Source: Neocallimastix lanati (nom. inval.)
Lineage: Eukaryota > Neocallimastigomycota > Neocallimastigomycetes > Neocallimastigales > Neocallimastigaceae
DNA: 64,000 nucleotides
Reading direction: 5' to 3'
NCBI GenBank assembly: GCA_016946835.1
Contig: JACVTC010000226.1
Location: 1-64,000 of the forward strand
The stretch's first letter is position 1; the number at the start of each line of letters is the position of its first letter. Under the pieces are notes generated by a model. The model had not been told where the DNA came from. It made no database searches and worked only from the letters and a program-made list of their open reading frames with translations. This document shows, piece by piece, positions 1 to 64,000 of the stretch. Position numbers and translations under genes: made by a program.

Positions 1-2
1 TC

Positions 3-2870
3 TATGATATATTAATCAACCTCAAAACTCAAATTGATAACCAGTTATTTATACATCCAATTAGATATAGTCTTTGTCGATTTAATGATCAAGGTTTAAT
101 TGAAGAAATTGCACCTATTAATAATGAATATGATGACGAAGAAAAATTATTATGTGTAATCAAGGCATTGAATCACCAAGAAGCTAAGCAACAATTGAAA
201 ACGATTGAAGGATTACCACCAATAAAATATATATATGACACAGTTTTTCAAAGTACAATTAATTCAAATTATAGAGAAGCCATTACTAAATTACTTGAAG
301 AATATATTGATATAATTGCAACTTCTTCTGAAGAATTAACACCTTCAGATTTATCACCACACAAAATTATTCTTAAGGAAGGAGTTAAACCTATTAAACA
401 AAAATTTTATCGACTTAGTAAATTAAAAACAGATATCTTAAAAGAAGAATTAACCAAACTCATATATAAACGATTAATTGAACCTTCATGTTCAGAATGG
501 TCATCACCAGTAGTACTTGTGCCTAAAAAGAACGGTAAATGGCGCCTGTGTATTGACTATAGGAAAGTAAATGAAGCAACTAAGAAGGATTCTTATTCTT
601 TACCAAATATTGAGGAAATTTTTGATAGCTTAGATGGAGCAAAAATCTTCTCAACATTAGATCTTTATTCCGGTTATCATCAAATATTAATGGATGATGA
701 TAGTGTTGAAATCACTACCTTTACAACTAAGTTCGGAAACTACCAATTCAAGGTAATGCCCTTCGGTTTAACAGGTGCTCCAGCTACATTCCAAAGAGAA
801 ATGAACCGTATACTATTTCCCTTAATAGGAAAATGCGTCTATAACTTTATAGATGATATTTTAATCTACTCAAGAACTGAAGAAGAACACCTAGAACATC
901 TTAAGCAAGTCTTAGAAATATTCAAGGAACATAAGTTAAAAATCAATATCGAAAAGTGTTCTTTCATGCAAACTGAAGTAGAAGTACTTGGACATAAAGT
1001 ATCCTCAGAAGGTTTAAGTCCATTGGAAAACAAAGTTGAAGCTATTAAAGAATGGAAGGCTCCCTCTAACATTCATGAACTTCGATCATTTTTAGGAGCC
1101 ATTGGATATTATAGAAATTTTATTAAGGACTTTGCAAAAGTTACTGCTCCTCTCTGCACTCTATTAAGAAAAGGTATTAAGTTTGAATGGAAAAAGGAAC
1201 AAGAAGAAAGCTTTAAAATTCTTAAGGAAAGATTAATCAATGCTCCAATATTAAGATTTCCTAGATTCGATAGAGAATTTATTATAAGAACAGATGCTTC
1301 CTATGATGGAATAGGCGGTGTGCTTTTACAAAAGGATGATGAAACTGGAAAGGAGCATCCGGTTCATTATATTAGTAGAAGTTTATCTAAATCGGAAAAG
1401 AATTATGGAATTACGGATCTAGAAGGTGCTGCTCTAATTTACTGTATTAATAAATTAAAATCTTATATTATGGGAAATCCTAAGCAAACTATAGTATATA
1501 CAGATCATAGACCATTAATCGGATTACTTAAAAGTAAGGAACCACAAAATTCTCGTCATACTAGATGGTGTTTGACTGTCAGTATGTTAGGAATTGATTT
1601 ACGATATGAAACTGGAAAGAATAATGTTGTCGCAGATGCTTTATCAAGAATGAAAAATGAAAAAGAAAAAGTTGTCTTAACAACACAAATTATCAAGGAA
1701 CAAGATGAAAACCTGCTTTCAAGAACCATTAAGGAATTTATTGAAGAAAAATTTACGACAATTGATGGTGTGGACTACTTTGTTGATGGCAATAATTATA
1801 GAAAATTAGTTACAGATACAAAAGAAAAACTTCAATTAATTTTTCAAGCACACAGTATAGGACACGAAGGCTATTACAAGACATACCAACGTTTGAAAAA
1901 GAGCTACTATTGGAACAATATGGTTAATGACATTAAGCGAATTATAGGTAAATGTGAAAAATGTCAATTAAATAAATCTCAACCATACCCTGAACCAACG
2001 GAAGATAAACCAACTGAAGTGGAAGGACCATTTACACACTTAGGATTGGACATTATAGGACCTCTAAGTAAAACCAGAAATAATAATCAATATATAATCG
2101 TTGTGGTTGATTATTTTACTAAATGGGTTGAGGCAGAGCCCACTGAAAATGTTACTTCTCAGGATGTGATAAAATTTTTAATTAATGTATTTGCTCGACA
2201 CGGTGTACCTCAAATTATCACTACTGATAATGGAACACAATTTACATCAGATATGACAAAAATCTTCCTTGATTTATATGATGTATATGTTAAATTTATC
2301 ACTCCATATCATCCTGAAAGCAATGGTTTAGTTGAGAATCGTAATAAAGAAATTGGAAAATTATTACGATTACTAGAACAACAACACAAAGAATGGGATG
2401 AAATTTTACCATCTGCACTTTGGGCTTTAAGAATTACTAAAAACTCAATCACCAACCATTCAAGTTTTGAATTAGTTTATGGAAGGGAGGATCAACAACC
2501 TTTTGACATTGCTGCCAGACCAACTAAGGGTATAAATAAGTCTTCTGACGAAATTCTACTGGAAAAATTTGTATCACACTACCAATGGGTAATGGAGGCC
2601 GCATCTAATATCAAAAATGCTTCGAAATATTGGGCTACTAGGAGAGAAGAAAAGACCAGTATGAATCAAGCTAAAAGAATAAAACCAGGTGATTTAGTAC
2701 TAGTAAGAAATTTTAATCGAACTAAATTAGAACCTTACTTTGTTGGACCTATGAAAGTGGTAAAGAAACAATTCAATACAGTCACTTTAGCTGATCCTGC
2801 TACTAATATACAAATGAATCGTAATGTTCATTTGAAAAATATTGTCAAGTTTAACTCAGCTTCTACCTAG
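3..2870 (+). CDS. Gypsy A Pol polyprotein (RT-RNase H-integrase), 5' end outside window
   Basis: The reading frame is open from the first full codon of the window to TAA at 2868-2870, so the start lies upstream; there is no in-frame ATG near the left edge that would suggest a true start. Order of domains: reverse transcriptase (LCIDYRK, LDLYSGYHQ, VMPFGLTGAPATFQ, catalytic FIDD at 846-857), RNase H (TDAS near 1290, TDHRP near 1500), integrase zinc finger HHCC (HSIGHEG...CEKCQ, about 1850-1970), and integrase core D,D,E (LDIIGPL near 2047, TDNGTQ near 2225, HPESNGLVENRNKE near 2310). There is no chromodomain. It copies the element RNA to DNA and inserts it. No stop or frameshift interrupts the visible part. 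It is closest in this window to elements F and G. Whether the gag/protease part is intact cannot be seen. Confidence 0.95.
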   Translation, partial: YDILINLKTQIDNQLFIHPIRYSLCRFNDQGLIEEIAPINNEYDDEEKLLCVIKALNHQEAKQQLKTIEGLPPIKYIYDTVFQSTINSNYREAITKLLEEYIDIIATSSEELTPSDLSPHKIILKEGVKPIKQKFYRLSKLKTDILKEELTKLIYKRLIEPSCSEWSSPVVLVPKKNGKWRLCIDYRKVNEATKKDSYSLPNIEEIFDSLDGAKIFSTLDLYSGYHQILMDDDSVEITTFTTKFGNYQFKVMPFGLTGAPATFQREMNRILFPLIGKCVYNFIDDILIYSRTEEEHLEHLKQVLEIFKEHKLKINIEKCSFMQTEVEVLGHKVSSEGLSPLENKVEAIKEWKAPSNIHELRSFLGAIGYYRNFIKDFAKVTAPLCTLLRKGIKFEWKKEQEESFKILKERLINAPILRFPRFDREFIIRTDASYDGIGGVLLQKDDETGKEHPVHYISRSLSKSEKNYGITDLEGAALIYCINKLKSYIMGNPKQTIVYTDHRPLIGLLKSKEPQNSRHTRWCLTVSMLGIDLRYETGKNNVVADALSRMKNEKEKVVLTTQIIKEQDENLLSRTIKEFIEEKFTTIDGVDYFVDGNNYRKLVTDTKEKLQLIFQAHSIGHEGYYKTYQRLKKSYYWNNMVNDIKRIIGKCEKCQLNKSQPYPEPTEDKPTEVEGPFTHLGLDIIGPLSKTRNNNQYIIVVVDYFTKWVEAEPTENVTSQDVIKFLINVFARHGVPQIITTDNGTQFTSDMTKIFLDLYDVYVKFITPYHPESNGLVENRNKEIGKLLRLLEQQHKEWDEILPSALWALRITKNSITNHSSFELVYGREDQQPFDIAARPTKGINKSSDEILLEKFVSHYQWVMEAASNIKNASKYWATRREEKTSMNQAKRIKPGDLVLVRNFNRTKLEPYFVGPMKVVKKQFNTVTLADPATNIQMNRNVHLKNIVKFNSAST

Positions 2871-3690
2871 CTTGAGTCTTAGCGGGGGCATCTTAATACA
2901 GAATGAACAAATAATACTAATTGTGCTAGAATAATATAAATTATTCTAACCTTATAGATTATTCTATTCTATATAATTGGAACTTTCCAATATTCTTCAA
3001 ATATTACTAAATAGAAATCTTAAGTTAATAAATCACTAATTAACTTATAATTCCTTTTTGAATTATCGATCCGATTCCATTATAATGTATTAAAAATCTT
3101 TAGCCAAGAATATTGTCCTTGCCCACTTAATATATTAATATTATATTTCTTTTGTATTATGTTATATTGAAAATAATCAAATCTATTTAATTAGTTATTA
3201 AAATTTTCGTTATCAATTTAAATTTATTTTTAATTACTAAATTTAACTAAACCACAATAAAATATTCTGTATAATCTCTTTATTTTTATTTTATATATAT
3301 TAGTATTAAACTATTATTAAATAATTAATAATTCAATAATATATAACTACTATTTATAACAATAATATTATTAACTAAAATAATAATTCAATTTCAATTT
3401 TAAATGTTTTATTTATAAAAATAATTAGTAATTAGTTTATTAAAAAAATAGTTAGGCTTTACAAATTTTAATTTGATAAAAAAATATAAATACATGTAAT
3501 TTTAGTGAAATAAAATATAATCAATAACTTTCTTTTTATTAAATAAATAATTATATTATTATTTTTCTTTTATAAATTTAAATAAATAAATATTGATTTT
3601 AAAACAAATTATTTTTTTTTTATTGTAATTTTATTATTTGTGTTAATTATTATTATATTCCTAAAACTATATGAACCATACCATCTTGTG
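2871..3690 (+). repeat. Polypurine tract and 3' LTR of gypsy A
   Basis: Directly after the pol stop comes a G-rich tract (AGCGGGGGCATCT, 2881-2893), the usual place of the plus-strand primer. The LTR probably starts at 2894 with TAATACAG, one change from the TGATACAG that starts the related F 3' LTR. The remaining 0.8 kb is AT-rich with no ORF. It ends at the left terminus of gypsy D, so the right end of this LTR is not defined here. Confidence 0.6.
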
Positions 3691-4548
3691 TGTAAGAAAC
3701 TTTAATAAAAAAAAATTTTTTTATAAGAGTTTATTTTTTATATTGATTGAGTTTATTATTAAAAAAAAAATAAAAAAAAATACTTATATTTAAATAGACG
3801 AAAATTAGAAAAAGTAGAAGGCTCATATAAAAATAAGTTTTTAAAACACAAAATTTTATTAAAAAAAAAATTTTAAACTTTAAATTTTAGGTTATTATTA
3901 TTTTTAATATTTATCTTTATTAATATTTTTAATAATAATAACTCTTGATTTCTGAAAAAACAGAAATCAATCGTTATTTTATACTTATTTATTTATTAAT
4001 TAATCTTTTTTTATATTTATTTATTATTATTATTTTTTTTTTATCATGTGTCTGTTTAATTAATTAATTATTATTATTTATTTTTCATGTGTTTATTTAA
4101 TTAATAATTATTTAATATAATATATTAATTATTTCTTAATTAAGCTATTGTTTGCTAGTCAGCTGTTGTATCTTCAGGAAAAGACTAGCAGAAAAACCTG
4201 AAGATTTTCTTAATTGTATTAAATTAGAACGAATTATTTCAAAGAAATTTATTATTTAATTTAATTTAATTATTATTTAATATTATTGTGAAAATAATTT
4301 TAGAATATTAAATATTAATTTTAATTTATTTATTATTTAATATTATTGTGGAAATTATTTAGAAGAATTTTAAATTTTAAACATAATTGTATTTGTGAAA
4401 ATTCTATTATTATTTTTTAATATTTAATATTATTATACTTACGTATTTTAATTTTTTAATTAATAAAATTTATATTTAGATTAATTTGTAATTAATAAAA
4501 TTTATATTTAGACTAAGAAATATAGAAAATATTTCTATATTTCTTACA
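3691..4548 (-). repeat. 3' LTR of gypsy D
   Basis: On the plus strand it starts TGTAAGAAAC and ends TTTCTTACA, giving inverted TGTAAG/CTTACA termini. Its first 447 bp match 9568-10013. It contains the hairpin TTGATTTCTG/CAGAAATCAA (3945-3970), extended by a further AATAAC/GTTATT stem, and on the minus strand upstream of that the U3 pseudoknot-like element at 4153-4205. Confidence 0.8.
4153..4205 (-). promoter_or_regulatory. U3 pseudoknot-like element, copy 1
   Basis: Stem 1 is ATCTTCAGG (4170-4178) with CCTGAAGAT (4197-4205). The 18-nt loop AAAAGACTAGCAGAAAAA (4179-4196) contains GACTAGCA, which is fully complementary to TGCTAGTC at 4153-4160, nine bases beyond stem 1. This gives an H-type pseudoknot pattern in the sense (minus) orientation. 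Pairing is seen by eye; function is not known. Confidence 0.6.
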
Positions 4549-4584
4549 TTGCTCCCTTTAGAAAAGATTTTTGTGAAAATCTCT

Positions 4585-5963
4585 TTAATTATTTATGTTA
4601 TTATTAACTTCTATTAATTCCTTCTTTCTTTCCGTATAGGGTTCCAATTGGGAGATATGAAATATCGGGTGGAGATGCATGTTTTCTGGTAATTCCAACC
4701 GATAATTCATTCTTCCCCGTTCTTCTAAAATTCTAAAAGGGCCAAGATATTGATTTGACAGCTTTTTAGCAGGCTCATTTGTGAAATAATAACGTTTGAG
4801 CCAGACTTTATCGTTAACCTTAAGAATTGGTCCAGAAGATTTTTTATTGTCTCCGAATCTTTTAAAATCTTCCTTAGCCTTAATTAAGTGTTTCTTTAAT
4901 GAGTCAAAGTGGGCAGCCCAGTCACGAGTAAGAACGGAAGCATTATCTTTTAAGAGGATTGGAGGAGAATCAATGTTGCAGCATGGGTTGAATCCATAAT
5001 TGGCGTAAAAGGGGGATTTACCAATTGATTTATGTAAGGAATTATTGTATGCGATTTCACACAAGGGAAGATAAAAACACCAGTCTGTTTGGGCAGAGGA
5101 GCAATAACAACGTAGATATTGTTCGATCACTGAGTTTGCTCGTTCGATTTGTCCATTACTCTGCTGATGGTGAGCTGTCGCAAGGCTCGGTTTAACTCCT
5201 AAGGAGTGGCATAAGGAAGTCCAAAATTCGGATGAAAACTGGGATCCATGATCCGAAACAATAACTTTTGGGAACCCGTGATAGCGAAAAACGTTAGCAA
5301 GAAGAAGTCTTGCAGTTAATTCAGCTGAAGGTACATCTGAACAAGGGATCAGATAAATCATCTTGGTAAGGTGATCCGAGACAACCATGATACACGTACA
5401 ATTTTGTGAATTGGGGAGAGAAACAATGAAATCCACACCGATGATTTCCCAAGGTTTGCTGGGAACTGGTAATGGTTGGATTTTCCCGTACGGCTTATGG
5501 CGGCGTATTTTGTTCTTCCCACAAACTTCACAAGAGTATACATAATTTTGAACGTCATTACGCATATTTGGCCACCAATAATAGCGCTTTAATTTTTCAA
5601 GAGTCTTATTGACACCTTGGTGACCATTAACTGGTGTGTCGTGGAACGACCTTAAGATGTTAGGTTTTAATGGAAAAGGTACAATGATCTTTTTCTGAAA
5701 GTGAAGGATTCCTTCAACTATGCTAAAAACAGAAGATTTTAATTGGGAGTCTTTATTTTTTAGTTTTGAGAAAATGTCTCTACAATATTTGTCTTTTTTC
5801 TGAGCTTCTATCAATTTGTTAATATTTTCTATAGTAGTACAACAGAAATCTTCTTCTTTTAAAAGAGTTGTCTTGATAGATTTTTTACCATCTTGCAATT
5901 CCTTGTAGTCTGGTCTCCTGGAAAGTGCATCTGGTCTGCTGTTTTTTTCTCCAGATCTATATG
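4585..5963 (-). pseudogene. Gypsy D Pol, integrase part (3' half)
   Basis: The frame begins at the right edge with the end of RNase H/linker (YRSGEKNSRPDALSRRPDY) and runs to a TAA at 4585. It encodes the integrase zinc finger (HDTPVNGHQG...CEVCGKNK), the catalytic core (VDFIVSLP, SDHGSQF, HHQQSNGQIERAN) and a C-terminal GPFRIL...HISQLEPY segment, without a chromodomain. The reading frame has no start codon of its own: removal of the solo LTR at 5964-6735 and one copy of its CATAT duplication joins it in frame to the RNase H part on the other side. Integrase residues look intact, but the parent ORF is broken. Confidence 0.9.
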
Positions 5964-6735
5964 TATAAAGTTTTGGAAAAAAAATAGATTATAAATCAAC
6001 ACTTCAATAATAACACTAAAACACAAAATAATAGTTTTAAAGAACAAGTTTTATTAATTTTTTTAAATATTAAAATCTTTATTTATTTTAAAGTGTTATT
6101 AACAAGAAATCGTTAATAACAATTACATCGATTAAAATACATGAAATTTGATAACTATTTATATTTTTATCTTATTACATTTATAATATATAATTCCTAT
6201 TGAATTATATTATCTAGCTATTTATTTAAAAACAATACTAACCTAAACTAATAATAAATAATTAACTATTACTAAATAAAGAGAATTATAATTAATAACT
6301 AAAATAAATATAATCAATTCTAATTGAGTTCATTTATTATTTATTTATTATTTAAATATTATTAGTAAATTTATTATATATTTTCTATTTAAAAATAATA
6401 TAAAAGTTGTCATAATTATTTAATATAAATTTAGCATAAAATGCCGTAAGTTTCAACATGACTAATTGCATAGTTTCATGTTGTTAATTTATCTTGTGAA
6501 AAACCTTAACTCTTATTATTTAAATTAAATTACATAAAAAGAAATGATTTTCAAATACTAGTTTCACAAGAGAAATTTTTAATTTATTAGTATGATTGGG
6601 AAAAAATCGAAATTATGTTAAAAATATTTTCAATAATTTTATACACGTGATTTCAAATAAATTTATTTTAATTTTACTTAAATTTATGATTAAATTTAAT
6701 TAAAATTATTTAAAGATATTAATAATATCTTTACA
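5964..6735 (-). repeat. Solo LTR inserted in gypsy D pol
   Basis: On the minus strand it runs from TGTAAAG (at 6735) to CTTTATA (at 5964). It is flanked by the 5-bp direct repeat ATATG (plus strand) at 5959-5963 and 6736-6740. Excision of the LTR plus one repeat restores a continuous Pol frame. Its first bases resemble the LTR of element C (TGTAAAGAT), so it probably comes from a related family; the internal region was lost by LTR-LTR recombination. No ORF. Confidence 0.85.
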
Positions 6736-9412
6736 ATATGATATTCTGTAATCAAATTTTGAGAGAAATAAACCCCATCTTATTTGTCTTTGGTTTAAGT
6801 GATGAGGTTTTTTGAAATAGAGTAAGTTTTTATGATCTGTTATAATTTGAACTGGTAGCTTTGAACCTTCTCCACACTTCTAATGCGGTTATGACAGCTA
6901 AAAGCTCTTTATCATATATAGTATAATTAGATTCAGTTAGGGACATGGATCTAGAATAAAATGCTACTGGGTGAAGCTGATTATCTTCTTCACTTTTTTG
7001 AGACAAGATACATCCAACGGCGAAGTCACTTGCATCTGTTTCTACAATGAATTCTTTATCTGGGTCAGGATGAATAAGGAGTTTGTTACTTTTGAAGGAT
7101 TCTTTTAACCTAGTAAATGCTTCATCGGCTTTCTCATTCCATATGTACTGATTATCCTTTTTTAATAATTTTCTGAGTGGCTCCATGATTTGAGCAAAGT
7201 CTTTTATAAACCTCCTATAGAAATTGCATAAGCCAAGAAAGCTTTGAAGTTCCTTGAGATTTTTTGGAACGGGCCACTCTAGAATAGATTTCAGCTTATC
7301 TTCATTCATAATAAGTCCTTTAGAAGAGATTCTGAATCCTAAGAAATTTGTTTCCTGGACATGGAAGTTGCACTTTTCTAATTTTGCGTATAATCCATTT
7401 TCTATTAGCCTACTCAATATGAGGGAAACATGACTTGTATGTTCTTTACTACTTTTAGAATAAATAATAATATCATCCAAGTAGATTTGAACAAATCTTC
7501 CAATAACATCAGAGAATATATCCTGTACAAAGTGTTGGAAGACTGAAGGTGCATTTCTTAGCCCGAACGGCATTACTAAGTATTCGTAATGTCCTATGGG
7601 AGTCCTAAACGCCGTCAAATATTCATGTCCTTCTCGTATTCTTATTAAATTGTATGCTGATCTGAGATCCAGACGTGTAAAAATTACCGCACCCTGGAAG
7701 GATTCAATAAGATCATTTATCCTTGGTATAGGGTAACTATTTCTAATAGTAATTGAATTCAACTTGCGATAGTCAACACAAAGTCTTAACGTCCCATCAT
7801 GTTTTCTTACAAAGAGAACTGGAGCACCAGCGGGTGAATTCGACTTCCGAATAAATCCCTTATTTAAATTTTCATTTATATATTCCTTTAAGGCTTTCAT
7901 TTTTGTGATGGATAAAGAATATATTAGACCGTAGTATAGTTGACTTCCTGGGATTAAATCTATAGACATGTCATAATTTCTGTGGGGTGGCAATTTGTCG
8001 GCTTCTTTTTTCTCAAATGTTTTCTTTAAATTGAAGTAATATTTTTCAACAATTTCTTTTTTTGTTTCAATGCTTTGTTCTTTAGTACGTTCAATAGGGA
8101 TTTCTTGTAAAGCAGCACAAAGATCTACATCATTTTCTTCATTAAGAAGATTATCGTAGACAATTGTATCGTCAGGGACCATAGAAGCAGTGAAATCTTT
8201 AGAATGGAAGATAAATTTATTCCCTTTTGCTGAATCACAATGTTTTGCACAGTACTTTTCTAAGAAGTAAATAGTATTTTTTTCAAAATTTATATAGGGC
8301 TTATATTTGTTAAGCCAATCTCTTCCTAGAATTCCAGTAATTCCTTGGAGTTGTAAACTGGCAATATTAAATTCAAATGTTTCATGGTGATCCATAAAGC
8401 TGAGTTTAAGAGGTTTAGTCACATACTTAATATTCATAGATTTTCCATTTGGTAGTTGAATGTTAACAGGAGATGGTAGACCAGAATACGGAATCTTATT
8501 TATTTTAACGAAATTTTGACAAATGAAACTTCTGGAAGAGCCAGAATCTATTAATAATTTAATTTTAATTTTTTCATTGTTGACTACTGATAAAAAAGTG
8601 GAGGTCATCATATTTTTCTTGTTAGGAGTGAAATTTGCTGATAATAGATTATCAATTTTACTTTTCTTATATTTCTGATAATTTTTATTTCTATATTCAC
8701 TCCTTTTGGATTCGGAGAATTTCCTTTTGTGATAGGTATCCTTAGGACTTTTATCTTTAGACTTTAGGTTGGTTTCCAAATAACATTTCTTATCCAATGT
8801 GATAATCAAATTAGTAGCTTCAAATAAGTTAGAAGGCCGTTCGGCTTTATCAAATTCTTTTTGAACTTCTTCTAGGAGTCCTCTTCTTATTAAGTCAATG
8901 TAGACTCCATCATTCCATCCAATTCTTTTGGCAAGCCTTCTAAATTCTATAGTATAAAAGGCTGCCTTTCCAAGGGTCCTTTGTCTTAAATTTAATAGTT
9001 TTTCAATAAGAGAATACCTCTGTTCTTTGCTATCACCAAAATTGTTTATTAGTAATTCTTTAAATTTCTCATATCCAAGTGTTTGAAGAATCCCTTCTTC
9101 CTTAAGAGATAAACCCCATTTTTTTGAAGGACCTTGTAATTTGTGAATTAAAAAAGAACATTTACTTTCTTCAGCAGTAAAAGAATTTGGGTGGTCATGG
9201 AAAAAGAGCTCACATTGACTAATAATTTCTATCATATTCAAGTTATTTTCATTTTCTTTTTCTTGTGTTAGTATGCCATTGGGTGAGAAGAAGGTTGGAA
9301 TATACTCCGTAATAGTTGAAATTAACTTTGATGTTTCATCCGGCTTATTTTTTGAAATGGAAATGTCATTATTTCCATTGTTTTCTGAAGTACCTGCAAT
9401 ATTAATATTCAT
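6736..9412 (-). pseudogene. Gypsy D Gag-protease-RT-RNase H (5' part)
   Basis: The ATG at 9410-9412 opens an 860-codon frame that stops at 6830. The N-terminal third is Gag-like (WGLSL, FRRLAKRIGW) and has a Lys-rich tail but no CCHC zinc knuckle. Protease LLIDSGSSRSF lies near 8530-8555 and is followed by a YCAKHC motif (near 8250). RT has LCVDYRKLN, LDLRSAYNLIR, VMPFGLRNAPSVFQ and catalytic YLDD near 7471-7482. RNase H begins at VETDASDFAVG. Near 6870 the frame is lost (ALEVWRR...), and the expected ITDHKNLLYF continues in another frame to 6741, which suggests a small deletion there. It is therefore a broken single-ORF Gag-Pol. Confidence 0.9.
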
Positions 9413-9466
9413 TATGAAATAAAAATAAAGTGAATGTATAGAGTATAATATATTTTTTATAAAAAT

Positions 9467-9497
<31 letters not shown>

Positions 9498-9567
9498 ATT
9501 TTATTTTATTTTTAACTATAATTATTATTATATATAAAATTATTATATATAAAGGAAGAGTTATTAT
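9413..9567 (-). other. 5' leader of gypsy D
   Basis: The short stretch between the 5' LTR and the gag ATG holds a 27-base T run on the plus strand (about 9471-9497). I see no convincing tRNA primer-binding site starting TGG at the LTR border. Confidence 0.5.
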
Positions 9568-10013
9568 TGTAAGAAACTCTAATAAAAAGAAATTTTTTTA
9601 TAAGAGTTTATTTTTTATATTGATTGAGTTTATTATTAAAAAAAAAATAAAGAAAAATACTTATATTTAAATAGACGAAAATTAGAAAAAGTAGAAGACT
9701 CATATAAAAATAAGTTTTTAAAACACAAAATTTTATTAAAAAAAAATTTTTAAACTTTAAATTTTAGGTTATTATTATTTTTAATATTTATCTTTATTAA
9801 TATTTTTAATAATAATAACTCTTGATTTCTGAAAAAATAGAAATCAATCGTTATTTTATACTTTTTTATTTATTAATTAATCTTATTTTATATTTATTTA
9901 TTATTATTATTTTTTTTTTATCATGTGTCTGTTTAATTAATTAATTATTATTATTTATTTTTCATGTGTTTATTTAATTAATAATTATTTAATATAATAT
10001 ATTAATTATTTCT
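9568..10013 (-). repeat. 5' LTR of gypsy D, R-U5 part only
   Basis: This is about 98% identical by eye to 3691-4137, with the same TGTAAGAAAC terminus and the same hairpin near 9820-9855. Homology stops abruptly after ATTATTTCTT at 10013, so the U3 part of this LTR is missing or replaced. Confidence 0.8.
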
Positions 10014-10494
10014 TCAAATGTTAATTGAAGTTTTCCGATTGGAAAATATCGGTTTTTATTCAATTAACATATGATCAATTTTATTAATAATTGATCATTA
10101 AACTTTTTAGGTTTTTCTCCCAAATCTTTTCCTAAAAAGTTATTCATTAAGATTTGGACTTTACTATAAATAATTCTTGATTTTCAAAATAAAGAAAATC
10201 AAGAGTTATTATTATAAGAATATAATTACAATAATAAACAAAATAAATTTTTAATTATTTTAGAAATAACAAAATCTTAATAAAAATTATTTTTTAATAA
10301 AAATTATTTTAATAAAAATAAAAATTTTATGAAATATTGGTATAATTAAATCTCTTATAATAAACTCCTCCATCTATTTTGTGTGTTAAGTATTTTCTTT
10401 TATTTTTGTTTTATTCCTTGATTAATATTAATTATTAGTATTAATTGTAGAAAAGGGTTAAATTTAATTAAGTTTAAATTTAATTCTTTACATT
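10014..10494 (+). repeat. Partial LTR, plus orientation, abutting gypsy D
   Basis: This fragment contains a U3 pseudoknot-like element (10101-10157), a TATA-like ACTATAAATAA (about 10163), a hairpin TTCTTGATTTTC/GAAAATCAAGA just after it, and an end CTTTACA at 10494. It is the right-hand part of an LTR in plus orientation, fused head to head with the D 5' LTR. Confidence 0.6.
10101..10157 (+). promoter_or_regulatory. U3 pseudoknot-like element, copy 2
   Basis: Stem 1 is AACTTTTTAGG (10101-10111) with CCTAAAAAGTT (10131-10141), 11 perfect pairs. The 19-nt loop contains CCAAATCTT (10120-10128), complementary to AAGATTTGG at 10149-10157. Both stems differ in sequence from copies 1 and 3 while remaining fully paired. 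Confidence 0.6.
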
Positions 10495-10499
10495 GTGTA

Positions 10500-11493
10500 A
10501 GAAATCATAATTATTCAATAATGAATAATTAATATTTCTTATAATTAATGAAAAATAATTAATAATTTATAATTATTTATAAAATAATAATTATTTTTAA
10601 AAAAATATTTATTTAAATAATAATTAATATATTCATTGATTTTAACTTATAAATTTATTTAATAGTTATATTTTCATATATTGATCTAAATTTATTTACA
10701 TATTATAATTTATACATTTATATAAATAATATAAAATTTATTTACATATTATTATTATTCATTTAAATAGAATTTTTACAAAAAATAATGTAAATTTGTA
10801 TTTAATATTTTACCATAAAAATATTAGTTATTTTAATTAAAATGAATTATGTATTTTATAATGTATTATAAACTATAAATGTATCTAATCTATTATATTA
10901 TTTAATCTTTATTTTTTAAATGAAAAAAAAAAAATCTTTTTTTTTATTAATTCCTATCCTATCAATATTTAATATTTTATAATTAATTAGAAAATCGGTA
11001 ATTAATGTTTTTCCTAACAAATAGGTTTTCTTTAATTATACGATGATCAATATGATTAGAATATTAATCGAAAAACTATTTAGGTTTTTCTTCTAATCTT
11101 TTCCTAAATAGATTTTTTGTTAAGATTAGAAAATAAATTTATTTAACCGATTAATTTTTTAAAAAATATAAATAAGACTCTTGAATTCTCTTTGAGAAAT
11201 CAAGAGTTATTATTTTAAGAAAATATAATAAATAATAACAAATAAAATAAATTTTATATTTATATATCAAAAAAAATATTATTAGTCATAAAAGCTTTTT
11301 TTAAATATTCCCAACTACTAATCTACCTACTGAGTTATTGTTTATTATATTTACTTATAATAAACTCCACATAATTAAGTATAATTTTTATTTTTTTTTA
11401 ATTTTATTTTCTCAATTTTAATATTATGTAAAAATAATATTAAAGTTGTAGATAATAGTTATATTAATTAATTTTAGTTTTAGTATAGCTATT
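10500..11493 (+). repeat. LTR, plus orientation
   Basis: It starts TGTAAGAAATC and ends near GCTATTACA. It carries a U3 pseudoknot-like element (11076-11131), a TATA-like AATATAAATAAG (about 11168) and the hairpin CTCTTGAATTCTC/GAGAAATCAAGAG immediately after. No matching target duplication was found, so it may be one LTR of a lost element. No coding content. Confidence 0.55.
11076..11131 (+). promoter_or_regulatory. U3 pseudoknot-like element, copy 3
   Basis: Stem 1 is CTATTTAGG (11076-11084) with CCTAAATAG (11103-11111). The loop TTTTTCTTCTAATCTTTT contains TTCTAATCTT (11091-11100), complementary over 10 bases to AAGATTAGAA at 11122-11131. Confidence 0.6.
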
Positions 11494-11503
11494 ACATCTT
11501 GGT

Positions 11504-11984
11504 GTAAGAAATTACTTATAAAATTAATTATAAATAATTTCTTAACTACAAATTAACATTAATTATTACTAATTAACTTTAATTTGAGAAAATAAAATTA
11601 AATATAATTAAATAAATATAAAATAATATAAATAAATAATTATACTTAACTTAAATATAAAATAGAGTTTATTATAGAAAGTTTATAATAAACAATAACA
11701 CAAAAGGAATAAAAGACACAAATATTTATAAAATATGTTTTATTAAAAGGGTTTTGTTTTATTAATTAATTATTTTATTTGAATTATTATTTATTATAAA
11801 AATTCTAAAATAATAACTTTTGATTTCTCGAAGAGAACTCAAGAGAATCAAATATATATAAATTAATAATTAAATATTATTGGTTAAAATAAATACAATA
11901 ATTTAATAATTTAATGTATTAAATTAATGTATTAAATAAGAAAGATAGATAAATTTTATAATAAATTTATCTTAGTTTCTTACA
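11504..11984 (-). repeat. LTR-like repeat, minus orientation
   Basis: It is bounded by TGTAAGAAAT and TTTCTTACA on the plus strand. It holds the TATA-side hairpin in reverse (AATAACTTTTGATTTCTC...GAGAACTCAAGAG, near 11808-11842) with an AT-only TATA-like stretch to its right. No target duplication is evident. Confidence 0.45.
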
Positions 11985-12068
11985 CTATAAGATAACTCCG
12001 ATTTTTGATAATTCCAATGAATAATAAATCTTGTTAAATTAATTAAACCAAATTTAAATTCTACTTTA

Positions 12069-12439
12069 ATTTACGAGGTGTCACTAAATACCTTGTATTT
12101 CCTATTAAATACTCTTAATAATAATAAAATAAAAACTATTATTAAATTTTATTATTAATTTAAAATAATAGTTAAAAATTAAAATAAAATAATTATAATA
12201 GTTTTTTTTAAAGAATATATTAATGATTAATAAAATGTATTAGAATAAAAGTATAAAAAGAAGAATAAATTTCTTTCTTTTTAATACTTGGAACAAATAA
12301 TTTTAATTTTAAATTCAAATAAAGAATATTTTAATATTTAATTTTTTTTTCTTGTTTCCAAATTTATTTTTATAGCTATGTGTTAATATTTATTTTTTTT
12401 TGTTCTGAATATCTTAGTGTTTCAACCCCAGCCCGTATC
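12069..12439. repeat. Truncated LTR of family E
   Basis: From GGTGTCACTAAATACC to CCCGTATCA this is the same repeat as 44816-45937 but lacks the interior with the 54-bp repeat array. The TGATACG start is degraded here. No ORF. Confidence 0.65.
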
Positions 12440-14603
12440 ATCTGTGGTAAATAACGAACATATAATGGATTATTAATTAGAATTTCAACTTACTTTAGAA
12501 TTAATTATATTGTTCTTTACTTAATATTACTTTACTATATTTTCTATACTAAATTATTTTATAAATATAAATTTTTTTTATATTTTTATTAAAATGGCTT
12601 TACATATTTATTTTTTTTTTCAAAAAGTATAAATAAGTGAAGTTTTTCAATAATTAAAATGTAGACAGAAAAATATTAAAAATAAATAATTAATAAAATT
12701 TCTAATAAAACCCGAACCATAGCATCTGTGATACGGTATTTACTCAAATACCTTAAATTATAATAATTTTAACATTTCTCCATATAAATATGTTTTAAAT
12801 CTATTTTATTAATTAATTATTATCTTTATTAAATTTATCAATATTTCCTTTATTATTATATAAATATATATATTATTAATTATTATTTTGCTGTAAAATA
12901 AATATTTTATTATATTCTTATCATATTTTTATTATACATTTGATAAATTTTATTTTATATTATACACTTTTATTATTAATATTCATATCTAAAATTTTAT
13001 TATTATTTTATTGTTATCAAGATTATTTTTAACTAATCAATGTATTATCAAAATATATAAAATATTTCGTAATAATATTATTTTAAATCTCTCTCTTTTC
13101 TTTTTTTTATGTAATGGAGGAATAAATAAATAAATGAAGAAATAAATAAATGGATGAATAAATATATAATTAAATAAATATTTAAATAGATATATTAATG
13201 AATAAATAAATATTATATAAGTTTCTCGTACTTTTAATACGTCCACTAACTATTTACCAATATATTATTATACATCCATCAATTTCAAAATTCCTGTACC
13301 ATCTGTAAAAGGTAAGTTTATTATTAACTAAAATAACGAATAATAATTAAATTCAAAGGCTAAGATAACTTAACACCTCTCTATTCGAGTTGTTAATAAT
13401 AAACACTAAAATTAATTATATTTATAATTATCTATTTTATCACACTAGAATATAGCGCAGCACTTTATAACTCTATCGGTTATTAGTTACTGGGCTTACA
13501 CTGAGTAATTTATATTTATTTAATAATTATATTTTTATTTATTAATATTAATATTTATAATAACAATTTACGTTAATAGTAGCACTAGTGCGTTACAGTT
13601 ACATGTTCAATTATTATTTATACATGTTAATAATTTTATGATTGGTAAATAATTTAATTTAACTTAGTTTACTAATCACTAAATAAAATATATTTAACTA
13701 AGTATTTAACTATATAATTAACTATAAAATAATAAAATTTAATGTACGAAATTAATAAAAGATTTTATTTGATTAGCCGAAATTGCTAACTGTTTAGAGA
13801 TACTTTACGTAACCAAAGAACTATCATTGGATAGGCTTGAAGTTACCATGTATCTGTTACACTACAATGACAAACGATTCTATTATCTTAATTTGAAGTT
13901 ATTACTTCAAAAGTGATAATAGATGTACCAAGTTTGATTTAATATTAAAATAATATAAATGAATTTGCTTTATTATTATTAATAATTAAGTTATTATTAT
14001 TCTAGTTTAACACTGAATTGTTATTAATTTTCCAAAATTATACATTTCTTTTGTGTTTAATATTAATTTTTATTATTATTTATTAATTTTTATTATTATT
14101 TATTAATTTTTATTAATATTTATTAATATAATATTTGGTTATTATTTTTTTATTACATTTCTAATAACAACGAGAAATTAATTTTATAAAACATTTACAA
14201 GTATTTATATTTTTATAATAATTTAAAGTATTTACAATTTTTAATAATAAAACAATTAAGAATAATTATATTTATAAAAATAAAAAATAAAATAAACAAA
14301 TAAACAATTAATACAAGAATTATTACAAACAAAGAATTCAAAATGGTAAAAAAAAAGAGAAAATTGTTTACAAACTATTTACTTTTAATTAAAAAGAGAA
14401 ATTAATTAACATTAGTATTTTATTATTTTAAAAATTAAAATAGAATTAAAGTATAATTTCGAGTTTTAGAATTTAATTAAAATAAATTTTTTTATTATTA
14501 TGATTTTAATTTCAAATTTTAATTTATTAATTTGTTGTTGAATAGGTTAGATATTATTCAAGTTTTATAATAATTTTATGTTTAAGAATTCCAATCTGTA
14601 TCA
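12440..14603 (-). repeat. LTR remnants including the 3' LTR of gypsy F
   Basis: F pol is followed on the minus strand by a purine-rich tract (AAGGGCCGATGAAT, about 14604-14617) and then TGATACAG at 14603, the start of its 3' LTR, which runs leftwards for an uncertain length. At 12735 there is another LTR-like start, TGATACGG. The rest is AT-rich with scattered GC islands (near 13470 and 13780-13900) that look like degenerated LTR or leader sequence. I see no gene. Confidence 0.45.
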
Positions 14604-14615
14604 ATTCATCGGCCC

Positions 14616-17600
14616 TTAAGAGATGACTTCGTCCCTTGAAGTCAAAGAATTTTCTTGAAGTACATATGGAAAAACATTTTTAATATGAACATTTCTATAT
14701 AAGAGCTTTCCAGTAGTTGGATCTTCTAATACTAAGGTATTGAATTTTTGTTTATTAACAACTTTAAAAGGTCCGTAAAAGAAAGGATTTAATTTACTTC
14801 TTCCTATAAGTCTTATCATTACGTAATCTCCTGGTTTATATTTCTTCTTTAGTGCATTTTGAAACCCAATACTGTGTTCCCAATGGTTATTTGCATATTC
14901 TGAATATTTAGTAGCCTGTTTTACCCAGTTTTGATGTCTTAAGAAACGTCGAAATATATACTCTTCTTCTGATTCAATTTGGATCTTTATAAATGTCGGG
15001 GAACATGACTTCTAATGGCCTAGTGTCATGTCTGCCATAAAGTAATTCGAAACTACTAAATTTTGTTTTTGAATTTTTAGTAGTTCTTAAGGCCCATAAA
15101 GCCGATGGAAGATATTCATCCCATTCAGACTCATTTTCTACTAATAATCTTAATAACTTCCCTATTTCTCTGTTTCGATTTTCAATCATTCCATTCGATT
15201 CTGGATGATGCGGGGAAACGTAATGAACCCATGAACCATAAAGGTCAATCATCATCTTTGTTACTTCAGAGATAAAGGAACTACCATTGTCGGTAATTAT
15301 TATTTCAGGTGGTCCATGTCTTGTAAATATTTCGACAAGAAATTTTATTACTTCTTCGGATTTCATGTTCGGGATTGCTTTAGCTTCAACCTACTTGGTA
15401 AAATAATCGACTAAAGTTATTATATAATTGTTACCACTTTTAGTAGTTGGTAACGGTCCTATTATATCGAGTCCTACTCTAGTAAATGGTTGTTCAACAG
15501 GGGTAGCATTATCTCCAGAACTTTTTGGAAATGGTTTAGGCCTGCATGTTTGACATTTGTGACAACTTTTTATCCACATTCTTACATCATTCCAAATGCC
15601 AGGCCAATAGTAAGATTGCATAATTCTATTAGTAGTTTTCTCTGCTCCTTCATGTCCTACTAAATGGGCACGATTAATAATATCCTTTTTGTCTTCATCT
15701 TTATAGATGACTTTTAAATAAAGATCATCTTTTTTATAATATAGAGTATTATCAACAACTTGATAATTCTTAGTGAAGTATTTTATTATACCTTCTGGTA
15801 GATCCAAATCCCTTGGATTAAAGTCGGCTAATATTGCATTAGCGCATTGAATAATTCCTTTTGAATTTTTAGAAGGTAATCTTGATAACGCATCAGCAAA
15901 TACATTTTTCTTTCCTTTCTCATAAATAAGTTCAATCTTATATTTGTTAAATTCTTCTATCCATCTTGCATGATGATTAGAAGTAGGAATGCTTTTTTTT
16001 GAAAAATCCAAGTAATGGTTTATGATCGGTAATAAATTTTGTTAAATTTTTATTACTTAATATATATGGACTAAAATATTTTAAACTAAATATGACAACT
16101 AATCCTTCTAAGTCCGTTACAGAGTAATTCTTTTCAGATGTAGAAAGTGTTCTACTTACGCAACAGATAGGATGTTCAAGACTATCCCCTTCCTTCTGTA
16201 AAAGAACACCACCAATACTTTAAGAGAAGCATCAGTACGAATGATGAATTCCTTTTTAAAATCTGGATAACTTAATATTGGATCATTAAGTAAACATTCT
16301 TTAATATTTTCGAAAGCTTCTTCGCATTCATTTGACCATATATATTTTGAATTCTTTTTTAATAACTTAAAAAGAGGGTCAGCAATAATTGAGAAATTTG
16401 GAATAAATTTTCTATAATAACTAGCTAAACCTAAAAAAGAACGAAGTTCACTTACATCTTTAGGATTGTCCCACAAAGCAATACTTTGTACTTTGGATGG
16501 AATTGTTTTTAATCCTTTTGATGTTAGAACATGACCTAAAACTTCAACACTTTCTTGAAAAAATTTACATTTTTATAAGTTAAGAGAAAGATTGTATTTA
16601 GAAAATATTTCAAAAGCTAACTTTAAATGTTTAAGATGTTCATCAAGAGTTCTTGAATAAATTACAATATCATCTAAGTAAACAAATAAACATTTACCGA
16701 TTAAAGGAAGTAATATTCTATTCATCTCCCGTTGGAAGGTAGCGGGAGCATTGGTAAGGCCAAATGGCATTACTTTAAAATTGTATTTGCCGAATTTTGT
16801 GGTAAATGCTGTTTTCTCTATATCTTCTGGATTCATTGGAATTTGATGATATCCAGAATATAAGTCTAATGCGGAGAATACCGTTGCACCATTTACTGAA
16901 TAAATTAGTTCATCTATAAATGGTAATGCGTAAGAATCTTTTAAAGTAATTTCATTTAATTTGCGATAATTAATACACATTCTCCATTTCCCATTTTTCT
17001 TTTGAACTAATAGAACAGGAAAAGACCATAGAGAATGTGAAGGAACTATAAGTCCTTTTTCTAATAGTTTAATTATTTCCGATTTAAGAATATCTGCATG
17101 CTCTTTTGATAATTTGTATGGTTTTAATTTTATAGGTTTATTACTAATTGTCACAATTGAATGTGGTTCTAAATTAGCTGTACTTAATTGTGACATTGAA
17201 GTTGCCATACAGTTTTTATACTTCTCAATTAAATTTTTAAATTCTGTCTTAAATTTTTCCGGGACATATTCAATAATTTTATTTATGATATCGATGAACT
17301 CTTGTTGTTCATCTTTTTCTATAATAATAGAATTAACAAGAGGTATTTCTGATTTACTATTAATTATATAGATTACTTGCTTAATTCCTTTCTTAATTTT
17401 CTAGTAGACAGCATCATCATCTGGATCTATACACAAACGATACTTTTTCTGAATTCCTCTACCAAATATAATTTCAAAATATGGACTCGTATAATTAATT
17501 ACATAGAATTTTTCTGTGATAATTTATTTATTATTTACGTTTATTTTTAGTTCAATGTAACTATTTGTAGTTACTTTAGTACCATCCACAGTGGTAATAT

Positions 17601-17945
17601 CTTCTAAATTTTCACATTGTTTAATTACTTTATGTTTTAGTTTGCCTAGACAATTATTTGTTATAACATTAACGTTTGCACCGGTATCGTATAAGATTTT
17701 AAATGTTTTATTATCTATTTCACTACAAATAATAGGAAGACTTGTATTAGTTAAGGAACAAAGGATTTTCTCAACTCTTGGTTTACAACCTTGTTAAAGT
17801 TCTTTTCCAATGGACGGACTGACTTGCAGATAATAATTGAGATAAACAAATTTTTGGAAATAGGTTATTAGCTTCTTCAGTTATACTAAACTTTTCATTA
17901 TCATTTAACATTTGGATATTGGTCATTTTTCTTTTCTTAAAAGTT
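14616..17945 (-). pseudogene. Gypsy F Pol remnant (protease-RT-RNase H-integrase)
   Basis: Homology to element G begins near 17935 (MTNIQML), then a protease-like region (TDTGANVNV near 17675), RT 17208-16573 with LCINYRK-like start, LDLYSGYHQIPM, VMPFGLTNAPATFQ and intact YLDD (about 16670), RNase H 16476-16020, integrase zinc finger (HLVGHEG...CHKCQTC) and core (LDIIGPL, ITDNGSS, HPESNGMIENRNRE), and a C-terminal segment at 14819-14616. Most pieces share one frame, broken by several in-frame stops (for example near 16570 and 15388), two compensating frameshifts near 16150-16215, and a final frame change before 14819. It is an old, dead copy of the A/F/G group. No gag is present upstream. 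Confidence 0.88.
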
Positions 17946-18161
17946 TTTGCAAGGAAAGTAAAAAGGGTTAATTTATTATTAATTTTTATTTTATTTTTTT
18001 TTTTATTATTTGAAATGAGGTCAAGAGAAATAAAAAAGATAAATTTTTTATTATTATTTTTATCTTTTGAGTTGAGGTCAATAAAATTTTAATAAGAAAG
18101 GTAAATTTATTTATAAAACTCTTTTTTTTTTGATCTCAGCAAAAGAAAGTCCGAAAGTTAA

Positions 18162-18219
<58 letters not shown>

Positions 18220-18999
18220 TGATTATTATTATTGTTAGCTTTATTAAATTTAGATCTATAATAATATTCCTTGATATACTAAGGAAAATAAGTGCATGAT
18301 CTATCTTTCAAGCTTTAAATAAATGATAAAGTTACATGCTACTACATGCGTTTTCAATAACATAGAATAAATTAAAATATAATTAAATAAATATTTAAAG
18401 ATAATTAATACATATTAAGTAATTATTAAATATAAATAAATAATATAAAATAGAAATAAAAACTCTAATTAATAATAAATTTATGTTAATTAAAAAATGA
18501 TGTAAAAGCATAAATTTATGTATTAATCTAGTTTTTATTGTATTTCTTATTAGAAATTAATTTATATAAACATTAATGAAAGTAAATTTTATATTTATTA
18601 CTTTAATATAGGAAAACTTTATTATAGTAAATAATTATAAAAGAGAAAAATACTTAGAATAGTTTTAGTTCTATGTCCAAGAATAATAAATAGTAGATTA
18701 GTGTAATTCTTGAGATTAGGATATGAAAATAAATATTAATTTTAGGAATAAATGTTAGTTTACATTTTAAATAATGATAAGTAAATGTAATTCTTTTTAA
18801 ATAAATAAAATTTAAATAATATTATTTTTATAAAACATATAAATTATATCCCCCTAATAAAGAATAAACCTTAAAAGAACCGAACCTTAACTTCGTACTT
18901 TATCATAAATAAATACACTTAAATATAAATATAAATAAATACTATAAATAAAAAAATAAATAAATTAAATATATAGTTAAATTATGAGTGCAGCAATAA
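17946..18999. other. AT-rich, low-complexity stretch
   Basis: Three imperfect roughly 60-bp units containing GAGGTCAA-like or GATCTCAGC cores lie at about 18010-18160, then a long ATT tract. The rest has no ORF, RNA gene or recognisable repeat end. Confidence 0.5.
18163..18220. repeat. ATT trinucleotide microsatellite
   Basis: About 19 uninterrupted ATT units. Confidence 0.95.
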
Positions 19000-19556
19000 T
19001 AAATAATAAATAATTAAATAATAATAAATAATAAAAATAGTATTTATTAATAAATAATAAATAATAAATAATAAATAATTAAATAATAAATAATAAATAA
19101 TAAATAATAAAAAGAGTATTTATTAGTAAATAATAAATAATAAATAATAAAAAGAGTATTTATTAATAAATAATAAATAATAAATAATAAAAAGAGTATT
19201 TATTAATAAATAATAAATAATAAATAATAAAAAGAGTATTTATTAATAAATAATAAATAATAAATAATAAAAAGAGTATTTATTAATAAATAATAAATAA
19301 TAAAAAATAAAAAGAGTATTTATTAATAAATAATAAATAATAAATAATAAAAAGAGTATTTATTAATAAATAATAAATAATAAATAATAAAAAGAGTATT
19401 TATTAATAAATAATAAATAACAAAAAGAGTATTTATTAATAAATAATAAATAATAAAAAGAGTATTTATTAATAAATAATAAATAATAAATAATAAATAA
19501 TTTAAATAATGGATTAATAAATAATAAATAATAAAAAGAGTATTTATTAATCAATA
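19000..19556. repeat. 40-bp minisatellite
   Basis: The marker AAAGAGTATT recurs every 40 bases (19151, 19191, 19231, 19271, 19311, 19351, 19391), with shorter units of about 30 bp at the right end. The unit is AAAGAGTATT plus TATTAATAAA and a variable number of TAATAAA blocks, about 12 copies. The minus-strand frame encodes only a YSFYYLLFI repeat and is not a gene. Confidence 0.9.
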
Positions 19557-21004
19557 AATATATATTATATATTATATATATTTTTTTTAGTATATATTTT
19601 CATATAAAGATTTGGAAATATAATTAAAAAATATTAAAACTATTGAAAAGGTTTAATCATTGATATAAAACAAATATGTGTAGTAACATATTCTGTATAT
19701 TTAATAGTAATTATTAAATATTAAAATTTATATCTATTTTGTCAATACTAATATTTGAAATAATTTCTTATTCATATATTATTCAATATTTATATATATA
19801 TTAGTCATTATAATATGAAATATATTAAATATATTAAATTAAATAGTTAATTTCTTCTAAATATATATAATAAGAATATTATTATATATATAACTTAAAT
19901 ATTCATATTTATTTTAAAGTTTATATTAAAAATATATAATACTTCTATATATTATAATATAATGAAAGAGTTGTAGTTATTTTAATTATAATTAAATATA
20001 TATATAGTTGATATTATTTATTTTATTCATATTTATTATATAATTATATTCTTATATATTTAACTTTATTATTCTTATTTTCATCTTAAGAATTATATAG
20101 TTATATTTATTATTTCTAATATATATATATTATATATTATACTATACTTCGATAGATTATATTTTAAATGTATATTTATTATTATTAATAATTTGTTAAA
20201 TTATTATTAAAGATTTCTTAATAACGACTCTTCTTTACCTGTAAAGAAGACCCTTGGTTAATTGGGTTTTATAAATTAAAATATATTAATAAAGGTTAAT
20301 TTAAATATAATAGATACTATTAAAAATTAGTGAGCACATAAAAGTCCCGCATATCATCATCTTCATCATGTGATATTGATATTAATGTGATATTCTTTAT
20401 GTTGTAGCTGGTTTAATAAGTGTATTTGAGTTATTAATAATTTTTATTAATATTTTATTATTTTATAATTACAATATTATTTCTACTAAAGAAAAACAAA
20501 AACAAGAATAAGAGTTAATATTAATTATACTGTAAAGTATTAATAATATATAATTATTATAAATATATATATAAATATAATATATATATATAAATAAATA
20601 ATATTTTAATATGAATAATATAAACTATTATATTAATTATATATACTTTAATAATTATAAACTTTAATATTTTAAAATAAAAAGTATAATTTAATATTTA
20701 AGAAATATATACAAAATATAAATAATATATAAATATAAATAATAATATAAAATATATAATAATATAAATTATTATAAATAATAAGATATAAATTTAATAT
20801 CTGAATATACAAATATTCAAATATACAAATATTTACACATATTTGTTTTATATCAATATTAATTTATAATAATTTATGTTTTGAATACTAAAAACAATTT
20901 TATATTAATTAAGGTTTGAATATTTATATTTTATTTCAATTTCAAAAATGACATTATAGGAAGTTTTGTACTACATTATTAATATATTCTAATACGTTTT
21001 AATA
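19557..21004. other. AT-rich stretch without identified feature
   Basis: No ORF of note. One perfect hairpin TCTTCTTTAC/GTAAAGAAGA lies near 20230-20251, downstream of CTTAATAACGAC, and is reminiscent of the LTR hairpins; a degenerate LTR is possible but not shown. Confidence 0.4.
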
Positions 21005-21041
21005 TACATTATCAATTATAGGAACCATAATTGATAATGTA
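21005..21041. repeat. 15-bp perfect inverted repeat
   Basis: TACATTATCAATTAT (21005-21019) and its exact reverse complement (21027-21041) flank a 7-base spacer AGGAACC. It sits next to the array of GAAATGCAAC-type motifs. Confidence 0.85.
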
Positions 21042-21057
21042 ACCCATATTTTAATGG

Positions 21058-21107
21058 ATGTGGTGCATTTCGCCAAATTGTATTTCGCCAAATTGAAAAT
21101 TATAAAA

Positions 21108-21162
<55 letters not shown>

Positions 21163-21375
21163 AATTAAATATTATTAATATCGAATAAAAACAATTTTAA
21201 AAAAAAATTATTTTGTATTAATATTTATTAATTTATTCATTTATTTATATCAATACTCCACCTGTCGAAATGCAACCTGGCAAAATGCAACTTGGAAAAA
21301 TGTAACTTGGGGAAATTCAACATTTTAATACTACACCACTTGACGAAATGCAATTTGGGGAAATGCAACTCTCCC
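21058..21375. repeat. MITE-like unit with iterated TTTGGCGAAATGCAAC motifs
   Basis: The left edge has two copies of ATTTCGCCAAATTG in one orientation (about 21067-21095). The right edge (about 21257-21375) has at least five copies of the complementary motif (CGAAATGCAAC, AAAATGCAACTTGG, GGAAATTCAAC, CGAAATGCAATTTGG, GGAAATGCAACTC). The interior is ATAA repeats. Further copies at about 21763-21810 lie inside the adjacent MULE. Inverted iterated subterminal motifs are typical of non-autonomous DNA transposons; the exact ends were not determined. Confidence 0.5.
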
Positions 21376-21448
21376 TATTTTAATCACTTTTAAATTTATT
21401 TAAATAGAAAATCTTTTTTTTTTTAACTTGAATCTAGTGCATTTCTCA

Positions 21449-21507
21449 GGGGAGTGTGCATTTCGAAAATTTTTATTACAAAAATTTGTATTTTGTTGAT
21501 TTTGTTG
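21449..21507 (+). repeat. Left TIR of the MULE
   Basis: It pairs with 25611-25667 in inverted orientation; differences are confined to a one-base offset after GGGG and a few substitutions near the inner end. Confidence 0.85.
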
Positions 21508-22327
21508 TATGGCTTAAATATTTTTAATTTTAAGCCACTTAATTTTATTAAAAATTTAATGAATAATAATTAATTAATTAAATAAATAAAATTACAATTT
21601 TCAAAAATTTTCAAACACGTAATCTTACGTGGGGCGTATATCTAATTGTATCATAATTTTGTGGCTTTTTTCTACAATTTTTAAAAAGCCATATATTCAC
21701 AATATGGCGTGAATAATAAATGTGGTGATATTTTATGACGAAAATTTATAAGCCACCAAGAATTTGGCGAAATTTAACTGGACGAAATTCAACTTTTGGC
21801 GAAATACTACACTTCAATAAATAATAATTAGGTTAGGTATTTCTATTTAACATTGAAAAATAAAATAAAAATAAATAAACATTTTATTTTTTAATGCTTA
21901 AAAAATAAAATAAAAATAAGAAATAAGAAAACTTTTTTTTTAAACATTGAAAAATAAAATAAAAATAAATAAACATTTTATTTTTTAAGCATCAAAAAAT
22001 AAAAAAAAAAAAAAAAATAAGAAATAAGAAAACTTCTTTTTTAAACATTAAAAAACAAAATAAAAATAAATAAAAATTTATTTTTTAAGCATTAAAAAAT
22101 AAAAAAAATAAAATAAAACAAAAAATAAAAAATAAAAATAAAAATAAATAAATAAAATAGTAAATAAAGAAATAATAAATAATTAATAATTAAATAATTA
22201 TTTAAATAATTATATAATTAATTAAAAAAAGGTTTATTATTTTAAATATTAAAAAAAAAAAAAAAAAGTTTAAAAACATTTAAAAGTATATTTATTAAAA
22301 TATTTTATTGAAAAATTTTAATTATTA

Positions 22328-23765
22328 ATGAAAGACAATATAGAAATTGAAATAAGTGAAACAAATCGAGGAAATGAACAAATTATTATTAATAAAAAAC
22401 ACAAATTTAATTTTTCATTTCAAAGGAAAGATAAATCAAAAATTTATAGATGCACTGAATATAAGACTTTAAATAAATGTAAATCTTTAATTATTTTAAA
22501 TGATAAAATGGAGGTTTTAAAATATGAAAGTTTACATAACCATCTCGAAAAAGAAATTGATGTGTCTATATCAGTAGCAAAGCATAAAATTAAGGAAGAA
22601 ATTAAGAAAAATTCAATTCCTATGGATATAAAACCTAAACATATATTTAATGCCGTTTCTCAAGAAATGGGACTTATATGTCCCGAATATAGTACAATTA
22701 GATCCCAAATAATAAGAAATATAAATAAACAATTTCCTCCAAACATAAAAGGTTTTGATGATATTCCCATTGAATCAGAATATTATAAAACTAAAAGAAA
22801 TGAAAATTTTATGATATTTAAAAATACTGATCTAATAATCTTTCAATTACCATTCCAAGCATATTTATTTTCGAATTATAATAAAAATATATTTGCGGAC
22901 GGTACATTTTATGCAGCACCGAAATTTAGTTATCAGTTATTTATAACAAGAACTTATGTTGGGGAATTTAATATGTTTTACACTACTTCCATTTCTATAT
23001 TAAAAAATAAAAAACAATCTACATATGAAACATTATTTAAAGAAATAAAAAAAAAATGCAAATAAATTTAGGAGTAATACATTAATTACTACAATTAATT
23101 TTCATTGTGATTTTGAACAAGGTATATCTAATGCCGCAAAAAAAGTTTTTTCCAATATAAATATTAAATATTGTGTTTGGCATTACAAAAGATCATTAGA
23201 AAAACAAAAAAATATATTATGTTATCATGAAGTGAAGAATAATAATGATGTATATAATTATTATAAAGCTATTTCGAACTTACCGTTTATAAACCCTAAC
23301 TATATATTTGATATTTATATTATAATAAAAAGAATTTGTCAAAAAAAAAAGTATAATAATTTTCTGCAATTTTTAGAATATTTTAATAAAAATTATTTAC
23401 TTAAGTATAATGTTAGTAATTGGAATTATTATGAAAATATAGAGCATTTAACAAACAATGCATCAGAATCTTATAATAGCTACTTAAATAATATATTTCC
23501 AAATAAGCCTTTATTTTATAAATTAATATATATATTAAAAGAAGAAGAAAACTTATCTTATAATGATTATCAAAGGAGAACTAAAGGAAATTGGAAAAAA
23601 AAGCAAAAAATATTTAGTGCAACTGATGAAATTAAAATTTTAATTGAAAATTACAAAAGTAAGGAAATAAATTTATTTTATAATGGATGCAATAGAAATG
23701 AATTAATTAAATTATGGAAAGAATGTTTAATTGATTTAAACGATATAAATATTAATTTAAAATAA
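22328..23765 (+). pseudogene. FLYWCH-zinc-finger MULE transposase, one frameshift
   Basis: ATG at 22328 opens a frame of 245 codons that ends in a 10-A run (23047-23056). A change of one base there leads into a second frame that is open to 23765. N-terminal: FLYWCH-type zinc finger (YRCTEYKTLNKC...HNHLE). Then the MULE catalytic core: first Asp in IFADGTFYAAPK, second Asp in FHCDFEQG just after the frame change, the CVWHYKRSL motif, and a TNNASESYN motif carrying the likely third acidic residue. The product would cut and paste the surrounding element. All catalytic positions are present, so the copy was lost recently or depends on slippage at the A run. The second part is open upstream of its first ATG, which argues for one protein rather than two genes. 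Confidence 0.85.
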
Positions 23766-23990
23766 ATAATCTTAATTTAAAAAAATGCTAGAAAAATAAA
23801 AATTTATTTATTTTAAATTTATATTTATAATTGTTTAAATAATAATTAAATAATCTTAATTTAAAAAAATGCTAGAAAATACAAATTTATTTACCTATTG
23901 TGTTTATTTAATAATCTTAATAGAAATTATCTTTTAGTTATTTTTATTAAGTAATTTATAACTAAAACCGATTTATTTGATACTAGTTAA

Positions 23991-24200
23991 AATTTTATTA
24001 ATATCAATATCAATATTATATAATTATAAATTTTATTAATATCAATATCAATATTATATAATTATAAATTTTATTAATATCAATATCAATATTATATAAT
24101 TATAAATTTTATTAATATCAATATCAATATTATATAATTATAAATTTTATTAATATCAATATCAATATTATATAATTATAAATTTTATTAATATCAATAT
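23991..24200. repeat. 38-bp tandem repeat, about 5.5 copies
   Basis: AATTTTATTAATATCAATAT starts at 23991, 24029, 24067, 24105, 24143 and 24181, a constant 38-base period with essentially identical units. Confidence 0.95.
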
Positions 24201-24619
24201 ACTTTTCAAAATTAATTATGGTATTAAAAATATTAAATTCAATAAAAGATTTTTATTATTTTATTAAAATTATAATTGTTATTATTATATTTTAATAATA
24301 ATTGATTCATATTGATCAAACATTATAAATATTACTATGCAAATAATTAATTATTTTAATAGGATCAATTATTCAACTCTTATTGTTTTAATTTTTAATT
24401 CTTATATCATTTAAATTAATATATATATATCGTTTATGAAAATATGAATTATAAATAATTAAAATTATTTACTTTTCATTTAAATTTTTTTATTTACTAT
24501 AATAAAATATAATAATTAAAAAACAAACGTTATTATAACTAATTTTTTTTTTTAGAAAAATAAATGAAAAAAATTAAAATATATAAGATTCCTATATATA
24601 TAAAATAATTACTATATTT

Positions 24620-25330
24620 TATTTTATTATATATTTTTTTTATTTTATTTTATTTTATTTTATTTTATTTTATTTTATTTTATTTTATTATATTTTTTTT
24701 ATTTTATTTTATTTTATTTTATTTCATTTCATTTCATTTTATTTTATTTTATTTTATTTTATTCAATCTGTACTTTCTTATTTAATATTCTACTTTTTAT
24801 TTTATTTTATTATATTATATTATATTTTATTTTATTTTATTTTATTTCATTTTATTTTATTTTATTTTATTTCATTCAATCTGTACTTTCTTATTTAATA
24901 TTCTACTTTTTATTTTATTTTATTATATTATATTATATTATATTTTATTTTATTTTATTTCATTTCATTTTTTTTTATTTTATTTTATTTTATTTTATTT
25001 TATTTTATTCAATCTGTACTTATATTTATGTTTCTACTATTTATTTTATTTTATTTTATTTTATTTTATTTTATTTTATTTTATTTTATATTTATATTTC
25101 AACTATTTATTTTATTTTATTTTATTCAATCTGTACTTATATTTATGTTTCTACTATTCATTTTATTTTATTTTATTCAATCTGTACTTATATTTATGTT
25201 TCTACTATTCATTTTATTTTATTTTATTTTATTTTATTTTATTCAATCTGTACTTTCTTATTTAATATTCTACTTTTTATTTTATTTTATTATATTTTAT
25301 TTTATTCAATCTGCATTTTCTGTTGATAAT
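24620..25330. repeat. TTTTA-based minisatellite with a CAATCTGTACTT insert
   Basis: Long runs of TTTTA/TTTCA units are interrupted six or more times by the block TTCAATCTGTACTT, variously followed by TCTTATTTAATATTCTAC or ATATTTATGTTTCTACTA. The unit length varies (about 60-120 bp). The plus-strand frame 25028-25354 is only a repeat translation (LFYFI). Confidence 0.9.
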
Positions 25331-25610
25331 ATAAACAAGGTATTAATGTATTAATAATAATTAATAATATTTAAAATAAAATAAAAAAAATATAATAATT
25401 ATTTTATATACGTAGTAATTATATATATATATATATATATATAATTACTATATATATATTTTTATTTAATTTTTTAAAAAAAATTTTTTTAGTCATAATA
25501 AACGTTTGTCTTAATTATTTTTATTATTATTTAAAAATTTATTTATTCATTTATAATTTATTCATTCATTTATTTATTTATCACATTATAATACGCCATG
25601 TTTTCCGAAA

Positions 25611-25667
25611 TACAATACAACAAAATACAAATTTATGTAATAAAAATTTTCGAAATGACACACCCCC
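25611..25667 (-). repeat. Right TIR of the MULE
   Basis: Inverted partner of 21449-21507, followed directly by the duplicated target CATTTCTCA. Confidence 0.85.
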
Positions 25668-25676
25668 CATTTCTCA

Positions 25677-26620
25677 ATCATGCATCTCACAATGTGGCTT
25701 ATTTTTGTTTGTGGGTTGTTTTTTTAATAATCAAATAAATTATAATCAAATAAATAGTAATTAAATAAATAATAAATATTCTTTTTTTTTATAGATATAA
25801 TTTATTAATATTCAATTATAAAAATAATATTTTATAATTTTTTTTTAATTAGAATATATTATTATTTATTTTGAAATAGTTATATTTAATTCTAAAAATA
25901 TATTATTATTTCTTTTAAAATAATAATTATTTATATATTTATTTATGATTGTATATATAATATCTTAAAATGTATGGCTTTATTTAAAAAATACTATACG
26001 CCACATTATAAATGTACGATCCCCCTCAATTTTCTTAGAACATAATCCTAAAACTATTTCAGTTATAGAATATTCTATTTTTTTAAACTTTGGAATATTC
26101 TAAAATGAATATTTATTTAACATCATTAACAAAATATTCCATTGAAAATATATTAAAATTATCAAATAATTAAAAAAATATTATTATTATTATTATTATT
26201 AAAAAATATTATAAAAAAAAAAATTATTATTATTATTATTTACTTTATTATTATTATTATAGTTATAAGTTTTAAATAAAAAAAAAAAAAAAAAGTATAA
26301 ATATTAAATGTTTTTTCATAAAAATTAAAAGCTTCGAAAAATTAAACAAATATTATTTTAATAAAAAAAAAAAAATTTATTTTTAAAATAAAAGTTAATT
26401 ATAAAATAAAATAAAATAATAATAATAATAATAATAAAAAAACGATATTTATATTTTGTTATAAAAAAAAACAATATTTATATTTTATTATAAAAAAAAT
26501 AATAATATATATATATAATTAAAAAGTTAAACAAAGCAAAGTAATCTTTTATTACTAAAAACTATTACAATTAATCTTTTTCAAAAAAAAAAAATTTATA
26601 TTATTTTATAAAATCTGAAA
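25677..26620. other. Intergenic region upstream of the ankyrin gene
   Basis: AT-rich with A runs, ATT/AAT tracts and TATATATATA about 110 bp before the ATG, which may serve as the core promoter; the sequence is too AT-rich to assign a TATA box. No other feature. Confidence 0.5.
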
Positions 26621-28036
26621 ATGACTAAGACCGAATTTGAAACTTTCTCTGTAACTCTTTTAAATCAATTAAAAAATGAAAATAAGGATTCCCTTCGAAC
26701 CATTGAAAATAATAATAAATTAATTGAAAATTACTTAAATGGTCAAGACCTTGGCTATCTTAAGAACTTTGTTAATGATTTCAATGATACTGTAATTGAG
26801 GCTCAAGTAAAGAAATACAAATTATTTGAAAAGGTGCTAAATCAGAAATTATTTTATAATGTAATTGCTGAATTCAGAAAAAGTGACGTTTTAATTAGAG
26901 CTTGTAAGGAAGTTAATAAGAAGGCAGTAGAATGGCTTCTTACAATGAATATTGATCCTAATGTTCAAGATGAAAATGGAATGACTGCTTTAATGCACGC
27001 TGCGGAACACGCTAGTACAGATTTTGCGGTCAGTAAATTACTTAATGAAAAATCAGCAAATATGGTGGATAATAATGGAAATAATGTTCTTATCCATGCT
27101 ACTAACGCCCCAGATATTTTAAAGAAGTTACTTAAATCTAAGATTAACATGAACCGTTTAAATAATGATGGAGAAGATGCTCTTCTCTACAGTTGTAGAT
27201 ATGACAAAATCAGAGCCTATGAAATCTTAATTAAGGAAAAGAATGCTAACGTTAATTGTTCAAACTGTGTTGGTATGACTCCAGCTATGTATTTGGTTGA
27301 AAACGCTAGATACAGAGAAGTTGAATCATTAATAAAGAGTGGGAAAGTTGATCCAAATTATTGTAATAAGTTTGGTAATACTTTTGTTTCAGTTTATATT
27401 AAGAAGTATTATCAACAATATATTGGAAATATTGGTGAGACCAGTTATACTTCAAAGTATAATTATGTTGTTACTAAAAATTATATCCTCACTTTCAGAG
27501 TTTTAATTGATATGGGTTGTGACTTCAATAAGCCAATTGATGTGGATGGCAATACTCCAATTGTTGCCTTATTGATGATGAAAGATTATGTATCAGCTAA
27601 ATATCTTATTGATAAATGTAAAAATCTTGATCTTTCTATTAAAAATAAATATGGAATCAGTGGTTCCTCCTTTAGAGGATTAATTGATGAAAAAGTATTT
27701 GATGCTATGGAATATAATAAAATTAGAAATAGTTCTTCTATTTCATGTAAAGCTTTAGTCAATGCCATCGGTAAACACAAAACCTATGAATATGATAATA
27801 AGTATGCTCCAGAAAATATTGAAAGTGGTGACATCGTCGTTTCAAAGTCAATAATAAGTTCTTATCCTATTATACCAGAAGTTGCTAAAGTTGCTGAACA
27901 ATGGGCTTTAGAAGTTTTATTCCCTAATGCTGGTGCTGTTATTACTCTTGGTAGTAATAGTTATAATAAAGAAGATCCAAATTCATTTAGTTCTCTTATG
28001 ACTAAAAAATTAACCGGTGGTTTAGGTACTTACTAA
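26621..28036 (+). CDS. Ankyrin-repeat protein, 471 aa
   Basis: ATG at 26621, TAA at 28034, no intron visible. The N-terminal 90 residues are helical and charged without a recognised domain. From about residue 90 there are ankyrin repeats: VLIRACKE..AVEWLLTMNIDPNVQDENGMTALMHAAEHA, then FAVSKLLNEKSANMVDNNGNNVLIHATNA, DGEDALLYSCRYD, GMTPAMYLVENAR, and later VLIDMGCDFNKPIDVDGNTPIVALLM. The last 100 residues are not repeats. Ankyrin repeats bind partner proteins; the partner here cannot be told. No signal peptide or membrane segment. Codon use is richer in G+C than the flanks and the ORF is undamaged, so this is the one clear host-type gene in the window. Such genes are numerous in anaerobic gut fungi (general knowledge). 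Confidence 0.9.
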   Translation: MTKTEFETFSVTLLNQLKNENKDSLRTIENNNKLIENYLNGQDLGYLKNFVNDFNDTVIEAQVKKYKLFEKVLNQKLFYNVIAEFRKSDVLIRACKEVNKKAVEWLLTMNIDPNVQDENGMTALMHAAEHASTDFAVSKLLNEKSANMVDNNGNNVLIHATNAPDILKKLLKSKINMNRLNNDGEDALLYSCRYDKIRAYEILIKEKNANVNCSNCVGMTPAMYLVENARYREVESLIKSGKVDPNYCNKFGNTFVSVYIKKYYQQYIGNIGETSYTSKYNYVVTKNYILTFRVLIDMGCDFNKPIDVDGNTPIVALLMMKDYVSAKYLIDKCKNLDLSIKNKYGISGSSFRGLIDEKVFDAMEYNKIRNSSSISCKALVNAIGKHKTYEYDNKYAPENIESGDIVVSKSIISSYPIIPEVAKVAEQWALEVLFPNAGAVITLGSNSYNKEDPNSFSSLMTKKLTGGLGTY

Positions 28037-28079
28037 GAGAATTAATAATTCATTGGTTTATCGTTTATAACAATTAAAT

Positions 28080-28107
28080 AAAAATCTATTACTTTTATTA
28101 GATTTTT
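28080..28107 (+). terminator. 3' hairpin after the ankyrin gene
   Basis: AAAAATCTA (28080-28088) and TAGATTTTT (28099-28107) form a 9-bp stem with a 10-nt loop 44 bases after the stop, followed by more T. AATAAA overlaps its left arm and could act as the polyadenylation signal. By eye only. Confidence 0.45.
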
Positions 28108-28480
28108 TTGTGTTATATATTTTTTCATCCTTGTTATTTTAATTAAAAATATATTAAAAGTTGTATAGAAAAAAAAATAAATGAAAGAAATAAAAATAAT
28201 AAAATAAAAAAAAAAAAATAATAATAACACACAAAAAAAAAAAAAAAATCATAAATAAAAAAAAATACAATTAAAAAAATAAAATAAAATAAAAAATTAA
28301 CTGTTTTAACGAAAAAACTAAAATAAAATAAAATTAAAAATAAAAGAAATAAAATAAAAAAAATAAATACAATAAAAAAAAATTAAAAAAAAAAAATAAA
28401 ATAAAAAAAAAAATAAATAAAATAAAATAAAAAATTAACAGTTTTAACAATTTTAAATTTGTGTTAAATTTTATATTTTT
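28108..28480. other. Homopolymer-rich spacer
   Basis: Dominated by A runs with AAATAAAAT repeats; no gene. The motif AAATTAACAGTTTTAAC-like occurs twice (about 28296 and 28435). Confidence 0.5.
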
Positions 28481-28929
28481 TTTTCTTTTTTTTTTTTTTT
28501 TTTTTTTTTTTAGACAGGGAAGAGAATACACTTCCAGTACTTTATTAATTTTATTTTAAAAAATACATGTAGGTGAAAAGTACATTTGAAATTAAAGATA
28601 AAAAAATTTAAAAAATAAAAAAAAAAATAAAAAAGATCGAAAATACTATGTATTTTGGCAAGTTGTACTAAACGGAAAAATTTCCTTTTCTAACAAATAA
28701 AAAAAAAAAAAAAAATAAAACATAGAAGTAACATCTTTTTAAAATAGATTGGGGTAGTCTCCACTAAACGTTCAGGGAGCATAAATTATTTAGTATATAA
28801 AAGGTTTAATTCCTTATTTAATCTCAGTGATAAAAAAGTAATCGTCACCTGCAGGACTCGAACCTGCGCTCCCAAAGGGAAATGGCTTAGCAGGCCACCG
28901 CGTTAACCACTCCGCCAAAGTGACTACAG
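28481..28929 (-). mobile_element. tRNA-Ser SINE, copy 1
   Basis: Read on the minus strand: 5-base leader TGTAG, tRNA-Ser (28843-28924), about 60 nt of body, then from the TTTAGTGG region onward the same sequence as the LINE 3' end at 61567-61830, ending in a long poly(A) (T run at 28481-28511). The tail holds the shared block AGACAGGGAAGAGAATACA (28512 on, plus strand). One LINE tail only. Confidence 0.8.
28843..28924 (-). tRNA. tRNA-Ser(GCU), copy 1
   Basis: 82 nt, cloverleaf complete: acceptor GTCACTT/AGGTGAC with discriminator G, anticodon loop CTGCTAA (GCU), variable arm CCC-TTT-GGG, T arm GCAGG-TTCGAGT-CCTGC. The A box TGGCGGAGTGG and B box GGTTCGAGTCC fit Pol III consensus. A T6 run lies 8 nt after the 3' end. 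No CCA encoded. Identical to copies 2 and 3. Confidence 0.9.
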
Positions 28930-29597
28930 TTATTTTAATAATACAAGATGAAAAGAAAAATAATGATATTTTAAAATTATTATTAAATTATATTAATTAT
29001 ATAAAGTTTGTAAAATATATATTATTATAAAATTAATTATGTAAAAATGGTGAATTATATTAATTATAAATCATATAAAATAATATTATTATAGTATAAA
29101 ATTTAATTATTATAATATAAACTTTTATATTAATGTTTATATAAAATATAATAATTATGATTTAATATAGAGATAATAATTATAAAAAAATATATATATA
29201 AAAATATTATTATAAAAAAAAAAAAAAAAGTTTATGTAAAAAATTATTGATATATGTTAATTAGTAATAGTTGATTTAATATAAGAAAAATGTTTTAATT
29301 AGTTAAGATAGTAGTTTAGTTATTAGTTTTAATAAAATCAGTTGTTTAAGTAATTAATTGTAGAATATTATAATTAAATTATAATTATTAATAGTTAATT
29401 AATATGATAAAAATAAAATAAAATAAAATAAAATAAAATAAAAATAAAATATTACAAAACAAATATCCTAAAATAAAAATTTTAAATAACTAAATAAAAT
29501 AATTAATATTATTATTAGAATATATAATTTAATACTATTCCCCAGTGTAGCGCCCAAAACTATTGTAAATACGAATATTTAAAAATATATCGTATCA
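28930..29597 (+). repeat. Degraded 5' LTR of gag-only element I
   Basis: The last 90 bp (ATTAGAATATATAATTTAATACTATTCCCC... to ATATCGTATCA at 29597) match the end of the 3' LTR at 31569-32038, including the conserved ATTAGAATATAT block and CGTATCA terminus. The left part is AT-rich and its TGATACG start is not recognisable. Confidence 0.55.
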
Positions 29598-29603
29598 TAT
29601 TTT

Positions 29604-29620
29604 TGGTGGAGAATCCGGGC
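29604..29620 (+). promoter_or_regulatory. Candidate primer-binding site of element I
   Basis: TGGTGGAGAATCCGGGC lies 6 bases after the LTR end CGTATCA. It begins TGG, complementary to a tRNA CCA end, and has a plausible acceptor/T-stem composition. The tRNA was not identified. Confidence 0.5.
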
Positions 29621-29833
29621 GTGACAATAGCAAAATAATATGAAAATAATATTAATAAAATAATACATCTATATAATAAATATATAATAAATATTATTTA
29701 GTATATATATAAAAAGAATTTAATTAGTTTAAATTAGTTACTAATATTTATAATAGTAATAGTTATAATAATATTAAATTGAATTAGAAAATTGTAATAA
29801 AAAAAATATATAAGTATAAATAAAATTTTAAAG

Positions 29834-31264
29834 ATGAATGTTTTTAAGATATTAAGTACGTTACCATTATTAGAAAATTATAATAATGATATCAATGAAT
29901 GGATAGAAGAATTAACAGAGTCATTTGAATTATGGGATATAAAAGAACAAGAAAGAAGATTTATTTTATGTAAAGAATGTGTAAATAAAGAAATTAGGTA
30001 TGTTCTTGATGAATTAAAGGAAGAAAAAAATCAGGTTCCTAGCTTAAAAGAAATAAAAATAGCCTTAGAAGAATATCTAGAGATAACACCAAGCGTAAAA
30101 TATTGGAACTTAATTAATTTGAAAATTAATTCAAATGAATCAATTAGTAATTTTAATTATAAATATTTAAGAAAATATAATGATATTGATAATAATATAA
30201 AGAAATTAATTACTGTTAATAATTATGTTAATTCAATTAAGTCTAGAATATATCCTTGTTTAAGAATATTAGAAGAAGAAATCGAAGATATAAACGAAGC
30301 TCTCAAATATGCAGAAAAAGTTGAAAGAATTGAAAAGAAATTAAATTTAAATTTAAATAATATTTATAAGAATAATAAACAAAAATGGAATAATAATAAT
30401 TTCAAAATGAATAAATTAGTTAGTAATATAAACAATAAGAATAATAAAATTATGTGCTTTAGATGTTATGAGTTAGGTCATAAAGCTGTTAATTGTAGAC
30501 ACACATTTAAAGAATTAGATGAATTAGAAAGAACTGGAATTTTGGAAATAAATAAAAGAAGAAATTTTATACCTGGAAACCACAATAATTATAATTTTAA
30601 ATTTAATTCATATGATGGAAATAAAAGCTATAATAATTATTATCGTAGAAATTATAATTTAAATAGTAATATTGCTGAAAGTCATCATAATATGATTAGT
30701 TTTAGTAAAAAGCATAATGGAAATAAAGAAATTTATAGAAATAATTATAATTTAAATAATAATTTTGGTAATAATAATTCTAATAATTTAAATAATTATC
30801 TAAATAAAAGTAATTATGATTTAAATAAAAATTTTAGTACCAATAACAATAACAGTAGTTTAAATGAGAATATGAATACAAAAAAAAATAGAATATACAA
30901 TAATCATGGTATAAATTATAATATGCAAAGAAATAAAGATGTAAATATTGGAAATGAAATTAATTTCAACAATAATTTAAATAACAATTGTGTAGAAAAT
31001 ACGTTTAATTCAAATATAGATAATACTCAAGATAATATAATTGGAAATAATATAAATAAAAACAATAATGGATATAATAGAAATATAAATTCAGTAGGAA
31101 ATAATAGTGGTTTTAATAATAACAATACTAATAACAATGATAATTATACAAATAACGAAAATAAAAATGTTAATAATATTAACGAAATGAATTATAATAA
31201 AAACAAAAATAATAATAACAATAATAATAACAATAATAAAAATAATAAAAATAATAGAAAATAA
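29834..31264 (+). CDS. Gag of non-autonomous gypsy element I, 476 aa
   Basis: ATG at 29834; TAA at 31262. The N-terminal 180 residues form a retrotransposon Gag-like helical region (INEWIEELTESFELW, ISNFNYKYLRKYNDI, LKYAEKVERIEKK). A CCHC zinc knuckle CFRCYELGHKAVNC sits around residue 208 and would bind the element RNA. The last 240 residues are dominated by Asn with scattered Tyr, Lys and Gly, and may be disordered. No protease or pol follows: after the stop there are A runs, then a polypurine tract and the 3' LTR. The ORF is intact, so the element may supply its own capsid-like protein and borrow RT and integrase from another gypsy copy. The Asn codons are mostly AAT, so repeat expansion may have lengthened the tail. 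Confidence 0.8.
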   Translation: MNVFKILSTLPLLENYNNDINEWIEELTESFELWDIKEQERRFILCKECVNKEIRYVLDELKEEKNQVPSLKEIKIALEEYLEITPSVKYWNLINLKINSNESISNFNYKYLRKYNDIDNNIKKLITVNNYVNSIKSRIYPCLRILEEEIEDINEALKYAEKVERIEKKLNLNLNNIYKNNKQKWNNNNFKMNKLVSNINNKNNKIMCFRCYELGHKAVNCRHTFKELDELERTGILEINKRRNFIPGNHNNYNFKFNSYDGNKSYNNYYRRNYNLNSNIAESHHNMISFSKKHNGNKEIYRNNYNLNNNFGNNNSNNLNNYLNKSNYDLNKNFSTNNNNSSLNENMNTKKNRIYNNHGINYNMQRNKDVNIGNEINFNNNLNNNCVENTFNSNIDNTQDNIIGNNINKNNNGYNRNINSVGNNSGFNNNNTNNNDNYTNNENKNVNNINEMNYNKNKNNNNNNNNNNKNNKNNRK

Positions 31265-31475
31265 AAAAAAAAATAAATAAATAATTTAATTATGATGAAG
31301 TATTAATAAATAAATAATTATATATATATAACAATAATTTAAATTAAATTAATTCGAAATTTCAAGATTTCGAATTTCAAAAATTAAAATAATCATTAAT
31401 TCAAAAATTTAATTTTTTTTTTAAAAAAAAAAAAAAAAAAAAATTTAATAAATCTAATAATAAATTTTAATAAAC

Positions 31476-31513
<38 letters not shown>

Positions 31514-31568
31514 ATTATATTGTTATAGAGACTTCAGGGGACGAAGTCTAATTTAAGTGGGGGCGTCT
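31265..31568 (+). other. 3' untranslated part and polypurine tract of element I
   Basis: Two long A runs (31424-31442 and 31482-31510), then GACTTCAGGGGACGAAGTC, an imperfect hairpin, and AAGTGGGGGCGTC just before the LTR start at 31569. The G-rich tract resembles those of A (2881) and F (14604). Confidence 0.65.
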
Positions 31569-32038
31569 TGATACGTAACCACTATAAATATGGTATTTAT
31601 GTAGATTCTTTAGGTTAAAGAAATACTTAAATATTATTGGTCAGCAATAATTTTATAACAATATATAATTTTATAATAATAATTATTAAACGGAGAATTC
31701 TTTTATTTATAAGTATATACTTATGATAAATTAATTCACATAAATAGCTATTTTTATATTTTATTTTAGTATAGTTAAAAAGAGATATTATATATATTTG
31801 AGATAATTAATTATAATTATAATATTTATATAAGAGAGTAATAATAATAATTGATGTAATAATTAATAATTAATAATAAATAAAGAGTACATTAAAAAGA
31901 TATATTTATTACTTTATTTTGTATTATTGTATGTGTTATTTCTATTTAATATTAGAATATATTATTTTGTCATAATTCCTTATTGTCATTGCCCATAAAT
32001 AAATATTAATTTATATACATAAATAAAATATCGTATCA
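31569..32038 (+). repeat. 3' LTR of element I
   Basis: 470 bp from TGATACGTAACC to ATATCGTATCA, inverted TGATACG/CGTATCA termini, with TATAAATATGG near the start and the ATTAGAATATATTATTTTGTC block near the end. Confidence 0.75.
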
Positions 32039-32043
32039 TTAAT

Positions 32044-33041
32044 TTAATAATTTAATTAAAAAATTATAATTAAATTATTAATCATTAATATTAGCTCTAA
32101 CTGCTAATATTAAAGGTTTAGAAAAGAATCATACTTACCTATGGTTCTTTCTAATTATCGAGTTTATTATAACGAATTATAATAGACGAAACACTGAAAT
32201 TGATAAGGAAAAGTTTTAATTATAAAATTTGTTTTATTAAAATAATTTGTTTTATTATTTATTAAAAATTTTAAATGTTAAAACTATTTTTATTATTATT
32301 ATATTATAATTGTTATAATAATAACTCTTGATTTCTCAAAGAGAACTCAAGAGCCTTATTTATACTTTTTTGTCAAAATAAGGTTAAACATCAAAAGGAG
32401 TTCTAATCTTAACAAATCTCTTATCTAGGAAAAGACTAGAAGAAAAACCTAGATAAGTTTTTTGATCGATATTCTATCCATATCGATCATCGCGTTAATT
32501 AAGTAAAACCGATTACTTTTAAGAAGTAATTGGAAAAACCTTAATTAACCGATTACTTAATCTAATATAATGATCGAAAATAAAAGAATAAAATAATGAA
32601 AATGATTTCGATCATAAAATTTAAAATTTAATCTATTTAGTTCTATTTTATAGAACTTTACATAAAAAATATAAAACAATACATTAATAATAAAATACAT
32701 GATTAATACAATACAGAATACATGATAGAATACAGAATACATTATAAAATACAGAATAGTGTTTTAGTTTATGATTTAATAAGTGAGAGAAAACTAAAAC
32801 TAATAAATTTAATAATTAAGTGAATAATTAAATAAATTTAATATTATTTTAAATGTATAAAAATTATTTAATTAAATAAATTTTTAATATTAAACTAAAT
32901 AAAATTTTAATATATAATTAAATAAATTATTAATTATAATTAATTGTATAAATGAAATATGAGTTAAATAAAAGTTATATTAATTATAACCTAACTAAGA
33001 AAATATAATTATTTTGTTAAAAATAATTATAGATTCTTACA
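32044..33041 (-). repeat. Solo LTR K1, target duplication TTAAT
   Basis: On the plus strand from TTAATAATTTAATT to ATTCTTACA, flanked by TTAAT at 32039-32043 and 33042-33046. It has the reversed TATA-side hairpin (32325-32353), a reversed TATAAATAAGG (about 32354-32365) and a U3 pseudoknot-like element (32401-32457). It is the same family as 35373-36335. No internal region, so it is a solo LTR. Confidence 0.75.
32401..32457 (-). promoter_or_regulatory. U3 pseudoknot-like element, copy 4
   Basis: Stem 1 CTTATCTAGG (32420-32429) with CCTAGATAAG (32448-32457); loop AAAAGACTAGAAGAAAAA. Loop AAGACTAGAA faces TTCTAATCTT (32401-32410) with one mismatch in DNA that becomes a G-U pair in the sense (minus) RNA. 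Confidence 0.6.
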
Positions 33042-34301
33042 TTAATTTGTAAGAAATAATAATTATTTACTAATAAATAATTAATATTTCTTAGTCTGTT
33101 GAAATTATAACTGAATTGAAATCTCAATTTCAGTTATTCACATTTCAATATACATTTAATTAATAATTAATATAAATTTTTATTTAATATTTAAAGAATT
33201 ATCTTAGGTCTAATAATTCTGAAAATATTAATAAATAAGATTTATATTAATAATTTCAATTATTTACATATGACGTCACATGTATTTATTTATATTATGT
33301 TTATATATATGTTTATATCATATATATTAATTACTATTTTTAATTATTCAAATTAATTATACAAATTAAATTTATTTAATTATATTAAATATTTTAAACA
33401 TATCGATATTGTTATTATTTTAATAGTTTATTAATATTCATTTTACTATATTATTATTATCTTATAATTAAATACTATTATTATGTAACTTACAAAGTAT
33501 AAAAGGAAGATGTAAAAATCTATCTTTTATGTTCTTTGTAAGGTTATTGTATTTACAATAATTATATACTAATAATTCAATAAATAAATATTTTCATAAA
33601 TCCTTCAAAGAAATTATTATTTAAAATATTCTTAGATATTAAGTGTTTAAATAACTTAACTATTTATCTTATATTATTTTTATATTATTATTAATTAATT
33701 ATTGTTGGATTATTAATATATAATTCAACATATTAACCTAGTAACGTTATTAAGCATAAAACTATTTTATATCTTAATTTTAACATAGTCTTTATAATTA
33801 TTGATAATAATTATAAATTTATTTAAATTATAATTAATTCATACATTAAGATATTATTATCAAATTTATTATAATTGTAATTATTCATACACTTAAATAA
33901 TATTATAAAATTTATTTAAATAATTATTATATGTACACTTATTAATATTATTAATTTTATTTAGTTGTTCATTTAATTATCAAGTTAATGTAAACATTAG
34001 TTTTATTTATTTTTTACATTGTACATTTAAAAGAACAATTAATAAGTTTCTGTATTTTTTATAATTCTGTATTCTAGTTTAAAGATAGTTTTATGTTAAT
34101 AAGTTTAGATTAGATTTTAAAAATTATATTTAGAAAATAATTTAGATCATTCCGGTTATTATTGATTTTTCCTTTTATTTGATGATCTAAATTAAAATTT
34201 AGGAAATCGATATATTAAGGTTTTATCCAAATATAAAATAATATATTTGGTTTTACTTAATATATACGATGATCGATATGAATAGAATATCGATCAAAAA
34301 A

Positions 34302-34358
34302 CTTATCTAGTTTTTTCTTCTAATCTTTTTCTAGATAAGATATTTTTTAAGATTAGAA
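34302..34358 (+). promoter_or_regulatory. U3 pseudoknot-like element, copy 5
   Basis: Stem 1 CTTATCTAG (34302-34310) with CTAGATAAG (34331-34339); loop contains TTCTAATCTT (34318-34327), fully complementary to AAGATTAGAA (34349-34358). Confidence 0.6.
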
Positions 34359-34393
34359 AACCCTTTTTATTTAACCTTATTTCCATTAAAAAA

Positions 34394-34433
34394 TATAAAT
34401 AAGGCTCTTGATTTCCCTTCAAGAAATCAAGAG
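34394..34433 (+). promoter_or_regulatory. LTR TATA-like box with adjacent hairpin
   Basis: TATAAATAA at 34394-34402 is followed at once by CTCTTGATTTC (34405-34415) and its exact complement GAAATCAAGAG (34423-34433) with a 7-nt loop. The same arrangement occurs in the other TGTAAG-type LTRs of this window. It may mark the transcription start and the 5' end of R. Confidence 0.55.
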
Positions 34434-34706
34434 TTATTATTATAAAAATATAGTTATAATAATAGCAATTTTATATTTTAAACTTTAATAAATTAATAAA
34501 ACATTTTATTCAAAAACATATTTTTTAAACCAAATTTATCCAAATATTTCTTCTTTTACTTTTTGTGTTGTTATTATAATTAATTTTATAATAAACTCTT
34601 TTTTAGGTAAAATTTTTATTTTTATTTTATTTCTCAACTTAATGAATTAGTCATTAAGTTGAAGTTAACAATCATATTTAGTAATAGAACTTAGTATGAT
34701 TATTAC

Positions 34707-35372
34707 AGAATGGTACGATACCACCATTAAAATAAGATTTAGGTAGGAAATTTAGGTTAGAAATATTATATAAATATTATTGGTTATAATAATTAAAATA
34801 ATTTATATATAGTTATTCAAATAATTATTTTTAAAAGCATGGTTAATTCATTTATCATAATTAAAATAGATAAATTATATTATTAATGATTCTATTATTA
34901 TGATAATAAATTAATTCATCATTATTATTAATAAGTTTTATTTTATATTTTAAATATTATTTTGAGAAATTATATAGTTTTAGGAATTATAAATATTGAT
35001 AATTATATTTTATTTAGGAAATATATTTTAAATATTGATAGTTATATATTATTTAATTATGAAAATGTATTATTAAATAAACTTATTAGGAAATTAATAG
35101 TTGAAGAAATATGTTTAATAAAAATATAATATTAAATAATTATTTTAACAATTATATAAAATTAAGAGAATGTAATAATAAATATTTATATATGTAAAGA
35201 TAAAATAATAAAAATAAATAAAGAATAAAAAATTATTATAAAACATTATTATTATAAATTATTTTCTTATATTTATTAGAATATATTATCGTGTCATAAT
35301 TCCTTAGAGAAACGACCAACTAAATTAATAACTCGATATGGAATATTTTAAATGTTCTGTATCACTTGAAGG
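34707..35372 (+). other. Remnant between LTR H and LTR K2
   Basis: AT-rich, without ORF. It contains ATTAGAATATATTATCGTGTCATAATTCC near 35276, the block seen near the end of the element I LTRs, so a degraded LTR of that family is likely here. Confidence 0.4.
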
Positions 35373-36335
35373 TGTAATAATTTAATTAAAAAATTATAAT
35401 TAAATTATTAATCATTAATATTAGCTCTAACTGCTAATATTAAAGGTTTAGAAAAGAATCATACTTACCTATGGTTCTTTCTAATTATCGAGTTTATTAT
35501 AACGAATTATAATAGACGAAACACTAGAATTGATAAAGAAAAGTTTTAATTATAAAATTTGTTTTATTAATTATTAGAAACTTTAAATGTTAAAACTATT
35601 ATTATTATTATTATTATATTATAATTGTTATAATAATAACTCTTGATTTCTCAAAGAGAACTCAAGAGCCTTATTTATACTTTTTTGTCAAAATAAGGTT
35701 AAAATCAAAAGGGGTTCTAATCTTAACAAATCTCTTATCTAGGAAAAGACTAGAAGAAAAACCTAGATAAGTTTTTGATCGATATTCTATCCATATCGAT
35801 CATCGCATTAATTAAGTAAAACCGATTACTTTTAAGAAATAATTGGAAAAACCTTAATTAACCGATTACTTAATCTAATATAATGATCGAAAATAAAAGA
35901 ATAAAATAATGAAAATGATTTCGATCATAAAATTTAAAATTTAATCTATTTAGTTCTATTTTATAGAACTTTACATAAAAAATATAAAACAATACATTAA
36001 TAATAAAATACATGATTAATAAAATACAGAATACATGATAAAATACAGAATAGTGTTTTAGTTTATGATTTAATACGTAAGAGAAAACTAAAACTAATAA
36101 ATTTAATAATTAAGTGAATAATTAAATAAATTTAATATTATTTTAAATGTATAAAAATTATTTAATTAAATAAATTTTTAATATTAAACTAAATAAATTT
36201 TTAATATGTAATTAAATAAATTATTAATTATAATTAAGTGTATAAATGAAATATGAGTTAAATAAAAGTTATATTAATTATAACTTAACTAAGAGAATAT
36301 AATTATTTTGTTGAAAATAATTATATTTTCTTACA
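35373..36335 (-). repeat. LTR K2, close copy of K1
   Basis: From TGTAATAATTTAATT to TTTCTTACA, 963 bp, collinear with 32044-33041 and about 97% identical by eye. It carries the same hairpin (35638-35666) and pseudoknot-like element. No matching flanking duplication was found. Confidence 0.75.
35715..35771 (-). promoter_or_regulatory. U3 pseudoknot-like element, copy 6
   Basis: Same as copy 4: stem 1 CTTATCTAGG (35734-35743) with CCTAGATAAG (35762-35771), loop partner TTCTAATCTT at 35715-35724. Confidence 0.6.
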
Positions 36336-37637
36336 AAAGTTTTATTTTACTCTCTTTGTACTAGAATCTACTTTAGAAAGGAAAACCATTGAAAAGTTTC
36401 TTATAGGTGGTAAGATTATAGTTAAATCTTATTGAGTGATTAGGTAAGATTCTTGCTATATCTTTCCTAGTTTGGGTTAAATTGGTCAGGTCAAGATGTT
36501 CTTATTAATTATAACAATTTAATTAAATTTAAATAATAAATAACACACACAGAGTTTTATAATTAAGAATTCAATCTTTAAGATTTATGTTTTATTAGAA
36601 CTTTATTTAATATATATTTTAATAATAAAATTAACTAAGATTAATATAAAGAATTATTATTTGTTATAATTAATTCATTAACTATATGTTAAAAGGTTAT
36701 ATGTTAATGGTTATAAGGTTAATAATCTTACAAAGAATTCAAAATATGGAATTTCAAATCCTTTTTATACTAAACTAAAATAATAATTAACAATATAATT
36801 AAATAATACATTCTAATCTTAATATATTCATACATGTATATAAACTATATAAAATATAATAATAAAATAATATTGATAAGAATCTTTTAATAAAATAACT
36901 ATATAATTATTCATAAATCAATTTAATAATAAAACTAATTTAATAATAAAATATAAAATAAAATAAAATAAAATATTAAAACTAATTAAAAATTCTTTTT
37001 CGGAAATCTTTAGAATGATAAAGAATTCCTTAGAATCTTTTAGAAATAATTGAATAAAAATATATAAGAATAAAATATATAAAACTTATAAACTTATTTA
37101 AAATATTATAAAACTATTACTAATAACTAATTCTGTATTTTTAATTAATAATAAAAATTAATAATATAATTTCCAAGTTAAGAAATTTTATCTAATATAG
37201 ATTTCTTAATTAATAATTTAGGGTCTTAACTAAATAATTAAATTATTTTTTATATTTAGAATATCTTTAAAGTCCAATATCTCGTTATCTAGTTGTCCAA
37301 TAAGGTTGATTTTAACATATGTTGTAGTTCTCGTCCGTAGTTTTCCAATGAGTATAATTTTAGCGGGAATGTCAATATAATATTTCCATTATTTGTTGAG
37401 TTATCGTTGTTTTTTTCAAATTATTTTTATTAAATTCTTAAAGGTTAAAATAAATTAAATTATCTTTAATAAATAAGTCCAAACCCTTTGGTTTCTGATT
37501 ATTTAATGTTTCTAATAATTATTTTAATAATTAAAATCTAATTAAAATAATTTTTATCAATAACGAAATTAAATTTCAATTAATCTAATAGTGAATTTTA
37601 ACTTTGAATCCACTAGTATTTGTGACAGCCATCGATT
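36336..37637 (-). repeat. Degenerate LTR and leader related to element B
   Basis: The segment AAGTTTCTTATAGGTGGTAAGATTA (around 36386-36412) resembles the B leader next to its 5' LTR (60882-60906), and the region ends near TTTGTGACA (37627), like the B LTR end CTTGACA. The block ACTCTCTTTGTACTAGAATCTACTTTAGAAA (about 36351) recurs on both sides of SINE copy 3. No ORF. Confidence 0.4.
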
Positions 37638-38189
37638 TTTATTTTTATTTTTTTTTTTTTAGACTAGGAAAAGAATACACTTTCAGTGCTTTATTAAATA
37701 GATTAAAATATTTTTATGTATTATATATGATTATAAAAAATTTAAATTATATAATTAAAGATAAAAAAAAAATAAAATAAAATGTATGTAAAAGAAAATT
37801 AATATTTTTTTTTATTTTTTTTTAGACAGTGAAGAGAATACATTTCAATAATTATATTAATTTTATTTTTAAAAAATACATGTAGGTGAAAAGTACAATT
37901 GAAATAAAAAATAAAAATAAAAGTTAAAAAATAAAAAATAAAAAAAATAAAAAAGCTAAAAAAATACTATGTATTTCGGCAAAGTTGTACTACATCTTTT
38001 AAAATATATTAGTGTGGTGACCACTAAACTTTCAGAGAGCATAAATTATTTAGTATATTTAAAAGGCTTAATTCCTTATTTAAAGGTCTGATAAAAATAT
38101 TTCGTCACCTGCAGGACTCGAACCTGCGCTCCCAAAGGGAAATGGCTTAGCAGGCCACCGCGTTAACCACTCCGCCAAAGTGACTACAA
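37638..38189 (-). mobile_element. tRNA-Ser SINE, copy 2, with two tandem tails
   Basis: The same head, body and LINE-like tail as copy 1, followed on the minus strand by a second, diverged tail unit (AGACTAGGAAAAGAATACAC, plus strand about 37661) with its own poly(A). The plus-strand left flank is GCCATCGATTTTT, nearly the same as at copy 3. Confidence 0.8.
38103..38184 (-). tRNA. tRNA-Ser(GCU), copy 2
   Basis: Identical over all 82 nt to copy 1, including A and B boxes, GCU anticodon and discriminator G. T5 follows within about 15 nt of the 3' end. Confidence 0.9.
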
Positions 38190-38714
38190 CTGCTTCAATT
38201 GATAAATAACAAAATTAATAAATCTTAAAAATATATTATACATAAAATCGAAACTAACCTTAGCCAAGTTTAATAATAATTTAATAAAATAAAAAAAAAA
38301 AAAAAAAAAATTTAAAAATTAATTAATTAATTAATTAAATAAAACAAATAAATTACACTTAAAAATTACATTAATACTCAGATATGAAAGAAATATTATA
38401 TATTTTTCAAAATAAAAATATTAAGATTAAATTTAAAATAAAATAATTAATTTTTATAATTAGTTTTATAATAATTTTTATAATTAATTTTATAATTAAA
38501 TAATATTTTTATAATAACAAAATTAATTAATTTAAATAACAAAATATTTTTTAATTATTTTTATAATAAACAAATTTATTTATTTTATTATTAATTATTT
38601 ATTTTATTATTAATTTTATTACTTTTATTTTATTTAATTATTCTTTTTATTTATAAATTATAAATAGTTTAATTTTAAAGAAAAATATAAATACTTGTAA
38701 ATATTTCATGTAAA

Positions 38715-38745
<31 letters not shown>

Positions 38746-38979
38746 TAATTTTATAATTTTAATAATCACTTTTAATTTTTATAATGTTTAATAAATTTTA
38801 ATAAAAGATTTATAAAATAAAATATTAGAAAACAAGTGTTCTAATAAACCAAATTTTTAGTGTTATTTTTAATAAAACATTTTTAATTCATAAATAACTT
38901 ATACAGTTATTATTAAAATAAATTGAAATTATCACTTTTTAATTCTATATTAAAATTAAGATAATTTCTAAAATTTATC
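38190..38979 (+). repeat. 5' LTR region of gypsy G
   Basis: AT-rich, ending TTTATCA at 38979 just before a TGG-starting candidate primer-binding site. The left border of the LTR was not found; A runs and TTAA repeats fill the left part. Confidence 0.45.
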
Positions 38980-38980
38980 A

Positions 38981-39001
38981 GTGGTCCTTCGAACCGGAGA
39001 G
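38981..39001 (+). promoter_or_regulatory. Candidate primer-binding site of gypsy G
   Basis: TGGTCCTTCGAACCGGAGAG directly after the LTR end is a GC-rich island in 90% AT sequence. It contains TTCGAACC, the complement of a T-loop, but the spacing to TGG is too short for an ordinary mature tRNA 3' end, so the primer is uncertain. Confidence 0.4.
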
Positions 39002-39958
39002 GCAGCTAACTTATTATTAATAAGTATTATTTATTAACACTAGAGTATGAACTAGTATAAAAATTCATAATAATAAAATAAAGGATAAATAATATTTATT
39101 ATATAATAATAATTAAAAATTAAAACTAGAGTATGAACTAGTATAAAAATTCATAATTTAAAATTAAAAATAAAATATATATATATATGTATATATATAT
39201 AATAATATAATAATAATATAATAAATAGAAATTAAATTAATATTGGGAAGAAAGCCATTTATATTAAGAAGAAAATAATAAATAAATAGGAAAAGAACGA
39301 CAAATATAAGGAAAGGAAACGATAGATAATATTTTGAAAAAAAAAAAAAAAAAAAAAAAAAAAATTCTATTTTAATTTTAAAGAATTATATAGGTTTATA
39401 TTTTATTAATCATAAACTATTGGAGCTTGACTCTAGGTCGCGATTAATAAGATATAAATTAGAGTAGCAAGAGAGAGTATTGGGTCCTGATTATAGAGAG
39501 TAGAGGTTAGACAGAACTGAAAATTGTACTGGAGAGTAATTGATTGGTTATATCGATACTTTGGTGAGAGATCCAGAGAAACGGAAAACTTTATAACCAG
39601 TCGAATGAAAACAGCACAAGAGAGTAAGTAGAGTCTAATGAGGTCGAAAATATAATCAGAACGCCAAGAAAATCTATTACTGCTACATATATAATTCGAG
39701 GTTCTTAAATAAATAAATAAATAAAAAAAAAAAAAAAAAAAAAAAAAAAATAATAATAACTAATTAAAGAAACGTATAATAAGTGAATGAATAAATATAT
39801 TGAAATTGAATATATAAAATTTTAATTAATTAAAAATTTGATTAAATAATTAAATTTAAATATATAAATATTTTGTTAGCGAATAAATTATTATATAAAA
39901 TAAAGTATATAAATTATATTAAAGAGAAAACAAAAATACTTCTAAATTCCAGAGTAAA
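39002..39958 (+). other. 5' leader of gypsy G
   Basis: Contains a 33-bp direct repeat (ACTAGAGTATGAACTAGTAT..., near 39040 and 39126), two long A runs (39339-39363, 39722-39750) and a GA-rich, less AT-biased block 39420-39700 (GAGAGAGTATTGGGTCCTGA...), which is a good place for RNA packaging signals. No ORF. Confidence 0.5.
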
Positions 39959-40852
39959 ATGTCCGATTTAAAATCAATTAATTTCAACAGAATTCCTATA
40001 TTAGGTCAACCGACTGTAGAATTTGATGATTGGAATTTCTCATATACTCGTTAGTGTAATTCCAATAAAATTGACGAAGAAGAAAAGATAGAATGTTTAA
40101 TTTCAATTACTACTGGTATTGCAAGAAAGATAGTAATAAATTCATTAAATAAAACTACCCCAGATAAATATGATACCATTATAAGTAAATTACAGGAACA
40201 TTACAAGGGTCCTCTTCCTAAAAATTCAAGGTTATTAGAACTTTCAACAGCTACAATTAAGAAAGGTGAAAGTGTTGAAGAATTCAACATAAGGTTTGAA
40301 ACACTTTTAAATAAAATTAGAATTGATTTAAATAAGGAAGTTATAATCTCTTATTATATTAATGCATTTCGGACTTTAACTAAAACCTATGAGGCTTTAT
40401 TAGAAGCAGAACCGCAAAACTTAAAAGATGCAATGAAAATAACGTCTAAAAAGGAGAAGATATATAAATTAGTAGAATCAAATAGATCCAAAGATAAAGG
40501 AGAACCAAACAAAAGAAATATAAAATCTAACACTCAAAATAATTATGGAACATATTATACAAGTACTTATAATAAAAATAATACATTTAATAATAAGAAT
40601 AATAATATAAATAATAGTCACAACAATAATTACCAAAAATATAATAATAATATAAAACCTACTCATAATTATATTAATCAAAATGTTGAAAATAGAAAAG
40701 TCACATTGAAACCTACACAACTTCAAGATGATGAATTACAAGAAATAACTCAGAAACTTGCTGATTTAAAAATCAATGTATGCTTAAATTGTCAAAGAAT
40801 AGGTCATGTTAAAGATGATTGCCCTGAATTAGAAGAAGAGTGTTTAAATTAA
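39959..40852 (+). pseudogene. Gypsy G Gag, interrupted by one in-frame TAG
   Basis: ATG at 39959 (MSDLKSINFNRIPILGQP). After 31 codons an in-frame TAG (40052-40054) interrupts; the frame is then open to TAA at 40850-40852. The capsid-like part follows the stop (IECLISITTGIARKI, LQEHYKGPLPKNSR, VEEFNIRFETLLNKI). An Asn/Tyr-rich linker leads to a CCHC zinc knuckle CLNCQRIGHVKDDC just before the end. The gag frame ends exactly at a -1 slippery heptamer. With a sense codon in place of TAG this would be a normal 297-residue Gag. Confidence 0.8.
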
Positions 40853-40876
40853 ATTATGGGAGTAAGCAATCTCCCA
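40843..40876 (+). promoter_or_regulatory. Programmed -1 ribosomal frameshift signal
   Basis: The heptamer T TTA AAT (40843-40849) in the Gag frame is directly followed by the Gag stop TAA. A 7-nt spacer leads to a stem TGGGAG (40857-40862) / CTCCCA (40871-40876) with an 8-nt loop. Pol continues in the -1 frame through TTT AAA TTA. Heptamer type, phase, spacing and downstream stem all match the known rules, and a GC-rich stem is rare in this sequence. Confidence 0.8.
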
Positions 40877-42665
40877 AAATAACTAAAATTGCATCATCAA
40901 ATCAATCAATAAATTACCTTAATAACGAAAATAATCAAATCCCTCAAATTAATGTAGCCCAGAAAAAGAAAGTGCCTACAAGTACTTTGGATAAGAATAA
41001 AATCTCTCCAAATAATAAAAGTATAGTTAAACCATCCATTCTCAATCAACCAAATATTAAGAAAGTTAAACAACAAAAGAAAGCAATTAGGAATACAAGA
41101 AGAAGAAAAATAAGTGAAGAACTTAATAATGAAAAACAAAATGACCATGAATTAAATGATAATGAGGAAATTATTATTGATGAACCATATAATACAAAGG
41201 AAAATACAAAAGATTCTGAAATGAAAAATAATTCAGAAATCAATAATGGAAATAATAATGAAAGTAATAATGAAAATAATAAAAATAATGTAATTAACAT
41301 AATTGATGAACATAGAAAAATAAATAATGAAAATAATACCAAAGACGTTCTAACACATAGTCAATCTCTCAGTCAAACTAAACAAACCAGAAAAAGAAGT
41401 ATGACAGATATACAAATGTTAGAATCAGGTAATAAATTTAGTATAATTAAGGAAGCCAACAACTTGTTTCCGAAAATTAGTCTTGCACAATTACTTTCTA
41501 TTAGTCCTACTCTTAGGAAGGAATTAGGACAAGGTTGTAAGCCAAAGATAGAAAATGTATTATGCTCTCTTTATAATATTCCTATTCCAATCTTCATTGG
41601 AAAAACGAAAGAAGTATTTTTAAAAATTCTTTACGATACAGGAGCAAATGTAAATGTTATAACAACAGGATGTTTAAATAAATTTAATGATGTGAAAATT
41701 GAAGAAGATATAATAGAACAAAATATTACTTTAGCAAATGGATCTACAGTACCTACTAAATACTATGTTCCATTGAAAATTAACATTAATGATTCTTGCA
41801 ACATTTATGAAAAATTTTATATTATAAATCAAGATAATCCATACTTTGATATTATTTTTGGAAGAAGTATCCAAAAGAAATATAGATTACTTATTGATCC
41901 AGATGATGATTTCATATATCAGAAAACAAGAAAAGGTCTTAAAAAGATAATCCAGATAATTAACTCAAATAACACAAATAATATTCCCTTAATGAATGCT
42001 ATTTATGTATCTAAAGAAGATGAAGAAATTCTTGAATTTAACTCTACCTTAAACGAAATTCTCAATTCCGTTCCAGATAAAGTTAAATCAAAATTTGAAA
42101 GTCTTATTAATCAATACAAAAATTGTATGGCAACATCACTAAGTCAGCTAACAACTGCTAACCTTGAACCACATTCAATAATTACTATTACTGAAAAACC
42201 TATTAAGCTAAAACCTTATAAATTATCAAAAGAGCATTCTGATATTCTAAAAGAAGAAATTATATCCTTACTTAATAAAGGCTTAATTATTCCCTCGCAT
42301 TCCCCTTGGTCATTTCCTGTTTTATTAGTCAGAAAGAAAAATGGGAAATGGAGACTATGTATAGATTACAGAAGGCTTAATGAAATCACTATTAAAGATT
42401 CATATGCACTTCCTTTCATCGATGAACTTGTCTCTTCAGTTAGAGGTGCTAAAATATTTTCAGCCCTTGACTTATATTCGGGTTATCACCAAATCCCAAT
42501 GAATCCCAGAGATATCGAAAAAACTTCTTTCACAACAAAATTTGGAAACTATAATTTTGTTGTTATGCCTTTCGGTTTAACTAATGCTCCCGCTACCTTT
42601 CAAAGGGAGATGAACAGAATCCTTTTACCCCTCATTGGTAAATGCTTATTCGTTTACATCGATGA
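40843..42665 (+). pseudogene. Gypsy G Pol (protease-RT), truncated in the RT active site
   Basis: The frame is open from the frameshift site and has no start codon of its own. A basic, Asn-rich linker is followed by an aspartic protease (LYDTGANVNVIT near 41630) with the second motif FDIIFGRS, then RT: PHSIITITEKPIKLKPYKL, WRLCIDYRRLNE, LDLYSGYHQIPMN, VMPFGLTNAPATFQREMNRILLPLIGKCLFVYID. The homology stops within YxDD, after the first Asp near 42663; the remaining codons to 42708 are from an LTR-like sequence inserted or recombined there. RNase H and integrase are lost. It is the same family as F, which keeps those domains. Confidence 0.88.
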
Positions 42666-42935
42666 AAATAATAAAACTAATGTTTACATTAACTTAATAA
42701 TTAAATGATTAACTAAATAAAATTAATAATATTAATAAAAGTATATATAATAATTATTTAAATAAATTTTTTAATATTATTTTAGTGTATAAATAATTAT
42801 ATTTTTAATAAATTTGATAATAATATTTCAATGTATGAATTAATTATAATTTAAATAAATTTATAATTATTATCAATAATTATAAAGACTAAGAAATAGT
42901 AATTATTTATTAATAAATAATTATTATTTCTTACA
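42666..42935 (-). repeat. LTR H fragment joined to gypsy G RT
   Basis: From AAAACTAATGTTTACATTAAC to TATTTCTTACA it matches the reverse complement of 33785-34000 and neighbouring H sequence. It forms the right side of the junction that cuts the RT active site. Confidence 0.7.
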
Positions 42936-44815
42936 CTTGGTGTTAAGGAATGAATAAATAATTTTAATTTTATTATTTTTCATAAAAATAACTTAACTAC
43001 TAAAATTAAATTATTTATTTCCTTACTTGGAGAACTTTCTTATGTTCTATTACTGCCAAATTATTACTAATATTAAATTTATTATTATTAATATAAATTC
43101 TTTATCAATATCAATACTTTATTATTAAAATTAATACTATATTATTAATATCAATATTATTATCAATATCTAGTTTTATTAATATGATTTATTCTATCAA
43201 TATTTTATAATTAAAGAAAATTTTATTTTACAAATATTACTAATACAGATTATTTATTATTAATAAAAATTAATATAATTAATAATGATTTAAAAATATT
43301 TTACTTAAATCCATGATCCTTGTCATTAAAATTAGTAATACTTCCTTCCAAAATACACCCTATTTATAATAAGATTAATAATAGATAATAATCTAAAATA
43401 CTTTTAATTTAAAAATAGAATAAAATTAAATAATACTCTATTACTAATAGTTCTGTAAAAGTAATAAAATTATTTTTAAAATATATTATCACTACAATTA
43501 ATAATAAATAGTTTAGAATTTAATAATATATAATAATTATTTATTATAATAGAATAGATTATGAATTTATAATTTAAATACAATTCAAACATGTAACTCT
43601 ATAATATTCTAAAGAAATGGCTTGACCATTTCTAACGATAAAAAAAATATAAATAGATGAGAAAATTGTATTTGAGAAAAATAATCTTGAAAAAAATATA
43701 ATCTTATTGAAGAAATTAAATTATTTTTAATTTTTAATTGAATAATTTTTATTAGATAAATAAATAAAATATTTTAAAAAAAGATATATTTTAATTTTTA
43801 ATTTTTTTTTATTTTAGTGTTTATTTCTATATTTATTATTATTCTGTCCCGAACCTCAACATTGGTAGTACGTTACTCACTAAAATAGAATAAATTATTA
43901 AAAATATAAGAAAATAAATAATTCTTTATTTATTTTATTATAATAGGTATAAAGTTTAATTAGTATATAAAAATATAATATTAATAAAAATAATTTTAAT
44001 TAATAGATAACCAATAAGAATTAAGATAAATTATAGTATAAAAATAAGTAAAAGATAAAATATTAACAAGAGGGAACTTAATAATCTAATATCTTTAAAA
44101 GAATATAATAGTTAGAATAGGAATTATAAAATATTTATTCGGGTGAATAAATATTTAGGATATTTTGGTTAATATTATTAATAAAATATAAATTTAAAGA
44201 TATAATAAAGTTGTAATAAAATTATATGTAATTATTTAAGAACAAAACTTATAAATAAAATAAAGACTTAAAAGTAACACATTATTATTTATAAAAAATT
44301 TATTATTAATTTTGTGTTATAATTTTTTTATTAATTTCTTTTATTAGAATACATTATTTTATAATTTTACAACTTGCTTTCCCCAAATCATATAAAAGGT
44401 ACAATATATAAAAATAACGTACCATTGGTACAAAACCTAATGAAATATTTAAATTTAATATATAAATTATAATTAAGAAAATTTAGAAATAGAAACAACA
44501 TTAATCCATAAAAAGATAAATTAAAAAATTTTAATTTAAAATAGAAATAGAAAGAAATAATTTTTTTTTTACAACCAATGTTTATTTTTTAAAATAGTAA
44601 AAATTGATCAAAAAATAATTTAAATGTAAAATTGAGATCAATGAGATCTCAAAATTGAAATTACTAAAAATTAATAAAGATAATTTGAAACCAAAATAAA
44701 TCTGATTTTTAAATTAGTGTTTTAAATAGTTATATTATTGCAAATTGTTATTTCTTACTAATATCAAGATAATTAATTGTAAGTTGAGAAATTCTTTTGT
44801 AACGTACCACTTCTG
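42936..44815. other. AT-rich region with LTR remnants
   Basis: Starts with a long imperfect hairpin, AAGGAATGAATAAATAATTT (42945 on) against AAATTATTTATTTCCTT (to 43024). Further right are CCCGAACCTCAAC (43849) and an ATTAGAATACATTATTTTATAA block (44340), both resembling LTR ends. No gene. Confidence 0.4.
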
Positions 44816-45937
44816 TGATACGGGGTGTCACTAAATACCTTGTATTTCCTATTAAATACTCTTAATAATAATAAAATAAAAACTATTATCATATCTTATT
44901 ATTAAAATCTTTTATTAATATTAAATATAATAAAAATTATTATTAAATATTCTTATAAATTTCTTTTATTAATATTAAATATAACAAAAATTATTATTAA
45001 ATATTCTTATTAATTTCTTTTATTAAATATCAAATATAATAAAAATTATTATTAAATATTCTTATAAATTTCTTTTATTAATATTAAATACAATAAAAAT
45101 TATTATTAAATATTCTTTTATTAATATCAAATATAATAAAAATTATTATTAAATATTCTTATTAAAATCTTTTATTAATATCAAATATAATAAAAATTAT
45201 TATTAAATATTCTTATAAATTTCTTTTATTAATATCAAATCTAATAAAAATTATTATTAAATATTCTTATTAAAAATTATATAATATTTAAATCATTATT
45301 AATTCTTATTTTTATATTAAGAATAATAAAAACCTATTTCAATAAATATTTGATATAAAATACAGAATTATAAGTTTCTGTATAATATTTTCTAAACCTT
45401 TGAAATAAACTAAAAATAAAACAAAATCAAAAATAAATTAAATCTTTATTAAAATAAAAATGAACTAAAATACAGAAGAATTTCAATAATAAAAATGATC
45501 TAAAATACAGAAAATATCAATTCTGTATAATTCTCTCTCTGAAAACAATATCAAGAAGAAGCTACCGCCCGGAATGCCCTTCGTGATACAATCTCTAAAT
45601 TAATTTTTATATTTTAATTTAATAAATGTTATTTTTTTTAATAAATAATTTAAAATAATAGTTAAAAATTAAAATAATAAAATAGTTATAATAGTTTTTT
45701 TTTTATAAAGAATATATTAATAATAAATAAAATGTATTAAAATTAAAGTATAAAAAGAAGAATTAATTTCTTTCTTTTTAATACATGGAACAAATAATTT
45801 TAATTTTAAATTTAAATAAAGAATATTTTAAAATTTAATTTTTTTTTTCTTGTTTCCAAATTTATTTTTATATTTATGTGTTAATATTTATTTTTTTTGT
45901 TTTGAATATCTTAGTGTTTCAACCCCAGCCCGTATCA
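44816..45937. repeat. Solo LTR of family E, 4-bp flanking repeat TCTG
   Basis: From TGATACGGGGTGTCAC to AGCCCGTATCA with inverted TGATACGGG/CCCGTATCA termini, flanked by TCTG on both sides (44812-44815, 45938-45941). Its interior holds a tandem array (about 44900-45290) of seven units with a period of about 54 bp (AAATATTCTTATAAATTTCT...), absent from the shorter copy at 12069-12439. Confidence 0.75.
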
Positions 45938-47689
45938 TCTGATCCATTACACTTATAAAAATACTAAATTATTAATAAATTACTTAAAAATTTGTTAAGA
46001 TAATAACTGAATTTCCATTTAATTCAATTTCAATTTCAATTTCAATAATTCAGTTATTTGAATTTCAATATTAATAATTAATAATATAATAATTATTATT
46101 AAAATATTTAGGAATTAGTCTAGGCCAACTAATTACTAAATATTATTAACATATTGAATTTAATATATATTAAATAATGTAAACACATGATTGTCATATT
46201 AAATTAATTTCTACATATTATATTTTAATTATAAAATATAATATTTAGCTATATTAGATTCTTATATTTTATTTATATTAAATATTTATATTATTATCAT
46301 ATTTTATATTATCAATATCAAACTTATATTAATACTATTACATATTCATATTAATAATTAATATTTTAATAATTAATTATTTTATATAAATACATGTTTA
46401 AATCTTTTAATTAATCCTTTGTAGGATTATTGTAATTTAAATTATAGTAATATTTATATAAAATAATAATGTAATAAAATATTATTAAGATTAAATAAAA
46501 TTTATATTTTAAATAAAAACTTAATTATAAAATTTACTAATAACAATATGTTTTAAATAAGAGTAAAATTAAATTATTAATTAATTACTATAATTTGGCA
46601 TCTTGACCTAATCATTAAGACCAATTATAACAAAACTTTGACAAAATTTAATAAATCTAAATAAATTTTAATTAATTAGATAATGTAAATAATTTTAGTT
46701 TTATATAAAATATAATTAAACTTTTTTTTAATTATAAATAGTGAATATTATGTTATAGTTTGTGCTTTGTTTATAAATAACAAAATAAAAATATTATTGT
46801 TTATATTTAGTTATAAATAGTTAAATTTGTAAAAATAAAAATAAATAATAATAATTAAAAATTATTGTTTAAATAATATAAACAAAAATAATAATTTTCG
46901 GAGTACTAAAGAAACATTTCGTAAAATTATTATAAATAGTAAAAATATATAATAACATTAGAAAATGATTATAAAAATAAAATAGGAAAGGAAAAAGGAG
47001 TAACTAAAAAAAAAATGTAATAATAAATAATAAATAATATATAATAAATAATAAATAATAAATAATAAATAAAAAATAAAAGAAAAAGGATAGAAATAAT
47101 TGTGGTAAGAAAATAAGAAAGATATTATTATTAAAAGTAATAATTATTTAGTTTAGAATATAAAATTTTCTATTAAATAAATAAAAATACCGTCCCAATT
47201 CAATAATAAATCTCGGTATAAATAGATTTATTTATTATTAAATTTTATATAAAAAAATTTGATTATACATTATAAGTATATTATATTTATTTTAATTATT
47301 CCTTCATTTAATAATATTAAAATTTTATTTATTCAAAGGAGAGAGATTAAAAATATTTTTTTAAAATTATTATTTTTATATTCTAAAATTGGTGTAACAA
47401 CAATATCCAATCAATAATAATAAAATAATAATTATAATTATATAATAAAATATTCTTTAGAAATAATAATAAAATATTAAGAATTATTAATAATTTATAT
47501 ATAATACTAATAAAATAATCTATTATTATTTATATCATAAATTTTATAATAAAATTAAAAATATTTTATATATATAAATATATATATATATTTAATAAAT
47601 AAACATAATTATAGTTATTATTTATCATCAATTTTCAATTTACTCTCTTTGCACTTAGAAGCTACTTTAGAAAAGAAAACCATCGATTT
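45938..47689. other. AT-rich region, likely degraded LTR
   Basis: Contains ATAACTGAATT/AATTCAGTTAT (46003-46057) whose loop AATTCAA is complementary to the TTGAATT that follows, and TATATAAATACATG near 46382. ATAATAAATAATAA runs lie near 47020. The right end has the ACTCTCTTTGCACTTAGAAGC block (47641), repeated after SINE copy 3. No gene. Confidence 0.4.
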
Positions 47690-48312
47690 TATTTTTTTTT
47701 TTTTTTTTAGACTAGGAAGAGAATAAACTTCCAGTGCTTTACTAAATAGATTAAAATATTTTTATGTATTATATTTAATTATATAAAAATAAATTATATA
47801 ATTAAAAGATAAAAAAAAAAAATAAAATAAAATGCATGTAAAAGAAAATTAATATTTTTTTTTATTTTTTTTTAGACAGGGAAGAGAATACATTTCAATA
47901 ACTTTATTAATTTTATTTTAAAAAATACATGTAGGTAAAAAGTACATTTGAAATTAAAAAATAAAAATAAAAGTTAAAAAATAAAAAATAAAAAATAAAA
48001 AATAAAAAAAAAGCTCAGAAATACTAGGTATTTCGGCAAGTTGTACTATACGGGAATTTTTCCCTTCCTAACAAATAAAAAAAAAAAGAAATAAAACAAA
48101 GAAGTTACATTCTTTAAAAAATAGATTAGTGTGGTGATCACTAAACTTTCAGGGAGCATAAAAATATTTAATATATTTAAAAGTTTCAATAATAATTCTT
48201 TATTTAAATCTCTGAAAAAAGAGACCGTCACCTGCAGGACTCGAACCTGCGCTCCCAAAGGGAAATGGCTTAGCAGGCCACCGCGTTAACCACTCCGCCA
48301 AAGTGACTACAG
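47690..48312 (-). mobile_element. tRNA-Ser SINE, copy 3, with two tandem tails
   Basis: Same head and body as copies 1 and 2. The tail retains a recognisable trace of the LINE ORF end on the minus strand (FLFVRKGKIPV against FLFDRKGKIPA). A second tail unit (AGACTAGGAAGAGAATAAAC, about 47708) follows. Flanks are an imperfect direct repeat of about 35 bp (CTCTTTGCACTTAGAAGCTACTT / CTCTTTGTACTAAAAGCTACTT). Confidence 0.8.
48226..48307 (-). tRNA. tRNA-Ser(GCU), copy 3
   Basis: Identical over 82 nt to copies 1 and 2. T6 lies 6 nt after the 3' end. Confidence 0.9.
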
Positions 48313-48372
48313 CTTCTTAAAATTTCAATTTAATCTCTTTGTACTAAAAGCTACTTTAAAAAGTTTTTTTAT

Positions 48373-49024
48373 TGTTAAGTTGATACTTAGATTAAAGGGT
48401 AAACTTGGTTGGAAGCCTTTAATCTAATAACTTTTTGATATTATTTTATTTTATAAATTAATTTATTCAAATATAAAATATTATTTTATTATTAGACTTT
48501 AAATTAACTATATTTTTATTTAATATGTTTTATTATAAAGTTATCAGATTATTTGTAAATAATAATCTTACAAAGATTTAAAAAAGAATATTTTTTAGTT
48601 CTTTTATATTTTTGAAAAACAATATAAAATATTTAATAATATATTTTAATAAATACTAATTTAAAGATAACAATATAAAATATAATTTTAATATATAAAG
48701 TAATAGAATAATACATATATAATATAAGATAATAAAAATATATAAAATAATATAATTAATAAAAAAACAATTTTTATAAATAATATTCAACTATATTAAT
48801 TAATATAAAAAGGGATAATATTATTTAATATGTAATACAATATTAATCAATTAATATATTAGGGGTTCAATAATGTATAAAAGGGATAATATTAATTAAT
48901 ATGTAATACAATATTAATTAAGTTATAAACGGTACAAGGATTTAAGGAGTACAAATTATATTTTTTATTAAATTGTTATTTTTGCAGTATTAAATATAAA
49001 TTAATTTGTATCAAATCCTTGACA
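48373..49024 (-). repeat. 3' LTR of chromovirus B
   Basis: Plus strand TGTTAAGTTGATAC to AAATCCTTGACA, 652 bp, a few per cent different by eye from 60908-61561. A hairpin AGATTAAAGG/CCTTTAATCT lies near its left end. The purine-rich GGAGAGAGCGT precedes it on the minus strand (49025-49036). Confidence 0.9.
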
Positions 49025-49207
49025 ACGCTCTCTCCAAGAATTCGCATTCCAGGCGAATTCAAGAATACTAATATTTTTGATATTAGTTTATTCAAAAGAG
49101 TACTCAAGAAGTATTTGAAATTCACTTGAACATAAATGTTCAATTGGCCATGTGAATTTCAAACTAGTTGGAGAAATAAAATGTGTTGAATATATATTTT
49201 TAAAAGA

Positions 49208-49247
<40 letters not shown>

Positions 49248-49249
<2 letters not shown>

Positions 49250-51137
49250 AAAAACTATATGAGATCGAGACTGGTTTTCTATTATTATTAATGTATTTAA
49301 TAAAAATATTTTGATTTCTTGGATTATCTTCAACTTCAGAAGAAGATACCCAATTATAGGAGGAACGATATTTATAACGGATTTTATATTCGTATTGTTT
49401 CTTCTTATAGTTAGTTCTAAAACCCGCAATTTCAATAATGTCCTTAATAGACTTAGGATCTTTATATCGTTTTCTAAACTTTTCAGGCACTGGTGTGAAT
49501 GGTTCGAGTTCAGAGACGTGGAAAACGTTATGATGCTTAGGAAAGGGTGAATTTTTAAGTTCAATTTCATAATTATTATTATGTAAAACATTGGTTACTT
49601 TGTATGGACCATATTTGCATGGAGCTAGTTTTGAGCTTGATTCTATATTTAACGAAGGGGGAGCTTGAATCCACACCAAATCGTCAATGTTGTAAGAAGG
49701 AGCGGTAATTCTTTTTCTATCAGCAGAGCGTTTATATAGCTCTTGGGATCGGAGAAGAACTTCTTTAACATGGTTAAAACTTTCATAAACTTTTTGAACC
49801 ATTTTATGATTAATGTTACAAGTAGGGAGTAGTGTATATTCATCCATGTAAGGATGAAAACCATAATTGATAAAAAAGGGAGTTTCGTTAGTGGAAGGAT
49901 GAATTGAGTTGTTATAAGCAAAATTCAGCAAGTGGAAGAAAATCAACCCAATCATCATGATAGAAAGATCTTGAGAAGCAGCGAAGGTATTGCTCGATGT
50001 AAGAATTGCATCGTTCAACTTGACCTACGGTTTCATGGTGGTCAGTGGTAGCTATTTTCGATTTAATATTTAATAAGAATAGAAATTCTTGCCAAAGTTC
50101 ACTCGTAAACTGTGAACCTCTATCCGTAATAATATCATAGGGTAGACCATGGAGCCTATAGATATTATTGATAAAAGCTTTAGCTGTTTTTACGGAATTT
50201 GGAATATCTTTGAAGGGAATAAGGTGAATCATTTTTGAAAATCTATCAACTACAACCATAATCACGGTAATACCTTTGGATGGTGGAAGACCACATAAGA
50301 AATCAATTTCGATTGATTTCCAAGGTCTTTCTGGAACGTCGAGCGGTTGAAGTAACCCAAATTTTCGGTGCCTAGATTTTTTATTTCTCATACAAGTTTC
50401 ACACGACTTTACAAAATTCTTAGCATCATCTTCCATCTTGGGCCACCAAAAGTTTCTTGAGATTAACTCCAAAGTTCTTTTTACACCAAGATGACCCGCA
50501 GCAGGTTTCTCATGATAACGAGTTAAAATATCTAAACGAAGTTATCTGGTATGTAAATAAGATTGTTGTAGAATATTAAATCATTTTCTAATTTAAACTT
50601 ATTCATTTTGCGAAACGGTTTATAAGGGAAATCTTGAGAGACATTATTTTCAGAAAAATATATACGAAGATCCTCAGCAACCTTATCATTCGTTAAGTTT
50701 ATTTTAATATTATTGAGAAGATCATTAGTTATACTAATTAAACAGGGGATTTCACCAATATTCTTACTATCTAAGATGAACTCAGGTTTATCCTCTATAT
50801 CTTCCTTTTGGTAGTCTGGTCTTCTGGATAACGAATCAGGTTTGCCATTCTTTTTACCTTGGCGATAGATAAGTTCAAAGTCGTATTCTTGGAAGAATAG
50901 ATGCCAACGATGTTGACGTTGATTACCTATCTTCCCTCCAAAGGTATATAGAAGATTTCTATGGTCAGTAAAAGCTTTAATCTTGAATTTAGCACCTAAC
51001 AAAAGGTGACGCCATGATGAGAAAGCTTCTTTAATTGATAAAAGTTCCTTATCGGTAATCGAATAGTTTATTTCGGCATTGTTAAGACTACGAGAAAAAT
51101 AAGCAATAGGATGAAGCTTATTATCATTATCATACTG
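49248..51137 (-). pseudogene. Chromovirus B Pol, RNase H end, integrase and chromodomain
   Basis: Starts on the minus strand at the C insertion (QYDNDNKLHPIAYFSRSL, FTDHRNLLY), then IYIPDNF and a frame change near 50527 into the integrase zinc finger (RYHEKPAAGHLGV...CETCMRNK). The core has IEIDFLCGLP, TDRGSQFTSE and HHETVGQVERC; a second frame change near 49920 leads to NFAYNNSIHPS. A C-terminal chromodomain-like segment (YEYKIRYKYRSSYNWVSSSEVED) lies near 49280-49400. The chromodomain is used by chromoviruses to target chromatin. The two single-base shifts are the only breaks in this half. Confidence 0.88.
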
Positions 51138-51886
51138 TGTAAAGATTTAATAAAATCTTTAATAATTAATTATTACATAATTAATTAATGTAATAAAATT
51201 ACATAAATTTATGATTTACGTATATGAAAATTAATTATAAATTTATGTAAACTTTTCATAAAGGAAAAATTATTATTTAAATAATTTTGGATAATAACTT
51301 TAATCTAAATAATTTATTTAATTTAGTTTAGTTATTCTATTTAACTTAGTTAATTTAGTTTAGTTAGTTTAAAATACTTTAAAATTAATTTCGGAATAGT
51401 TTTAAATAGTTAAAATTAGTTTAAATAGTTTACAAAAATAGTTTTGAATTGTAAATATATAAACATTAGTATTAATAATATTTATATAATAAATATATAA
51501 TAAATGAGTTGTTATTGAATTTAATTATTATTGTAAATAAGTTGAAAGTTTATTAAATTAATTATTGTTTAGTTTAGTTAATTATTATTTAATAAAATTA
51601 TTAATAAATATTTTGTTTATAAATAAATAGTAATATATGTAAATTAGATAGAAATAATATATTATAATGTAATAATGAAAAAATATAAATATATGTAAAT
51701 TTCTATAATTAAATCGATGTATTAGTTATTGACTATATGATAGTTAATAACAAAAAGAGATTTAATTTTTTTTTTTAATTAATAAAGATTATTTTATTTA
51801 AAAAAACGAATTTTTATTATGTGTTTTTTTTTATTTTGGTGTTAAAATTTGTTATTCGTAATCTGTTTCTGATAGAACTCTTTACA
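51138..51886 (+). repeat. Left LTR of chromovirus C
   Basis: TGTAAAGATTT to CTCTTTACA, 749 bp, inverted TGTAAAG/CTTTACA termini. It differs from the right copy by only a few substitutions and indels. A 14-bp stem TTACATAAATTTAT (51199-51212)/ATAAATTTATGTAA (51237-51250) has a loop TATGAAAA complementary to TTTTCATA at 51253-51260. Confidence 0.95.
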
Positions 51887-51929
51887 ATAACTAATACCTT
51901 ATAAATCAAAGAAACACGTTACAAATAAC

Positions 51930-52050
51930 AAGTTTTTGGATAACTACCGCCGTGTTTAGAAGAAGTAACTGAATTCTTGGATAACTACCGCCGTGTTTAG
52001 AACAAGTAACTGAATTTTTGGATAACTACCGCCTTGTTCAGGATAGCTAC
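51930..52050 (+). repeat. 41-bp direct repeat in the C leader
   Basis: GGATAACTACCGCC recurs at 41-base spacing (51938, 51979, 52020), each followed by GTGTTTAGA or TTGTTCAGG and AAGTAACTGAAT, about 2.7 units. GC-richer than the surroundings and located between the LTR and gag, so a packaging or translation role is possible. Confidence 0.9.
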
Positions 52051-52366
52051 CTTAGATAAAATTTGTATTTGGATTAATTGTTTCATTATTTTTATTATTT
52101 TATATTTAGTTGTATACTCGTTCGACACCTTTTTAAGTGTATAGCGTCTGAACGACTTAACAACATTAAATATAATAATAATAATAATAATAAGTAATTA
52201 ATAAAAGATTTTCTTGTTTATCAAGTGAATAATTAAATTATACACTTAATAAATCCTAATTGAATTAAGTGAACGCATAAATTATAAGTTACAAATTTTA
52301 TTTTTTTGGTAATTCAAATTGGAAGAACTAAACATTATTTTTCAAAATCTAAATTTGGAAGACAAC

Positions 52367-55300
52367 ATGAACCAACAACAGCAGGTAAATCAAGTACCTC
52401 AGCTTAAAATAATCAACGAACCTCCTACATTCTCTGGAAATACGAGGGAATTAGATGGCTTCCTTACAAGAATCGAATTGGCAATTGATGCCAATCCTCA
52501 ACGATTTACTAATGAAGCTGTTAGGGTAAACTTTATTATGTCTTATTTAACTGGAAAGGCTTTAAACTGGGCATCTTGCTTAAGAAGAAATAATAATCCC
52601 ATTTTACAAAATTTAGAACAATTTGTAGCCGAATTAAGAAGAAATTTTGGTGATCCAGATGTTGAAGCTGTTGTTGCGAATGCTAAACTCTGCAATATTC
52701 ACCAATTTAAATATGGCCAAGTTGTTAATTATATTACGGCCTTTCAAAAAGTTAGTCAATACTCAAACTTCAATGATGCCGCAAAAATTTATATGTTCAT
52801 TAGAGGCTTACATCCAAAAATGCGTGAATATTTAGCTTTAGTTAATCCAAACCCCAATGATTTAAATGCTTTGTTCAGAGATATCGTTAATATAGAAAGT
52901 TTAACAAAAAGAAACGATATCAAGGAATATTACTTGACGCATCAAGATAGGAGAAATTATAATAATGATGATCCTATGGATGTAGATCTTTTCAGAATTA
53001 GTAAAGGACAGAGAAATATAAGATACTTTCCAACACACGAAAAAAACTACGAGGAACATAAAGAGAATAATTCCGATAAACGAAGGAAAGGTCTGTGCTT
53101 CATTTGTGGAAAACCTGGACACTTAAAATTTAATTGTCCAAATAAGAAAAGACCAAAAGGTGTTAAGATTATTAACAAATTCGACAACGAAAGCAAGTCT
53201 CCTTCTACCTCCCTCAAAAGAATTAAAAAGATCGAAGATTCTGAAAATATTTTTAATGTTTTAAATATAATAAATAACGAAAACCTGAATATAAAAGGAA
53301 AATCCAATATTATTGATTTTTATATTAAGACTAATGATACAGAAGAAGTCAAGGCAAAAGTTCTTATTGATTCTGGGTCGGATCTTAATTTTATTCATCC
53401 TGAATTTGCTAGAATTAACAAATTCAAACTTAATCTCATCGAGAAGCCCTTTAAAGTCGCTGGTCTTGGCTACGGAACCTCTAGTGTCAACAAGGAAACT
53501 GAAAAATGCATCTTACGCCTTAGGAATCATTTTGAAGTAATAAAATTGTATGCCCTCCGTATTCCTGATGTTGATATTATTTTAGGACTCACTTGGATCG
53601 AAAAGCATTGCCCTATCAACTACCATGATTCAAAGAAAATCTCTTTCAGTTCAGGATACTGTGCTCGACATTGCAACGTAGGAAAAAGGAATAGAAAAAA
53701 TAAGAATAAAAAGAAGTTAAACAAAATTTCTTCTAAAGGAAAGGAACAATATGAAGAACTTTCCTTAACAAAGGAAAAGAATAATCCTAAGTATTCCTTC
53801 GAATCTGATTCCGATATGGATTCTGATGAAGAAATTACGATTAGAGGTCGTCGCACTCGTATTAAAACTTGTAGTGAAAAAGAAGAACTTAATGATGTAA
53901 AAAATTTTTGTATAATTAATTATGATAGTGATGTAAATGATAGTTTTATGTTTGATAATGATGATGAAATTTATGAATTTAGTGATAGTAATAATATTAA
54001 TTTAGATGAATTAAATAAAATTTGTAAAATTGATGTTTTATGTAAAAATGTAACAAAAAATTGTAATCATAATGATAATTTTAATAAAGATGAAAATAAA
54101 AAGTATATTTCTAAAAAGTGTTCTGTGAAAAATTTGTGTTGTATCTGTAATTGTTTAAAAATTAGTAATTTTGAGAATAAATTAAATCAAAAAATTATAG
54201 GAATACCTCCTATTTATAACAATTACGCAGAAGTATTCAATGAAAGAAATTGCAACGTACTCCCTCCACATCGTGAATATGATTGTGAAATAAGACTAAA
54301 GGATAATTCAAATTTATTTTATGGTCCAATATATCCTTTAATTGAGGCAGAACGAGATGAACTAAAAAAGTATATAAAAGAAAATTTAGAAAAAGGATTC
54401 ATTAGGAAATCCAAATCACCCGCTGGTGCACCTGTATTATTTGTCAAAAAGAAAGATGGTTCATTGAGATTATGTGTTGATTATAGAAAATTGAATGAAA
54501 TGACCATCCGTAATTCTTATCCTCTTCCTTTAATAAGTGAATTATTAGATAGAGTTAAAGGTGCAAAATATTTTACCAAGTTGGACTTAAAGTCTGCCTA
54601 CAATTTAGTAAGAATTAAAGAAGGTGATGAGTACAAGACTGCATTTCGTACTAGATATGATCATTTTGAATATTTAGTTATGCCTTTTGGCTTAAAAAAT
54701 GCTCCAGCCACCTTCCAGCATTTTATAAATGATGTTCTTAGCGATTACTTAGATGATTTTGTTATTTCTTACATTGATGATATATTAATTTATTCGAATA
54801 GTTTAGAGGAACATCATGAACACGTTAAAAAGGTGCTTAAAAAATTATTAGAAAATAACTTGTACATTAAATTAGAGAAATGTGAATTCGATGTTACTGA
54901 AACCACTTTCCTTGGTTACATTTTATCAAAAGATGGTTTGAAAGTTGATCCTGAAAAGGTTAAAGCTATTCTAGATTGGCCTGTTCCTTCTAATGTAAAG
55001 GAAATACAATCATTTATTGGATTATGTAATTATTATAGAATTTTTATCAAGGATTTTGCTAAGATTGCGCGGCCCTTACATAAACTTACCAGGAAAAATG
55101 TTCCATTTCTCTGGGGTTCTGATCAACAAAAATCCTTTGATAAATTAAAAGAACTTTTTACTTCTGCTCCAATTTTAAGAAATCCTGATAGTAACAAACC
55201 TTTCATTGTGGAAACTGATGCTTCTAATTTTGCTGTTGGAGCTATACTTTCCCAAGAATTTGATGGTCAGTTACACCCAATTGCTTTTATTTCTACCAGT

Positions 55301-57211
55301 CTAACCAAATCTCAACTAAATTACCCCATTTATGATAAAGAGCTTCTTGCAATTAAAGTTGCTTTGGAAGAATGGCGTCATTACCTTGAAGGTGCTCGCC
55401 ATCCATTTACTATTTATACCGATCATAAAAACCTTACTTTTCCTAGGAAGCCTGAGCTACTTTCTCAACGACAAATTCGTTGGTATGAATTTCTTTCTCG
55501 TTTCGATTTTAATCTTGTGTATCGTTCTGGTAAAAAATCTGGTAAACCAGATATTTTGTCAAGAAGAAGTGATCATTTATTTGATTGTTCTCGTGATGTT
55601 TCTTGTTGTGTTATTAATCGTAACTCATGTGACGAGTCCTTAATTAATTCTATTTTGAAATCTTTAAATAATGATGATCTTTTTATAAAAATTAAATCAT
55701 TTATTTTAAATAATAGTAATGTTAATCCACCTATTAAATTTATTGATAAGTGTAAAATTGATAAGGAAGGTTTCTTACTTTTTGATAACTTAATTTATGT
55801 CCCTCAGAATCTTCGCACAAGAGTTCTTGAAATACACCATGACTCTGTTACTGCTGGTCATTTCGGTGTACGCAAAACATTTGATTTGATTAATCGTAAC
55901 TTTTGGTGGCCTAAGTTACGTAATGATGTTAAAAAGTTTGTTAAGTCCTGTGAAACTTGCTGCAAAGCTAAAGTTCCAAGACATAAACCCTACGGTCTTT
56001 TATCTCCTTTGTCTACCCCCGACAGACCATGGTCAGACATCTCCATGGATTTTATTGTTGAATTACCGAAATCCAAAGATATGACCACTGTCATGACTGT
56101 TGTAGATAGATTGACTAAAATGGCACATTTTATTCCTTTACGTTGTCTTCCTACTGCTTCAATTGCTGCCGATTCTTTTATTAACCATATCTTTAGGTTA
56201 CATGGCTTTCCTGATTCCATTGTTTCGGATAGAGGTACGCAATTTACTTCTGATTTTTGGAATCGTCTTTGCGAATTATTAAACATTAAGTTGTCATTCT
56301 CCACTTCGAACCATCCGCAGACTGATGGTCAAACGGAGAGGGTGAACGGAATATTGGAACAATATCTCCGTTGTTTCATAAATGAAAAACAAAATAATTG
56401 GGTTGACTTGTTGCCTTTTGTCGAGTTTGCTTATAATAATACTCTGCAACAATCAATCAATCAATCACTGATTTTTGCAAACTATGGATTTAATCCAAAA
56501 TTTAGTTTAGAAATTCCTTCTTCAGATAGTCCTCATAGAGCTGATGTTAGAGTGAAAGATATAAATGAAAATATTAAATTTTTAAAGGAAAATTTAGAGT
56601 CAGCTAAAGAAACTTATAAAAAGTATGCCGATTTCAAAAGATCATCCTCGCCAGATTTTGAAGTTGGTAAAAAAGTTTGGTTACTCAAAGGAAATACAAC
56701 TAAGAATGTAAAAAGGAAATTAGCAGACCAAATGCTTGGTCCATTTGAAATTGTGAAGAAAGCTAGTTCATTAGCCTACGAACTCAAATTACCAAGTAAT
56801 ATGCGTTGTCACCCTGTTTTCCATGTATCTTTACTGGAACCATTTTATGAAAATGAATTTGCTAATAGAAATAATAGGAAAAGAAAGAATATTAAGTTAA
56901 CTACCGATACCATAAATAAGATTCCTGAAAGAATTATTGATATGAGGACATATAGAGGAAAAAATCGTTTCCTCGTATCTTGGAAAGGCCTAGATTCTGT
57001 TGAAGATTCTTGGATTGATGAAGATCAAATTTACGATAGACAGCTAATTCAAGAGTACTTTCGTAAATCTAAAAGGAATGAACGAAATAATGTGGTTGAT
57101 GATGGTGATAAAGATTTTAATGAAGAATACATTAGGCATAAATATCAACCATTTATAATTGACATTCCTTCCCGGAGATTGAACTCTATAATTCGCAGGA
57201 GCTCAACTTAA
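52367..57211 (+). CDS. Chromovirus C Gag-Pol polyprotein, intact
   Basis: The first ATG in the frame is at 52367 (MNQQQQVNQ); the frame has a stop at 52310 and ends TAA at 57211, about 1614 residues. Gag with zinc knuckle CFICGKPGHLKFNC (about 53096); protease VLIDSGSDLNFIHP (53360) with IILGLTWIEKH; a YCARHC motif near 53660; an acidic Asp/Asn-rich spacer (53800-54130); RT with LCVDYRKLNEM, LDLKSAYNLVRI, VMPFGLKNAPATFQ and catalytic YIDD (about 54769); RNase H VETDASNFAVG; integrase zinc finger HHDSVTAGHFG...CETCCKAK, core MDFIVELP, SDRGTQFTSDF, HPQTDGQTERVN; and a C-terminal chromodomain RFLVSWKGLDSVEDSWIDE (about 56965-57050). All catalytic residues are present. Gag and Pol are in one frame, unlike element G. 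Confidence 0.96.
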   Translation: MNQQQQVNQVPQLKIINEPPTFSGNTRELDGFLTRIELAIDANPQRFTNEAVRVNFIMSYLTGKALNWASCLRRNNNPILQNLEQFVAELRRNFGDPDVEAVVANAKLCNIHQFKYGQVVNYITAFQKVSQYSNFNDAAKIYMFIRGLHPKMREYLALVNPNPNDLNALFRDIVNIESLTKRNDIKEYYLTHQDRRNYNNDDPMDVDLFRISKGQRNIRYFPTHEKNYEEHKENNSDKRRKGLCFICGKPGHLKFNCPNKKRPKGVKIINKFDNESKSPSTSLKRIKKIEDSENIFNVLNIINNENLNIKGKSNIIDFYIKTNDTEEVKAKVLIDSGSDLNFIHPEFARINKFKLNLIEKPFKVAGLGYGTSSVNKETEKCILRLRNHFEVIKLYALRIPDVDIILGLTWIEKHCPINYHDSKKISFSSGYCARHCNVGKRNRKNKNKKKLNKISSKGKEQYEELSLTKEKNNPKYSFESDSDMDSDEEITIRGRRTRIKTCSEKEELNDVKNFCIINYDSDVNDSFMFDNDDEIYEFSDSNNINLDELNKICKIDVLCKNVTKNCNHNDNFNKDENKKYISKKCSVKNLCCICNCLKISNFENKLNQKIIGIPPIYNNYAEVFNERNCNVLPPHREYDCEIRLKDNSNLFYGPIYPLIEAERDELKKYIKENLEKGFIRKSKSPAGAPVLFVKKKDGSLRLCVDYRKLNEMTIRNSYPLPLISELLDRVKGAKYFTKLDLKSAYNLVRIKEGDEYKTAFRTRYDHFEYLVMPFGLKNAPATFQHFINDVLSDYLDDFVISYIDDILIYSNSLEEHHEHVKKVLKKLLENNLYIKLEKCEFDVTETTFLGYILSKDGLKVDPEKVKAILDWPVPSNVKEIQSFIGLCNYYRIFIKDFAKIARPLHKLTRKNVPFLWGSDQQKSFDKLKELFTSAPILRNPDSNKPFIVETDASNFAVGAILSQEFDGQLHPIAFISTSLTKSQLNYPIYDKELLAIKVALEEWRHYLEGARHPFTIYTDHKNLTFPRKPELLSQRQIRWYEFLSRFDFNLVYRSGKKSGKPDILSRRSDHLFDCSRDVSCCVINRNSCDESLINSILKSLNNDDLFIKIKSFILNNSNVNPPIKFIDKCKIDKEGFLLFDNLIYVPQNLRTRVLEIHHDSVTAGHFGVRKTFDLINRNFWWPKLRNDVKKFVKSCETCCKAKVPRHKPYGLLSPLSTPDRPWSDISMDFIVELPKSKDMTTVMTVVDRLTKMAHFIPLRCLPTASIAADSFINHIFRLHGFPDSIVSDRGTQFTSDFWNRLCELLNIKLSFSTSNHPQTDGQTERVNGILEQYLRCFINEKQNNWVDLLPFVEFAYNNTLQQSINQSLIFANYGFNPKFSLEIPSSDSPHRADVRVKDINENIKFLKENLESAKETYKKYADFKRSSSPDFEVGKKVWLLKGNTTKNVKRKLADQMLGPFEIVKKASSLAYELKLPSNMRCHPVFHVSLLEPFYENEFANRNNRKRKNIKLTTDTINKIPERIIDMRTYRGKNRFLVSWKGLDSVEDSWIDEDQIYDRQLIQEYFRKSKRNERNNVVDDGDKDFNEEYIRHKYQPFIIDIPSRRLNSIIRRSST

Positions 57212-57221
57212 AGGGCGAGAA

Positions 57222-57968
57222 TGTAAAGATTTAATAAAATCTTTAATAATTAATTATTACATAATTAATTAATGTAATAAAATTACATAAATTTATGATT
57301 TACGTATATGAAAATTAATTATAAATTTATGTAAACTTTTCATAAAGGAAAAATTATTATTTAAATAATTTTGGATAATAACTTTAATCTAAATAATTTA
57401 TTTAATTTAGTTTAGTTATTCTATTTAACTTAATTAATTTAGTTTAGTTAGTTTAAAATACTTTAAAATTAATTTCGGAATAGTTTTAAATAGTTAAAAT
57501 TAGTTTAAATAGTTTACAAAAATAGTTTTGAATTGTAAATATATAAACATTAGTATTAATAATATTTATATAATAAATATATAATAAATGAGTTGTTATT
57601 GAATTTAATTATTATTGTAAATAAGTTGAAAGTTTATTAAATTAATTATTGTTTAGTTTAGTTAATTATTATTTAATAAAATTATTAATAAATATTTTGT
57701 TTATAAATAAATAGTAATATATGTAAATTAGATAGAAATAATATATTATAATGTAATAATGAAAAAATATAAATATATGTAAATTTCTATAATTAAATCG
57801 ATGTATTAGTTATTGACTATTAATAGTTAATAACAAAAAGAGATTTAATTTTTTTTTTAATTAATAAAGATTACTTTATTTAAAAAAACGAATTTTTATT
57901 ACGTGTTTTTTTTTATTTTGGTGTTAAAATTTGTTATTTGTAATCTGTTTCTGATAGAACTCTTTACA
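57222..57968 (+). repeat. Right LTR of chromovirus C
   Basis: 747 bp, near-identical to 51138-51886, preceded by the polypurine tract AAAGGGCGAGAA. Confidence 0.95.
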
Positions 57969-59655
57969 TACTGGGAAAGAACTGCTCCAATAGCAAAGTT
58001 ACTAGCATCACATTCAACAATAAAAGGTTTTGTTAGGTCAGGATGCATGAGGAGAGGGGAAGAAGTTAAACGTTTTTTGAGAATTGAGAAGGAGGTATCA
58101 CAATCTTTAGACCAAACAAACTTCCTTCCTTTCTTGGTTAATGCATGCAAAGGTTTAGCAATAGCAGCAAAGTTCCTTACGAATCTTCTATAGTAATTGC
58201 AAAGACCAAGAAACCTTTGAACCTCTTTTACGTTTTTTGGAATGGGCCATTCTTTGATTGATTTGATCTTCTTTGGATCGGTGGACACACCAAAACCAGA
58301 AATGATATGTCCAAGGAATTCGACTTCCTCTTTATCGAATTCACATTTCGAAAGTTTAGCATATAAATTATTGTCAATAAGCTTTTGGAGAACCTCACGT
58401 ACAGTTTGATGATGATCATCTAACGAATTAGAATAAATTAGAATGTCATCTAGGTAGAGTATTACCGATTTCTCTAAGAATGGACGAAGGACAGAGTTAA
58501 TAAAAGATTGGAAGATTGCAGGTGCATTTTTAAGACCAAATGGCATTACTAAATATTCGTAATGTCCATACTTAGTACGGAAAGCTGTTTTATATTCATC
58601 GCCTTCCTTTATACGAATTAAGTTATATGCGGAGCGCAAGTCTAATTTAGTAATGTACTTGGCTCCTTTGACTCGTTCAATAATGTCGTTGATGAGCGGT
58701 AAAGGATAGGAATTTCTAATAGTAACCGCATTTAAACGTTTGTAATCAACGCAGAGTCGGAGAGAACCATCACTCTTTTTTTGAAAGAGAACAGGATAGC
58801 CGGCTAGGGAGTGAGATTCTCTAATAAATCCTTTCTTTTCGTTTTCCTTTAATTAATCTTTTAAATCTTCTGATTCTTCCAATGTAAGCGGGTAGATTGG
58901 TCCATAATGTAAAGTAGCACCTGGTTGAAGATTGATCTCACAGTCCGTTAAACGATGGGGAGGAAGCTTATCTGCTTCCTTTTTACTGAAGACTATTGCA
59001 AGGCCTTTATATTGTTCAGGAATACGCTCGATATCAGGTTCTTCAGAATCCTCTAATACCTTATTTGAAAGAAAAGAATAGATTAAAAAGTTGTAATTAT
59101 AGGGTAATCCGTCATAAAAATTAATTGAATTCGCATTTTGTTTAAAATTCTTTATAATTCTTGATTTAAATTTTGAGATTTTAAAAGTAGAGTAAAGATA
59201 ATGATTATCATAACTAAAATGTATTTTATAGTTTTTCATAAATTGATTTCCAAGGAGTAAATCCACTGGAATATGTTTTGACACAAGGAATTTTTCTTTA
59301 AATTTGATTAAATGAAACGTATTGTTAATTTTGATTTTTAGTTGAAAATTTAAAGACACAAACTCATTAATGGAATCTGTATCACCATTAATACCTTTTA
59401 TATATATTTTATTATTAAGTCTTTGAGGTACAAGATTTAACCGAGAGATTAAATTGGTAGAAATAAAATTGCAGTAAGAACCACAATCTAACATTGATTT
59501 GGTTTGAAATTTAATGTTTTTATTCCTTCTGTTTATTGTTGGGATAAATGATTTAAACAAAAAGAAAGAATTAGGAAGAGGAGGGTTTAAAGTTGGATAA
59601 TTATATTGAATAGTTTTAATCGGAGAGGACTTCTTGGGAAGTCCATTATCTAGTT
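57969..59655 (-). pseudogene. Chromovirus B protease-RT part
   Basis: Minus-strand frame opening in the -1 phase relative to gag (LIKLDNGLPKKSS...). Protease-like segment with LDCGSYCNF (about 59478-59492), i.e. Asp-Cys-Gly in place of the usual Asp-Ser/Thr-Gly, and a second motif VDLLLGNQFM. RT start PPHRLTDCEI; then one in-frame TAA at 58850-58852 (LKD*LKENEKKGF); then the full RT: LCVDYKRLNAV, LDLRSAYNLIRI, VMPFGLKNAPAIFQ, catalytic YLDD (about 58445), and RNase H start VECDASNFAIGAVLSQY, where element C is inserted. Apart from one stop and the insertion the frame is open, so decay is recent. Confidence 0.88.
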
Positions 59656-60873
59656 TTATGAGTTAATTTTTTGGACTTCGGTAACATAATTTTCTCGGTT
59701 ATTGTAATTGGAATTAACCTTAGATTTATTATTATGGAAGTTATTATTTTTACTATGATTGTAATAATTGTTATTATTCTTATTCTTGTTTTCACTATTG
59801 GGATAAGAATGAGAGTTCTTTCTCTTATAATTTTTATTGTTGGTTAATTGATTTATTTTCAATTTAGTTTCTTGAGAAGATTCAAACAATATGCACTTTG
59901 TTGTAATTTCTTCTATTTTCTCTGGAAACTTCTCCATTTTATTAATTTCTTCTTTAAATTTGGGATGAAGACCATTATAGAAAAATAATACTAATGGTTC
60001 TTCAGGCCAACCAAGATCAGCTGTTAATTTACGAAAAGAATCGATATAGTCTTTAATATTACCATGAGAATGTTTAAGATTTATTAAATTAATTTTCTTT
60101 AACTTTTTGCTGACAACATCAGGAAAAGCTTCTTTTTATTCATTAAGAAGAGTCTCTAAGGAAGCAGGAGGACTACTGGAATATTTTGTTTGGTACCAAC
60201 TTCTAGCAGCTTCTCTTAATCTTGATTGCACAAAGTTGATTTTCGAATCATCAGGCCAAGACTTACATGGATAGGTTTTAAATGTGTCCCCACAAAGTTG
60301 ACAGAAAAGTTCGGTTTCAGAAACATCACCTGAAAACAAACCTGGATCGGGAACTTGAGGAATATTTATAGGGTAAGCAGATTGCATGATAACATCATGA
60401 TCATTGTCATATCTTGTAGTAGTTGAGATATTATCATCGAAAACAGAATGGAGGTTTATCGTAGGATTTCCAGATGTCAACGGTATCGACGAGGTAGCAC
60501 CAGAAGAAGTATTTTCTACTTGAGTTTTATTACATAATTCATGCTTAAAGTAGAGGGTAGCCTTTTTCAAAGATTCTAAAGAAGCCAATATTTCATTATT
60601 CATTTTATCATAAGCTCCGAATTGTTTCATTACCTCTTGATGGTAATTTTGTAAGTCTTCTTTGGAAACGAAGTTTTCATTCACCCCAGAAACTATACTA
60701 TTACAAGCTTGTGAGGTATCATTTCTTAACTGTTGAACACCTTCTGCTAAGGTGGTACAAGCTTGAGTGGCTTCGGATCGCAATTGTTGTACTGAATCTT
60801 CTTTATTCATATCCATTTCTTCATCCGATCTAGCTGAATACATTCCCGAGCATCTTAGGCCAATTTTAGGCAT
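59656..60873 (-). pseudogene. Chromovirus B Gag, one in-frame stop
   Basis: ATG at 60871-60873 (MPKIGLRCSGMYS). The first part contains a repeated heptad-like pattern (EATQACTTLAEGVQQLRNDTSQACNSIVSGV) that suggests a coiled coil. A capsid-like region follows (PDPGLFSGDVSETELFCQLC, SRLREAARSWYQ). An in-frame TAA at 60133-60135 interrupts after LETLLNE; the same frame then continues (KEAFPDVVSKKL, LTADLGWPEEPLVLFFYNGL) to TAA near 59653. The C-terminal tail is Asn/Lys-rich and has no CCHC knuckle. Pol follows in the -1 phase, but no canonical slippery heptamer is visible at the overlap. Confidence 0.82.
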
Positions 60874-60907
60874 TCCAAGGAAGTTTCTAAAATAGCGGTA
60901 AGATTAT

Positions 60908-61561
60908 TGTTAAGTTGATACTTAGATTAAAGGGTAAACTTGGTTGGAAGTCTTTAATCTAATAACTTTTTGATATTATTTTATTTTATAAATTAATTTA
61001 TTCAAATATAAAATATTATTTTATTATTAGACTTTAAATTAACTATATTTTTATTTAATATGTTTTATTATAAAGTTATCAGATTATTTGTAAATAATAA
61101 TCTTACAAAGATTTAAAAAAGAATATTTTTTAGTTCTTTTATATTTTTGAAAAACAATATAAAATATTTAATAATATATTTTAATAAATACTAATTTAAA
61201 GATAACAATATAAAATATAATTTTAATATATAAAGTAATAGAATAATACATATATAATATAAGATAATAAAAATATATAAAATAATATAATTAATAAAAA
61301 AAACAATTTTTATAAATAATATTCAACTATATTAATTAATATAAAAAAGGGATAATATTAATTAATATGTAATACAATATTAATCAATATATATATTAAT
61401 GATTCAATAATGTATAAAAGGGATAATATTAATTAATATGTAATACAATATTAATTAAGTTATGAACGGTACAAGGATTTAATGAGTACAAATTATATTT
61501 TTTATTAAATTGTTATTTTTGCAGTATTAAATATAAATTAATTTGTATCAAATCCTTGACA
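60908..61561 (-). repeat. 5' LTR of chromovirus B
   Basis: 654 bp, partner of 48373-49024. The leader between it and gag is only 34 bases (60874-60907). Confidence 0.9.
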
Positions 61562-64000
61562 TTTATTTTTTTTTTTTTTTTAGACAGGGAAGAGAATACA
61601 TTTCCAAAACTTTATTAAATTTTATTTTAAAAAAATCCATGTAGGTGAAAATTATATTTGAAATTAAAAATAAAAAAAATTTAAAAAATAAAAAATAAAA
61701 AAGCTCGAAAATACTATGTATTTTGGCAAGTTGTACTATGCGGGAATTTTTCCCTTCCTATCAAATAAAAAAGAAATAAAACCTAGAAGTAACATCTTTA
61801 AAATAGATAGTGTGGTGTCCACTAAACTCTCCCCGGACTCATCATTTATTGAACTACTAGGGCGAGATTCATCCTTCGTAGAAATAGATGACGATTCTGT
61901 ATTATCATTATGCCTTATCAGTACGACGTCGACGCTCTTGGATAAGTTTGGTATTTTGCAATACCTATCAAATAATAGCTCAAACGAACTACTAATGATA
62001 GGTATTGCACTTGTTAAAAATTCCGCCAAGCCCACAATTTTTGGAACAGGTGACTCAGATGAACCTTTGAAAAGTAGTTCATTTAAATGTCTCTGTTCCC
62101 CACTATCGAAATGTAGCTCATTTAAAACTAAAGTCCCACCAAGAAGGAACAAGTATATATAATGATTGATATAATCTTCAAAATTAGAAATAGAGTCATA
62201 GGAAGAAAGAGGATTAAACACTCTAATCTTCCTAAGGAATAAAACATAGAGATCATCGATGAAATTTAAAAATGTCCATATAAAAGATGGAAGAGCATCG
62301 CATTTAAAAATCCAATGTTCAAAAGATTGTTTATCTTCGCCACAACAGGGGCAAGACTTGGGACAATCTTCTGAAACTCTACCCATTCTAATAGCAATAG
62401 TAGTATTATATTTATAACCACAGCGTAAACATATAATCCACGAAAACCCTAAGTTGAATTGGGGATATTTTAAGCTAAGCATAATTATAGCTTTATTATT
62501 TGAGAACTTATTACAATCGTAATTTTGACCTTTAATACCTTGAAATTTGGAAACTGATTTCCAGTAACGTTCTAAAATATCGTCATATTTTTCACATTTA
62601 TTTTTTTTGATTTTTTTATACAGTGTTCTTGATTCTTTAGTCCAGGAATAATGATGTATTTTGGGAATAGATCCTTTATAATACAGTTTGATTTACTCCA
62701 TTTTGCAAAAGATTTAATCTGTAAGGCTGCGCAGACACCAGCAATAGGAGGAATGCTTAGATCTCGAGATAAAGCATAAGTACTCATAGTAGAATTATGT
62801 CTAATATAGTCGTTGTCTTCTGAACTTGTTTTACCATTTTTAGAGAAGGAGCCGATACACCAAAATAGACCAGTATTAATTAATGTTTGAATTCTGGCCG
62901 TTCTAGATTTGTTTGAACCAAGTAAAGGAGAATAATAAATTACTTTACTAATAACAAAGGATTGAAGAACTTTTTTCTTGTATGCAATAGGGATAAGTTT
63001 ATTTGAGAAGAAATGTGTAAATGAAAGAAGGGATTTTCTAATTTTAAAATGCATGTGAGATATAACTAGTAAGAGATCATTGATGAATAAATTGAATAAG
63101 ATCGGAGATAATGGACAACCTTGACGAACACCTCTTTTAATAGGAAATTCATTTGATAACATTGAAGCAAATCGAGCACGAGCTTTAGATGAAGTATATA
63201 AATTACATAGAAAATCAAAACATTTACCACGTACTCCATAACGATATAATTTAGTAAGAATGTTAAAAATAGGAACTGAATCATAAGCTTTTTTAAGATC
63301 TAAAAAGGCTAAATATGTGAATTTTCCTTGAAATTTTCTTCTTTGGCAAATTTCTCTAACGGAAATGAATAAACTAATGCATTTTTCATGGTTGCGAAAG
63401 CCAAATTGTTCAGGTTTTATAAAATTGTGTGAGAGTGCGTAAGAAGATATTCTATCTGTTATAATTTTTGAAATGAATTTCAGTCCAACATTAATGAGAG
63501 AAATACCTCGATAATTACTACAATCTGATAGGTCACCTTTCTTAGGGATTGATACAATAGAAGCTGAGTTCCATTTTTTAGGAAAAGACCCATTCCATAT
63601 TTTATTAAAAATCAATTTAAGACACTTTCCAGCAGCAGGATGTGTTTCTAGTAATTCTTCATTGCAAAACAGAGCTTTGTAGAATTCAATCGGGATACCA
63701 TCGAGGCCGGGTGCTTTGTTGTTTTTCATAGATGAAATAGTTTTTTTAATATCGTCAATCGTAATGGGATCGTTGATATTCCAGGTAGAGGATCTAAGAC
63801 TAATATTCCTTAAAGCATGGATCCAGAAGTTACGATTAAGGCTGTGACCTAAGGGATCAGAGGCTAGATCTTTATAATATTCAGCCCATCTATCTAATTG
63901 CATAGTAGGAGAGATAATATCTTGCCCAAATTTAGATTTTATGCAAGTAGGGGAGGTAGATGAATACGATGGTTTAGCCTTTTTTTCTAAACATCTCCAT
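61562..64000 (-). mobile_element. LINE (non-LTR retrotransposon), 3' part
   Basis: Runs on the minus strand from the window edge to a poly(A) tail (T run at about 61567-61581). The 3' UTR and last codons (61567-61830) are shared with the three SINEs. The element continues to the right beyond the window, so its 5' end and any endonuclease are unseen. Chromovirus B is inserted in its poly(A) tract. Confidence 0.85.
61736..64000 (-). pseudogene. LINE ORF2-like reverse transcriptase, active site deleted
   Basis: Open from the window edge (WRCLEKKAKPSYSS...) to 62572, then a shift of one base at an A run near 62601-62617 into a second frame ending at 61736. RT motifs: NNKAPGLDGIPIEFYKAL, IPKKGDLSDCSNYRGISL, EQFGFR, AFLDLKKAYDSVP, GVRQGCPLSPILFNLFINDLL. 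Right after this (about 63070) the sequence jumps to FKIRKSLLSFTHFFSNKLIPIAYKKKVL, so the segment with the catalytic [FY]xDD box is missing, apparently by an in-frame deletion. The C-terminal part has CLRCGYKYN and CPCCGEDKQSFEHWIFKC, a zinc-finger arrangement usual near LINE C-termini. The copy cannot be active. Confidence 0.88.

Follow-up and report, generated by a model that had tools for sequence, protein, structure and literature searches.

Self-primed, Tf1/Tf2-like Ty3/gypsy retrotransposons of the anaerobic gut fungus Neocallimastix lanati carry an H-type RNA pseudoknot close to the 3′ terminus of their RNA, and in most copies an ENE-like hairpin lies just upstream of it. The existence of the pseudoknot structure is near certain. 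By analogy with known ENEs, the hairpin and the U-tract pseudoknot may together form a 3′-terminal RNA-stability module in which the knot clamps A residues or forms a triple helix of its own, a reading to which we give a probability of roughly 0.55.

Six pseudoknot copies in the window

The H-type architecture that the preliminary description had proposed for six intervals of the window (the whole 64,000-nt stretch analysed) was present at all six of them (Table 1). In every copy, helix S1 has 9–11 bp, the loop 18–20 nt, helix S2 8–10 bp and the gap between S1′ and S2′ 7–10 nt, and the loop is U-rich when read in sense. The single G·U pair claimed for S2 of copies 4 and 6 was seen in the sense RNA. 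The stretches surrounding these two copies are 88% identical and their knots identical, so the six copies represent five distinct versions. More than 1000 pattern matches to the knot were obtained in one genome. In one scan, a high score also went to a different partner for S1′, located further downstream.

Table 1 Positions of the module and of host-element features in the window; the strand given for pseudoknots is the sense strand
Feature	Position	Strand	Details
Pseudoknot copy 1	4153–4205	−	S1 ATCTTCAGG, L1 TTTTTC, S2 TGCTAGTC, L2 TTTT
Pseudoknot copy 2	10101–10157	+	S1 AACTTTTTAGG, L1 TTTTTCTC, S2 CCAAATCTT
Pseudoknot copy 3	11076–11131	+	S1 CTATTTAGG, L1 TTTTTC, S2 TTCTAATCTT
Pseudoknot copy 4	32401–32457	−	S1 CTTATCTAGG, S2 TTCTAGTCTT, one G·U in sense
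Pseudoknot copy 5	34302–34358	+	S1 CTTATCTAG, S2 TTCTAATCTT
Pseudoknot copy 6	35715–35771	−	knot as in copy 4
ENE-like hairpin	10018–10070	+	lower stem 12 bp, U-tracts TTTT/TTTTT, upper stem CCGAT/ATCGG
ENE-like hairpin	10998–11039	+	U-tracts TTTTT/TTTT, upper stem CCTA/TAGG, one lower-stem mismatch
ENE-like hairpin	32494–32549	−	upper stem CCAATTACTT/AAGTAATCGG, one A·C mismatch
ENE-like hairpin	34210–34265	+	upper stem CCAAATATA/TATATTTGG
ENE-like hairpin	35807–35862	−	upper stem CCAATTATTT/AAGTAATCGG, A·C mismatch and G·U-type pair
GATC-type hairpin, ENE–knot interval, copy 2	10072–10097	+	from sequence and MFE fold
GATC-type hairpin, copy 3	11045–11069	+	from sequence and MFE fold
GATC-type hairpin, copy 4	32466–32490	−	from sequence and MFE fold
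GATC-type hairpin, copy 5	34271–34295	+	from sequence and MFE fold
GATC-type hairpin, copy 6	35777–35801	−	from sequence and MFE fold
gag-pol, element with copy 1 in its 3′ LTR	4585–9412	−	two ORFs (6830–9412, 4585–5898), other sequence between
TATAAA, copy 2	10165–10170	+	
TATAAA, other copies	11167–11172 (+), 34394–34399 (+), 32359–32364 (−), 35674–35679 (−), 3978–3983 (−)		
Self-primer CAAGAGTTATTAT, copy 2	10199–10212	+	complementary to PBS after 5′ LTRs of related elements
Self-primer, other copies	11200–11213 (+), 34427–34440 (+), 32318–32331 (−), 35633–35646 (−), 3935–3948 (−)		
Candidate poly(A) signal AATAAACTC, copy 2	10359–10367	+	likewise downstream of the other five copies

In agreement with the expectation that shuffled sequence would fail to give the knot, none of 4000 dinucleotide shuffles per copy scored as high as the observed sequence for any of the six copies. 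A strict Watson–Crick scan, which can catch only four of the real knots, the G·U pair excluding copies 4 and 6, returned six matches on each strand of the window against shuffle means of 1.6 and 1.1 (10 shuffles); copy 3 was detected on one strand only, and the remaining matches were low-complexity AT. Chance palindromes arising from the high AT content were ruled out by the shuffles, the window scan and the tree-aware counts given below. A side pattern search gave 16 matches against 8 reversed, none of which included a known S2 strand.

Both helices vary with pairing kept

The claim that both helices change while pairing is maintained was confirmed among related copies in the genome. In an alignment of 46 distinct rows (of 76), which was fitted to S1, 93.9% of the helix cells were paired compared to 79.0% after shuffling, 146 cells carried double changes compared to 38.6, and the covariation score was 0.455 compared to 0.180, with slid controls at or below 0.089. 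A second alignment (49 distinct rows of 70) was concordant. In the 46-row alignment, all 10 pairs of S1 and four of the 10 pairs of S2 were changed on both sides; covariation support is weaker for S2 than for S1. A tree-aware count over 42 rows, using a tree built from the flanks without the knot, showed 23 same-branch compensatory double changes over the 20 pairs, with at least one in 10 pairs and at least two in six, whereas 1593 other column pairs had a mean of 0.026 and one of them reached two. Two interleaved helices, each with compensatory change, identify the structure as an H-type RNA pseudoknot, and their spacing suggests that both are present together in one molecule.

Four G·U wobbles were common to at least two physical copies, and no shared A·C was found in the core. 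In distinct rows G·U outnumbered A·C by 16 to 7, a count that omits the outermost S2 position (where families with an extra loop base have C opposite A) and is biased by the choice of loop variants, the figures being about 6 and 3 minus the hand-picked loci. This excess is weak evidence for pairing at the RNA level.

While the helices vary, the loop U-tracts UUUUUC and UUUU are the least variable part of the knot. Conserved G-C pairs flank them, with UUUUU on one side of the knot and UUUU on the opposite side. An independent anchor was used to collect loci, and in the 18 knots obtained from these neither tract differed by a letter, two one-base gaps apart, although this constancy was scored on matches to a model derived from U-tract copies and knots with changed tracts may be missed.

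The module maps near the RNA 3′ end of self-primed elements

The LTRs are genuine: seven related LTR pairs elsewhere in the genome were 96.4–99.9% identical over 898–1029 aligned bp, their ends were mostly TG..CA (the 5′ LTR of L020 has an altered first base), and the three pairs inspected were flanked by 5-bp target duplications. In the four families in which the LTR end was reached, the PBS ATAATAACTCTT after the 5′ LTRs was complementary to AAGAGTTATTAT after the TATA box, as expected of self-priming; one copy, L020, has a mismatch. The PBS-complementary sequence lies 34–36 nt after TATAAA in the four LTRs measured, at the presumed 5′ end of the RNA. The copy 1 element, the one to which the domain analysis applies, encodes Ty3_capsid, protease, RT, RNase H, integrase and SH3_Tf2-1 domains, a Ty3/gypsy pol with a Tf2-like integrase end. 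Tf1/Tj1-type self-primed elements, as outlined in PMC4600332, likewise have a PBS right after the 5′ LTR that is complementary to LTR sequence, and an integrase with an SH3_Tf2-1 domain; unlike for the elements here, the relevant parts of that account mention neither an ENE nor an LTR pseudoknot.

All 45 physical knots with a primer anchor within 320 nt were in sense, a count that leaves out three knots without an anchor in range and 19 with too little flank. The distance from knot start to anchor was 100 to 256 nt. The proposed position, upstream of the TATA box and near the 3′ terminus of the transcript, is supported. The proposed U3 location held for families with LTR copies, in which it would place the module only at the 3′ end of the RNA, but not as a U3-only feature. 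In a non-autonomous family, the short LTRs lack the module, and ENE and pseudoknot are internal, separated from the 3′ LTR by about 120 nt; the element is 3.1 kb long, with 100% identical LTRs and no ATG-started ORF of at least 71 aa. The conserved trait is thus the place near the RNA 3′ end rather than membership of the LTR. In the U3 families the presumed poly(A) signal follows the end of the knot by about 90–400 nt, which is possibly far for an ENE.

An ENE-like hairpin accompanies the knot

Just 5′ of the knot and on the same strand, five of the six window copies have a second structure in which U-tracts oppose each other in an internal loop and the stems carry G-C next to the U's, as in an ENE. 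A scanner found it in 48 of 68 distinct modules. Its stems vary with pairing kept while the U-tracts are constant (CCTA/TAGG, CCGAT/ATCGG, CCAT/ATGG, CCCAAT/ATTGGG, CCAA/TTGG and others), a variation read by eye from the output of a scanner that presupposes pairing and U's. No ENE was found between −700 and +400 of copy 1, nor within reach in two knot families, ATCTTCAGG (including copy 1) and TCTTTCAGG. The usual order of the predicted module would be ENE hairpin, short GATC-type hairpin and H-type pseudoknot, and MFE was lower in sense than in antisense in all five modules. The pseudoknot itself lacks the internal loop within one hairpin that characterizes an ENE; its upper helix pairs with downstream sequence, so the knot may work like an ENE but is not one.

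Proposed function and alternatives

The ENE-like hairpin adjoining the knot in five of six copies is a pointer to function. Covariation shows that the sense RNA folds into both knot helices, and their spacing suggests that the two coexist. By ENE anatomy, the two U-tracts of the upstream hairpin, between G-C-flanked stems, would clamp the poly(A) tail in a U·A-U triple helix, and the U-tracts of the knot would either clamp A residues as a second ENE domain or join the base of S2 in a triple helix within the molecule. Deadenylation or decay might then be slowed, leaving more genomic RNA for reverse transcription, as may be expected from the Evade LTR retrotransposon, in which ENE deletion is reported to lower RNA stability and mobility (PMC12501189). 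On this analogy, the ENE–knot pair probably protects the element RNA from decay. Only tentatively do we propose a poly(A)-clamping pseudoknot, that is, a second ENE-like A-binding domain with a pseudoknotted upper helix, which would act beside a canonical ENE or, in two families, alone, at the RNA 3′ end of a large retrotransposon lineage. The first two S2′ bases are AA in most families and pair with two U's of the tract, which would compete with tail binding.

That the pseudoknot instead acts in cis on replication of the genomic RNA, in packaging, dimerisation or reverse-transcription folding, is unlikely. The 3.1-kb non-autonomous element keeps the knot, as it would a packaging signal, and in Ty1 reverse transcription reportedly involves an RNA pseudoknot; however, the knot precedes the inferred R and is not close to the primer site, and such a signal leaves the near-constant U-tracts and the partner ENE unexplained.

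The triple-helix pseudoknot of telomerase RNA is also H-type with a U-rich loop 1. It is doubtful that the knot forms a similar triple helix, with the U-rich L1 occupying the S2 major groove, and keeps exonucleases out without contacting the tail. L1 UUUUUC(UC) and a UU/AA step at the S2 base in most listed versions are consistent with this, but the copy 1 family lacks AA at the S2 base and still keeps both U-tracts. Loop 3, moreover, is A-rich only in the non-autonomous L129 family, most of the other versions having a mixed or U-rich loop, in contrast to the telomerase RNA knot, to which no relation is claimed.

A nuclear export or translation (CTE-like) element of the 3′ UTR is improbable: the structured, sense-strand, 3′ placement in both U3 and internal 3′ noncoding DNA would suit it, but there was no Rfam match, and likeness to known export elements was sought via Rfam only. 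Least probable by far is a DNA-level cruciform, an option left by the preliminary description, or a palindromic protein site in U3, for although the inverted repeats are also in the DNA and the knot is near TATA in most examined LTRs, the arms change freely, the strand is fixed, the spacing to the primer site varies, one family has the knot outside the LTR and, as a weak point, the shared wobbles are G·U in sense.

Relation to known RNA elements

At gathering thresholds, Rfam detected three tRNAs only in the window; a search of 9990–11260 gave one chance-level match (E 3.3) and four further loci gave none. The core knot pattern had no match in a collection of viral contigs that may omit near kin of the host genome. 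ENEs and double-domain ENEs of transposon RNAs, of which the 2016 set of Tycowski holds roughly 200 ENEs (as stated in PMC12501189), resemble the hairpin here in having two U-tracts between G-C-flanked stems in LTR retrotransposons, presumably likewise in the 3′ part of the RNA; the Evade ENE sits between ORF and 3′ LTR (PMC12501189), a placement similar to that in the non-autonomous family. The elements here differ from the ENEs covered there in having a separate U-tract H-type pseudoknot added, which stands alone in two families. Poly(A)-involving pseudoknots of alphaviruses and potexviruses, as cited in PMC12846552, also have base triples close to the 3′ terminus of the RNA, but include the tail itself, whereas here both helices are within element sequence. 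No description of an ENE–pseudoknot module or a comparable U3 pseudoknot was found in the literature searched. ENEs of transposon RNAs are already known, and the pseudoknot partner appears to be undescribed so far as this search reaches.

These families, which have diverged with pairing kept, lend themselves to asking which features of a putative tail-protecting RNA are important. The knot domain can accompany an ENE or stand without one, and the module occurs in LTRs as well as in internal 3′ sequence. In families that have the knot only, reporters would give direct access to its role in the absence of an ENE.

Pseudoknot copies in the window and the genome

All six pseudoknots of the preliminary description were present in the window as described there, and for each copy 0 of 4000 shuffles attained the real score. 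A search of the window with a model of 14 knot versions, copy 1 included, returned exactly six copies at E < 1e-10. The next match had an E of 0.12, and both this and a further sub-threshold match (E 1.1) overlap hairpins resembling the ENE, a hairpin type known to bind poly(A) in transposon RNAs. An ankyrin protein encoded in the window shares 82% identity with a Neocallimastix lanati protein, which makes this anaerobic gut fungus the most likely host. Across the genome (199 Mb, 762 contigs), the loop frame GGTTTTTCN{6,12}TTTTCC gave 1371 matches versus 125 for the reversed pattern, so that perhaps about a tenth of the matches are due to chance; narrower knot cores gave forward versus reversed counts of 768 versus 4, 52 versus 1 and 62 versus 0. 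One pseudoknot fragment (locus L090, G000:C14:144995-145220) adjoins TTAGGG-type telomeric repeats within its contig.

Pseudoknots and self-primer hairpins in the window, and loci with impaired modules
Feature	Position or loci	Strand	Remark
Pseudoknot copy 1	4153-4205	-	
Pseudoknot copy 2	10101-10157	+	
Pseudoknot copy 3	11076-11131	+	
Pseudoknot copy 4	32401-32457	-	
Pseudoknot copy 5	34302-34358	+	
Pseudoknot copy 6	35715-35771	-	
Self-primer in hairpin	10199-10212, 11200-11213, 34427-34440	+	just after TATA
Self-primer in hairpin	3935-3948, 32318-32331, 35633-35646	-	just after TATA
Defective or short-stemmed ENE	L004, L022, L052, L059, L075, L076, L092, L098, L123		by eye
Truncated or rearranged module	L090, L099		

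Covariation of the two helices

Two alignments were made, both fitted to helix S1 and not to helix S2. The first (70 matches, 49 distinct) showed 94.3% of cells paired versus 83.4% in shuffled sequence, and 102 double-change cells versus 27.1. The second left out 12 of 64 sources, mostly hand-picked loop variants, and added 21 loci of a non-autonomous family, of which L145 remained unmatched. With 76 matches, 46 of them distinct, this set reached a covariation score of 0.455, compared to 0.180 for shuffled and at most 0.089 for slid controls, with changes on both sides in 10 of 10 S1 pairs and 4 of 10 S2 pairs. A tree-aware count covered 42 distinct rows, after removal of three L099 rows, L059, L090, L092 and any row whose flanks were short. 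It placed 19 compensatory double changes in S1 and a further 4 in S2, whereas 1593 non-structural column pairs averaged 0.026 each. Thus, in the larger alignment that the preliminary description had called for, both helices covary, the support being very strong for S1 and clear but thinner for S2. The S1 pair in columns 12-36, a nearly constant G-C in LTR copies, is A-U in six of the rows that represent the non-autonomous family.

Strand of the knot

The 70 alignment rows represent 67 physical knots. In 45 of them the primer anchor, a self-primer sequence after TATA and complementary to the PBS, followed on the knot's own strand at a distance of at most 320 nt; 3 had no anchor in range and 19 had too little flank. 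No knot had an anchor on the opposite strand alone.

Core pairs of the distinct rows held 16 G.U versus 7 A.C wobble cells, a comparison biased towards G.U by seven loci (L096-L100, L107, L108) that were fetched for a one-position loop difference, a choice favouring C-to-T; without hand-picked loci the counts were about 6 versus 3, which is not significant. Four G.U wobbles were shared by at least two physical copies: in the copy-4/6 family (7 copies), in L102/L096 (2 copies), in the L129 type (21 of 21 copies) and, as a second wobble lying in S1, in 6 of the 21 L129-type copies. A fifth, in L097/L108, stems from hand-picked loci. No A.C in core pairs was shared, and a difference of four versus zero is no more than suggestive. 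The outermost S2 position, where a shared C opposite A is present, was kept out of the count because many families have an extra loop base there. The sense MFE was lower than the antisense MFE in all five window modules tested, with z of -2.8 to -7.6 against shuffles.

An ENE-like hairpin beside the knot

The window was scanned for a lower stem, a U-tract, a C/G-closed upper stem, a second U-tract and the returning lower stem. With both strands combined, six places were found versus a mean of 0.8 in 20 shuffled windows, and at five of the six a knot followed 30-36 nt downstream on the same strand; with zero mismatches allowed, two places remained. Among distinct modules with enough flank, 48 of 68 passed the scanner. 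The 20 failures comprised nine with a recognisable but impaired ENE, two damaged modules (see table) and nine from two ENE-less families (four of the ATCTTCAGG and five of the TCTTTCAGG family). In four copies of these families, a stretch reaching at most 700 nt upstream (480 nt in L007) and 400 nt downstream contained no ENE.

At 51138-57968, repeats 99% identical (749 bp) flank an uninterrupted 1630-aa gag-pol frame. Neither model search nor ENE scan found an ENE or U-tract knot there, showing that not all gypsy lineages in the genome carry the module. Three tRNA-Ser(GCT) genes (28843-28924, 38103-38184, 48226-48307 (-)) are spaced at intervals of about 10 kb and have flanks that partly resemble each other; they are perhaps a repeat unit or integration target.

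Position of the module in the element

The copy-1 element encodes capsid, protease, RT, RNase H and an integrase with an SH3_Tf2-1 domain. In the four families with sequence extending to the LTR end, ATAATAACTCTT directly after the 5′ LTR is the complement of AAGAGTTATTAT; L020 has one base changed in ATAATAACTCTT. The same signature, a PBS complementary to LTR sequence, marks self-priming Tf1 and Tj1 (PMC4600332). The self-primer lies in a hairpin of the type CTCTTGATTTC..GAAATCAAGAG, and its complementarity to the PBS implies that these elements are self-primed. Its 15-base core has 964+938 genome matches versus 1+1 reversed. In four of the measured LTRs AAGAGTTATTAT lies 34-36 nt downstream of TATAAA, a position which, with its complementarity to the PBS, suggests that in the LTR families R would start just after TATA and the module would fall entirely within U3. 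The candidate poly(A) signal AATAAACTC occurs downstream in six of six window copies and nine of ten loci checked. In the U3 of L020 (LTR ~429-456, copy-3 family) there is a pure A-run whose length apparently varies among copies.

One group of primer-anchored LTRs has a short U3 without the module. One complete copy, L129 (3.1 kb), has 100% identical LTRs of 481 bp, a target duplication GAATG and ~2.1 kb of internal DNA without long ORFs (zero ATG-started ORFs of 71 aa or more). Here the ENE has a lower stem of 13 positions, and directly after it comes a pseudoknot whose S1 and S2 sequences are new and which ends ~120 nt upstream of the 3′ LTR. The end of an L129-type knot is likewise visible before the LTR in L073 and L079, and twenty other copies (fetched from 62) keep S1 and S2, L136 and L145 with one mismatch each. 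L073, L077-L080, L084 and L085 also belong to this non-autonomous short-LTR family, L077 being part of L129's own element; by eye, the family has its PPT, primer and PBS sequences in common with the autonomous elements. The ENE of the LTR retrotransposon Evade, according to PMC12501189, likewise lies outside the LTR, between the ORF and the 3′ LTR.

U-tracts and a possible mechanism

The letters of UUUUUC and UUUU were kept in 18 knots, bar two one-base gaps. These knots come from a set of 40 loci, each retrieved through its primer anchor, with some chosen for a known nearby knot and others for having no listed knot pattern; the matching model was built on U-tract copies, which may somewhat flatter this constancy. 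The flanking G-C pairs (columns 12-36 and 29-58) are nearly conserved over 46 rows, and the closing pair (columns 13-35) is unpaired in 12 of the 46. Near-constant U-tracts beside conserved G-C pairs give the knot a resemblance to the ENE; it may be an ENE-like form that differs in taking its upper helix from downstream sequence. The knot could bind A residues from outside, a reading favoured by the family of copy 1, which retains both U-tracts without having an AA step in S2. A triplex in cis is favoured by the AA present at S2 in most versions.

What LTR and internal modules have in common is a location towards the 3′ end of the RNA. The observations thus establish the helices, their strand, the near-constant U-tracts, the accompanying ENE-like hairpin and this location. 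There, the module may bind the tail, which would contribute to RNA stability and might benefit the element.
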